From Epinephelus fuscoguttatus (taxonomy: Eukaryota > Chordata > Actinopteri > Perciformes > Serranidae), in NCBI RefSeq assembly GCF_011397635.1, contig NC_064770.1, forward strand, positions 19,809,707-19,873,706: a DNA stretch of 64,000 nt. Direction: 5' to 3'. The notes under the pieces were generated by a model. It was not told the DNA's origin. It did not search any database and saw only the letters and a program-made list of their open reading frames with translations. Position numbers and translations under genes: made by a program. Below are positions 1 through 64,000 of the stretch, piece after piece (the first letter of the stretch is position 1; each line of letters begins with the position of its first letter).

Positions 1-606
1 CAGCACACAGCCAGCTCATTAACAATACCTCAGGTGCAGTGACGCATGCTTTCATGTAGCTTTACCTACATTACTCAACAGGACGTGACTTTTGTTTGAG
101 GCTTAAATACAGTGTGGATCCCGAGAGGTGAAAACACTTGCTATCAGCACCACTACAGACTTCATGAAGGAGATCAGTATCGGCCAGATGTAACAGATCT
201 GGGTTAAACACACCGTCTGTGTCTATGTCAGTGTTTCAGTTGTCTCCACTCACAGTCACAGCAGGCTGCCGGCTGTTAGAGCCGTACCCTCAGAAGAAGA
301 ATATAATTAAAATATGCACAAGCCTTAAAATAGTAATGATGTGCGGATGTCTCTGGTTATAATTAAGAAGAGATATGAAGTTACAGTTACGTAACTATGA
401 CTTCCAGATTTTAAATTTAGGAAAGAGAGAGAGCACCGATCAGTACTTTTATGTCCTCGCATATCTGGGTTTAGGTTTCAAATTGCGATCGAGAGAGAAA
501 ATGTTTACTTTTACAACACCTTGTTTATCAGACACCACGCAGTTTATCATGTAAAATATCTGTGGGAAGACTTTTTGTGCCAAATAATTGTCCATATGTA
601 GTTATA

Positions 607-609
<3 letters not shown>

Positions 610-640
<31 letters not shown>
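610..640. repeat. (TG)n microsatellite
   Basis: An uninterrupted TG dinucleotide run of about 15 units. It is a simple repeat likely to be length-polymorphic. Confidence 0.95.
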
Positions 641-641
<1 letters not shown>

Positions 642-1287
642 TACAGGTATGTTGAGAGCATGTGTGTATCCTGTCACGTGTGAACAAACTACCAAAAGCT
701 ATTTACTGCATTCGTACCATTTGAGGATGTTTAACGTACAGTATGTCTATTTTAGTTCCTTATTACTATTATTTTTAAGGCTCTTAAAGCTTTATTTCTT
801 TTATTACCCAACATGCATCAGTCTGGTCCCGGCTAAATAGTGCAGATTGAGATGTTAACATAAGTTTAAACCCCCGACTCGAAGGCCTGCAGAATATATT
901 GTTTTATTGTTTTGTCTTACAGCTTGTACCTGAGAGCACTCGCTCCAAGATGCACAGTATCTGGAAATATGTGTCATATTCAGCCCTGTGCACCTTTGAC
1001 TGAAGTTAGTAGATAAGTTAGTTCATTTTCACATTTTATTTTATCATTATTTTGGTGTTTACCGCTCCTGCCGGAGTTTTAAGTTAAAACATGTGGTTAA
1101 ACATGAATGTAGAGATGTTTAATCTCTGTAATGTGTTAACTTTTTTTGTTTTGAAAAAGGATTCTTGTTTATTTTTGTTAAACATTTTCCTTTTTAAGGG
1201 AAAAAAGTGTAAGCATTATTTTGTTTTACCTCCTGTTTATGTTTTGAAATTCCTCAGGTTGGGATTCAAGATGTTTTGACTTTTTGA

Positions 1288-1311
1288 CTAGGGTTAGGGT
1301 TAGGGTTAACC
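1288..1311 (+). repeat. Short interstitial telomere-like tract
   Basis: Three consecutive GGGTTA units preceded by CTA and followed by ACC form a short run of the vertebrate telomere hexamer inside otherwise ordinary AT-rich sequence. It is too short to be a functional telomere and may be a double-strand-break repair scar or chance. Confidence 0.8.
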
Positions 1312-3297
1312 TTTGTCGTCTGGACAACGTGATGGACGTTTTTAATATTTTCTTACCATGCTGTGATTATTTGCATTTACACATGAAAGAGACTGGCAAA
1401 TATCTAATCAATTATGGCCTGTTTGTTTTTAGTTATTGAGGACATTTTAGCAATTAAAGCATTGCAAGCAAATCTCATGGTTGTCTTTAATATCTCAATA
1501 AGGTTCAAGAAAAGTTCATTTTCTTCATATCGCTATGCAGCATTTTCATTTTTTCTACAAAATTTAAGTTGCAATAAGAGGGGAGATTAAAAGTGGTCTC
1601 ACTCAATATGCAACATGTTTTAAATGACTTGTCTTCTTGCAGTTTTCAGCCATTTCCTGTAGTTTAAGCTCCGCCTCTTCTGTTATTTTTATTTTTTCAT
1701 ACAAATTAATCTGTTAACATTATTGTTCTTTGCAAAAGTCAGTTGCCATTTCCCAAAATTCAAAAACGAACTGAAATGGGACCTCAAACTCACATTCAAT
1801 GCATACAGATTCATTCAGTCGTGTACACACTGCTCTGTAGTGGTGACTTCTTGTAACTACATCTTTTTATTGATGATTTTATTTTGAAAGGTTTTAACCA
1901 GTGATATAGTCCGGTTGTTACCCCTGAGATTAGAGAAATTCTGGGTATTTGGTTCCAGAAAGAGAGGTGACTTAATCTCTGGGTCAGTTTCTGTGGTAAC
2001 TGACTCTGAACTGTTCAACAAACTGAACTCTGTCTCCTCCCTCTGACAACCAGACACGCTGATTCCTCTCCACATTGATTCAGTCCGTATTGAAGCACAT
2101 TAATTAGTTAAGGTTAACCATACTGTATGTCAGATTCAAAACCTGGTTGGATATGAGTTTATTACTCATGACTATCTGAACATTACACGGCATGAAGTCG
2201 CCCTCAGCTCTGACTAACCTCCGCATGACCGTCTTTTTTTAAACACTGCAGACAGCTGTGAGTTTGTTGACGCAGTTCCACTAAAATGTTTATTGCACAT
2301 AAGGTGTGATCGCATTTGAAATTGTAAAAAGAGGTACAGGCATCAATGAATAATTATACCAGTCACTCAAGATGTGATTGTTCACACTAATGGAACAGAA
2401 TTCCTATGATGATCAAGATTGTATTAATAGCCTATTTCTGAGTGAGCAGGATGGTGGTGCAGCTGCAGACCGTGAGTTTGCCTGACTGTGTTTTCACCAC
2501 ATTTCAGTGAAAATGTTTAAAATGACTACATTTGTAGAAGTAGGCTTGTTGAAGCAAAGCCACTGACTGACTGCTCTACCATAACTGTACTCAAATGCAA
2601 ATTACCAACCACATCTGGACCACATCGTGAGGCCATAGTGTCTCTATCTTTGATCTATTTTTTAAATCTTTAACTATATTTTTCAGTTTCTAGCCCCTGA
2701 ATTTTGTTTCCATCAGATTAAAGCTGAACAAATATAAAATATAAAAGGTAATGTAGCCTATGGCCTAAATGATGAATTAATGGACAACACTGAATAAAAC
2801 TGGATTGTGTTAATTTTTTTCGCTTTAAGTGAGGCTCTTTTTCTTTTAAGATAAATGTGCACATATAGGCCTAAAAATACATGACAAATTTATCATAATT
2901 AGGAGCTTGCTATCCCAGTTATTAATACCTCTATGTGCACTGAATTAAAATGGAGACTGCCTTTTACTTACCTGTTGCCATCGTAAATCATAGCATCGGA
3001 GCTCTATTGATGATGGCTTTTTTCATTCAGCACGCATGAGCTTGAGTTTTCCGTCTCAGGGTCCATCACCTCAGAGCTTTGGGTTGGATTAAGAGTTTGT
3101 TAAACCTGCTCTGTGGACCAGAAGTATTGTGATGCTGTTGTGTCTAACTTGCCACTGATACTATTGCAATTACTCACTGAAGAATTACAAACACCTGCGG
3201 GTTCTGAGACGGTGGGCCTCCAGGCAAAGACGTGCAGAAGGCCCCACCACCTCTCCCACTAAGAGTAAGACGGACAGACCTTTCAAGTGTTAAGTCT

Positions 3298-3480
3298 CTG
3301 TGATTTTGTGTATGTTTGTGGTTGTTTTGCTCTATTTTTGTAGCCATCGTGAGTCTCTGTGTGTCTTTGAAGCTGTTTTGCATCTCTTTGTAGTCATTTT
3401 GTGTCTCTTTCTGTTCTATTTGTGCCTCTTTGTAGTGATTTTCTATTTCTTTGTGGCCATTTTGAGCCTCTTCCCTGTTG
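3298..3480. repeat. Imperfect minisatellite, about 22-26 bp unit
   Basis: A degenerate tandem repeat built on a core like TTTGTAGTCATTTTGTGTCT recurs several times. Open frames read through it on both strands because the repeat has few stops, and they show no domain. Confidence 0.6.
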
Positions 3481-4379
3481 GAGCATGGCCTTTCAAGTGA
3501 AGGCCATGGGGCCCCTGACACTTTGGGCACCTGGGTCTGTGCTCAGTAGGCCTGTTCAGTAATCCATCCATGGTTGCAAAGGTTACAAACCTTCCAACCG
3601 TACAAGTGTTATAACACAACTAGTCTATGTCTACAGTGTTAATTTTTATGGTGCCTTTAATCATTTAATCATATTTTTTTTTATTATATATCATATATTT
3701 TGATCATATTTCAAATATAACAGTAATTTATTTCATTATATAACACTGAAAATGATCATTTCAATATTTCATGTCAAAAACAAAGCCAAACATAAAAGAA
3801 AGGAACATAAAACAAAAACTATTGCATACAATAACAAACTATGTCCACAATCAAGTCGGAAACAATAGCATCGTTTGACTTCCGGTTACAACCTTTCAGA
3901 ATAAAACTTCTATAGTACATAGCGGTGTAGTTATGCACCGACACTACCAGAGGGCAGTGTATAGTCACAATTATCAGCGCTCTTATAGCAAACATCAACT
4001 CTATCAAGCAGACGTAGTGTCATACTGACATTTTAAGCTTCTAATAAAATGACAACATTAGTGACTTGGATACAACAGCTAAGCTAATTTAACCCCTTCC
4101 TTTACTTTTAAAAAATTCCGTAAAACAGAACACTCATGCCTTGTATTTCCGCCCTCTTCATTGAAGTGCAGATGAAATCCAAAATTGTACATCATCTAGT
4201 GAAAGACTGCTTCAGCTCAAGTTCAGAGCTGTTTCTTGTACGTTTTTCAGAAGCGTCACCAGGCTTAATTACACCTTTAAAACAATCGCTTCACTGGTAA
4301 TTGGAGGTTTACGAGGGGACTTGAAGGCGTCATTGTTCCATCCCTGCTGGGCTGGCAGAGAGCTAAATCTACAGCAGCA

Positions 4380-5278
4380 TACCGACACACAGATCCGGTA
4401 TTTACTTTACTGTCTACCCGGACAGGATCAATCTGGCAGGAGCTAACAAAATACACTGAACCTTCTTTGCAAGCGTCACGTTATTTTCTGACAACTCACA
4501 GCAGCACCGATAGCGGGCTAAGCTAGCAGGAAGAGCTAACGACAGTTGGCTGAAACTCCTGCTCCGGTAAGAATGACTGGCCTGCCATGTTTACTCCCTT
4601 CTCTTCACATTTAGCGACCATTGTTAAGCTAGCTAACTAACCTCAGCTGCTCAGGCCACTTTACAGACAGTCACGCTGACAATTTGGGGATTAACAGTCA
4701 GTGATTTAAGTGACTTCCGCTTGTAGGAGCTAACTACATGCTAAGCTGCTAGCTACCTGAGAGTTGTAAGTGTTTGTGTTGCTAGAAATGAGAGCTATGT
4801 GGAAAATGTGCCTCACAGTTAGCAGCTAACATTAGCTTTATGTGATGTCCAGACTGTCCAAGCTGAGGTGAAACGTCACAGAAGAGAAATGTTGGGATTT
4901 CTTATTGAAATATGCCTTGAAAGTACATTGTGTTTGGAGATGACAGCATGTTTACATAGATATAATAACAGAAATGCCACAGCTTTAATAAAGAGTTTCT
5001 GTTTCTGTTTCACAGCTGAACACTACCCACTGCAGGCTGCTGGACGTGACAGATCCAGCTATGTGAGCTGCTCTGATGTGTGGACTCATAAATCTGTTCA
5101 GCGCCTGGTTGAGACAGCTTCAAGCTGGTCTGGAGGACCACACTAATACTGTGAAGTAAAACCTCCAACAGCCCTGCAGCTGATTTGGCTGAACAGGTGT
5201 ATGTTGGCCTGGATCGTAGCATAACTCCCCAGAGCAGCCTTCTCCCCTCCCCTCCCTCTGCTCCCCCGTAGCACTACT
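4380..5278 (+). promoter_or_regulatory. gipc1: Probable gipc1 promoter and 5' UTR
   Basis: A locally GC-richer block upstream of gipc1 ends in a donor-like CCGGTAAGA at about 4564-4572, which could close a non-coding first exon. A good acceptor (pyrimidine-rich tract, then CACAG at 5011-5015) would open the second exon, which then runs straight into the coding start at 5279. No TATA box is evident. The exon structure is inferred from splice-site consensus only. Confidence 0.4.
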
Positions 5279-7862
5279 ATGCCTCTGGGTTTGGGAAGAA
5301 GAAAGAAGGCGTCTCCATTAGTGGAGAATGAGGAAGCGGAGCCCATCCGCGCAGGTCTCAATGTGCCAGGTATGGATGGCCTAGATGGGGGTGTCGTCGG
5401 GCTGGGAGAAGGCGCCACCTCTGAAGGTCTCCCTCCTCCACCCAGCAGCATGCGGCCTCGCCTCATCTTCCACACTCAGCTCGCTCATGGCAGCCCCACA
5501 GGCCGCATCGAGGGTTTCAGTAATGTGCGGGAGCTTTATGCCAAGATTGGTGAGGCCTTTGGGATACCGCCGTCTGAGGTGAGTCACTCTGCTGATTGAG
5601 ATGGCTTTGAGGATAACTAGGTTTGGTTCAGGAAGCATAATGGTAAATCTTACTTGGTTGTTGTGTCTCTCCGCAGGTTATGTTTTGCACACTGAACACT
5701 CACAAGGTGGACATGGAAAAACTGTTGGGAGGTCAGATAGGGCTGGAGGACTTTATTTTTGCCCACATCAAAGGACAGCGAAAGGAAATCGAGGTTTACA
5801 AAGGAGAGGATGCACTTGGGTTGACGATCACTGATAATGGAGCTGGCTACGCTTTCATCAAGGTGAGAAATGTTAAAATAGCCTAGAAAATGGATTTCCT
5901 TTTGACTCAAGGATCCCCAGGAGAAGGCAAGACCCTGGACTATATCAGGGTATAATTTCTGCACAGAAAAAATGTCAAGAAATTGCACCTGGCATGGAGA
6001 GTGACAAGTTGGATAGTGTATAGTTTATTTGAGTTTTGCCATTTTCAGAGAATCCGCGAGGGGAGCATCATCCACCAGATCCAGGTCATCAACGTGGGTG
6101 ATATGATCGAGTCGATCAACGGCCAGCGCCTGATCGGGTGTCGACACTATGAGGTGGCTAAGATGCTGAAGGAGCTGCCCAAGGGAAAGGAGTTCACCAT
6201 CAAGCTGACGGAGCCTCTCAAAGCCTTTGGTAGGTGTGGGAGGAGGAAACTGTGGCCTCATCTGAGAGACAGGCTTTTTGTTTGTTCAGCACCACAATCT
6301 CAGATGTGGTGTGACAGCACAACATGCTGCTCTCCTTCGAAAATCAGCTCACACTGACTTATTTGTGTAGTCCAATTATCACTCATAGCAATAAATTGTT
6401 TCGTGCCGTATTTAGGTCTAGATCTCACAGTCTTTTTTTGTCGCCATACTTAATGTTCTTTTCATCTTATTTTGGTTCTCAGTGCTGCTGCCAGATTTAT
6501 AGTTGATAATCGAAATCTTAATGCATAAAATTAATAGACTTAAAGATCCAGTGTGTAAGATTTAGGCAGATATTTTGGCAGGAATGAAATATAATATAAT
6601 AAGTATGTTTGCTTTAGTGTATAATCGCATGAAAATAAGAATTGTCATGTTTTCATTACCTTAGAATGAGCTGTTTATATTTATGCAGGAAACAGGTCCT
6701 TGTCTACAGAGTCCGCCATGTTGCACCGCCATGTTTCTACAGTAGCCCCAAACGAACAAACCAAACAGTGCCTCTAGGTAGGGCCATTCACGTTTCGCAT
6801 TGGCCACCATAGTTAGCAGCCCCTCTGCGACAAGCAGCACTGGGTAAACGGTGATTTTTTTTTTAACGTGAGACTGCTTTATTCAGTGTTTTTACCGGTT
6901 TAAATCATCGGGTCCATTTGTTTTGGAAAGGGGGAGACCTCTGTGGATAATTCAGCTCATGGTAAAAATCTCCTGAACACTGAAGGAATTCTAACCAGGA
7001 GAAGTTTCAGCTGGTTGCAATCTTCAGTTCTCTCCACTAGATGTCACTAAATCTTACACACTGTTCCTTTAATGAGCTAAGTGCCCCTGCTGCACATGTG
7101 ACACACAGTGCACAAGTCATTTAGGGGCCCTTTGGGTCCATTTTAAAAGGATTAACAGGTCCAAATAAACTGTACTGAGTCACAGCAGCAGGAATAATTA
7201 GAAATGTGTAGTAGGGGGCAAAATGAGATTGAGTTTGTCTGTAAAGATGATATTGTGTGGGGATGTTCAGCCCTGTAAAAGCCCTGTAAGAGGTGTTAAG
7301 GGCTCTCTGTTTAATCGTTGTGTGTAGATATGATCAGCCAGCGGTCTGGAGGGTCCAGGTCATCATCAGGGGTTCAGCTTGGGACTGGCAGAGGCACTCT
7401 GCGGCTGCGCTCCAAAGGTCCTGCTACTGTGGAGGAGCTGGTGAGTATTGTTACAGGTTTCTGTGTCGTTTAGAAAACATAATTCTGCATTGCCTGAGTG
7501 TGTGGGTTGTATTTTTACTTCTTGTTGCTCCAGCCCTCTGCGTTTGAGGAAAAGGCCATTGAGAAGGTGGATGACCTGCTTGAGAGTTACATGGGCATCA
7601 GAGACAGCGAGCTGGGTGAGTGTATATCTGTTGGCTCCACAGGTGTCAGAATAAGTTAGTGTCACACGCTGTTCCACTTAATGTTCTCTGCCCTCTCTCC
7701 CTCTCCTCAGCGGCTACCATGGTGGAGCTGGGAAAGGACAAAAAGAACCCTGATGAGTTTGCAGAGGCTTTAGACGAAACCCTCGGGGACTTTGCCTTCC
7801 CAGACGAATTTGTTTTCGACGTCTGGGGTGCCATCGGCGATGCGAAAGTTGGCCGAGTGTAA
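5279..7862 (+). CDS. gipc1: GIPC1, PDZ-domain endosomal adaptor (complete, 6 exons)
   Basis: Coding exons 5279-5578, 5677-5862, 6049-6229, 7328-7440, 7534-7615 and 7711-7862 join in phase with GT-AG borders to give 337 residues, close to the roughly 333 of mammalian GIPC1. The N-terminus [20 protein letters not shown], the block [13 protein letters not shown], the central PDZ domain (about residues 137-217, carboxylate loop ALGL at 146-149) and the terminal [18 protein letters not shown] are all GIPC1 signatures. The flanking GH1 and GH2 regions are present. In the family, the PDZ binds receptor tails (for example neuropilin, GLUT1, RGS19), GH1 mediates autoinhibitory dimerisation and GH2 recruits myosin VI, linking cargo to early endosomes. 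The start ATG is the conserved one. No defect is seen. Identification over GIPC2 and GIPC3 rests on recalled N-terminal similarity. Confidence 0.96.
6540..7072. mobile_element. TTAA-flanked MITE (piggyBac-like), copy A, in gipc1 intron 3
   Basis: The element body is about 6544-7068. It is bounded by TTAA at 6540-6543 and 7069-7072 and has inverted ends: AGATCCAGTGTGTAAGATTT at the left and the complement of a matching tract at the right (about 19 of 22 positions match). TTAA duplication plus short inverted repeats is the piggyBac hallmark. It has no coding capacity. Diverged copies lie at about 9828-10420, 28990-29273, 36790-37430 and 44997-45684. Confidence 0.8.
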
Positions 7863-9500
7863 CCACAGAAACTAACGGAGCAGAACAGCCTGTGCGTGAC
7901 ACCCACAACATTCAGCACTACTAGGAAACACAACACTACCGTCATGAGTTTGTTTTTATTCCAGTGTATACTCCTACTATTTTTAATTTAGAGTGTACCG
8001 TTTTGGGAGACTCTGCCAAGACAAAGAGGATAATGGCAGTTAATGGGAGAAGGAGGCGACTGCGATGACTACACAAGTGCTTTTATTTGTCTTCCGGCTT
8101 TTTTCCAGAAACTACAAGCACGCTGATGAGCATTCCCTTTGACCACATCACATGAACCTGCATGTCATTGTTGTAGTTGCTGGCAGTGGAACGAGTACAG
8201 CACAAGTCTCTAATAGGGGAGAAATGAAAGACAACCGCTAACACAGAGTAGATCTTTCATACTTAGCAAAAAATGTGATTATTTTCCACGTTGCACTGTG
8301 TTGCACTGCGCTGTAAAGTAACAACAGATGGGAGCAGAGATTGCACTGTACCTCACTCGGTGAGCAGTTATTGCACAGTTCAAGGCCTCCCTGAGTTACA
8401 GTGTTGTCCTCAACCACTCGCTGTTACAGTTATGGATCAGTTTTACAAGCATGTGCCGTTATATTTTTATCTTCATAATGAATTCTGCTGGGTTTGTGTT
8501 ATTTTTTTGGTAAAAGGAAAAAAAAAACTGTAGTTCCAAAAGGGTCACTGTAGCTCGCTGACTAAAAGACCAGTGGTGTTTGTTCACCGTTAACACACTC
8601 CATGCTGTAATGACGTTAACTACAGCACATTCCACTTTCATACATTCGACAGTGTTACAGAAAATCAGTGTTAATTGACCTTTCATTGGAAAAGCAGATT
8701 GGTTCCGGGTCTGTGGGCTATCTTGACTTATTTTTTTATAGCTAGTGTTTTTATATAAAGTGATGTGATGTCTATTTTAAAACAGAGTTTGTGTAATGGA
8801 TTATGAAGTTGATCTTGTCTTGCAACTACTTTATTTTGAAGCATTACAGAAGGCAGTATTAAAGAAGAGAATAAGATGGAGAAGTCGTGTAAAAAAAACA
8901 AACAAACAAAGGAATCTGTTACGAACAAAATGCCTTCATTTCTTCTCATTTCATGCATTTTATTTTTTTTACTTTTTTTGTTAGAAGTAAGCATTCTGGT
9001 GCATGGTGCTGAAAAAGCAAGTATCCCATCATTGGAGCAGAATGATACCAAACTACTTCCATCATGTGTCGCAGTGACCTGTGTTGTTTATTGAAAGGAA
9101 AAAGAGGCAATGCTGCACCAACTACTCAGCGTAGGTAAACACATCTTAAAAAAAACAGACAGTTTTGGTGTTAACCTTTTCAGTATATCCAAATGTATGA
9201 AGCTATTTTGTAGTTTTGTTTCACTCTTCAGAGTCAATGAATCTCTAGGTGTAATGAAACTGATGCTAGAACACTGTAACACTGAAAAGAACACATTATT
9301 TTGATGGCTTTGTATTACACTGTTGTCAATGTCCAATTATAATGCAATAATAACATCGACATGGCAGTTCTCCTTCTGTGGCTCTTTCCTAAAACACAAC
9401 ACAGAGCTCTGGTACATTCAGACATCACACTGGTTTGGTCTGTAAAAGACGTTTATGTAGATCAGTTTATTAAACTCTGTGTAAAGGTCCACTTCCCTCT
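7863..9500 (+). other. gipc1: gipc1 3' UTR and downstream flank
   Basis: AT-rich sequence follows the gipc1 stop. An ATTAAA at about 8858-8863 is a candidate polyadenylation signal, and no canonical AATAAA lies closer. Open frames on both strands are short and poly-A/T rich and show no domain. I see no gene here. Confidence 0.45.
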
Positions 9501-9827
9501 GGAGGGAGCTCGGAGTAGAGCCGCTGCTCCTTTGTGTTGAAAGGGGTCAGTTGAGGTGGTTTGGGCATCTGATCAGGATGCTTCCTGGGTGCCTCCCGTT
9601 GGAGGTGTTTTGGGCAAGTCCCACTGGTAGGAGGCCCCAGGGCAGACCCAGAACACGCTGGAGGGATTACTTATCTCATCTGGCCTGGGAACGCCTCGGG
9701 GTCCCCCAGGAGGAGCTGGAAAGCATTGCTGGGGAGAGGGACGTCTGGGGCGCTTTGCTCGGCCTGCTGCCCCAACGAACCAGCCCGAATAATCAGATGA
9801 AGATGGATGGATGGATGGATGGATGGA
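9500..9827 (+). mobile_element. LINE 3' end, Rex3/RTE type (5'-truncated)
   Basis: An open frame encodes the end of a reverse-transcriptase protein, with LRWFGHLIRM, then GRPRTRWRDYL, then AWERLGVPQEELE, a pattern common to fish RTE-clade elements. It is followed at about 9802-9827 by tandem GATG units, the known 3' tail of Rex3. The 5' end is missing, as is usual for these insertions. It sits directly against the next MITE. Confidence 0.8.
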
Positions 9828-10420
9828 GAAATATCCAGTGTGTATGATTTACGGGATTAGTGGCATCTAGTGGTGAGGATTGCAGATTGCAACCAGCTGA
9901 AACTTCTCCTGGTTATGATTCCTTTAGTCTTCATTGTCCAGTAGGTTTTTACTGGTGGCCAAATTATACAAAGTGGTCTCTTCCACTTCAAAACAAACGG
10001 ACGAGCTGATTTGAACTGGTACAAATGCTGAATAAAGCAGTTTCACATTAAAAATGAGTGTTTCTCCTTGTTTAGCACGGTGCAGACGGGCCACGAGCCC
10101 ACCACCTGCAAATGGTGCTCACATTTTCTCTCTAATAACTTAAGATCTGGACATTTAGGAGGTGGGCAAAAAATGCAGATGGCTCTATCTAAAACCAGTG
10201 TCTGTTCTGGACTACTGTAGAGAAATGGCAGTTCAAAATGACAATCTCTGTGGATGAGGACCTGCTCCCCATGCAGATATAACCAGCTCATTCTGCAGTA
10301 ACGAAAACACAATTATTCTTATTTTCAGATGATTATACACTAAAGAAAACATACTAATTATATTGTAATCCACTTCTGCCAATATATCCCCGTAAATCCT
10401 ACACCTAAGTCCTCCTTTAA
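9828..10420 (-). mobile_element. TTAA-type MITE, copy B
   Basis: Left end CCAGTGTGTATGATTTACGG and right end CCGTAAATCCTACACC are inverted. The right end is followed by TTAA at 10417-10420. Internal segments match copy A in the opposite orientation (GCAACCAGCTGAAACTTCTC and the AATAAAGCAGTTTCAC stretch). The left TTAA is missing where the Rex3 GATG tail abuts, suggesting that one element inserted at the edge of the other. Confidence 0.7.
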
Positions 10421-11050
10421 AAGGAGAGACAGGGCTACAATCTGCTGGAGTGTTTTCCAGCATTGACAGAAACCACCCGTTGGTGTGTTTGTGTTTCTTC
10501 TCACTCCTGTGTCCTCCTGAAATATATATGACATCTAACTAGAGATCACTCTGAGTGTCAGCAGGCCATCAGAGGTAGCGTAACAAGATACATGTTAGTA
10601 AACTTGATAGTGCTGGTCAAGCTCAGTGGGGTCATCTCCAGGCCTGTGCCCCAGTTCAACACTAAATACCTTTTCCAGGAAAGTTTGTGCAGCTGTTTTG
10701 AATTCTGCTCACCTTCTTGTGTCTTACTTCTACACCTCCTGCATTTGTTGGTTTTTTTCCACTAAAAAAACTGACAGAAAACTTCAAGCAACATTTTTCC
10801 ATAAAGAAGGAAATGTCATCTTTTTGACTCAGCTGGAGTCTGCCCTGTTTGACAGAGCAGAGAACCAGATGAGGGGTGGTGACACGTCCTGTATTTACTA
10901 CAAGTGAAGCAAACCTGTTTTTCAAGTCCCTGTTGATCTATAACCCTGGTTGCTCATAAACTGTGTCCAGATTGCCCTGTGGTCTCACACAGAAGCCAGA
11001 GAGGAGCACTGCTTCTTCCTAACTGCTCTTTCTAAAACAAACAGCTGCAG
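10421..11050. other. Intergenic, nothing recognised
   Basis: About 600 bases between the MITE and the TRIM promoter. Short open frames on both strands show no domain or family resemblance. Confidence 0.5.
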
Positions 11051-11051
11051 C

Positions 11052-11059
11052 TATAAAAG
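11052..11059 (+). promoter_or_regulatory. TATA box of the TRIM gene
   Basis: TATAAAAG lies 27 bases before the first ATG at 11086. If used, transcription would begin about 11080-11085, leaving almost no leader before that ATG. The next in-frame ATG is at 11197. Confidence 0.55.
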
Positions 11060-11085
11060 CAGTCCCCCGTCAACAGGAACCCGCC

Positions 11086-14000
11086 ATGGCGCTGCGCCCA
11101 CGTGCTTCCTCTCAGCCTGGAAAACTTTCTTTCTTCCAGAGTCCCAAGTTGGCCTCTGCCCTTCGACCGCGGGCCGTTTCTTCGCGCTCGGGCTCCATGC
11201 TGGAAGAGGAGCTGTCTTGTCCTGTCTGTTGTGAGATCTTCAAGGAGCCCGTGGTGCTCAAGTGCAGCCACAGCTTCTGCCGAGACTGCCTGCAGCAGTT
11301 CTGGAACAAGAAGAAGGCCAGGCGCGAGTGTCCCGTGTGCAGGAGGAAGTGCTCCCTGACAGAGCCCACGGTCAGCCTGGCGCTGAAGAACGTGGCCGAC
11401 ACCTTCCTAAGGGAGCAGAATCGCAGGGCGGCCATAGCTGGAACAGGGGAAGGGGCCGACGGGACAGGAGGGCAAGACGGGATAGGGATAGTGGAGGTGG
11501 AGTGCGCCACACATGGGGAAGTTCTCAAGCTCTTCTGTCTGGATGACTTTGAAGTCCTCTGCTGTATATGTCACACCTCTAAGAAGCACCAGGGACACCG
11601 AGTCTGCCCCATAGATGAGGCAGCTCAGGACCTTAAGGTAATGTGTTCTTGCTTTGTCTGTTATGCTTTTAAACACTCATGTCTTCAATCATTGTTAGAA
11701 ATTCACTGAAGGGTTTAATCCATTTGTAAACCAAATTCCACACCACTGCAGTGAAATTAAGCAAAGTAGTTACATCTGACCTCCCTTCTGTGCAAAGTCA
11801 GAAACATCAGAAACATTTTAGTCTGTGTCAAACTGATCATTTTCAGCTCCCAAATGTAATTACCCACTACATTTTGTCTGACATTCTGGCACTTTCTCTA
11901 CCCTCACCGTGTAGGCAGAGCTGAGGAATGATGTGATTCCTCTGAAGAAGAACCTGCGTTGCCTGTATGAAGCCAAGCAGGAGTGTGATGACACAACTGT
12001 GCACATCAAGGTATCAATAAACACAGAGTTCCATGAAACAAGAAGGCACCAGCATGACCGCTGACATGCCTGTGACTGAAGTTGAGCCACCCACTGTTAG
12101 TGTGTAAACATGTCAGTCAAGGTGTTGGAAGAGCCAACCAGTTTGTTTTTAGGGTACAAGTTATCAAGCTGAGTCTAAGTGTTGTTTGGGCTGAACAGTC
12201 AGAGCTACAGGATGTGCTTTTTACTATTTATTTCAAAAACAAGAACACAAAGTTGCAAATATGACACCTTTAGGAGGGGTTTTCGAATTTTGATTGTTTG
12301 CTAAACTCAGAACTAGAGGCCCTAAAATTAAGTATATTCACCTGCCTGAAAAAATGTTGGCATTGTACATTTCTCCAAACCACAGATGTGTTACATATGA
12401 ATGTTATTATATTGCAGACATTTTAAAACTTTACATTTCTTTATATTTTAACAATTCTGTGGTTAACATGGTTAGGTTTAGGTACAAAAATCACTTGCTT
12501 ATGGTTAGGAAAAAATTATGTTTTTGCTTAAAATGCCCACTTTTAGTGGCAATATCTTGGCAAAAAAAACAAAGAGATGTATTGGTAAAAACAACTGCTT
12601 GCACTTACAGTTTATATCCATGTCTATGAAAACATGGGTGCGTCACACACATTTTCTCCTCGGCAACACAGAAGATCTTTACAATGAGCATGGTTTCAAG
12701 ACGGACACCCAAGATTGATGTATCTGACCAAATGTCTCCCCGTCTGTTCCTGAGATGACACCGAGTAATGGCCATAAGTGTTTGCAGAACAGTGTCACAT
12801 CGAAGTTGACCTTTTGGATAAAAACATGTCATCACTTTATTATTATATCCTATTAGAAATTTTGCTATAATTAGCATATGAATTATTTATTTATGGCGGA
12901 AAACATGTTTTGTCAGGTCACCGTGACCTTTACCTTTGAGTGAAGTGGGTGTTTGTGCCAAATTTTAGAAAACTTCCTTAGACAATCTTTATATATTTCA
13001 TTAACAGGAATGAGATGGACATGAGGTTACAGTGACCTTGACCTCTGACCACCAAATTTTAATCAGGTCATTGCTAAGTCCAAGTGAACATTTGTGCCAA
13101 ATTTGAAGAAATTCCCTAAGGGTGTTCTTAAGGTATCGCGTTCACAAGAATGAGATGGATGCAAGATCCACAGTGACCTTTGCCCACCAAAACCTTATAA
13201 GTTCATTGTTTTGTCCAAGTGGATGTTGGTGCCAAATTTGAAGAAATTTCCCCAAGAGAGAGATATTGCTTTCTCAAGAATGGGATGGATAAATGGACAA
13301 CCCAAGAACTTAGTACCTACAGCTATCGCCAATGTGAAGGCATAAAAACAACTGTTTTTTGTGACACTATTCTCCTGAGACCTGAACTTTTGTTTGGTAT
13401 GCATTTTTAAATTCTCCTAGCTATTTGGGATCAGTAGTACCCGAAATGTATAAAAAACTAGACATTATCAAAGACAGTTAAGTCCCATTGTCCTCAAATT
13501 AAACTATGATAAAGTCCCAATGTCTCCAAACAAGTACTTCCTAATTAACAGTGTCTTAGCATTACTGTTGCTAAAATTAGTCAAATTTGTTGCCAGACTG
13601 ACTTTGCAGAGATGGCTGCCATATTGTTTTTACACAGATTCATGTATTGTACCCTTCCTACCACTGGATGGCACATAAAAGTGCCCATGAATGTTTTCAG
13701 CAGTCTGCAGTGGTCTGTCAGAAATGTACAATGCCAACATTTTCTTCTGGTAACTGAACTGAGGAATACTGTGACAAAATGAGGGAGAAGTGATAAAATC
13801 AAACAGGTTTTATCATAGTGATGCTTTTAGAGATAACAAATGCAGGGAAATGGAAACTGCAGGGTTATAGAAGGATATTATAGTGATTTTCTTTTTGTTT
13901 TACGGCCTTAGACAACATTTAATGTGCAAAATATTAAAGACTCGTTTTTTAAGATGTACACAGGTGTGTTAAATCTAAGTAATGGTAATATTCCTCAGAG

Positions 14001-16627
14001 ACAGAGGCCAATATATAAGTAGAATATAACAACAGACTACAACTCAGCATCAGTCACATTATTGTGCACTCACTGTATTTTCATGTTAAGCCTTATTTCC
14101 ATGTTTGCCAGAACCAGACTCAGGCCACAGAAAAGCAGATCAAAGAGGAGTTTGAGCAGCTGCGGGAGTTTCTGCAGAGGGAAGAGACAGCTCGACTGGC
14201 TGCCCTGCGGCAGGAGGATGAGGAGAAGAAAGAGCTGGTGAAGAAAAAGTCAGAGAGCATCACCAGAGGTATCCTCACCTTCTCTCACGCCGTTATTGCC
14301 ATTGAGAATGAGATTGCTTCTAGCGATGCTCTCTTCCTGAAGGTAAGTGTTTATACCTTTTTTCTCTGAATTCATTTGACCATGCTTACAGTCTGTAAAA
14401 TTCTCTTTCTCTTTTGGCTTCAGAATTACGCCAACACAAAGAAAAGGTAACAGTTTTTTAATGTTCTGCATCTGTTCTGTGTACCAGATTGTTTTATGTT
14501 GGTAGGCTGATGTGTGTGATTCTCTTCTCACAGAGCACAGATCCCACCGAACAATCCAGAAAAAGTGTCAGGTGCTCTTATAAATGTGGCCGAGCACATC
14601 GGTTCCCTCAAGTACCATGTGTGGGAGAAGATGGTGGAGCTGGTCCAGTACAGTAAGCGCTTACTTGACTCTGTGTGTGATGTTTGGAAACATGTCAAAT
14701 ATACTTTTGTGATTCAAGTCAGCGTAGTTCTTTGTAACAGGTGTTAAACATGCAGCAACCTCTGGGGTTGAAGAATGAAATCATGTCAAGTACCAAAACC
14801 CACAGTTCCTCATATGGCCACTTGAGGCAGGCTTCAAAAGCAAATCAATCCCCTTAGAGCCACATGTTAAAATGCCCAACTTTATAGCAAAAATAAAAAG
14901 TGTTTACAGCCTGATACAAAAAAATGGGTTTTAGTCACTACAGCTAATTTATCTGTTCATGACAACTGCACAGGAGGTGAATTTTTATATAACTGTAACT
15001 AACAAAAAAAATTCTAGAGACGTTGCACAGTCTAGCATGTACTAAACAATAAAAAAATAAAAGCAAGCTATAATAAATAGACAAGCTGAATTGCAGAATT
15101 TACATTATTGCACATATCAAGTGTAGATATTGCTGGGAGCAGTGTTGGTTGTATAGTCTGACAACAGCAGGAAGGACCTGAGGTATTTCTCCCTCATTTA
15201 TCACTGGTGTAGCAGCCGGTCACTGAAGGAGCTGTGTCCTCCGTGGGGTGGGGCATGTTGTCCAGAAGGGATGATAGCTTGGCCATCATTCTCCTTTCTG
15301 CCACCACGTCCACTGGTTCAAGGGAGCATCTCAGGACAGAGCTGGCCTTCTTTATCAGTTTGTTGGGTCTCTTCCTGTCAGCTGTTGAGATGCTGCTGCC
15401 CCAGCAGACCACTCCATAGAAAATGACTGATGCCACCACGGTCAGAAAAGGTCCTCAGGAGTTGGATGAAAAGGTTCATTAAGCGCAGCTCAGACCAGAG
15501 ATTTGCGATGAGACAAGTTGAACAGATAACTACCTGCAATGCACTGTTGTGCAATGTTCTAAAAACCTGCTGGGTCACACCAATGCAACTACATGAGATA
15601 GTGTATCATCTCTATGCAACAACTCTCTGTACTTCCAGCTTTTTAGGCCTATTTTGTGGCTGAATATAATTTGTAGCTTCTTAAAATATGAATGAGGACA
15701 GTGATAGTGAGATACTGGCTACAGCTGCATTTCTAGTAGTGACGAAATGGCAAAAAAACATTAACAAAATGAGCATCAGATGGACTGTATTCACGATAAA
15801 TATGCCATCATAATATGAATCACCAATGCCGGTCAGTTAGTCATTGAGAATGAGTGTGTGTGAGTGAGCAGGGCATAAGCACATACAGCGAGCAGTAGAA
15901 CTGACCCACCCTGATTGTGGCTGGAACCTTGGCCCTTCAGCAATAATCCTTTTGGAACCTTTATTCCTTACAGTAGACATGTCAGTAAAATGTGTTGTAC
16001 TTTAATAAAGGTGTGTGTGTTGAATTTTAAGAGGAATTAATTCCCTTTTTTTGTCTTTCCCTCTCAGCTCCCATCACCCTTGACCCCAACACTGCCTACT
16101 CCTGGTTGTCCCTCTCCACCGACCTGACCCGTGTCGCCAACAGCGGATGCCTCCAGAAGCTCCCAGACAATCCAGAACGTTTTGGCCACTTTGTGTTCAT
16201 ACTTGGCTCAGAGGGCTTTACATCAGGCCGCCACGCCTGGGAGGTAGAGGTGGGCGACAAGGCGGACTGGATGCTTGGGGTGGTCAAGGAGTCCATTGAT
16301 AGGAAAGGCCGCATATCAGGCTGCCCTGAGGGTGGGTTTTGGATGATCTCGCACTATGAGGGTGAGTACTCGGCCATGACTAGGCCCAGCATCCCGCTGC
16401 ATCCGCAGGGAGAGCTGACCCGAGTCAGGGTGCAGCTGGACTACGACTCTGGGGAGGTAACCTTTTCCAACCCCATCAGCATGACGCCCATTTACACCTT
16501 TAATGATGTCTTCACTGAGACGATGTATCCCTTCTTCTGCCCTGGAGCCAACATCAATGGGAATAACCCCAACCCACTTAAGATCTGTCCTGCAAAGGTG
16601 GCTGTGTGGAACAGTGCCACATGGTGA
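11086..16627 (+). CDS. TRIM-family E3 ubiquitin ligase (RING, B-box, coiled coil, PRY-SPRY), complete
   Basis: Exons 11086-11637, 11915-12010, 14112-14342, 14424-14446, 14534-14652 and 16068-16627 join in phase to 526 residues. The RING is C3HC4 with ligands C45, C48, C60, H62, C65, C68, C82 and C85. The B-box 2 lies around C140, H143, C151, D154, C160, H168 and H171. Residues 185-340 are charged and helical, as expected for the coiled coil. The last exon encodes PRY-SPRY (B30.2) with LDPNTAYSWLSLS and WEVEVGDKADWMLGV. The 96/231/23-nt middle-exon pattern and single SPRY exon are typical of class IV TRIMs (A33/TRIM35/TRIM39-like in fish). Known members act as E3 ligases in immune signalling; the substrate here is unknown. 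The first ATG has a strong Kozak context (CCGCCATGG) but a TATA box lies just upstream, so Met38 (11197) is an alternative start. The gene is convergent with SDR1, with 181 bp between stops. Confidence 0.93.
12290..12530. repeat. Dispersed repeat in TRIM intron 2
   Basis: Segments such as TTGGCATTGTACATTTCT with a following ACCACAGAT reappear near 44210-44240, and the GGTTAGGTTTAGG stretch is the reverse orientation of sequences near 29800, 37450 and 45700. It is an unclassified interspersed fish repeat. Confidence 0.5.
12895..13330 (+). repeat. Tandem repeat of about 120-130 bp with TGACCT half-sites
   Basis: Three degenerate units share TTTGTGCCAAATTTGAAGAA, CAAGAATGAGATGGA and CAGTGACCTTGACC. 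This type of repeat is common in fish genomes. Each unit carries TGACCT-like motifs, the complement of the AGGTCA nuclear-receptor half-site. It lies in TRIM intron 2 and has no coding potential. Confidence 0.65.
13480..13800. repeat. Dispersed repeat family F, copy 1
   Basis: Blocks such as AGTCCCAATGTC, GCAGAGATGGCTGCCAT and CTTCCTACCACTGGATGGCA recur in the same order at about 55790-56170 inside the KCNT gene. The two copies are diverged and non-coding. The class is unknown; it may be a MITE. Confidence 0.65.
15125..15490 (-). mobile_element. LINE reverse-transcriptase fragment (CR1/L2/Rex1 type)
   Basis: The minus strand encodes VASVIFYGVVCWGSSIS, then DRKRPNKLIKKASSVL and later ERRMMAKLSSLLDN, the C-terminal RT-proximal region typical of fish CR1/L2-clade LINEs. 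It is a short, decayed piece inside TRIM intron 5. Confidence 0.8.
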
Positions 16628-16808
16628 TTTAAAAACACCTTATAAAGGACATATTGAAAATTTAAGAAATTACAGAAGTGTGTATCAAATCATTTAAGAG
16701 CGTGTTTGTGTGTAAAATGAGATACAAGCAACATAATTGAAACTAACGGTTTATTTCACATGGGTTCATTTAGTGATTGACATCATTTTATGAAGCAGTT
16801 GTTTAAAA
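16628..16808. promoter_or_regulatory. Convergent 3' ends of TRIM (+) and SDR1 (-)
   Basis: Only 181 bp separate the two stop codons. AATAAA on the minus strand at 16750-16755 is the SDR1 polyadenylation signal. It is conserved in the other copies at 32911-32916 and 39180-39185. No equally clear plus-strand signal is present, so the TRIM 3' UTR may run into SDR1. Confidence 0.65.
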
Positions 16809-19800
16809 CTACCAGGGGACAGTATCGCCCTTGTAATCCAGGAAGGCTCCGTTCTTCTTCTCAGTCAGGGAGGCCATCACACTAAGCATCCCCTGCACAC
16901 TCTCCGGAGCATCAATCTCCCCCTGGTGGTCAGAAACACACAGTGTACATGAAGGCTGGCAAAGGAGGTCAATTCTCCTCACTCTTAGTTAAGAGTCTAA
17001 TGTTTCTACCAACAGACCAGTTGTAGACTTGACAGCATTTTTGAATGTCTACAGAAGCTCAGAGAGACAAGTGTGGAAAAAAAAATTTAATAATGGTGAT
17101 CCATTTTCTAAGTCTGATCTAAATGGTTTTCTCTCTCATTCAAGCAGATCCTTTGGTCTCTAATGATTGGCTAGGGAAAATCGAATCCCCTCTCCCACAG
17201 AAATCAGTTAAAATGGACGCAATATCACACTGATGGGAAGGGAGTGAAACAAGTTGACAATTCTGTCTGATACCAGGCAATTTAAGTTTTCCTTTTGGCT
17301 AAAGAAGCCAATGCTAATGGCAGATTAGCGGCAATTAAAATACATTTCCTCATCACATTGTTATTACCTAATTATATTACATACTGTAAATACATGTCTC
17401 TGCAAAATAATACAACTAGGCTTGCAAAATGCTGATACATAGCTACACCTGGATTCTCCTCTAATACCCCTTATTTCACCTTAGCGTTATGCTAATGATA
17501 TGGAGAGCTCTACCTTGCAGTTTGATGGGATTTGTTCCTTAAATTAGTGATCTAACTTCTGCCAGCCGAGCAGCTCACTTCAGCTTTAGCACTCTGCTAA
17601 CTTGAATGTAGATTAAAATGGTATACTGGTACATATTAACTGATTTGTTAACATTTCTTTCTTAATTTAAGTTAATGGGACAAAGTCATTTGGGCCCCAT
17701 GGCATCACGTGATGGACCTGGAAATTGTAATTCCACTGGGGGCTTGGTCTGAATCTGTAGCCCCTTTTACAAAGAGATCACACTATAGAGCCGCTACAAA
17801 GTTGCTTATTCATGCTGCCTTTGTGTATTTACTCAGCACCAAAGAGGGTGGCTTAGTGTGCATTTTAGGTAACATGCTGGCATGGACAAATCAATAGAGG
17901 CATGACAGGTGAGACATGTACGATAACAGTGTTGGTCTCTAATGTAGTGCATTGGCAGTGCTTTCCAAACAATGACAATGGCATAAAATGGCTATACCAA
18001 TCATTTACCATCCCTGTTATATGGCAGCTGGTCTTGTCCTCTACTCAGAGCGTAAGGAGTTCCAAGACCTCATTGTTTTCCTAATTTGCAGACATTTTCA
18101 TCTGCTGTTCTTTGAGTTAGTCGCTAACTGCTATCAGCTACTTTTTATATCCACTGCAGTGGCATAACACGTCACCAAAATGTCACACTCCTGCTGCCCA
18201 TGATTCCGTCCTGCCAGCTGTCCTGATACAGAAGTCATTTCAGCGCTGTTACTACTTCTCTTCCCAGGTCAGAGGCGAGACTGCGATTATACCTTTTATG
18301 CAGAACAGTGAGGCAGAGTAACAGCGTGAAACCCCTGCCTTAAGAAGCAGTGTAAAAGGGGCTTGTGTGACTGCAGTTTCAAGGGGGAAATGCTCATGGC
18401 CTTGACAGCTTATTTCAATCATGCTTGTAGCATATAAAAAACACCACAAGGACATTTTCACAAAATTAAAGTCTTGATTCTCATTGGAGGGCGTCTTTAA
18501 TAAAGTAAACTATGATTCAGAGTGGACTGGTTCCTCTACATTGTTTGATTGTTTCCCGTATATGAAATCTGCTGACTCACATCCTTTCCACCCATGTCGG
18601 TGCGCACCCAGCCAGGGTGCAGCAGAGAAAACAGGATCTCATCCTTCTGCAGCTCCTCTGCAGCACACAGTGTCAGCATGTTCAAACTTGCCTGAGAGGA
18701 GAAGAGAGAGAGGAAAAGTAATGGACAGACAGAGCAACTAGGTGATAGGTGATTGAACTTTTCCACTTAACAAATGTAAGATGAGACCTTCGAGTAGCAG
18801 GTCACAGTGTTATCAGGTTGTCACTCACCTTGCTGATGCGGTAGGCGACAGCAGGGAAACTAACGTATGAGTGTTTTACAAATTCCATTGAACCCAAAGT
18901 TGAGCTGATGTTGACGACGGCTGCTTTGCTGGTGGACATCCCTGACATCCCACTGGCCTTCGCTGCTGCACGAAGATGAGGCAGGAACTCCTAATGACAA
19001 CCACCAGAAAGAGAATCAACAAGAGGAAACTTTCATTGTACACCATTAAAGTTCTGTGTTTGTGGTTGTCCTGTTTCTCACTTTAAGGATGTACATAGGG
19101 CCCATGACGTTGGTGTTGAAGGAACTCTGCATGTCCTCGGTTGTAGTTTCCTGTAGGGTAGCTTTGGCGAGGATGCCTGCGTTGTTAATCAGCAGGTTCA
19201 GACCACCCGTCCCCACCAGAGAGCCCACCTGCTGGGCACACTGTTTAATGCTACAAAGGTCACTGGCGTCTGACAGAGAGAGAAAGAAAGTGGAACATCA
19301 GCGGTGGTCAGTAGCAGACAGTCAGATAAATATCAGAGCTCTGCACTGTTCATAGAGTCGAGGCCTGGACATGGAAACAGGATGAGAGAGCTTGTACCCA
19401 GACGGATGATGGAGATGATGTCAGGATGCTTCTTTGCCAGTGTTTGTAAGGCCTGTTAATATACAGAGAAGACATGTTTGTAATTCAGCAAAGAATCCCA
19501 CACACTGTTGATCACTTGTGCTCATTTTTATCAAGTGGTAGAGAGTTACCAAGTACATGTTAATTAACGTATTGTACAGTTTGAAGATACTTGCACTTTA
19601 CTTGGGTATTTCCTCTTTATACTTATGCTCCACTACATGTTGGAGGCAAATATTGTACTTTTTACTACATTGCAGATTTAGATTATCAATAGAAAATATA
19701 AATCAGGTAATGCATTATGATGCATATCATTATAGGTTAAACTACCAAGCACTATATAAAGTAGTTAAATCCCCCCTTTACCTGCTGCAACTTAAAATGA

Positions 19801-22800
19801 TGAAAACATTAATGCATCACTAGTCATAATCCAGTAACATATGTTTCTAAAATGGGCCATTCTACATAAGTAGAGTGTTTTACTGTTGGTAGATTAAATG
19901 TGTAGCCAGGGATTCTTGAGAAAGACTACTGATATTTGAACTCACCCAAAAAAATACACCCCTCCCATCAGCGCATGAGCATATGCCAGATTTACCTTAC
20001 CTCTCATTACCACTGCCTAAATGGCCTCTCTCCTGTCCTGTTTACTGATGTTAATCTTATCAGCCATTTCATTATTTAGTTTCAGACCCGTGTGACATGA
20101 CATTGTTAGTTTGACTACAATTTAGGGCATTCACAACTTTACTTAAAGATATACTATGCAGGATTTTCCTACAAAACAATGTAGACTCATACAGAAGTAA
20201 TCCCTCTTAATCAGTGGTGCTCCCAGATTTTATTTTATTTTTTTTTTTACAATGGTGGTCCAGTGAGGCCATTGAAAATCTTGAGGTGGAATTTCAGGAA
20301 TTTCATTATGCTGTTAAAGTCTAGTTGAAAACTATGCAGTATGAGAGTTGAGGCATTCATTTGAAAGAGCACATTGCCTGTAAGGACCAAGACACTTATG
20401 GGAACAAGCCTCCTCAAGTTGAAGGTAGGGATGCACAATATTGGATTTTTTGACGATATCTGATATGCAGACATGTAAAAACTCATTTGACTGATAACTG
20501 ATACCGATATCGATAAATCCCAGTTTAGTACGTCATCAAAATGAGAGAAAAAAAGTCATAGTATAGTATGTCGTCAAAATGTGATGAAAAAAGTCATAGT
20601 GTAGTATGTCGTCCAAAATCATGTAAAAAAAGTCATAGTATAATATGTTGTCCAAAATCACGTAAAAATGTCATAGTGTAGTATGTCGTCCAAAATAATT
20701 TATAAAAGTCATATTATAGTATGTTGTCCAAAATTCTGAAAAAAAGTTGTAGTATAGTATGTCGTCCAAAATAATTTACAAAAGACATGGTATAGTATGT
20801 CGTCCAAAATCATGAGAAAAAAGTCATAGTATAGTATGTCATCCAAAATGATGAAAAAAAGTCATAGTATAGTATGCCATCCAAAATCATGAAAAAAAAT
20901 TCATAGTATAGTATGTCGTCCAAAATCATGAAAAAAAAGTCATAGTGTAGTATGTTGTTCACAATCATGAAAAGAAGTTATAGTATAGTATGTCGTCCAA
21001 AATCATGAAAAAAAAGTTATAGTATAGTATGTTGTCCAAAATCATGAAAAAAGTCATAGTATAGTATGTTGACCCAAAACAGGAAAAAGTCATACTATAG
21101 TATGTCGTCCAAAATCACAAAATAAAACTCATAGTATAGTATGTCGTCCACAATCTTTTTTTTTTCTTGTTTTACTTTTTATTAGTTTTGTGTTAACAAG
21201 TACACATCATACATTCACAAAATAACTAAAACCAACACACCTCTAGGTGAGAGGGTTCTCTACACAGTTGATGTGGATTTAATTTGAATGTATATAATGG
21301 CTTGCTGTTCACAATCATGAAAAAAACTCATAGTATAGTGTGTCGTCCAAAATCATGAAAAAAACTCATAGTATAGTATGTTGTCCAAAGTCATGAAAAA
21401 AGGTCATAGTATAGTATGTCATCCAAAATCATGAAAAAAGTCATACTATAGTATGTCGTCCAAAATCACAAAATAAAACTCATAGTATAGTATGTCGTCC
21501 ACAATCTTTTTTTTTTTCTTGTTTTACTTTTTATTAGTTTTGTGTTAACAAGTACACATCATACATTCACAAAATAACTAAAACCAACACACCTCTAGGT
21601 GAGAGGGTTCTCTACACAGTTGATGTGGATTTAATTTGAATGTATATAATGGTTGCTGTTCACAATCATGAAAAAAACTCATAGTATAGTGTGTCGTCCA
21701 AAATCATGAAAAAAACTCATAGTATAGTATGTTGTCCAAAATCATGAAAAAAGGTCATAGTATGTTGTCCAAAATCATGAAAAAAGTCATAGTATAGTAT
21801 GTCGTCCAAAATCATGAAAAAAGTCATAGTATAGTATGTTGTCCAAAATCATGAAAAAAGGTCATAGTATAGTATGTCGTCCAAAATCATGAAAAAAGTC
21901 ATAGTATAGTATGTTGTCCAAAATCATGAAAAAAGTCCTAGTATAGTATGTTGTCCAAAATCATGAAAAAAGTCATAGTATAGTATGTTGTCCAAAATCA
22001 TGAAAAAAGGTCATAGTATGTTGTCCAAAATCATGAAAAAAGTCATAGTATAGTATGTCGTCCAAAATCATGAAAAAAGTCATAGTATGTCGTCCAAAAT
22101 CATGAAAAAAGTCATAGTATAGTATGTTGTCCAAAATCATGAAAAAAGGTCATAGTATGTTGTCCAAAATCATGAAAAAAGTCATAGTATAGTATGTCGT
22201 CCAAAATCATGAAAAAAGTCATAGTATGTTGTCCAAAATCATGAAAAAAGTCATAGTATAGTATGTTGTCCAAAATCATGAAAAAAGGTCATAGTATGTT
22301 GTCCAAAATCATGAAAAAAGTCATAGTATAGTATGTCGTCCAAAATCATGAAAAAAGTCATAGTATAGTATGTTGTCCAAAATCATGAAAAAAGGTCATA
22401 GTATGTTGTCCAAAATCATGAAAAAAGTCATAGTATAGTATGTCGTCCAAAATCATGAAAAAAGTCATAGTATAGTATGTTGTCCAAAATCATGAAAAAA
22501 GGTCATAGTATAGTATGTTGTCCAAAATCATGAAAAAAAGTCATAGTATGTTGTCCAAAATCATGAAAAAAGTCATAGTATAGTATGTCGTCCAAAATCA
22601 TGAAAAAAGTCCTAGTATAGTATGTTGTCCAAAATCATGAAAAAAGGTCATAGTATGTTGTCCAAAATCATGAAAAAAGTCATAGTATAGTATGTCGTCC
22701 AAAATCATGAAAAAAATTCATAGTATAGTATGTCGTCCAAAATCATGAAAAGCATCATAGTATGTCGTCCAAAATCATGAAAAAAAAGTCATAGTATAGT

Positions 22801-25800
22801 ATGTCGTCCAAAATCATGAAAAAAAAGTCATAGTATAGTATGTTGTCCAAAATCATGAAAAAAAAGTCATAGTATAATTAAAAAAACTAATAGTATAGTA
22901 TGTTGTCCAAAATCATGAAAAAAGGTCATAGTATGTTGTCCAAAATCATGAAAAAAGTCATAGTATAGTATGTCGTCCAAAATCATGAAAAAAGTCATAG
23001 TATAGTATGTTGTCCAAAATCATGAAAAAAGGTCATAGTATAGTATGTTGTCCAAAATCATGAAAAAAGTCATAGTATAGTATGTTGTCCAAAATCATGA
23101 AAAAAGTCCTAGTATAGTATGTTGTCCAAAATCATGAAAAAAGTCATAGTATAGTATGTTGTCCAAAATCATGAAAAAAGGTCATAGTATGTTGTCCAAA
23201 ATCATGAAAAAAGTCATAGTATAGTATGTTGTCCAAAATCATGAAAAAAGTCATAGTATGTCGTCCAAAATCATGAAAAAAGTCATAGTATAGTATGTTG
23301 TCCAAAATCATGAAAAAAGGTCATAGTATGTTGTCCAAAATCATGAAAAAAGTCATAGTATAGTATGTCGTCCAAAATCATGAAAAAAGTCATAGTATGT
23401 CGTCCAAAATCATGAAAAAAGTCATAGTATAGTATGTTAAAATCATCAGAAAAGGTCATAGTATGTTGTCCAAAATCATGAAAAATTTGTATATCTCATC
23501 CAAAATCATGAAAAAAGTCATAGTATAGTATGTTGTCCATGATGTCATATGTTGTAACTGGTGAATAGCAACAATGTTGTCCAAAATCATGAAAAATAGT
23601 ATAGTATGCTATAGTATTTGTCCAAAATCATGAAAAATGAACTATAGTATGTTGTCCAAAATCATGAAAGGGCATAGTATAGTATGTTTTCCAAAATGAA
23701 ATACTAATGACGTCAGATTATATAGTCATTGTCCAAAATCATGAAAAAATCAAATTCCTTCCAAAATCATGAAAAATCGCCTTCAAAAGTATAGTATGTC
23801 CAAAATCATGAAAAAGTCATAGTATAGTCGCAAAATCATGAAAAAGTCATAGTATACAGTATGTCTAAAATCATGAAAAAGTCATAGCTATAGTATGCAC
23901 TGTCAAAATCAGTGGTCAAATATTACTGTTGGTTCCATTGACTAAATATGCGCTAGAACGCGTCAAACTGTTCAGAATGGTATCATTACTGGTCACTGGC
24001 ATACTTTCTTCTCATTATCGTACAGTCATAGTGATTAAACAGTGGATTAGTCAGTCAGCGTCCAAAGCTGTCAATGGGGAACTAGAGTGAGGATAAATGC
24101 GATGCAGCTAAAGATCCTACAGACCACATTAACGATGCTATCGAGGTATTTCGCCACTACTCGCGTTAATGGAGGACCAAATTAAGGAAGCTGCTAAACT
24201 GGATTTAACGGCGATGCAGCTGGGCGTGCACGACGACGGAGACATTTTAAACGGGCAATGCTCGCTTGTTTTCGGCACCCCCGAGGCATGGATACTAATG
24301 ACGTCAGATTATGGGTGAGTCATTGATCTCTACTGATTGGTTAGGGAAAAATCAAATTCCTTCCCCCTTGTAAATCGCCTTCAATGTTAGCCATGTCAGA
24401 CTGAAGGTTCTGGGAGCTTCAGTCCGGCACTCAGGCTATCATAGTATACAGTGGCGATTGCTCTAAAACTGCAAGGGAAGCTCAGCTTCCCTTGCACTGT
24501 CAAAAAAATAAGTGGTCAAATATGTACTGTTGTGTTTACATTTCATTGACTAAATATGCGCTAGAACGCGTCAAACTTTTGTTCAGAATCAGTAATTATC
24601 ACAGGTCACTGACGCGACTTTCTTCTCATTCATTCCCGTACAGTCATAGTGCATTAAACAGTGGAAGCTCAGCGTCCAAAGACTTCAATGGGGAAGCATA
24701 GAGTGGGTTGTTCCACTGCAGCGAAACTAGACAGTCATTGGATAAATGCTCGGTTTTGTCCCGCCCATCGGACGCTCAGCGTCTCTGGGGGTCTATGGGG
24801 CAGACTTTTCTAATCCTATAGTGACTTTTTCTTTGTTAAAAACGACTAGCGACAAATCTAGCATCTTTTTCTGGTGTTATTGGAGACTGTACTCGTGTTT
24901 GGAGACTCTGACTTCTGTCGCTCTGCAGCTACTGTCCCCGACGAGCAGCAGGTGTTGCTGTGAACCGCTCCACCATCCCAAAGCACTCACAGGTGGTCAC
25001 ACTAGCCTTGCACAGCAGCCCCAGAGGGTAGAATTTACGTATAAATAAACAGACACATTTTGTGATGAAGGCCAAAAATGACCTTCCCCTCCTTGAAAGA
25101 CCAGCAGCCGCCACTGATAGTATAGTATGTTGCCCAAAATCATGAAAAAAGTCATATTATAGTATGTTGTCCAAAAACAGGAAAAAAAAGTCATAGTGTA
25201 GTATGTGGTCCAAAATAATTTATAAAAGTCATATTATTGTATGTTGTCCAAAATCATGAAAAAAGTCATAGTGTAGTATGTCATCCAAAATAATTTATAA
25301 AAGTCATAGTATAGTATGTTGTCCAAAATTATGAAAAAAAAGTCATAGTGTAGTATGTCATCCAAAATAATTTATAAAAGTCATATTGTAGTATGTTGTC
25401 CAAAATTATGAAAAAAAAGTCATAGTGTAGTATGTCATCCAAAATAATTTATAAAAGTCATAGTATAGTATGTTGCCCAAAATTATGAAAAAAAGTCATA
25501 GTGTAGTATGTCATCCAAAATAATTTATAAAAGTCATATTGTAGTATGTTGTCCAAAATTATGAAAAAAAAGTCATAGTGTAGTATGTCATCCAAAATAA
25601 TTTATAAAAGTCATATTGTAGTATGTTGTCCAAAATTATGAAAAAAAAGTCATAGTATAGTATGTCGTCCAAAACCATGAAAAAAAGTCATAGTGTAGTA
25701 TGTCGTCCAAAATAATTTATAAAAGACATAGTATAGTATGTTGTCCAAAACCATGAAAAAAAGTCATAGTGTAGTATGTCGTCCAAAATAATTTATAAAA

Positions 25801-27845
25801 GTCATAGTATAGTATGTCGTCCAAAATAATTTATAAAAGTTATAGTATAGTATGTTGTCCAAAATCATGAGAAAAAAGTCACAGTATAGTATGTCATCCA
25901 AAATAATTTATAAAAGACATAGTATAGTATGTTGTCCAAAATCATGAGAAAAAAGTCACAGTATAGTATGTCATCCAAAATAATTTATAAAAGACATAGT
26001 ATAGTATGTCGTCCAAAATCATGAGAAAAAAGTCACAGTATAGTATGTCATCCAAAATAATTTATAAAAGACATAGTATAGTATGTTGTCCAAAATCATG
26101 AGAAAAAAGTCATAGTATAGCATGTTGTCAAAAAAGCATGAAAAAAAGTCATAGTATAGCATGTTGTCAAAAAAGCATGAAAAAAAGTCATAGTATAGTA
26201 TGTTATCCAAATGTGATGAAAAAAAGTCATAGTATAGTATGTCGTCCAAAATCATGAAAAAAAGTCATAGTGTAGTATGTCGTCCAAAATAATTTATAAA
26301 AGACATAGTATAGTATGTTGTCCAAAACCATGAAAAAAAGTCATAGTGTAGTATGTCGTCCAAAATAATTTATAAAAGACATAGTATAGTATGTTGTCCA
26401 AAACCATGAAAAAAAGTCATAGTGTAGTATGTCGTCCAAAATAATTTATAAAAGTCATAGTATAGTATGTCGTCCAAAATAATTTATAAAAGTTATAGTA
26501 CAGTATGTTGTCCAAAATCATGAGAAAAAAGTCACAGTATAGTATGTCATCCAAAATAATTTATAAAAGACATAGTATAGTATGTTGTCCAAAATCATGA
26601 GAAAAAAGTCACAGTATAGTATGTTATCCAAAATAATTTATAAAAGACATAGTATAGTATGTCGTCCAAAATCATGAGAAAAAAGTCACAGTATAGTATG
26701 TCATCCAAAATAATTTATAAAAGACATAGTATAGTATGTTGTCCAAAATCATGAGAAAAAAGTCATAGTATAGTATGTTATCCAAATGTGATGAAAAATA
26801 TCACAGTATAGTATGTCGTCCAACATGTGATTAAAAAAAAAAAAGTGCATGCATGCATACTCTTATCGTGATGGCCCACCAGCAGATGGAGACATTAAAC
26901 ACAAAGCTTTCAGAGTATGTAACATTCATTCCTTATGCAAAATAAGAAAAAGCATGTTGGCTCTTTCTGATAGTTCATTTTAAAGCCAATATTGGCTAAT
27001 ACGGATACTCTTTGGTACCCATACAACACATTTTCATTCAGATATCTTGAGGTGAGAGTTAAAGGGACCCTTTGTAAAAGGCCATGTTGTTACCTCGCCA
27101 AAATTTAGCCAAACTTTGGGGCATTGTTTAGTTCTCTTACCAACAAGTTATGCCAGTATGGTACCAACGGATGCCTCAGGTTGTCCGTTTAGTAAGATAT
27201 CATGACCTTTGTGCTAGCTCCACCCTGGGAGTGTCATTGTTTTCATTCATCACTGATCGCCCGTTAGGGGTGTGTGGCTGTGCTATTTTCTGCACAGACT
27301 GTCTTCTGCCTGTATTTTCTTATTTTCTGTGTTTGGGATGTTTATAGGCGTGTACCCCCACCCTGCTCAGGTGAGGTTGGGGCTTTATAAAAAGGCAGCA
27401 TCCAGGTGTGAGACTGTAAGCAGCAGGCAGCATCCAAGAACCACAGATGAAATGTCAAACAAGAGTGGATTTAGGGTTGGCTTTAACGTAAACTTTTTGC
27501 TTAACTGGCAATCCTGCAGAGTATTGACCAGTTTAAGTAGTTTATCAGGTATTGCTACGTTTTAAAGGAGAACTATCTGAATACTTTCCCCACCACTGCC
27601 TTTACCTGTGCAGGGTTTCAATCACTGCAACTTTTTGGTGTTGTCTGTTCTGTTATTTGTTGAAGACTTCAATGAGCCACAGAGGAAGTACAGAATCTCA
27701 CCTCAGCCCTGGGTCCATCTGGGTCCCTGCAACAGGCAAACAGCTTTCTCAATGGACGGGGGGACTCCACCATTTGCTTAACCATCTCCAGGCCCAGGCC
27801 TCTGTTTGCTCCTGTGATAAGCACGCTGACTGGTTTAGCCGCCAT
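16809..27845 (-). CDS. SDR1: short-chain dehydrogenase/reductase, C-factor/sniffer-like (complete)
   Basis: Minus-strand exons 27702-27845, 19398-19452, 19082-19269, 18829-18990, 18581-18691 and 16809-16922 join in phase to 257 residues, the usual length for classical SDRs. The Rossmann motif is TGANRGLG (residues 11-18), followed by NNAG (95-98), the catalytic Asn in NTNVMG (N120), Ser159 in NISS and the YRISK pair Tyr179/Lys183. The family reduces carbonyl substrates with NAD(P)H in the cytosol; the substrate is unknown. Vertebrate relatives are annotated as C-factor-like or carbonyl reductase sniffer-like. Intron 1 is about 8.2 kb, swollen by the minisatellite, against 1.7 and 1.0 kb in the sister genes. 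All splice sites fit consensus and no stop is seen, so it looks functional. Confidence 0.9.
16923..18580 (-). other. Intron 5 of SDR1
   Basis: This 1.66-kb intron contains no exon I can support. A stretch near 17150-17200 (TCTCTAATGATTGGCTAGGG) resembles one at about 24325-24365, so it includes a dispersed repeat. Short open frames at 17.7-18.5 kb have no domain. Confidence 0.5.
20430..20520. repeat. Left remnant of a dispersed element flanking the minisatellite
   Basis: Sequence around AGGGATGCACAATATTGGAT and the GATAACTGATACCGATATCG tract resembles an interspersed repeat seen in many fish. A candidate right-hand counterpart (AGCCAATATTGGCTAATACG) lies at about 26980-27040, just past the minisatellite. 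Confidence 0.45.
20521..23690. repeat. 37-bp minisatellite, left array
   Basis: Tandem units read approximately AGTCATAGTATAGTATGT, then YGTCCAAAATCATGAAAAA, about 37 bp in total. A 5-bp-shorter variant (GGTCATAGTATGTTG) recurs every few units and creates a higher-order period. Units before about 20800 are more divergent; from 21.7 to 23.4 kb they are nearly identical. It lies within SDR1 intron 1. Translated frames are repeat artefacts. Confidence 0.95.
21153..21657. repeat. Duplicated 150-bp insert within the minisatellite
   Basis: A non-satellite segment beginning TTTTTTTTCTTGTTTTAC and ending near GAATGTATATAATGG occurs at about 21155-21303 and again at about 21507-21657. The copies are virtually identical and about 353 bp apart, so insert and surrounding satellite units were duplicated together. 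Confidence 0.9.
23690..24105. other. Scrambled stretch: satellite units interleaved with hAT-flank sequence
   Basis: Between 23700 and 23800 pieces of the clean sequence at 24292-24385 (ATACTAATGACGTCAGATTA, AAATCAAATTCCTT, AAATCGCCTTCA) are interrupted by fragments of the 37-bp satellite unit. From 23895 to 24105 a gapped, shortened version of 24495-24740 follows, for example GACTAAATATGCGCTAGAAC shared with the clean copy. This looks like a faulty consensus or a mis-joined haplotype rather than biology. Confidence 0.7.
24148..24318 (+). pseudogene. RecQ-like helicase fragment
   Basis: A short open stretch reads SPLLALMEDQIKEAAKL, then TAMQLGV, then SLVFGTPEAW, and stops at 24316-24318. SPL.ALM.DQ is the motif Ia region of RecQ-family DNA helicases. 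Only about 55 residues remain, with no Walker A or DExH box, so this is a dead piece. Dispersed RecQ-like pieces are known in fish genomes. It adjoins the scrambled block, so its left border is unreliable. Confidence 0.5.
24449..25116. mobile_element. Non-autonomous hAT element with perfect 8-bp TSD
   Basis: The ends are CAGTGGCG at 24449-24456 and CGCCACTG at 25109-25116. The flanks are identical: ATAGTATA at 24441-24448 and at 25117-25124. An 8-bp duplication with CAGTGG-type termini is diagnostic of the hAT superfamily. It is 668 bp long with no transposase frame. The duplicated target is part of the minisatellite unit, so it inserted into the array. Confidence 0.9.
25117..26835. repeat. 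37-bp minisatellite, right array (dimeric form)
   Basis: Here units alternate between an AATTTATAAAAG-ending type and an ATCATGAGAAAAAAG-ending type, giving a basic dimer of about 74 bp. A larger block is repeated at a spacing of about 653 bp (25741 and 26394 begin the same run). The array is clearly related to the left one but has a distinct higher-order structure. It ends near a poly-A and an ATGCATGCAT motif. Confidence 0.92.
26836..27701 (-). other. SDR1 intron 1, exon-1-proximal part
   Basis: No gene seen. Parts match intron 1 of SDR2 and SDR3, for example the AGGGACCCTTTG and GCCAGTATGGTACC neighbourhoods against about 35860-36290 and 42430-42840, which shows the shared ancestry of the three loci. 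Confidence 0.5.
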
Positions 27846-27895
27846 TTCCTCTGCCTCAGTTTACACAATTCTCTGTGTGCTGAGCTCTCTGAGCT

Positions 27896-27903
27896 CTTAT
27901 ATA
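27896..27903 (-). promoter_or_regulatory. TATA box of SDR1
   Basis: The minus strand reads TATATAAG 51 bp upstream of the ATG at 27845, which predicts a short 5' UTR of about 20-25 nt. TATATATG occupies the matching place in SDR2 and SDR3. Confidence 0.65.
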
Positions 27904-28654
27904 AGCCTCAGTGCTTTTAGCCTGGCCACTCCCACGTTCTCATGTGGCAGTTTGTTTAGGATATCCCATCCTCTGCTTCTTTGCTCCACCTCAATAAATG
28001 TGCAAGTCACTGTGATAAGTCAGGCATGTGCAGAATTTAGCACACATGCTGAGAGAATGTAGTGTTGCCAGAAATGAAAGATAACAAACATACTAAAATA
28101 TATGGTCATAACATCGAAATATACTAGATGAAAAGAGGGAGTGTAGTTGCTTTTTAAAGCTCCAAGAACAAGAGTGCAAAGCAACTCTCACACAGTGAAG
28201 GACTTCCTGATGACAAACACAAAAGAAACTGTCTAGTGAGCTGACTTCTAGTCAAAGACACAACTTAACCAACAGTTTGCACATGCTGAGTCATGTTAGA
28301 CTTTGATCTTTGTAACACATTGATGGGGAACTTGAGCGCATTTGCAAACCAGATGAACTGTCTTATGCAAACAGTGCAAAGATTAGCCTAAGACAACCTT
28401 GCCTTTGGCTCAATTTATTAACTATATTGAAATAACACAACATATACTCAAAACTGACTGGACTTTCCCTGGGCAGGTGTGGACTAGTCACACACCAGCT
28501 GACATTGCACAATATGATAACTACACGAATATAGGGCACATGCTATGCTACAATAAAAAAGCAACAATACACCACACAATGGGGGTGGGGTGGGGTGAAC
28601 TAACAGCCAGTGTCATCTTTCTGACCCACAAAGCCCTCTATAGAAGCAGGGAAA

Positions 28655-28980
28655 CACTGCGAGGGTCATGTTTTTGGAATCCTCCGGTGCTTTCAACAAC
28701 ATCCAGCCCTGCCTTCAAGTGAAAAAGCTCCGGACGCTGTATCCTAAGTCATGACTACCTCACTGTCTGACCACAGCATGTCAGAGAGGATGGCAGTGAC
28801 TGAGATTATGATAAGCAACACCAGCGGTGCACCTCAAGGAAATGTCCTGGTGTCATTTCTTTTAACTCTTCTGGTTCAACTCAGGTTTGTACCACCTAGA
28901 ATTTTTTTTTGCAGCAACTCCTCCATTGTTGGATGCATCAACAAAGACAAGACACCACCATGTTACACCACCATATTTTT
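28655..28980 (+). mobile_element. Decayed LINE reverse-transcriptase fragment (CR1/L2 type)
   Basis: The plus strand retains NTSGAPQGNVL, matching the RT motif with GAPQG, and downstream SSIVGCINKDK, matching a CR1/L2 stretch. The frame is shifted between the two, so it is dead. A related piece lies at about 43440-43925 upstream of SDR3. Confidence 0.7.
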
Positions 28981-28989
28981 AAACTAGCC

Positions 28990-29273
28990 TAGATTGGACA
29001 AACCAAATATTGGCTCTAGATAGTGCCATTCATGTTTTTTGCATCTCCACCATAGTTAGCAGCCCTTCCACGACAAAAGCATCGGAAAAGCACTGACTTG
29101 TAATGTGAAACTGCTTCATTGAGTGCTTTTACCGGTTTAAATAATCTGGTCCCTTTGTTGTGGAGAGAAAGAGACATCTGCAGATAAATTGGTTCCCAGT
29201 AAAAACCTCCTGAACAATGAACACTGAAGGAATTATAATTAAGAGGAGTTTCAGCTGGTTGCAATCTGCAATC
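28990..29273 (+). mobile_element. TTAA-type MITE, copy C (partial)
   Basis: Shares CACCATAGTTAGCAGCCC, TTTTACCGGTTTAAAT and GTTTCAGCTGGTTGCAATCT with copy A in the same orientation. Both terminal repeats are lost. Confidence 0.75.
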
Positions 29274-29279
29274 AGAGCC

Positions 29280-30530
29280 CGGTTTCACTCTGAAGTCATT
29301 GAAATCCAGCGTTTGTGCAGTGACTTGCTGCATCAGAAACCAACAAAAAAAGGCGTTCTTTAATGTCAGGATGATACATGGACGGTTGTTGTTATAGTTT
29401 ACGGTGCCCACCCAGTGGTGTCAGGGGTAAACGTGGCAGGACAAGGACGAAAGTTATGGTGGCAAAAATCCATCTGGGGCCTCGGGGTGGTGGATGGGTT
29501 CAACAAACACCAACTATCACCCAAGAGAGCGGTTTTCGCGTCCCGTAAAATTCTAAAGCAAACCCTGTTCTTTTTTCCTAAACCCAACCATGTGCGTTTG
29601 TTGTTGAAGGAAAAATAACGACAATTGGCGGTGTCGTACCGAAGCAGTGTGTTTATTTTATAAGAGACTGTATGTAAACATTATATTTCCTGTGACAACG
29701 GAAGTGTATTTTGAAAGAAGACAATGCCTGTAACATGCAGAATTTGACACAGTCCCAGAACGTCAACAACTACTCACTATTCCTTTCAGCCAAAACATGA
29801 TATTTTCCAAACCCTAACCAAGTGTTTTTGTGCCTACATCTAACCACACATTAACTCCAGCTGCCCCAACATAAAATTGAAAAATAAAATGTAAAGAAAC
29901 AAACATTTAACATGTCCACCACATATGGAATGTAGAAATGTAACATATCTGTGGTTTGAAGACACAATACCAACTGTTTGTGATTTTGTGTTTAGATGAG
30001 CGGATACAATTTCAGAGTTTAAAAAAACTCCCTACGTTGCAGAACCAATAGTAAATCTGCAGGGCGGTCCTTCTGGCTCGCTGAACTCTTGTGCTTGTAA
30101 ACATAGTCCCACTAGAAGTACGTGTAGCGATACAAAATGACTCAGTCGTGCTCGCTGAAACGCCGTCAAAGTTAGTGGATGTTTGTCGCGTTTGCGGCGA
30201 CACATTCTCGCCAACTAAAAGAAACAAACATAACCTTTTACAAGGCCATGACTCATCCGTCCGGCCGGACTATAACGTTAGAGGGAATCGCCTTGTTGTT
30301 TACAAATACTTCCGGGTAGAAAACCAGCAGAGCTTTTAGCTATATATATAGCCTATATATCACATATTCACATCACTGTATCACCGTTTGGACTAATCCG
30401 ATGTTTGTAAAGTCTATAAACACAATGATTGAACAAACATTACTATTTCTGTGTGCACATTTAGCTGGGCTAACCATTAGCTGTTAGCCCTGCTAGCCGT
30501 TAGCAGTGTCTGTAATAGGTAATAACTCAT
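29280..30530. other. Repeat-rich spacer upstream of SDR1
   Basis: This holds interspersed repeat debris. The CCTAACCAAGTGTTTTTGTG block near 29815 recurs at about 37460 and 45710. An open frame at 30091-30339 contains VCRVCGDTFSPTKRNKHN, which has a zinc-finger-like CxxC and a distant H, but no complete finger pattern or splice context, so I do not call a gene. Confidence 0.45.
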
Positions 30531-30537
30531 TAAACGG

Positions 30538-30824
30538 TCCGTGAAAAAATATCTTTTCCAGCGGATATCTTAGTTACAACATGATTGAGCTAGCAAAGCA
30601 GTTTTGTGTTGCTATTTGTGGTATTTATTCAGTTTTAGGAAATCACAATGTCTAGAAAGCATCAGTGGCTGCAGCTGACAGGGACAGCTAACAGCAGCAG
30701 CAAAGCTAACATCAGGACGTCATCTGTTAAAGCCTCCCGTTGTCGGATACGACATGAAACTACTCCAGTTAGCTCAATAAAGTTGTAACTAAGACATCTG
30801 CTGGAAAAAATATTTTCTTCACGG
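30538..30824. mobile_element. Hairpin-type MITE with about 54-bp inverted repeats
   Basis: The left arm (30538-30592) begins TCCGTGAAAAAATATC and contains GATATCTTAGTTACAAC. The right arm (30771-30824) is its complement, containing GTTGTAACTAAGACATC and ending CTTCACGGA, with roughly 85% of positions matching. The arms enclose about 180 bp. It has no coding capacity. The superfamily is not determined. Confidence 0.7.
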
Positions 30825-30829
30825 ATGAG

Positions 30830-31470
30830 CACACGTTTGATAAAACGGAGTTAAATCTCTCAGCATCCATTTTCAAGCTCTCTGTGTGTTTGTTTCCTTG
30901 CTGACGAGAAAAGGGGGAGCGCACATTTCCGAGAAGGCGTGTCCTTTTCAATAATGCAAGAGGCGTTGCTTTGTTGCCGGCTGTTTTCGCCGGTATGTTA
31001 AACACACTTTAGAAAGGAGTGTCCCCAGACTATCAGAAGGCGGAGATCTCTGATTGTCTGGTGGTGGGACTAGAGATTACCTTACCTGCCTGAGGCAGGG
31101 AGGATAAAACAAACACGCCTGGCAGGAAAGCATCCACCTTTGTCAGGCGCAAACTCTTTTGTAGACAAGAGGCTATTTACAGCCTTCTTCTGTTTGTTCA
31201 TTCTTTGTACAGTAGCCATGATTTGTACGTCCTGTAACTTACTTTCCTTTAATACCTAATTTATCTTATTATCGCATAGTGTTTGTTGTTTTGGTTGTTT
31301 TGTTTTTTTTTTAAATAAGTTTGCTTTGTCATTGCAGAGCTATAACCACACACACTTATCTACCCTGCCTTTGAAATAAAACTGCTCTGCTCTCAGTGGA
31401 ACCTGCTGCCTGCTTCCCCTTCTGTACTCATATCAATTGGGTCAACGCTAGTGTTTCTCCTATGACCAGC
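30830..31470. other. Unclassified spacer with an AATAAA motif
   Basis: The sequence contains GGATAAAACAAACACG near 31100 and AATAAAACTGCTCTGC near 31376. No gene or complete element boundaries can be proven. Confidence 0.35.
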
Positions 31471-31479
31471 AATTATTCT

Positions 31480-31705
31480 GGCGACTGGGTTGCCTCTCAC
31501 CCTCTCCATGACGGGCTGTGGCAGATGAGCAGCTCATTCAGTCACCAGATCATCCAAACCAGATAGTTCTGTTCTTATTTTAGTTTTATACACCTCTTCT
31601 TTGTTTTTGTTTTGTATACCTCTATTCATTTGTACTTATTTCTTTCCTTGTGTTGCTGCAACAAATTTCTCCTCTGGCAATCAGTAAAAGCTTATCTCAA
31701 ATTTT
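31480..31705 (+). mobile_element. LINE 3' region, CR1/L2 type
   Basis: Contains TTGCCTCTCACCCTCTCCAT and, at the end, a CCTCTGGCAATCAGTAAAAG stretch typical of fish CR1/L2-clade 3' UTRs. Related copies lie at about 37610-37870 and 45870-46060, in equivalent positions upstream of SDR2 and SDR3. Confidence 0.65.
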
Positions 31706-31879
31706 ATGTTTTTTGTTTTTATGTTATTTTGCAGTGCTGTGTGGTATCTCGTGAGCCTGGGGACATTTCAGAAGATGAATTAGAGCCATTTAGTGTGAAT
31801 CATACACAGCGTCGATGCATCCAAAGCAAAAATAGCTCGGGAACGTGAGCTTGGCAGACCACACAAAAGACACACTGTG

Positions 31880-32850
31880 TCAGGCAATCAAGTGATCCAT
31901 TTAGAAATAAAAAAAAGTAATGTGACTTCTTTGATGTCAAGTAGTTTACATGTACTTATAAACCACTACAGTCATTTACATATGACTACAATTATGAATC
32001 TATTGAGTCAAAGAGAATCTGGTTATCACTGCACAAATTGACAGCAGAACAGCAATAAAGCAATGACAAGCTATAATGACTTACTTTAATATGTACATAT
32101 TTTCATCTGTTATAATGGCACTAAAGCTACAGCAGTGGTGTCGACAGGGATGCAGGTTGGCATTCCCACCACATGGCTGCACCGTTTCTTTGTGAAACAG
32201 CACATTCAGGATTTCTGAGAAAGGATTTACAGAAGCTTGCAAATCCTTGGTAAACAAACAGTATAAATGTCCACCCTGACAAGTAATGTACTTTAATACA
32301 GTAGATTAAACTCTCAGGTTTCTTAAAAAAAGTGTATAGTATAGTATAATACATCAGGCTGATAAACAAGCAGGATGAGTATACTCTACTGGCACATTTT
32401 CATTTGTTTTTTGGAAGAAATTCACTTTTTTCTGACAGAAAAACAAATTATATCATAAATTTAATTCTTAATTAGCAAACTAATTACTTTGTTAAAGTGG
32501 ATATTTATTATGCAATAAATACAGCAACTAAACTAAGCACAAAAAGTAAGGAATTTTGTATTTGGTAGATTATTTCTTTGTTGTAACAATGCTTCGTGGC
32601 AATAAATCTTATGCCGTTGGAAAGCCTGTTTATTTCCCTTTTGAATGGTGCCACGTTTGTAAGGAACATGCATTTGTGGGATGAGCAGCAGAGCTGAGTA
32701 TGAGGGTTGCTCCCATGAAAAATTTACCAAATCTTCTCTGCCAATGGCAAACAGCTTTTTTTTTGGCTGTTGGAATTGACTCTTATTTTGAGCTTCTGGT
32801 ACCTCCAGGTGCTGACAATCAGGTGCCTGAAGAAGACGTGTATCAAATCA
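31880..32850. repeat. Upstream block of duplication unit 1
   Basis: From about 31920 to 32530 this segment matches 46240-46860 nearly base for base (for example GTAGTTTACATGTACTTA and CAGTGGTGTCGACAGGGATG). Its last part matches 37990-38160 and 46680-46860. No gene is visible. The unit 1/unit 2 junction is close to 32853. Confidence 0.75.
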
Positions 32851-32969
32851 TGTAAGTGCTTGTTTGTGTGTAAAATGAGATACAAGCAACACAGTTAAAA
32901 CAAATAATGGTTTATTTCACATGGGTTCATTTAGTGATTGACATCATTATATGAAGCAGTTCTTTAAAG

Positions 32970-35900
32970 CTACCAGGGTACGGTATCACCCTTATAATCC
33001 AGGTAGGCTCCGTTATGCTCCTCAGTCAGGGAGGCCATCACACGAAACATCCCTTGCACACTCTCCGGAGGATCAATCTCGGCCTGGTGATCAGAAACAC
33101 ACAGTTAACATGAAGGCTGGCAAAGGAGGTCAGTTCTCCTTACTCTTAAGTAAAGAGTCTGATGTTTCTACCAACAGACCAGTTGTAGACTCTAAATTTG
33201 TGAATGTCAGTGGAAGCCCTGAGACTGAAGCCTGTTTCAGTTGTTACCTGACACGCTTAGGCCTCCATAGTCAATATGTGGAACAGTTGATAGTCAGTTT
33301 CTGTACCCTTACGTTCACTTTTGGGGGTACCTCACCTATAAAGGGGTGTCTCCCACCTTACCTCTCCCCTTTTGCTACTGTGCTCATGCACTACCACTAC
33401 AACACTATGTTTGGCCACATGTAAAATTGGCTTCAAAGTCCAACACTCTTCCTGGGATTTGTCTGAACCGGTGTTTTTCCCAAGGCAGAAATGCTCAGCC
33501 ATGGAGATGGTGCTTATTTCACAATGATATATCTTGTAGTATATAATAAAAACACACATAAGGACATGTTTAACAAGTTTAAAATCTTGATTTTCATTTG
33601 AGGGCATTTTTCATCAAACAAGCTATCAATCAGAGCTGACTTAATCCTTTATAGATGTATGAAACCTGCTGACTCACGTCCTTTCCACCCATGTCGGTGC
33701 GTACCCAGCCAGGGAGCAGCAGAGAAAACAGGATCTCATCCTTCTTTAGCTCCTCTGCAGCACACAGTGTCAGCATGTGCATACCTGCCTGAGAGGAGAA
33801 GAGAAGAGAAAGAAGAAAAGGAACGGACAGACAGAGCAATTAGGGTGATTGAACATTTCCTCTTAGCAAATGTAAGATAAAACCTTTGAGTAGCAGGTCA
33901 CAGTGTTAGCAGGTTGTCACTCACCTTGCTGATGCGGTAGGAGATGGCAGGGAAGGTAGCATAGTGCGGTTTAACCTTTTCCATTGAAGCCAAATAGGAG
34001 GCGAGGTTTATGACGGCTGCTTTGCTGGTGGACATCCCTGACATCCCACTGGCCTTCGCTGCTGCACGAAGATGAGGCAGGAACTCCTAATGACAACCAC
34101 CAGAAAGAGAGTCAACAAGAGGAAACTTTCAGTGTACACCATTAAAGTTCTGTGTTTGTGGTTATCCTCTCTCTCACTCTTATGATGTTCATGGGGCCCA
34201 TGACGTTGGTGTTGAAAGAATTCTGCACGTCCTCGGGAGGGGTTTGCTCCAGAGTGCCGTTGACCAGGATGCCTGCGTTGTTAATCAGCAGGTTCAGACC
34301 ACCCGTCCCCACCAGAGAGCCCACCTGCTGGGCACACTGTTTAATGCTACAAAGGTCACTGGCGTCTGACAGAGAGAGAAAGAAAGTGGAACATCAGCGG
34401 TGGTCAGTAGCAGACAGTCAGATAAATATCAGAGCTCTGCACTGTTCATAGAGTCGAGGCCTGGACATGGAAACAGGATGAGAGAGCTTGTACCCAGACG
34501 GATGATGGAGATGATGTCAGGATGCTTCTTTGCCAGTGTTTGTAAGGCCTGTTAATATACAGAGAAGACATGTTTGTAATTCAGCAAAGAATCCCACACA
34601 CTGTTGATCACTTGTGCTCATTTTTTATCCAGTGGTGGAGAGTTACCAAGTTTAAATAAAGTACTGTACAATTTTATAATACTTGCACTGATCACGTGAT
34701 TCCTTTCTATGCAACCAACTGGCGAATCTCATTCAGGGAGCCCTATTTAAACTGCTCTGGCCTGCCTACTGTTGCTGCTTTCTCTGCAAGCTGCTTTGCA
34801 ACCTGCCTCCACCCCAGCTCCTCCTTTTCATGCCGTGTCTGACGTATCAGTGTCATTATTGTTTGTCACTGATGCTGCTCTGCTCTGTTCCCGGGAGTCT
34901 TTGCTGCTGCTCTCCCTGTCTTAGGCTTTCCATGGAGGCACATGGAAGGGCAGGAAGGTTTGCTCATTTGCACGTAGAAGGGCAGACAGGTGTGCACTCT
35001 CTGCCTCAGGCTTTCTACCTAAGCACGCAGAGAGGTGTGCTCTTTCCACCTTATGCTTTCCACATAGGCACGTGGGAGAGGCTTTCTGCGTAGACCTGAG
35101 GAACAGCGGAGGGGCCCCAGAACAGAGCCATACCGCCAAATATAACACTGTGCCAAATATAATATTGCAAATGTAAATAAAGTTTTCTTTGACAAAAGTG
35201 TTCTTTTTTTCATAGGGGTGGCCAGATGGGATCATTGAAAATCTTGAGGTCCTCAATCCATAAAAGTCCCACCCCAAATCCGCTCACTTACCAGCTCTGT
35301 TGGCCTGTGCATCGGGGCCTAGCCACTCATGGGAGCAGCACTATTGCAGAGGCGGTACTACGCAATTGGACAATGGAAATTTTTTTTTAAAAAAGGACGC
35401 CGATAAGGATGAGCGCCCCCTCCCCTGGGTCTAGTGGTTTGCTGACCATAATATCAGCTTCCTTCCCTCATTCCCAACAAAATGACCAGCTAACATAACA
35501 CTACCAACATTTACTAACAAACACAAGAGGGCAGACACTGGTTATCAGGGTGGACAAAGCCCCTCCTAAGGGTCTGGGTGTTGTCCACCTCTTACCTGCC
35601 TCCACTTCACCATTGGCCCCAAGGGTCACATGTATTACAATTGACATCGGATTGTCTATTGCTGCATCGCTGCCTCCTGTCTTTAGTGTGTTGCTCTCCC
35701 TGATCTCCTGTTACCTATACAACCTCCTCCACCCGTACCCCAATTTCAGCATTTCAGTTACGCTGTTGAAGTATATAGGCAGGCTGAAAACGAGGAACAA
35801 GCCTTCTGAAGTCTCAGGGAGACTTGTTGGTATCCAGAGAGCACATTTCTATTCAAGGGACCCTTTGAAAATTGCTGTATTGTTCCTTTTCCAAAGTTTA

Positions 35901-36436
35901 GCCTACCTTTGGAGCATTATTAGCCCCGTTACCGACAAGCTATGCCAACAAATAGGGTCACAGCCTCTTACACAGCAATGTTAGCCTTTATTTTCTTATT
36001 TTCTGAGTCAGGGATATTTATGTACATCTATACCCACAGCACTCAGGTAAATGATTCTGGGGTTGGCTTCATCTTCTTTAATTTGTGCTCGCCAACATTA
36101 TTATATAAACAGAAACCAGTAATCCTTTCAAGTATTGCTACTTTTAAAGGAGAACTACCTTCTTCCAGTACTGCGTTTGTCTGTGCAGGATTCTTGCTTC
36201 TTTTCAATCAATGCAACTTTTTGGATTGCGACAAGATTTTTTTGTTGTTGTTGAAGATGTCAGTGGGCCACAGACAAAGTAAAGACTCTTACCTCAGCCC
36301 TGGGTCCATCTGGGTCTCTGCAACAGGCAAACAGCTTTCGCACTGGATGGGGCGCCTCCACCATTTGCTTAACCATCTCCAGCCCCAGGCCTCTGTTGGC
36401 TCCTGTGATAAGCACGCTGACTGGATGAGCTGCCAT
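32970..36436 (-). CDS. SDR2: short-chain dehydrogenase/reductase, C-factor/sniffer-like (complete)
   Basis: Minus-strand exons 36293-36436, 34494-34548, 34178-34365, 33925-34086, 33678-33788 and 32970-33083 encode 257 residues with exon lengths identical to SDR1. TGANRGLG, NNAG and YRISK are intact. The first Ser of the NISS motif is Ala here (NLAS), but the second, the catalytic Ser159, is kept. It differs from SDR1 mainly at residues 100-129 (GILVNGTLEQTPPEDVQ) and 157-178. The activity is probably a cytosolic NAD(P)H carbonyl reductase of unknown substrate. A TATA-like box lies at 36480-36487 and AATAAA at 32911-32916. Intron 1 (34549-36292) carries an unrelated repeat at about 34670-35200. 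No defect is visible. Confidence 0.9.
34670..35215 (+). repeat. Dispersed repeat in SDR2 intron 1
   Basis: The end of this segment (CAGAACAGAGCCATAC, then AATAAAGTTTTCTTTGAC) recurs in reverse orientation at about 49005-49240. It is absent from SDR1 and SDR3 intron 1, so it inserted after or during duplication. It contains CTTTCCATGGAGGCACATGG-like internal near-repeats. The family is not identified. Confidence 0.6.
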
Positions 36437-36479
36437 TTTCCTCTGCCTCAGTTTGCACTTTCCTCTGTCTCTCTGGGCT

Positions 36480-36487
36480 CATATATA
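36480..36487 (-). promoter_or_regulatory. TATA-like box of SDR2
   Basis: TATATATG on the minus strand, 44 bp upstream of the ATG at 36436. It is conserved with SDR3. Confidence 0.6.
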
Positions 36488-36789
36488 CACCTTGGTGGAA
36501 TGCCTACAGCTTGGCCACTCCTACTTTCTCATGTGTCCATGTGTTTTTGACCGTCTGTCCGTCCATCCTCCATTCCACCTTAAAAAATTGTGCAAGCCCC
36601 TGTAATAAGTCAGGTAAGTGTGAACTTAGCGCACATGCTAAGAGTATGTAGTCTTTGATGATGAGATGACATGATGAGTTATGTTAGATTGTGATGTTAT
36701 GACATAACACAGCTGAGGCAACACACTGATTATTGTGGGGAATTTGAGCCCACCCACCAACAAGGTATACTGTTATATGGAAACAGTAT

Positions 36790-37430
36790 ATAATAAGTGT
36801 CTATTTAAGTGTATAATCACTTGAAAACAATTGTTGTGTTTTTGTTATCTTAGAATGAGCCACTTATATCTGTATAGGGAACGGCAAAACCAAACACTGC
36901 TAGGGCCATTTGAATTTTGGCATCTGCCACCATAGTTAGCAGTCTCTCTGCGACAAGAGCTTCCCTTTTTTTTTTTTTTTTTTTTTTTTTACGAAAAACT
37001 GCTTTATTTGGTGTTTTTGCCAGTTTAAATTACTGGTTGTGCTTGTTTTGGAGAGGAGGAGACCTCTGTGAATAATTTGGCTCCTGCTAAAATCCTCCTG
37101 AAAATCTGCATCAAAGTTAAAAGTAAAAAAGGTTGGCACACATCAGTAGGTGCTGGGCTAACAGCCCGTAATTAACATGCCAAAAGGCAAAGGAGAAACA
37201 CTGATACCTGACACGAAACTACTTTATTCAGTGGTTTTAATGGTTTAAATCACCTCGTCTGTCCTGTTCTAGAGAGGAAGAGACCTCTGAAGAAAATTAG
37301 GCTCCCAGTAAAAACCTCCTGAGCAATCAACACTAAAGGAATCCTTGCCAAGGAGAAGTTTCAGCTGGTTGCAATCCATCATCTTCACCGATAGACACCA
37401 CTAAGTCTGCCTACATCTTCAAACTTTTAC
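36790..37430 (+). mobile_element. TTAA-type MITE, copy D, with internal duplication
   Basis: Matches copy A (CACCATAGTTAGCAG, CTGCTTTATT, GTTTCAGCTGGTTGCAATCC). The 3' half occurs twice in tandem, the same internal duplication as in copy E upstream of SDR3. This shows that units 2 and 3 share a closer ancestor. A poly-T run interrupts it at about 36968-36990. Confidence 0.75.
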
Positions 37431-37609
37431 TTTCAGCCAAAACATGATATTATCCTGACCCTAACCAAGTGTTTTTGTCCCTAAACCCACACATTAAACA
37501 CAGCTTTGTCACAACATGAAATTGAAAACTGAAATGTAAAGAAAAAACATCTGCTACACATGGAATGTTCAAATGTAGTTATATCTGTAGTTCGCAGATA
37601 AGTACAATA

Positions 37610-37870
37610 CGAACAATTCTGCCAACTGGGTTGCCTCTCACCCTTTCCATGACGGGCTGTGGCAGATGAGCAGTTCATTCAGATTCAAAATGTGGAGACC
37701 ACAGACTATGTTTTGCGCTTGTATAGTTCTGTTCTTATTTAGTTTTATACACCTCTTATTTGTTTTTTACTTTCTCTATTTAACTATACTTATTTCTATC
37801 CTTGTTCTGTTGCAACAACCAAATTTCCCCTCTGGGGATCAGTAAAGGCTTATCTCAAATTTTATGTTAT
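37610..37870 (+). mobile_element. LINE 3' region, CR1/L2 type (unit 2 copy)
   Basis: Contains TTGCCTCTCACCCTTTCCAT and the terminal CCCCTCTGGGGATCAGTAAA, as in the copies near 31480 and 45870. Confidence 0.65.
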
Positions 37871-38505
37871 GTTGCAATGGTGTGTGCTATCTCAGTAGAT
37901 GACTTTGAGCCATTTAGCGTGAGTCATACACAGCACTGATGCACTGAAAGCAAATCAAGCTCAGGAAGATGAGCTTGGCAGACCACAGACCTTATCAGAT
38001 CAGGCTGATAAACAAGCAGGAATCTACTGGCACATTTTCATTTGTTTTTTGGAAGAAATTCAATTTTTTTCCTGACAGAAAACTAAATTATATCACAAAT
38101 GTAATTGTTAATTAGCAAACTAATTACTTAATAAAGTAGATATTTAGTATGCAATAAATACAGCAACTATTTAAAGCTGCAAAGCTGATAAATCGACTTC
38201 AAAACGGAGAGCTGAATCAACACCTCTCTGACACTCTCTCAAAAATGTTACACTATAAGCTTCGCAAAGGCAGTATTTATTGCAGGGCTACTGGACTGGA
38301 TGGCATTATGATATTATGATATATGCTCCTGTAAATTTGTCCATTCCCCTGCATCTTTAACATGCATGTCAGGAGAGGCAAGTTGGTGACAGGACGGCTC
38401 ACACTGACGACAGGCAGACAATTAACCCAGGAACCAGTCTGCTCTGATAGAACTCGTATAACTGAAGACAGAAACTGAAACTGACACTGACACTGAGTAG
38501 GCACA
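37870..38505. repeat. Upstream block of duplication unit 2
   Basis: The segment around 38160-38400 (AATCGACTTCAAAACGGAGA, GGGCTACTGGACTGGATGGC) is repeated at about 46865-47085. No gene is present. Confidence 0.7.
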
Positions 38506-39065
38506 TCAGAAGTGTGTCTTGAATTTTGAGAGGATTTAATTCCCTGTTTTGTTTTTTGTCACTGCCTACTCCTGGTTGTCGCTCTCCACAGACCTGACCT
38601 GTGTCACCAATAGTGCGTGTAGAAGTTCCCAGACAATCTAGGCTAGGCTTTACATCAGGCAGCCACACCTGGGAGGTAGAGGTGGGCGACAAGGCGGACT
38701 GGATGCGTGGGGTGGTCAAGGAGTTGATTGACAGGAAAGGCTGCATATCAGGCTGCCCTGAGGGCGGGTTTCGGATGATCTTGCACTAGGAGAGCGAGTA
38801 CTCGGCCATGACTAGGCCCAGCACCCTGCTGCATCCACAGCGAGAGCTGACCCAAGTCAGGGTGCAGCTGGACTACGATTCTGGGGAGGTAACCTTTTCC
38901 AACCCCATCAGCATGATGCCCATCTACACCTTCACCAATGTCTTCACTGAGAGTATGTATCCTTTCTTCTGCCCTGGAGCCAACATCAATGGCAATAACC
39001 TCAACCCACTTAAGATCTGTGTGGAACAGCCACAGATAAGTGGTATAAAAACACCTCACAGAGGA
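38505..39065 (+). pseudogene. Broken copy of the TRIM PRY-SPRY exon
   Basis: This matches the last TRIM exon (16068-16627) and its upstream intron, sharing CACTGCCTACTCCTGGTTGT and GAGGTAGAGGTGGGCGACAA. The exon start with its acceptor is missing, internal segments are deleted (the region before GGCTTTACATCAGGC), and an in-frame TAG replaces a Tyr codon near 38787. The last residues are lost too. No RING, B-box or coiled-coil exons accompany it, so it is a passenger of the SDR duplication, tail-to-tail with SDR3 as TRIM is with SDR1. Confidence 0.9.
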
Positions 39066-39234
39066 TGAAACATCAATTTATACTCAATTTATACTCTTTC
39101 AGAAGAGTATATCAAAACATTTAAGTGCATGTTTGTGTGTAAAATGAGATACAAGCAACATAATTAAAACAAATAATGGTTTATTTCACATGGGTTCATT
39201 TAGTGATTGACATCATTTTATGAATCAGTTAAAG

Positions 39235-42200
39235 CTACCAGGGTATGGTATTGCCCTTATAATCCAGGAAGGCTCCATTATGCTCCTCAGTCAGGGAGGC
39301 CATCACACGAAACATCCCCTGCACACTCTCCGGAGGATCAATCTCCCCCTGGTGGTCAGAAACACACAGTTAACATGAAGGCTGGCAAAGGAGGTCGATT
39401 CCCCTCACTCTTAGTTAAGAGTCTAATGTTTCTACCAACAGACCGGTTGTAGACTCTAAATTTTTGATTGTCAATGGAGGCCCTGAGTGGCAAATGTGGA
39501 AAAAAAATCGCTGAGCCATTTTCTAAGTCAAATTTCTCTCTGTTTTGAGGGGGCAGAGATACAGGCTGTCTGCCCCATTCATTACTATGAAAATCACTCA
39601 GTGATGCATGAAGCCTAAAAATTAAATCTACACAAATCTTCTGCAACATGGAGCTCACAGAGTTAGCATACTAGGGACTGTGTTCCATTCAAGTTGGAAG
39701 TCGGAGGTCAAGGCTGGGAATGATGTCACACTTGAGTTGACTGTGTTCCAGTAAGTCAGAAGAAGATGTTGTTGACAATGCCAGTTCCAAAGAGGTTAGC
39801 CAGTGTCAGCAATACCAGCTGATAACAAGGCTTTACACTGTATTTTACACATACATACACTGGAGAAACATCTCCATGTATAGAAGTTGGACAGGACTGT
39901 GTGTGTGACTGTTTTAATGAGACACAAATAAGACAGAAGTGCTAACAAACAGTATATTACTACAACTTTAATGACTGTTGATGCGCAAAGCAGACATACT
40001 GGATTTTGAGGTCAGGGTCTCTCTGACTTTCTGACTCGGAAATCTGACTTCACTTGGGCATTCCAGTTGAAATTTCTGACTGGGAACATAAAAATTGCAA
40101 CTGCCCAGTGCAAATGAAACGCACCATCACGTTAGCCAAGTGACTAGCTTCCAGTTTAGCCCTCTGCTAACTTAAATGCCATGGAGATGACTGCTTATTT
40201 CACTCATGATATACAGCTGCTGGGAAACTGGTGCTGGGAAACTGCTGGGTTCTGGCATTCATGTGGATACCACTTGACATGTTCCACCCTCTCAAACACC
40301 GTTGCAGACCAAGTGCCCCCCCTCATGGCAGCCACACTCCCCAATGGCAGTGGTCCCTCAGCAGAAAAAAAGCAGCATGTCACACTACAAAAACTGTTTA
40401 GAAATTGCCGGTGGAGTGTGACAAAAAGCTAAAGGTGTCGACCTGACTTCTAAATTTCCCAGGTCCCAATCTGCTCAAGGATTCTTGTGATGTACCGGTA
40501 TCCCAGATGTACAGCTAATCTAAGGTGGGGCCTCCTTGGATTGTACTTGGCTCTGACCTGTCGAGGCATGGACACAGGATCTCTGGAACTGTCCTGTGGT
40601 TCTGGTTAATAGCACATGCCACAGATGCTCATTCAGATTGGGATCTGGGGAATTTGGAGGCCAGGTTGACACTTTGAGGTTTTTGTCACATTCCTTGGGC
40701 CATTCCTGAGCGATGTTTGCAGTGCGGCATGGTGCTTTTTTCTGCCAGGGGGCCACTGCCATTGGGGAGTACTTGGTCTGCATTGGTGTTTGAGTGGGTG
40801 GAACATGTCAGGTGGTATCCACATGAACGCCAGAACCAAAGGTTTCCCAGCAGAACAATGCATTGGAACAAAATAATCAAAGTTATTCACTTCACCTGTC
40901 GGTGGTTTTAATGTTTTGGCTGATTGGTATCTTGTAGTATATAAAAAAACATGAACTATCAATCAGAGCTGACTTAATCCTTTATAGATTCATGTATGAA
41001 ACCTGCTGACTCACGTCCTTTCCACCCATGTCAGTGCGCACCCAGCCAGGGAGCAGCAGAGAAAACAGGATCTCATCCTTCTGCAGCTCCTCTGCAGCAC
41101 ACAGTGTCAGCATATGCAAACCTGCCTGAGAGGAGAAGAGAAAGAGGAAAAGTAATGGGCAGACAGAGCAACTAAATTGTCATGTGATTGAACATCTCCA
41201 CCTAACAAATGTAAGATGAGACCTTTGAGTAGCAGGTCACAGTGTTAGCAGGTTGTCACTCACCTTGCTGATGCGGTAGGCGACAGCAGGGAAGGTAGTA
41301 TATTGCCGTTTAACCTTTTCCATTGAAGCCAGATAGGAGGCGAGGTTTATGACGGCTGCTTTGCTGGTGGACATCCCTGACATCCCACTGGCCTTCGCTG
41401 CTGCACGAAGATGAGGCAGGAACTCCTAATGACAACCACCAGAAAGAGAGTCAACAAGAGGAAACTTTCAGTGTACACCATTAAAGTTCTGTGTTTAGGT
41501 TGTCCTCTCTCTCACTTTTATGATGTGCAAGGGGCCCATGACGTTGGTGTTGAAAGAATTCTGCATGTCCTCGGTAGTAGTTTGCTCTAGAGTGGCACTG
41601 ACCATGATGCCTGCGTTGTTAATCAGCAGGTTCAGACCACCCGTCCCCAACAGAGAGCCCACCTGCTGGGCACACTGTTTAATGCTACAAAGGTCACTGG
41701 CGTCTGACAGAGAGAGAAAGAAAGTGGAACATCAGCGGTGGTCAGTAGCAGACAGTCAGATAAATATCAGAGCTCTGCACTGTTCATAGAGTCGAGGCCT
41801 GGACATGGAAACAGGATGAGAGAGCTTGTACCCAGACGGATGATGGAGATGATGTCAGGATGCTTCTTTGCCAGTGTTTGTAAGGCCTGTTAATATACAG
41901 AGAAGACATGTTTGTAATTCAGCAAAGAATCCCACACACTGTTGATCACTTGTGCTCACTTTTTATCCAGTGGTGGAGAGTAAATAAGTATACATCTATT
42001 AAAGTATTGTACAGTTTGAAGATACTTGCACTTTACTAAGTATTTACATGTTTTAGACTATGTTATACTTCTGCTCCACTACATGTTAGAGGCAAATATT
42101 GTACCCATCCTACTTTTATTTAGATCATTAATACAAAATAAGCTGTAAATAAACTAATAATAAATAAATTATATATTCCATTATGATATATGGTGTTCAG

Positions 42201-42991
42201 ATGGGATCACTGAAAATCTTGAGGTGGCAGCAAAACCAAATGTCATAACTGAATTTCAGCAGTTCAGTTACGCTGTTGAAGTATATAGGCAAGCTGAAAA
42301 CTATGCCAGTTAAGATCTCGCATTAATTTAACAGAGTACATTGATTTTACTGAGAACAAGCCTTCTGAAGTCTCAGGGAGACTTGTTGGTATCCAGAGAG
42401 CACATTTCTATTCACATATCTTGACATGAGAGTTCAAGGGACCCTTTGAAAATTGTCGTATTGTTCCTTTTCCAAAGTTTAGCCTACCTTTGGAGCATTA
42501 TTTAGCCCCGTTACTGACAAGCTATGCCAACAAATAGGGTCACAGCCTCTTACACAGCAATGTTAGCCTGTATTTTCTTATTTTCTGAGTCAGGGATATT
42601 TATGTACATCTATCCCCTTGGCTTCATCTTCTTTAATTTGTGCTCGCCAACATTATTATATAAACAGAAACCAGTAATCCTTTCAAGTATTGCTACTTTA
42701 CTAGGAGAACTACCTTCTTCCAGTACTGCGTTTGTCTGTGCAGGATTCTTGCTTCTTTTCAATCAATGCAACTTTTTGGATTGCGACAAGATTTTGTTGT
42801 TGTTGTTGAAGATGTCAGTGGGCCACAGACAAAGTAAAGACTCTTACCTCAGCCCTGGGTCCATCTGGGTCTCTGCAACATGCAAACAGCTTCCGCACTG
42901 GATGGGGCGCCTCCACCATTTGCTTAACCATCTCCAGCCCCAGGCCTCTGTTGGCTCCTGTGATAAGCACGCTGACTGGATGAGCTGCCAT
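39235..42991 (-). CDS. SDR3: short-chain dehydrogenase/reductase, C-factor/sniffer-like (complete)
   Basis: Minus-strand exons 42848-42991, 41832-41886, 41516-41703, 41264-41425, 41015-41125 and 39235-39348 encode 257 residues. Exon lengths equal those of SDR1 and SDR2. TGANRGLG, NNAG, NLAS with Ser159, and YRISK are intact. Residues 100-129 read GIMVSATLEQTTTEDMQ and onward, unlike either sister, and VKRQYTTFPAVAYRISK ends exon 4. Exon 1 is nearly identical to SDR2. Intron 5 (39349-41014) was enlarged by Tc1-like fragments. It is likely a functional NAD(P)H oxidoreductase of unknown substrate. Annotation as C-factor-like is from family resemblance. Confidence 0.9.
40215..40480 (+). mobile_element. 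Tc1/mariner-like fragment, plus orientation
   Basis: Contains GGCATTCATGTGGATACCAC and the CATGGCAGCCAC and TTCCCAGGTCCCAATCTG stretches, which correspond to the second half of a fish Tc1-like transposase gene. It is truncated and frameshifted. It lies in SDR3 intron 5, next to an inverted relative. Confidence 0.65.
40500..40929 (-). mobile_element. Tc1/mariner-like deletion derivative, minus orientation
   Basis: Read on the minus strand it starts with the terminal-repeat sequence ACATTAAAACCACCGACAGG, skips most of the transposase gene and resumes at TTCTGCTGGGAAACC, continuing through the C-terminal DDE region to GTCCATGCCTCGACAGGTCA. It is a non-autonomous internal-deletion form. Confidence 0.7.
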
Positions 42992-43034
42992 TTTCCTCTG
43001 CCTCAGTTTGCACTTTCCTCTGTCTCTCTGGGCT

Positions 43035-43042
43035 CATATATA
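43035..43042 (-). promoter_or_regulatory. TATA-like box of SDR3
   Basis: TATATATG on the minus strand, 44 bp upstream of the ATG at 42991, identical in placement to SDR2. Confidence 0.6.
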
Positions 43043-43439
43043 CACCTTGGTGGAATGCCTACAGCTTGGCCACTCCTACTTTCTCATATGTCCATGTGTT
43101 TTTGACCGTCTGTCCGTCCGTCCTCCATTCCACCTTAAAAAATTGTGCAAGCCCCTGCAATAAGTCAGGTAAGTGTGAACTTAGCGCACATACTGAGAGT
43201 ATGTAGTCTTTGACATGATGAGTTATGTTAGATTGTGATGTTATGACATAACACAGCTGAGGCAACACACTGATTATTGTGGGGAACTTGAGCCCACCCA
43301 CCAACAAGGTATACTGTTATGTGGAAACAGTACAAAGTCCGAGGCTAAGGCGACCTTGCCTTTGGTTACCTTTATTGACTAAGCGCTGGCATAACTCAAA
43401 ACTGACTGGGCTTTCCCTGGACAGGTGTGGACTAATCAC

Positions 43440-43925
43440 ACACCAGTGCTTTTAACACTCTTCCATTGCTGGATGCATCGACAAAGACAGCGAGGAGAGC
43501 TTTGCCTCGTGGTGCAACAAAAATCACCTGAAGCTCAGTATCAGCAAGATCGAAGAGCTGGTGATAGAGGACCTGGAGGCCTCCCTGTCCCAGTTATCAT
43601 CCAGGCAAAGACAGTGGAGAGGGCGGACTCACACAAGTACATACAAGTCTACCAATGTCCCCTCATGGAAGGGACAGAGCAGACCGTTCTTCCTGAGGTG
43701 ACTTGAGTTTGTGAAACAAAGAGCTGCAGCCAGTGATCTGTTTTTCACTATGGTTTGCTGGGGTGAGGCTGGTATGGCCAGCAGACATAACAAGCTGGTA
43801 AGGAAGGTCAGCTCTGTGGTCTGGCTGCAGAGGATGATGATCAAGAGCAAAACCATCCAGGATAACTGTAAGGGGAAATTCTGTTTGATCATGCCGAATC
43901 CTGTATAATGCAACCTTCGATTGAA
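43440..43925 (+). mobile_element. Decayed LINE fragment (CR1/L2 type)
   Basis: Across shifted frames the plus strand retains FASWCNKNHLKLSISKIEEL and KQRAAASDLFFTMVCWG, typical of the CR1/L2 reverse-transcriptase thumb and C-terminal region. It is broken and 5'-truncated. Confidence 0.7.
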
Positions 43926-44317
43926 TCAACCCTGGCCTGACTGTCTAAACAAGAGTTGCCCACCTGAATGATATCAGAAGATCCTGATTAACCTTTTGCC
44001 TTGAGAGCAAAGGCATGAGGGGGAGGACCAAGCTTAGGTATAAAGAGACACAACAGCCTCTCAGGAGTGTTCACACTACAAACCAGCCTTATGTATCATT
44101 TATCAAGTGTGATAATACTGTAAGAGATTTTTGTCTGATTCCTTGTTGTCTGAGACAAAGTTGCCATGACTATAGCCGCTCTTACAGCCCAGTCACCGGA
44201 ATCAAATGTTGGCACTGTACATTTCTGAAAAAACCACAGATATGACACATTTGTACACTTCACAAGTATAATGTAGTTCAGTTTGCATATATGAGCTGAG
44301 TTTCTCATCAGATAGAC

Positions 44318-44877
44318 CAGTGGTTCTCAAATGGTGTGCCGTGGGATTTTGTGATAACCAAATATTATTATTGCAATATTCAGCTGGGCCTATACAAAAA
44401 GTTATGAATTCATTTTTAATTGATTGTATCAGTATGTTGTGCACATCCATTTCCTAATAAAGAGGCAAACTCTGTCTAAAAATGCAATGCAATCTTATCT
44501 AATTTAAAAACCTTCACAGAGGACCTATTTGTCACTGTTGGTGCATGGGAATTATTAGAGTGTGACACTGATTGGCAGCCAGTGTGAGGGATGATAACAT
44601 TTAAAGGGAGAAAACAGTGAGCTGGACAATGGATGGGAAATTACAACAAAGCACCAGCGAAGACGACCTACCACTGAAAGGAAAGGGAACCAAAAAAAAA
44701 CAAAAACCTGTCAGTAGACAGTATCATGAAAGCTACCTGCCTTCTTTTTCTTTTTATTGTCTTATGTCGTGATAACACACATTATAGAAGCTACTGTGCA
44801 CAAATATAAATACAGGTGTGCCTTGAGATTTTGCTTTCCTGTTGGTGTGTCTTGGGCACAAAAAGTTTAAACCACTA
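44318..44877. mobile_element. hAT-Charlie-like deletion derivative
   Basis: The left end is CAGTGGTTCTCAAATGGTGT and the right end AAAAGTTTAAACCACTA. The flanking 8-mers AGATAGAC and AGGTAGAG match at 6 of 8, consistent with an aged target duplication. Inside, around 44627-44745, is a short frame containing MDGKLQQS and VSRQYHESYLPSF, recalling the N-terminus of Charlie/ZBED-type hAT transposases. The catalytic part is absent. Confidence 0.7.
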
Positions 44878-44996
44878 AGGTAGAGGAGAGGATGGTGAAT
44901 GGCGTGACACCTAGACAAGATGGCTGCCTAGAAGCAGACCAGACAGCAGTAGACAATTGTTCAAGACCAACAAAAGTGGTACCAAACTGGGTATTT

Positions 44997-45684
44997 TTAA
45001 GGTCCAGTGTGTAGGATTTAGGGGGAAATGGAATACAACATAAAAAGTGTGTTTTCTTTTTTGTATAATCACCTGAAAATAAGAATTATTGTGTTTTTGT
45101 TAGCTTAGAATGAGCTGTTTATATCTACATAGGGAGCGGGGTCCGCGTCTTGGCAGATCACCATGTTTCTACAGTAGCCCAGAACGGCAAAACTAAACAT
45201 TGGCTATAGGGGCATTCGCATTTTTGCGTCAGCCACCATAGTTAGCAGTCCCTCTTCAAGCTTCAGAAAAACACCAATATTTTTAACGTAAAACTGCTTT
45301 ATTTGGTGTTTTTGCCCATTTAAATTACTGGGTGTGTTTGTTTTGGAGAGGAAGGCCCTGTGAATAATTTGGCTCCTGCTGAAATCCTTGGGAACATCTG
45401 CATCTGAAGTTATCAGAAAAAAGGTGAGCCTATTACCAACATGCATAACAGCATAGGAGAAACACATGGAACTGCTTTATTCAGCGGTTTACCGGTTTAA
45501 ATAATCTGGTCCATTTGTTCTGGAGAGGAAGAGACCTCTGCGGATAATTCGGCTCTAGGTAAAAACCTCCTGAACAATAAACGGTAAAGGATTCCTATTC
45601 AGGAAAAGTTTCAGCTGGCTGTGATCTGTCATCTTCACTGCTAGAACACTGAGACACCCTACATCTTCAACTGTTCTTTTCAGC
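44997..45684 (+). mobile_element. TTAA-type MITE, copy E, with internal duplication
   Basis: TTAA at 44997-45000 is followed by GGTCCAGTGTGTAGGATTTA. Internal blocks match copy A, with the 3' half tandemly duplicated as in copy D. The degenerate right end lies near CTACATCTTCAACTGTTCTT. Confidence 0.8.
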
Positions 45685-45869
45685 CAAATCATATTTTCCT
45701 GACCCTTACCAAGTGTTTTTGTGCCTAAACCTTACAATGCATTAACCACAGTATTGTCACAACATGAAACTGAAAATTGAAATGTAAAGAAACAAGCATT
45801 TAACATGTGTGCTACATATGGAATGTAAAAATGTAACATATCCGTGGTTTGCAGATATGTACAATACGG

Positions 45870-46060
45870 ACAAGTCTGCCGACTGGGTTGCCTCTCACCC
45901 CCTCCATGATAGCCAGATGCAAAACATGGAGACCACAGACTATGTTTTGCTCTTGTATAGTTTTGTCCTTATTTTAGTTTTCTATTTATCTGTACTCATT
46001 TTTATCCTTGTTTTGCTGCAAGAACTAAATTTCCCCTCTGGGCATCAGTAAAAGTTTACG
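45870..46060 (+). mobile_element. LINE 3' region, CR1/L2 type (unit 3 copy)
   Basis: Shares TTGCCTCTCACC and CCCCTCTGGGCATCAGTAAA with the other two copies upstream of the SDR genes. Confidence 0.6.
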
Positions 46061-47110
46061 TGATGTTGCAGTGTTGTGTGCTTTCTCGTGAGCCTGGGGA
46101 CATTTCAGAAGAGGACTTGGAGCCATTTAGTGCGAGTCATACACAGTGTCGATACATTGAAAGCAAATAAAGCTCAGGAAAGTGACCACACAAAAGACAC
46201 ACTATGTCAGACTAAGTGATTCACTTAGAAACAAAAAATAATGTGACTACTTTGATGTCAAGTAGTTTACATGTACTTAGAAACCACTGCAGTCATTTAC
46301 ATATGACTACAATTATGAATCTCTTATGAGTGAAATTGTCCAGAGAGAATCTGGTTATCGCTGCACAAATTGACAGCAGAACAGCAATAAAGCAATGACA
46401 AGCTATAATGACTTACTTTAATATGTACATATTTTCATCTGTTATAATGGCACTAAAGCTACAGCAGTGGTGTCGACAGGGATGCAGGTTGGCATTCCCA
46501 CCACATGGCTGCACCGTTTCTTTGTGAAACAGCACATTCAGGATTTCTGAGAGATGATTTACAGAGACTTGCAAATCCCTGGTAAACAAACGGTATAAAT
46601 GTCCACCCTGACAAGTAATGTACTTTGTTACAGTAGATTAAACTCTCAGGTTTCTTATAACAATTGAAAATCTATTAAATAAAGTAGATCGGGCTGATAA
46701 ACAAGCAGAATGATCACACTCTCCTGGCACGTTTTTCCACTTGTTTTTTTCTGAAAGAAAACCAAATTATATCATAAATTTTAATTCCTAATTAGCAAAC
46801 TAATTACTTGTTAAAGTGGATATTTATTATGCAATAAATACAGCAACTATTTAGTTGTAAAGCTTATAAATCGACTTCAAAACGGAGAGCTGAATCAACA
46901 CCTCTCTGACAACGTCTCAAAAACGTTACACTATAAGCTTCACAAAGGCAGTATTTATTGCAGGGCTACTGGACTGGATGGCATTATGTTATTATGATAT
47001 ATGTTCCTGTTAATTTGTCCATCCCCCTGCATCTTTAACATGCATGTCAGAAGAAGCAAGCTGGTGACAGGACGGCTCACGCTGACAACAGGCGAACAGT
47101 AAACTCAGGT
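46060..47110. repeat. Upstream block of duplication unit 3
   Basis: A near-identical counterpart of 31740-32530 and of 37880-38440 combined. No gene is visible. Confidence 0.75.
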
Positions 47111-47510
47111 CGGTTCTAAGAGAACTCGCAGAACTGAAGACATTAACATACACGAGACAGCGATGTGACTGAACGCCCTGCGCTGACGATGCATCCTGTC
47201 TGTCAGCTCAGGTCAGTTAATGAGACTGGTGCTCTTTGGATTCCTCCGCTGCTGGTGAGCGTGAAACGAATGTTTGCGTTTGACTGTGTAAGCAACAGGT
47301 AAAAAGTCTCAAAAAAGGTTTTATGGAGAACAAAGGAAAAAAAACAGTGTGTGCACTGTAGGGTCACGTTAAAATACGTCAAACAACATTAAGTCTGACA
47401 AAACTACAACATAGAGAAGGACACAAAAAAAACATCCCTTGACCTTCATTTGGCAGCGACTCCCTTTGCTGTCCTCATAAAAGTGGCAGTGTCTTGCTCT
47501 TGATCTATAA

Positions 47511-47575
47511 GCGTACATACACATTCATTCACACACTCGCACATACACACACACACACTGCACATACATGATGCA
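47511..47575. repeat. CA-rich microsatellite
   Basis: An interrupted run of CA dinucleotides (ACACACACACAC core) downstream of the KCNT stop. Open frames over it are artefacts. Confidence 0.75.
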
Positions 47576-47875
47576 GTACGTAACATGCACATACACAGAT
47601 ATAAATACATACAGTTTTTCATTAAATGCACTTCTGTGTCCGCAGCTCTCCGCTTTGAAAATAGAAAGGTGCATAAATAAAACATTCCCATCGTTATAGA
47701 AAAGGTCCATGCAAGACTGGCACCTATCAGTTCGCCGAGAGTGGAGAAAGAATGAGGGCCGTGTGCCATCTGGCTGCATCGCTTTCCATCTCCCCGTTTC
47801 TTTCTTTAGAGTGTTGTGTTGTTTCTCCTCTTTCTGGCAGTGTTCTGAAAGATATTTGTCTTTTGTTTTTGTCTC

Positions 47876-50800
47876 TCACAGGTGGGTGCTGTCCTGCGTA
47901 TCGAACCTGTGGCTCTCTGAGATCCCAGCGCTGCACTTCCTGCCGCTACCCTGATTAGGTACCACAGAGAGGGGGTCTGGTCTTATCAGGTACCTACAGA
48001 TGGGGCACAGGCAGGGGGACATGCAAATAGTCTCCTGTAATAGTTTTTTTTTATAACTGCATTCAATTTACAGTTCTATCAATTACATCTGTCACTGTTT
48101 ACTCACACAACATCGTGCAGCTCCAGCCTGGTGTCTGGAGAAGGGTTGATGAGGATATAAGACAGTCTGTTCCCTTGGTCTGTCATCCCATCTGATGCAG
48201 GAAGAAAAGAGGTGAGTGATGCAGGAAATAAAACAGGCGCAGGATATGCAGCAGGCTGTGCAGCATCCGTACACACAGAAGAGAGGCTTTGTTACTGAGT
48301 CGCAAGACAGGAAGACAAATTTAGATAAAAATAAGCACAAGCGACAACAATAAAAGAGGTGGAAGAACTATCGAGGTCCTTTTCTTGAGTAAAAGTACCA
48401 ATACAGCAATGTAAAAAACACTTTATTTTAAGACCCCCGTGAAATAGCAGCACAGCAAGCATTATTAGCAAAGTGCACTTAAAGCATCAAGAGCACTCAT
48501 GACGCAAAAAAGTCCCCTGTGAGTTATATGTGAGTTTATGACATTGTTAGATTTTTATTACTGATGTATTCATGCACATGTAGCATTTTATTGTTGTAGC
48601 TGGTGGAGACGGGAGCAAGTTTCAACTGCTGTCAAGTGTCACAAGCTGAAAGGGTTGAGTTTAATCTTTCATTGTGCATTGTATTTCATGAGCTTATCCT
48701 TTGCTTATATATGTAGGTCTTAATTTGCTTATTAACTATAGCTGTATAAAGTATAAAGTAGCATAAAATCTAAACACTCAACTACAAATGTAGAGGAAAG
48801 TTGCAGTTAAGTACCTCAAATTTGTACTTTGAGGAATAGTTCAGATCTCTCTAAGTGGGACTGTATGAGGTACTTATCCATAGTCAGTGTATTACATACA
48901 GTAGATGTCAGCTGGCACGCCCCCACTGTAGTGGCTGGAGCACTGCCACAGAATCTAAGTAATGTACTGCTGTGGAGGAGTCAGCAAGGAAACATAATTC
49001 AGTCAGCACCACTTTAGTCAAAAGAAAACTTTATATCCATTTGCAATTTGATATTTGGCAGTATGGCTCTGTTCTGGGACCTCTCTGCACTTCCACATGC
49101 ATGGGAGGAAAGCCTGAGGCAGAAAGAGCAAACCTCCCTGCCCTTCCATGCGTCTACATGGAATCCCAAGGCCAGGATAATAGCAGCAAAAAACACACAA
49201 GTGGACTGCCTGAACTAATGCTTTGCTCAGTTTAAACCACCAAAAAAAGCCCCACATGAAAATTTATATTAGTTTAAGTGTAGGCTATATTAAAAAAAAA
49301 ATTCACTTTTGTACTTTGCCATCAGACAGTAATGTCCGATGGGGAACTGAAGCCTTTTCAAAGCCACCAAACTCTATTGACAAAAAGAGTAATTTAGCAT
49401 TGCTGAACACAGGAGCTGCTGGTCTACTGCTTCCTCAATCTGTTAGCTTGTTTGTGTTGTTGTGTGATTTTGATGTCTAAAGGTTCAGTTTAAATTCACC
49501 AAAGTCACACAATAGCACAAACAAAATATCTGATTGAGGCAGCAGTAGACCAGCAGCTTCTGTGTACAGTGAGCCAAAATTAGTGTTTTATTCAATGGAG
49601 TCTGGTGGCTTAGATAAGAGCGTAAATGGCTAACTGAAGCTGTTAACAGCCTCCCCATTGGAACAGGCCATCTGGCAGAAAGGGTTTAATATACTCTACA
49701 TATAGCATAAATTTGAGCTGTTAAAGACTAGGACTTTATTTTGGCGGCTAAACCAGGTTTTGCTGCTGCTTCATCCACAGAAGTATGCTGCTTGGCTTCA
49801 GTGTTGGCACTCCTTTCTCCTTCTCCAAATTTGGGCTGCACAGACAGACATCTACCATGTGTAATAAACTGACGACAGAGAAGTACCCCATACAATCCCA
49901 CTTCAGAAAATCCAAACTATCCCTTTGAGTTTAGTTCTTGAGTAAATGTACTCAACCACTAGTAAAGCGCAGATCAGGAGCGAAATACTTTCACACATAA
50001 AGTATACATAGACTCACTGAATCCAGTTGGAGAAAGTCCCAAGTGTTTCATCCTCGTTCGCACCAGGGCGTTGAGTTCCTGCCTCTCAGAGCGCCTGAAC
50101 AAGGTCAGCCTCTGCTGGTTGATCCTCTCTGCTGCACTGCCCGGGCCCCCCTTGGCCCCGCTTGAGCTCCGACCCCCCTTCCTGCTCAGCCGGCGTGCCC
50201 ACTGCATGCTCTTCCTCCTGAGCAGCGGATGGTCTGAGGAGTGGGAGGAGGTGGAGATGGGCTCTGAGGAGGTGGAGTTACGGTGAACACCGGTCCGGGA
50301 CAGGAGGGGCTCTCTGGGTTCTCTGGTGTCCTCGTAATCCTCGACTGTGATGGAAACCTGGGACTGTGACACACAAACATAACCACATGTTCAGACACTC
50401 ACACACTCAAACCTTTAATTTCCTTCCTAGCACAGTGATTTTATTAAGTCAGTTCTTCACCAGTCTCTGATTTCTCAGAATAAAGAGGAATTATTACTTT
50501 ATCATTCTGTAAATAAATGATGAAGAAGATACGCTCTGTTGCAAATAATGAATAGTCCAGCATTCTGAACTAAAATCACCATTTTCTGCCTAGTTTTTAT
50601 TTAAAAATTAATATCAGTTCCACTTTGGGAGAGATATCACTGCATTATGTCTAATATGTAGATTTCTTTCTGACTATGCAAGGTGGTTTTTGTTACTTTT
50701 CTATGTCTGTCTCACATGATGAATACACATGTCAAAACTAAGATCTGGCTGTCTTCATATCTGACATTGTCTCCATAACTGTGAATGCAATAGTTGGCAA

Positions 50801-53800
50801 AACACTTACAAACTGAATAAGTATTTGAACAGATCTATTTAAGTGAACCTTAAAAGGCAAATGCTTCACTGTTTTGTACTGTACTCTGTAACAATGTTGT
50901 TGTAGTAAATAGAAGAAATAGTGACACTGTTGAAACTAAAAACAGAAGAGTGAGAGTTATTATAGTCGAGAGCTTTATAAAAAGGTTTATGTATAATATC
51001 TCATACAGGGAAGCCTATTTCTGCCAATATGAGGGAAAAAATCGATCATGTAAGTCATTACAATGAAGAACTCTTGATATGATGACTTAGTATTGCAACA
51101 TAATGAGAAACTTTCTCAAAATTAAGTACCCTATTCAAAGCATCTGTAGTACATGGTCCAAAGTGCATGGTGTGCAAGTGCATTAAGGATGTGTCTAATT
51201 AGTTGTGCAAGTTAAATAGTCTAAAATCTGGGCACAAAATAAGGCACAAGGGGCAAAAGAGCTGTATTTAGTCCCTTAATTAATCAATAGTGTGTTTTGC
51301 ACATGACATGATTTCAACCAATTAGAGTGTCATCTCCCATTTCTGATAAAAGCCAGATGCACCTGCACCTGGCACACTGCTATTTATATGGTAGATTGGT
51401 AGATATGGTAGTAGTCTTCTGAGGAAAGAAATGCTGTAAGAGCAGTAATGTCAATATCGTTGGACATTTAAGTAGCAAAACAGCTGCAGTGGACAGCATC
51501 TCTGCTGCTCTGCTCTGTTCACATTTTAAATAATGTAATTAAGATTTATGCATTAATGATGTATTATTTTAACCGACCCACAATCCATACAGGTGTCTCT
51601 GTGTGTGTGTAACGAGCAGAGTGTCCACATGCTGTGAACCTGCCTATGTAGGTGCACCTTATCTGAATAATGAGCCCTTTAAATAGCAGGAAAATATGGG
51701 GGCATTCTGACTTTAGACCAGGTTTATGTTGGCCAATCCTGCAACCGCTTTTTGCTGCCTCAAAATAGCAATCCACAGACAGTGTTCCTGACTACACCTT
51801 ATTTAAAGACTTAAACGCCCATGTGGGCACAGATGGGTGGCAGTACATTATAAATACTGTACACAACGTGGGCGCAGGCTGTGAAAATGACAGTTACATC
51901 AGTCTAAAACTAGCAATGACAGCTGTGCTGCGCTGTGTGCCACTTAATGTTGGGAAAGTTTCTAATTTTTTTGCGATACTAAGTAATTATTTTGAGAAAG
52001 TTTCTCATTATTTTAAGATATTAAGTCATTATTATTAGGCATTAAGTCAAAATTTTAAGATAGTAAGTCATTATTTTAAGATATTAAGTCATATTATGAA
52101 ATATTAAATCAATTGTCTAAGATATAAAGTCATTATTTTAAGATATTAAGTCATTATCTTAAGATACAAGTCATTATATTGAGAACATTTCTCATTATTA
52201 TAAGATATTAAGTCATTATTATGGGATAGTAAGTCAATATTTTAAGATATTAAGTCATTATCTTAAGATACAAGTCATTATATTGAAAAAGTTTATTATC
52301 ATTTTAATGTATAAAGTCATTATATTGAAATAAATAAGTCATTATATTGAGAAAGTTTTTCACATTGACTTTCAGGCTTTTTTTTTTTATTTCCTGTCAC
52401 ACAGAAATGGACTTCCATAATCTTTGGAACTTGATTCTTGGGAAATGAAAACCTTTTCCCCTGTTTAGATTTTTAGGGTTTAGGAATACCAAAACCACCA
52501 GTATTTTGTTTGTTCTTCCAACTCGTTTGTACTGTAGGGTGTAGTGGACATTATAGCCTCTAGAGGGAGCTAGCAGGTGGCTATAACTGGTGGCTTTTGG
52601 TCACTATACTAGTAACAGCAGCAGAGACCTCAGAGACTGGAAGCTTATGTGCCTCTGTCCGGTAGATGCCAATGGGAATGTCTCCAGTGGAGGAGCACAG
52701 TTTCTGGTAGAGCCTGCCGTAGGTGCGGATCCATAAATCATCCTCTGTGATTTTCATCTACAAAACAAACAACACAGTAATCAGCATCAGAGGCACGTCA
52801 CAGTCCAAACAGAGTCATTTCCAAGCTGTCTGTGTCTGGGTACTTACAGCACAAAGGAAACCTGAGCCAGGCATGGAGTCTAAACCCAGCAGCAGCCTGG
52901 TGATGGAGATCATGTAGTCCTTCACAAATGACTGTAAGGAGAACACGGCAGATAGGTCAACAGAAACAGATCATATTTGGCATTTGGGCCACATTGAGGA
53001 GTGGGATTTTTGTTTTTCAGTCAGAGTGAGGAGTTTGTGTTTGTGATACCTGGTAGAGGAGAGTGTCCAGCATGCTGACGCTGAACACTTTCCCTGCAGA
53101 GAAGGGCAGGCGGAACATAAACACCAGGTTGGATCCCTTCTCCCTTTCCTTCTACAGATAAAACACAAACACAGATTTTTCCCCATGTATGCTTGTCTTG
53201 GTAGACATGAGATGATGTGATAGACGTTTCTAAAATCCAGACAGTTTCTAATCATCCCCATTGGACCTGCACTGATAAAACTTGTATATTTTCTTTTCTT
53301 TCTTACTTATTTACAGAGTCAAACATCCAGTCCAGCAAGCACTGGGCCGAAGGCAACATACACTCAGAGCTACAGAAGACTTGCATGTCTTTGTAAAGCG
53401 GGATTAAACTAGAAAATCCCCCCCAAAAACACACAGAAACGTACAATGCAAGAATAAGGCAAACACAGAAAAGGCTGGAAATCCCTCCTGCTGAGGCAAC
53501 CTTGCTACACATTAACATTAACAGGTATCTCATAATAATGTTAATCCTAGATTGAAATCCATTTTCATATGCGGTGTCAAGCAGTGAGTAATTTACTTAT
53601 TTGTTGATAAATGTTACTGATGCCTGAGGAGGAAATCCATTAGCTGCCACACAGCGAACAACATTAACAATAAGAATTAAAAAGGCGATAATCACATACA
53701 AATGCTCCCTGAAAAGATTTACAGTGGATGTATTTCCAAAATGAGTGTGAACACTAAAGAAAAGATGGCTAATGCAAACCATTCGGTTTGTTCTTGTTGT

Positions 53801-56800
53801 CTCATGGGGACCTCTGAAGTCTGGGTTGAGGAAAATGAGAGAGACATAAAGAGTGGGGGCTTGAAGGTATGAAGCTTTTACCTTTTCCAGTTTGGACAGA
53901 GCCAGAGAGTAGTGGTCTTTGACTTTGAACTGCATGAAGCGCATGTTGGCTGGATGGGTGAGCTCCGTGATGATGCTAAGAGCTGGGAACAGTCTGGGAG
54001 GATGAAGCACAGACACAGAGAGAGAATAATAGATTACAAAAAAAACACTTTCAGGTAGTGTGTGAGATTGCCGAGTAAGTTTGGGCGAAGCAGACCTGAA
54101 GAGGGTCTGGACATTGACGATTGTCTTTGCGTCAGCCATGTAGTCCTCCTCTGCGATCATGGAGCTCTCCTTGTCGACCACCACCATGGTGTCGGCAAAA
54201 GTCACTCCACATCGCAGCAAACTGTCCAGACTGTGGAGAGCGGGAGAGTGAAGAACAAGTGGGGTGTGCAGGTGTGATGAGAAGGAGCAAGATCAGTGCT
54301 GAAGGGCAGTATGTATAAATCAAAGAGTAATCTGTCAAAAGCACAAGTATGAATATAGATTAGAGGGGAGGATACATGAGGAAATCAGCATGGAGCTGTG
54401 CTCTGACTTACTTGTCGATGGAGCCCACTGTGTAGAACACCATGGGGAACCAACAAATTGCCTCCAGGAAGTCTGCTTCAGGTCTAAACCGATCAAAACA
54501 CAAACAGACTTTAGATTCCCACCAGCCGAGAGATTTATATGTGCCATGATGAAGAGCAAACGTCCCTACGGAGACAGGCCCCCCTCACTCGACCTGAGAA
54601 ATACAACACAGCCAAACTGCCTGCAGAGAAAGCTGAAAATAACAGCACTACACTGGAGTGACTCAGCATTTTATTGCCTTTTTATTGGATTCCACTCTCA
54701 TTTGGCTGACTGCGTTTGTGTACCAGCCGCAATACACGACACAGGATTGTGGGGCGCATTGTCCTGAAAGCATTCAGCATTTCACAAATCATGTTTACGG
54801 TGACCTTAAATAGCTCAGTTTTTCTCCTCAGCTGGCTATTTAAGGAGGAACCCATTTTACCATCCTATGCAGCCTGGATTTGTTGTGTAGCTGTGCTCAC
54901 AGCAACAATTTTGGGCAACACTAACCTAACCTATATATCAGTTTGAAGCTGCTTTCACAAGCATGACCTGGGCATCACATTAAATAACATCCTTACATGC
55001 TCTCCAGCAGCAGCACGATGGGGTTGAGCTCCTTCCTGGGTCGATAGTAGGCCCGTAGAGGCACAATGAAGTTGTACAGGCCGTTTCCTGCACTCTCTGC
55101 GGACACAATGATCAATTTGTTTTTGAAGCCGTAGGAGCGGGCATCCTCAAAAAGGGTGTGGTGACACGCCTAGGAGAGAAGAGGAAGAGTGGCCATGGAG
55201 GATGACAGCAACGTGACTTGTAAAGTTAGACTAGAGAGTCATTTAAATGCCTTACCTTGTCCATACGCAGGCAGCAGAAAGGCATCTTTTCTTGGAGAAG
55301 GTGACACAGTGCAGGTGAGCTGCCAATGTACGGAGAGTTCAACGGGTATCCCTTCACCCACCTGTAGCACAAGCCCACAGTTACCTCAGAACAAGTTCAT
55401 ACTTACACCCACCAAGAGCATTGTCATGACTTACTCGCAGTGTCGACCCCACCAGTGGGCACTCTCGTCTTTGTCACTGTCCTCCTTGCCCTCTTCTCCT
55501 CCCTCATCCTCGGACTGGTCTCCGAGCAGGTCGAAGGTGGGGTTGTTGACACCGTCCACCAGCTCCAGGACGGGGGCGATGCTGTGCCGCCTCTCCTCGC
55601 CTGACTCTCCCATGGCAGGCAAAGCCAGAGTGTTAGCGCCACTCATCTCCGTCCTGGAGCTGCTTCTGCTTCCTCGTCCACTGCCCAGCACGGTGTTCCC
55701 TGGGTCCTGGCCTTCTGGGCTGCTGTCACTGGAGTCCTGCAGGTCGATGGCCACTGTGCCTGTAACATACACATAGTGCAGTATAACCTCCTGAGATCAC
55801 TGTCAACAATAATAAAGCCCCAATATCCTCAAATGAGACGATAGGTCCCAATGTCCTTAAACAAGCTGATGATAAATTCCCAAAGTCTTCAGACGAGTAC
55901 TCTCTAATAAACAGCATCTTAGTTTCTTACCATTGCTGAAATAGGTCAAATTGCATATCAAAGGCATACCAAACTACAAATGTTATTAATCATAAATCAG
56001 CCGTTACATTTGCTGCAGACTGGCTTGGCAGAGATGGTTACCATCTTGTTTTTACATGGATTAGTGTACTGTGCTCTTCCTACCACTAGATGGCACAAAA
56101 AAAGTGTCCACAAACAAGGACAGCAGGTCTAAGTTGAGCAGAATGAGGTAGAAGGTCCAGTAAATCTAGAATTCAAGGTTCTAATATGAGGACACAGGGT
56201 CTCAGGAGGATAATCCAAATCTCATGTATTCAGTCGTATTCTCAGTACTTCCCAAACACATGCTTTTTTTCCTCAAACATTACAATATACAACCCTTCCA
56301 TCTACCAGTATGCCTGGGGACCATATGCACATGACCTCGACTTGGGCAGAGTTTAGACAGATGTGCCATATACATACGCCTACACCAACATTTACACTTA
56401 AACACATGTATACCTGTAAGCATCACACATATACACATGGCTGCAAATATAAACACTCCGATACACACAACAGGTCTATCAACTGTCAGGAAAAGCCAAT
56501 CTGTGAAAGTAAGTTTTCAGAAGAGATTTAAAGACATGAACAGAGTCAGCTGATCTGATGCTCATTGGGAGCTGTTCCAAAGCCGAGGAGCAAGAACTGA
56601 GAAGACTCGATCACCCTTTGTCTTTAACCTGGACTCTGAAACAGTGAGAAGACCCAGACTGTTTGGCCAGTGCAGTGTGAGAAGCTCAGTTATATGCCCC
56701 AGTGCCAGATCATTGACAGCCTTGAATGTAATAAAAATAACTTTAAAATGGATTCTAAAAGAGACAGGAAGCCAAAACAGGTGTGATGTGTGAAGATTGT

Positions 56801-59800
56801 TTCATCTTGGTCAAAAGTCTAGCTGCTGAATTTTGAACGATTTGGAGGTTGTGTACAGCTTGATTGCTTAGGCAGGTGAAGAAGGCATTACATTAATCAA
56901 GGAGGAAGGATATAAGAGCAAGTTATGACTTCCTCTGTGGTATTGAAGGACAGAGTACATGTGTTCGGGAGATACTGAACACACGACTGCAAGAATGAGA
57001 CTTGGATTATACTGCAGGAGTTGTGCAAGAGTTTGTAACAGGACAAATTTCTACACAAATTCAACATAACATGCGGTAATTGATCCACAAATCATTTTGC
57101 AGTTGAGTTTTCTTTTAAGTTCAGTGCTTGAGTAACTACATTATTTTCCACCACAGACCCCTGATAACACATACTGTAGTTAGAGCACTATAAGGCAGTA
57201 AGCTGTGCTGTTTCATTGTTGTCCACCAGGTGGTGTGTTTGTAAAAACCACAGTGTCTGACATTTCAGTCCGTTTGGCAGTTGCTCTTATCAAGTGTGAC
57301 TTATGATCAGATACATGTTACATCGTAGGGAAGGCTATGCATATTTTTAAATCACCCAGATAAATTTCAAATGTGAGAACTGCATAAATCTGACAGCTGT
57401 GACTGCGCTGCTGTCTAAGACAGTTTAATGACAGCTTTGCATGTTTGACCAACACAGAAACTGCAAACAGAAGGTCAGTGTGTAAATGTTACACAGTCTT
57501 TGTGCTGTGCCCATCTGACTGACCCATGCTGGCGATGATACTGTGGACTGGCAGGCGGGTGAGTCCATGGTAGATTGTCTGGTGCACTCCCCTGGTATTT
57601 CCTCCTGTGCCGCCCCACGATGGCTCTCTGTGGCCCCTGACAAATGCTGAGTTCTCCTCTTTGGAGATATTGATGTAGAAGCATGTGTCAGAGGCCCCCA
57701 TGATGTGGCAGGGACCAGGGTTCAGCAGAATGTTGGTGGTGTCCAACCGGCGTACTCCGATCAAACACACTCCATACCTGCAGCCGCAGAGACAAGGTCA
57801 GGTGTGTGTCGTCCAGGTTGGTGTGTGTTCTCATGTCTTGGCTTTTTCACATGATGACTTACTTTTTGTGAGCATGAAAGGAGGCAAAGGTGAAACTCTT
57901 GCCCTGGTATTCCCCGAAGAATTTACTTTCCTCCAGGCGGATGTGATGCACCTCATTGGCCGAGCAGCGCCTGTAGGTTCGGTGCCATTGGTCTGCAGAA
58001 CATGCACCACCCTCCCTGTCACAGAAAGATGATTGATTGGACACATGGGGAAAGATTGACCTTTAAGACACGTAACACAAAGCATCCAACTCAGCCACAC
58101 CAGAAGATTTTCTTCTCAAGGTTGCAGAGGTAACATCTTACATCTCTTTCAAGGAGCCACTGATCAATATTTCAATCAGCACACGGACGTACACAAGGAC
58201 ACTTAGCTTGTCTTAACAATAGGTCCCAGATGTACGCATTCATGCAGTTAAGTGGACAACATTTTTCTCTTGGGGATATGGCTTTGGACGCGGAGGCTAA
58301 AGAGGTGATGAAGCAAGGGTGTGGGGGCAGTGTGAATGTGGGTGGCCTGCGACAAAGGCTGCATTATATAAACAAGTGTTATAGTGAATTTGCAGTTTAC
58401 AGGAACTAAGTGTACGGCAGGAGAGGAGGAGGACAAATCTTGTGACATCGTCACAGCCAATAAACCAAATGGCAACAAGTCCAGATATAGACGCATACTT
58501 GTGAATCATGCTCAGACACAAGCTATAGAGTATTTTAATTACTATTCCTTTAACATATAGGTACATGTGTTTTAACATATCATCAAAGAGTTGGTCATTT
58601 TTTGTTTAGGTCCAAAAAATCTACATAATATTCTCATATGCATTTCATAGAGCCATACAGTTACAGCATAAAATAATATCCAGGTCTATATTTACACACA
58701 CACAGTGGCTGCAGTATTTACATTGTTCTGAAATGCATTAAACAATGAAGAGAAATTAATATTAACCGAGCCATGAGGTGAGTTTTTTTTCATCATTATG
58801 TAGTTGTTTGTTTGTGTCTTACATAGCTGTGACTTAAGGCCTTGTTGCTTGCTCGGCAGCGCGTCTGTCCGTAATAAACAAAAATCATGTTACATCCTGG
58901 ACGTGACCGCAAAGTACAAAACTGTATGCCTCGAGATATTTTTTATGTCTTGAGTTATTCTTTCGTATCATGTTAGGTTTTTCCACAAGGTAGGCTATAT
59001 GAATATGTCCAGCCACTGTAACATTGGTATTGCTTAGGGTTAGTTTGTTAATGCCAGACCATAGACATACATATACATACATTATGATCAATGTGTAGTA
59101 GAAAATAAAGTTTTGTCCTCAGTTAATTGTAATCTCGATATTACAACATCCCCATATGATATAATTTAATGTGGAAATAACACTAGACAACTTTTCAACT
59201 AGCGAGCTAACGCTGTCTGCTTATTAACTCTTTGATCATAAATAGTAACTTTCACAAGTACTCATTTTAGAAAGGACACAAAAAAACGTGTTCCTTGTTT
59301 ATGCTATTAAAAAGATGATGGATCATAGATGTTTGTTTCTGGCTGTCAGCTATCAGCCATAGTTAGCACACTAGCTACATTAGCTACATCGCTAATGTTA
59401 GCGAACTTTTCATTTTCCCTGCCTGGATGCAGATGGGAATCAGTCTAAACACACATAGGCTATACGTTAACATACAAAGAACACTTTTTCTTGAAGTGGC
59501 CTTTCTAAACTGACCAGTTGTAAAAGTTAATACACTTTGTTATGATAAATGTATTAATGGGTAAACAGTGTTAGCTAGCTAGCATGCCAGCAAGTTGATA
59601 AATTGTACTTTGTCCACAACTATTAACGGCAGCAGTATTACAACTATTAATCAAGGACGATAATCCAAATCCCTGCTTGACAAGTGTAAGTTTTTACAAT
59701 TTTTATGCTCATGAATTATCTTTTGCTATGTAAATAATTAATTTCATATAAGCCGAACACACACTCCTCTACTGAGCATTGACTAGCAGTGATTATCTTA

Positions 59801-61144
59801 AATATTCGCATTCTAATTATCTGGAGACAATGGTTTTTTTTTAGTAGATGCAGAATATAAAAACGACTCATTGCTATCGTTTGAGAAACGTTACAGTACT
59901 TTTTACGTTTTATTTGGCGCTCACACCGACACCACTACTGTCCCTTTATGGCACCAGTTCGGCTACACCCACAAAAAACATCTCTGTGTACAGACACAAA
60001 AAGGATCTATTTGATACCTTTCTTTCTATTTCATTTAATACCCATTATGTCATCGGAAATATTCAGTTGCTTAAAATGCCACTAAATGCCGCCGGCATGT
60101 AGTAAAACCATACTGACAAATGGTTTGGTGGCATCTCACTAAGCTGAACTGCCAGCTCTGTCAAACATACCATACACAGCTTTAATCCACCACAGACTGT
60201 TTGGGATGAAGTAGTAGTGGGCTAATCACACGTCACATTAAATCGAAAAACGCTTCATGTGATTGACAGCAAGCAAAACCATGTAAATAGTCGCTTTTTA
60301 TCTGGGTACAAAGGGATTGAATGCAGGTATGGTTTGCCTGGAGAAGTTTCGATACTAGTTGGGTTATTTTGGTCGATACCTTCAAGGTATTGAGTATTGA
60401 TACCCAGCCCTACAAACTGTAGCTTTGCGATGACAGTCACATAGATACGAAGACGCAACCCAATGAAAACAAAGCAGTAAACCCAAACATACTTATACTA
60501 GTACCAATTTAATGCCTGGTATTTTTCTGCTACCATGCCATGATGATAGAAAGGAATGACTATGTTTAAGACCTAGTGTATCGAACAATTTGCCCAAACA
60601 TTCTGGTGCTTTTTATAGTCACTCCTGTATTTTAAGTCACAGACTAAAACTCAAACGCAAAAAATCCCCAAATATCTTCTAAATAAGAGACTTTCCCTCC
60701 TTGAACAAAATCTCCTGACAAAATCCCACTGTGCACTGTGTGCAAACTGTGGAAGTTCACAGAAGATTTGGGTAAATAGTGAGCACAAATGTAGCACAGT
60801 ATTCCTGAGTGTGAATACAGATTAGAGGAAGCCTACCTGTTGAGGGCTTGAAAGGCTCCTACACGTTGCTTGAAGGCCTCTTGGGGTGCCGTTCTGAGTA
60901 AAACAAAGTTGAGTGACAGTGAGGACACTAGAAGCAGCTCTCTTCTTTTCACTACTGTATATCTGACTGTCAAGAATGTACTGTGAACAATCAACTCCAC
61001 AGAGGGACAGGGAGAAAGAAGGGAAGTGAACTCACTGTCCTCTCGAGGAGTGGATCAATAGAGTGATGAGTGTCGAGGTACCAGGGCACACACAGTTTAA
61101 AGCCAGCATGGCGTACTTAAACTCTTCTTCACACACCACATGAT
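47876..61144 (-). CDS. kcnt2: Sodium-activated potassium channel, KCNT family (KCNT2/Slick-like), C-terminal 16 coding exons
   Basis: Minus-strand exons 61036-61144, 60837-60893, 57863-58015, 57524-57777, 55435-55759, 55256-55361, 54997-55169, 54412-54483, 54096-54230, 53882-53993, 53050-53151, 52848-52931, 52629-52757, 50018-50363, 48107-48191 and 47876-47993 (stop included) join in phase for about 785 residues, roughly two thirds of a KCNT subunit. They cover the end of RCK1 ([14 protein letters not shown]), the linker ([19 protein letters not shown]), RCK2 ([31 protein letters not shown]) and the tail ([20 protein letters not shown]). The pore and N-terminus lie beyond 64000. The family forms tetrameric K+ channels gated by cytoplasmic Na+. 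[22 protein letters not shown] and [20 protein letters not shown] favour KCNT2 over KCNT1, but this is from memory. The C-terminus DSTHL is a class I PDZ-type ligand in place of the usual ETQL. Confidence 0.93.
49005..49240 (-). repeat. Dispersed repeat, inverse of the one in SDR2 intron 1
   Basis: On the minus strand it reads GAACAGAGCCATACTGCC and ATAAAGTTTTCTTTTGAC, matching about 35110-35205. It lies in the intron between the last three KCNT exons. Confidence 0.6.
51950..52365. repeat. AT-rich minisatellite in KCNT intron
   Basis: Tandem units of about 17-22 bp resemble TATTAAGTCATTATTTTAAG, interspersed with GAGAAAGTTTCTCATTATTT. The copies are imperfect and the open frames in it have no meaning. 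It is between exons 50018-50363 and 52629-52757. Confidence 0.85.
55790..56215. repeat. Dispersed repeat family F, copy 2
   Basis: Homologous to 13480-13800 (GGCAGAGATGGTTACCAT, CTTCCTACCACTAGATGGCA). It lies in the KCNT intron upstream of the RCK2-proximal exon. Confidence 0.65.
56510..56910. repeat. Teleost interspersed repeat in KCNT intron
   Basis: Contains AGTTTTCAGAAGAGATTTAA, GAGCTGTTCCAAAGCCGAGG and GCTGAATTTTGAACGATTTG, a phrase order I recognise from a widespread fish repeat of unassigned class. A reverse-orientation partial relative lies near 62010-62110. It has no coding role. Confidence 0.55.
58016..60836 (-). other. KCNT intron 58.0-60.8 kb
   Basis: AT-rich sequence with no exon I can support; open frames are short and low in complexity. 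A short CA run lies near 58690. Confidence 0.5.
60837..60893 (-). CDS. kcnt2: 57-nt cassette exon of the KCNT gene
   Basis: Bounded by CAG acceptor and GTAGGC donor. It encodes [19 protein letters not shown]. The phase is 2 at both ends and the length is divisible by three, so inclusion or skipping both keep the frame. Skipping joins SSRGQ directly to [10 protein letters not shown], the arrangement I recall for mammalian KCNT1 and KCNT2 (SRGQEGQ). It is therefore a likely alternatively spliced insert just after RCK1 strand elements. Confidence 0.75.
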
Positions 61145-61799
61145 CTGCAGACACAGGAAACAAGAAGGGCAAAGTGACCGAGGTCGGCAAAACACACAGA
61201 CGGACATTCTGCTCCATAACAGTCTGAACTCTGAGCACTGCACTGTGGGAAATGACTCTCCTGGTGTTTTACAGCGTGTTTGTGTGTGTGAGTGACAGAG
61301 AAAGTTGGTTTTATCCAGGTGTAACATAAAGGGGTCACAAATAATCTCACCTAAAGGAGATGCATACCACGATTATTCAGACTGTCTGCACACAGCTCTC
61401 AACATGAAGGTGGCCGAGCTGGTGCCAAGCAGCTAATGGTGCTAACAGTGCTAACAACAACAGTGCTGACAGAGCTAACAGTGTAAACCTGGGGGAGAAC
61501 CTGAAGATGGGCCCTACTGTATAATTAATATATAATAATTGCTGTATAAGTGAGGTGCAGTGCGGCGGTGTTGAGCTAGCCAGTGGGATACACACACAGG
61601 GATTCACATGGACTAACATGCACGCCAGGCCGGCCCGTCTACCATAACAAAGAACAGAGAAGCTCGGATTACAACAAACACAGAGGGAGCGTGACTTCTT
61701 TCACAGCTCAGGACACCATTACTCCACCATATCCTTACACAGCAAATAGTTATTTGCTGCTGTATTAATGCTCTGAACATCTTACAAAGCTCCTATCAA

Positions 61800-61845
61800 T
61801 ACTACTACTTCTACTACTACTACTACTAATAATAATAATCTTTAT
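61800..61845. repeat. (CTA)n/(AAT)n microsatellite
   Basis: A run of CTACTACTA units passes into AATAATAAT, at the edge of an interspersed repeat that continues to about 62190. Confidence 0.85.
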
Positions 61846-62190
61846 CTATAAAGCGCTTAAAAACAGAGTTATGAAGTGCTTTACATGTCAAAATTAAAAT
61901 AAACAAGACATGAAGACAAGAGCTTTTAAGAGAACTAATAAAAAACACTTTGGTGTATAAAAACCAAGGAAATAAAACACAATTTAAATGAACTAAAAAT
62001 TCAAGTAAATCAGGCAAGGCTCTCCGATAAAAGTATGTTTTAAGAGGGGATTTAAAAGAGATCGACTTGGCCAACCTTCCTCGGGCAGACTGTTCTCGAG
62101 CGTCGGGGACCTGACAGCAAACGCTCTCGAACCCATGTTAATGCTAAACACGGGGAAGCAGTATTCGGTTTTAATGCACCACATATCTAC
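61846..62190. repeat. Interspersed fish repeat
   Basis: Contains AAAGCGCTTAAAAACAGAGT and GTTTTAAGAGGGGATTTAAA, the flavour of the family at 56510-56910. It is non-coding and lies in the 5' intron of the KCNT part present here. Confidence 0.5.
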
Positions 62191-62199
62191 GACAAACTC

Positions 62200-62458
62200 C
62201 TTTTCCTTTTTTTACACTGTACTGTACCTTTTATTCTTATATTTTATACCCGTCTTAATATATTTTAGCTTGCTGGTATTTTCTATTCTCTAGCTCTTTA
62301 ATGGCATTTTTAGTTGCACTTTAATGTCTTTTATAATGTGTTTCTTAGCACCTTGTCTCAGTGCTTTTGATGTTTTATGTAGAGCACTTGGAAATGCCGT
62401 TTTGCTGAAATGTGCTTTATAAATAAACTTGCCTTGCTTTGCCTTGCCTTGCATAGTG
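62200..62458 (+). mobile_element. LINE/SINE 3' tail with GCCTT repeats
   Basis: Ends with GAAATGTGCTTTATAAATAA followed by ACTTGCCTTGC and further GCCTT units, characteristic of the 3' end of a common fish non-LTR family. The upstream part lacks a recognisable frame. Confidence 0.6.
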
Positions 62459-62459
62459 A

Positions 62460-64000
62460 AATTTATCTGTGCAGATTGCAGTTCTATGTGCTGAGGTTTA
62501 ATTTAATTTGTAGCGCTAAAAGAAAAGCTAACGTATTCATTTTGTGTTAATGATTTGGTCAATAAAATTGGAAACTTTGACAAATTCCCATCATGTTTCC
62601 AGTGCCCAAGACGACGTCCCCAAAAAGCTTGTTTTGTTCAGCCAACAATTCAATATGATATATTGAATTTCTACTGATGTATAACAGGTGAAAGAAGCTA
62701 ATTTCAATCACGTCTGTAACATTTGGCAGCTTTTGGCTTGCAGACAGGTTGGGAGCTCCTAAAACTGGCATCATAAATTCGCTTCCTAATGACGAAATAT
62801 TCCCAAAAAAACACAATAAATCATTTCACTTATTAGACTGTGTTAATATGCCTGTGGCTTACCGCCAAAAGACACAAGTACACAAAGAATATCAAATGTG
62901 TTTATTCTAGGATCCCCATTAGAAGCACATGAAAATGCCTCTCCCCTTTTGGGGTCCACATTTTACACTGGAAAATATGTCACTTGATGTTTGTCTAACA
63001 CAAATAAGGCAAACAGACAGCCGTGTCAAAAATCCTCCATCATCCTCTTGCACCAGCTTCTTGTGTTACTCCCATGGGTTCACTCATAAGTCACCGCTCA
63101 GTTTTTTTTTGTTTTTTTTTGGGAGGGGTGGGGGGGGTGGGGGGGTGATGTGAAGACCTAGCAACAAGCCAGATATCCAGTGTCAGCCTTCTTATTAAAC
63201 CACCTTTCACTCACATCATCCAAGACTAAATGCAGCCCTGCCTGCGAGCCAACCAAACCAAACTGAACAAACACAGATGACACTCCTCTCGTTTACCTGT
63301 TGCCACACAGCATCCTCTCTGAAAGGAAAAACCAATAGAGCGATTAATGTTTATAGTAAGCCAATCAGTGCATCGGGCACAGGGAGCATCCATTTCCCCT
63401 GCTGTGTAATTCTTGATTGCATTACCTTCAGTGATGAGCACACAGGCATATTAGGGCTGCCTTGTTTACTAACAATGACAAGCTAGGTCCTAAAAGCACA
63501 ATATGCGCTCCGTATTAGGAAATAATTGGTGACGAACATCAGAGCCTGACATGAAGCATCAGACTCAATCAGCTGCCGGTCTGAGTAAGAGGAGCGTCAG
63601 CTGCTGTAAATGCAGTTTTTAATAAATTAGTCTGTGTGTGTGCCTGAAGCTGAGTAGGTGAAATACACAACAATTAAAACAGTTGATTGTTGCACAACTG
63701 TTGAAGTAGCAATGTTCTTTTCCCTCTGAACGCTACATCATAATGCAGATCACACGCTAACACACTGGATGGCCTCTCGCTGTTCAGCCTGTGAATTCAT
63801 TTCAAAGTGGAAGCTTTACAGAGCCATGGGCATCTGAAAGCCTGCAGAGTAAAACATAAATGTTGCATACATGCGCAACAGCATCCATTACTGCACACAG
63901 TCCACTGTCTATGTCTGTGTCTTACAAATCAACACACACATCCATAGGGAACTTAACTATAGTATTGCTACAGTTTACTCTAGGATTTGTATGGTGTTCT
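62460..64000. other. Right edge, presumed KCNT intron
   Basis: No exon of the channel is evident between 61144 and the window end. A small splice-flanked stretch near 63293-63314 is discussed among the rejected items. A poly-T then G-rich tract occurs at 63101-63148. Confidence 0.45.
63120..63146 (+). repeat. G-rich tract (possible quadruplex)
   Basis: Four or more G-runs of three to seven bases are separated by single A or T bases, directly after a poly-T run. The pattern fits a G-quadruplex consensus on the plus strand. Confidence 0.7.

Follow-up and report, generated by a model that had tools for sequence, protein, structure and literature searches.

Identical introns and divergent exon islands in three tandem SDR genes of Epinephelus fuscoguttatus: a mosaic consistent with gene conversion

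In the human red and green opsin genes, introns have been homogenized by gene conversion and divergence is highest within an exon, near residues that matter for function; the part of PMC3924837 available to us reports this pattern and describes the Teshima–Innan model, which concerns a peak of divergence under conversion. A second case is that of GOT1p1 and GOT1p2 of the copepod Tigriopus californicus, linked enzyme paralogues with islands of exon divergence amid converted sequence, for which selection is suspected and unproven in the accessible text of PMC3728101.

The locus described here was found in a window of 64,000 nt, the whole stretch of DNA analysed, and contains three tandem SDR genes (c1, c2 and c3). 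As in the opsins, introns are homogenized and exon divergence peaks, here at the inferred active site. For the opsins, it is known which substitutions are key and how they alter colour sensitivity, and orthologues are known as well, as far as the consulted text goes, whereas the three fish copies are known from sequence alone. The resemblance to GOT1p1/GOT1p2 lies in the tight linkage of enzyme paralogues, in the position of the islands in exons and in the choice between selection and blocked conversion. However, the copepod genes have no introns in their coding sequence and were sampled in several populations, again according to the text available, whereas the fish genes have six exons and come from one assembly. 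The pattern is thus of an already published type (opsins, copepod GOT1), expected under published models on the evidence of these partial sources; here, it is clean and three-way. We put at roughly 85% the probability that the three sniffer-type genes swapped sequence by ectopic gene conversion, with the identical tracts being recent and the islands old, retained divergence. Among the papers listed in a literature search, none dealt with these three genes, which is not proof of absence.

Three intact SDR genes

Exon searches, splice sites and translation identified three intact copies of one six-exon minus-strand gene, all with GT/AG splice sites and a frame of 257 amino acids:

SDR gene c1: 16812–27845, minus strand; exons 27702–27845, 19398–19452, 19082–19269, 18829–18990, 18581–18691 and 16812–16922
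SDR gene c2: 32973–36436, minus strand; exons 36293–36436, 34494–34548, 34178–34365, 33925–34086, 33678–33788 and 32973–33083
SDR gene c3: 39238–42991, minus strand; exons 42848–42991, 41832–41886, 41516–41703, 41264–41425, 41015–41125 and 39238–39348

Exon-by-exon tblastn found no fourth copy in the window. The c2 and c1 proteins are 84% identical. Large minisatellites with units of 37/38 bp, detected by a tandem-repeat search, lie inside intron 1 of c1.

The three predicted proteins are classical SDRs of the sniffer type, carbonyl-reductase-like. The c1 protein, the only one scanned against Pfam, matches adh_short (PF00106; E = 1.2e-29). The PDB was searched with the c1 and c3 proteins, and both gave the same top three entries. 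For c1, these are 3wxb (annotated as ‘uncharacterized protein’; E = 3.7e-64, residues 7–257), 1sny (fly sniffer; E = 1.2e-45, residues 7–257) and 1yo6 (putative carbonyl reductase sniffer; E = 6.9e-37, residues 4–248). We take 3wxb to be a chicken carbonyl reductase. The motifs TGxxxGxG, NNAG and Ser-Tyr-Lys, to which we assign their presumed roles in classical SDRs, are invariant across the three copies. The best 25 of 181 NCBIfam matches include bacterial SDR models, all below their own cut-offs. One scan of genome contigs, made with exon 1 patterns only, yielded no fish relatives; it returned five bacterial loci with 21–33% identity.

Identical tracts and divergent islands

Two tracts of near identity are shared by the three genes. 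Tract A runs from the tail of intron 1 to the middle of exon 3; tract B covers the end of intron 3 and the start of exon 4:

Tract A in c1: 19170–19524, minus strand, matching c2 exactly over 355 bp and differing from c3 at one base
Tract A in c2: 34266–34620, minus strand, 355 bp identical to c1
Tract A in c3: 41606–41958, minus strand, exact runs of 308 and 44 bp with a single change between them
Tract B in c1: 18916–19014, minus strand, 99 bp exact across the three copies
Tract B in c2: 34012–34110, minus strand, 99 bp exact; exact run shared with c3 33994–34157
Tract B in c3: 41351–41449, minus strand, 99 bp exact; exact run shared with c2 41333–41496

A preliminary description of this DNA had reported a near-perfect three-copy stretch of about 340 bp, intron included, which proved to be slightly longer, and a match of about 150 bp at the start of exon 4 and intron 3, of which 99 bp are exact in all three copies. 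In pairwise comparison, the latter extends to 152 bp (c1–c2) and 146 bp (c1–c3) when two mismatches are allowed, and to 164 bp of exact match in c2–c3. The single c3 change in tract A replaces valine by leucine at residue 85. The borders of tract A agree within 2 bp in all three pairs, the upstream one lying in intron 1. The ends of tract B differ between c2–c3 and the c1 pairs.

The tracts are embedded in more diverged homologous sequence, in which two islands stand out:

Island 1 in c1: 19068–19169, minus strand, residues 100–129 and the adjoining start of intron 3; c1 and c2 differ at 24 of 102 sites
Island 2 in c1: 18846–18915, minus strand, residues 155–178, with the putative catalytic Ser159 inside; 25 of 70 sites differ between c1 and c2

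These correspond to the divergent patches that had been placed at residues 100–129 and 157–178; the changed residues span 100–129 and 155–178. Between c1 and c3, the fitted segments differ at 20/109 sites (island 1) and 23/57 sites (island 2). Between c2 and c3, 14 of 109 sites differ in island 1 (12.8%); island 2 opens with 18 bp of identity, and its remainder belongs to a background segment of 7.9%.

Statistical analyses were conducted on c1 19597–18561 and its counterparts, which extend from the tail of intron 1 into the beginning of intron 5. With gap runs collapsed, this stretch comprises 1030 sites, among them 105 variable events. At 308 sites, its longest invariant run is beyond chance: this length was reached in 0/100,000 permutations, the maximum being 157. 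The second-longest run, 99 sites, was likewise not reached by the second-longest run of any permutation (0/100,000). The third, 44 sites, is unremarkable (reached in 3,537 of 100,000). At noncoding sites, there are no differences within the tracts (0/222 in each pair), against 26/268 (c1–c2), 28/278 (c1–c3) and 27/268 (c2–c3) beside them, about 10%; Fisher's test gives approximately 1e-7 or less per pair, a post hoc value, the tract limits having been drawn from the same data. The near identity is sharp-edged, includes silent and intronic sites and crosses exon–intron borders. The alignment shows no uniform divergence of introns and exons, an outcome that would have spoken against the initial proposal.

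A change-point fit (number of segments chosen by BIC, up to nine, with at least 15 sites per segment) preferred six segments for c1–c2, seven for c1–c3 and five for c2–c3. Every pair yielded tracts A and B, and each pair that includes c1 also yielded the two islands. For c2–c3, island 1 was recovered, the start of island 2 was joined to tract B and the remainder to the 7.9% segment. Sites at which c1, c2 or c3 is the odd copy number 36, 12 and 6, respectively, in the islands, against 9, 12 and 7 in intron 4 and exon 5 (P = 0.011). Of 200,000 random placements of two islands in the region, 10,433 (5.2%) had a coding share equal to or above the observed one.

Outside the aligned stretch, and beyond what had been claimed before, the noncoding surroundings of exon 1 are 24–27% different between c1 and the other copies (50/206 and 23/86 sites for c1–c2; 52/206 and 23/86 for c1–c3) and only 1–2% between c2 and c3 (5/213 and 1/102). 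Near exon 6, divergence in the three pairs is 4–9% for noncoding DNA and 7–13% for the exon itself. The three genes are mosaics at several scales: divergence is old close to the first exon of c1, intermediate from intron 4 onward and absent from the tracts.

Codon changes and the inferred active site

Codon differences were counted in the islands, the tracts and exons 1, 5 and 6, residues 179–183 lying outside these classes. Synonymous differences refer to codons for the same residue, Met and Trp left out; the Nei–Gojobori estimates for the islands cover residues 98–129 and 155–183. Values are given for c1–c2, c1–c3 and c2–c3, in this order:

Replacements, islands (residues 100–129 and 155–178): 24/54, 19/54, 14/54 codons
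Replacements, exons 1, 5 and 6: 16/122, 14/122, 6/122 codons
Replacements, tracts: 0/76, 1/76, 1/76 codons
Synonymous differences, islands: 10/27, 9/32, 4/38 codons
Synonymous differences, exons 1, 5 and 6: 13/97, 11/99, 9/107 codons
Synonymous differences, tracts: 0/74, 0/73, 0/73 codons
Synonymous excess of islands over exons 1, 5 and 6, codon Fisher test: 0.010, 0.044, 0.74
Same excess by Nei–Gojobori sites: 0.013, 0.068, 1.0
Island dS: 0.574, 0.424, 0.133
Island dN: 0.245, 0.218, 0.106
dN/dS, both islands pooled: 0.43, 0.51, 0.79

The islands show a modest, nominal synonymous excess in the c1 pairs and none in c2–c3. For exons 1, 5 and 6, dS is 0.20 in the c1 pairs, and dN/dS is 0.17 in c2–c3. 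Across the two islands and three pairs, dN/dS by the Nei–Gojobori method ranges from 0.29 to 0.83 and nowhere exceeds 1. The suggestion that the islands are protected or positively selected is therefore only half upheld: protection fits the data, and positive selection, given these ratios and the raised dS of the c1 pairs, was dropped as the main maker of the islands. Since dS is also high and dN/dS stays below 1, the islands that separate c1 from c2 and c3 look like old, unconverted divergence, and they are best read as such rather than as new bursts of replacement alone. Selection or relaxed constraint is hinted at most strongly by c2–c3, where replacements are many and synonymous change is ordinary.

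We presume active-site roles for Ser159, Tyr179, Lys183, the NxxG Asn120 and the NNAG motif. By the positions of these motifs, on which the agreement with the preliminary description depends, the islands flank the putative active site. Island 1 starts two residues past NNAG and spans Asn120, which is unchanged in the three copies. Island 2 holds Ser159, and its last change lies one residue before Tyr179, which is followed by Lys183. All inferred catalytic residues are unchanged in c1, c2 and c3.

Next to the serine, c2 and c3 carry A158, Y160 and A162. The PDB entries 3wxb, 1sny and 1yo6, to which c1 gives long sniffer-type matches, carry serine at position 158 and glycine at position 162, unlike c2 and c3 with alanine at both. 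Because the three entries share this serine and glycine, c1 probably keeps the older state at 158 and 162. One of the five bacterial loci also has, by eye, an alanine at the position of 162. Two further bacterial alignments from the c3 search (7xwl and 7xwh) were left out for these positions, having a gap near the catalytic serine. In human CBR1 and CBR3, the residue two past the catalytic serine (Met141 in CBR1, Gln142 in CBR3) affects specificity, according to the available part of PMC2741203. The motif-matched residue 161 is leucine in c1, c2 and c3, so this position gives no support for a change of specificity.

Conversion, retention and selection

Ectopic gene conversion between c1, c2 and c3 is a well-supported reading of the mosaic. 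The recent conversion proposed earlier is supported by the sharp-edged identical introns, set against about 10% outside, in all three pairs. The cause of the observed mosaic would be ectopic recombination without crossover between the tandem copies. Recent events would have homogenized tracts A and B, introns included. As all three copies are alike, there would have been at least two such events, unless c2 and c3 descend from one already converted copy, which is conceivable because they are only 1–2% apart around exon 1. Earlier or partial exchanges may have produced the intermediate divergence (approx. 4–13%) between intron 4 and the 3′ flank, while the oldest divergence (24–27% in noncoding DNA) would have persisted around the first exon of c1. 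The two islands would represent old paralogue divergence that was never overwritten, an age that we infer from the three window sequences only.

Other origins of the tracts and islands are less probable. Identical introns are also what constrained functional DNA, such as an intronic RNA or an enhancer, would give. Yet the window contains no Rfam match at gathering score (two far below the cut-off lie in 18800–19650), and the absence of synonymous changes from the tracts (0/74 and 0/73) would require silent sites to be constrained as well as introns. We consider this explanation very improbable; a known intronic RNA was rejected as the cause of the identical introns. An assembly or polishing error that pasted one sequence into three places would likewise account for the near-perfect identity of the tracts, as judged from the assembly. 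However, a single gap-fill would not be expected to leave two short tracts apart from each other, with sequence peculiar to each copy in between, or a base private to c3 inside tract A, which makes such an error quite improbable. Import of the islands through conversion by a more diverged paralogue located elsewhere, instead of their retention, is also unlikely: island dS does exceed that of exons 1, 5 and 6 in the c1 pairs, but the search, which covered the window, found no further copy there. We give similarly little credence to recent positive selection having built the islands after homogenization of the whole region. The density of replacements in the islands is high in all pairs, and for c2–c3 the island dN/dS of 0.79 contrasts with 0.17 in exons 1, 5 and 6; however, dN/dS is below 1 in each pair and island, and an island dS of 0.57 and 0.42 in the c1 pairs, against 0.20, is not expected from new selection alone.

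A closer rival accepts conversion and disputes only the selective cause of the islands. Conversion would have halted at clustered mismatches, so that the islands persist without selection on enzyme function, an equivalent of the argument discussed for copepod GOT1 in the portion of PMC3728101 that we could consult. The upstream border of tract A, common to all pairs, sits in an intron, outside any coding sequence that selection could protect, and therefore favours a mechanical contribution; two islands as coding as these are, moreover, not very rare in random placements (5.2%). Against this, replacements pile up in the islands (24/54 against 16/122 codons in c1–c2; 19 against 14 in c1–c3), in c2–c3 (14 against 6) without a synonymous excess, the islands contain the residues adjoining the putative catalytic serine, and the end of tract B differs between c2–c3 and the c1 pairs. 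We regard purely mechanical retention as a serious, if tentative, possibility. Selection against conversion within the islands fits the mosaic as well, and the clustering of replacements beside the inferred active site speaks for it. We put at about one in two the chance that overwriting the islands would abolish a distinction between the substrate pockets of c1 and c2/c3 and is selected against. At a little under even odds, the three copies may be specializing in substrate: c1 would have the older serine–glycine loop and c2 and c3 the changed loop (A158, Y160, A162), c2 and c3 being distinct in turn at island 1 and residues 169–178, and selection would remove conversions that cross an island as homogenization proceeds elsewhere in the gene.

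The locus offers a compact example, with three copies, of gene conversion delineating where in an enzyme the copies differ, and the islands may mark where SDR copies are specializing. If orthologues share the islands, the divergent residues would point to determinants of substrate choice in sniffer-type carbonyl reductases.

Similarity of c2 and c3 around exon 1

The surroundings of exon 1 in c2 (36063-36788) and c3 (42618-43332), two of the three six-exon, minus-strand SDR genes of the sniffer type, are 96.7 per cent identical, and the identity between these copies is higher here than in the tail of intron 1 and in intron 4. This closeness reflects either a recent duplication followed by later imports, or a further conversion tract, i.e. 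a near-identical stretch, introns included, attributed to ectopic gene conversion.

Minisatellites in intron 1 of c1

Much of intron 1 of c1, the remaining SDR gene of the three, is occupied by two big minisatellite arrays detected with Tandem Repeats Finder:

20547-23697, 37/38-bp unit, about 85 copies
25117-26823, 37/38-bp unit, about 45 copies

No such array was reported by the program in c2 or c3 at a score of at least 150.

Neighbouring reading frames

5983-6357, +, match to a PDZ domain, E 2.3e-06
11086-11709, +, TRIM-like gene, frame with RING and B-box
16106-16627, +, PRY/SPRY frame, convergent to exon 6 of c1
38646-39020, +, truncated PRY/SPRY copy adjoining c3, with an in-frame stop
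49974-54220, -, reading frames presumably resembling portions of a KCNT1-type potassium channel

A Pfam search with two of the frames in 49974-54220 gave no match. The RING/B-box frame may form the 5' portion of the gene whose end is the SPRY frame at 16106. The truncated copy beside c3 is 85.6 per cent identical to the c1-side frame, and none was found next to c2. A TRIM-like gene seems to have had its tail carried along within the duplicated unit.
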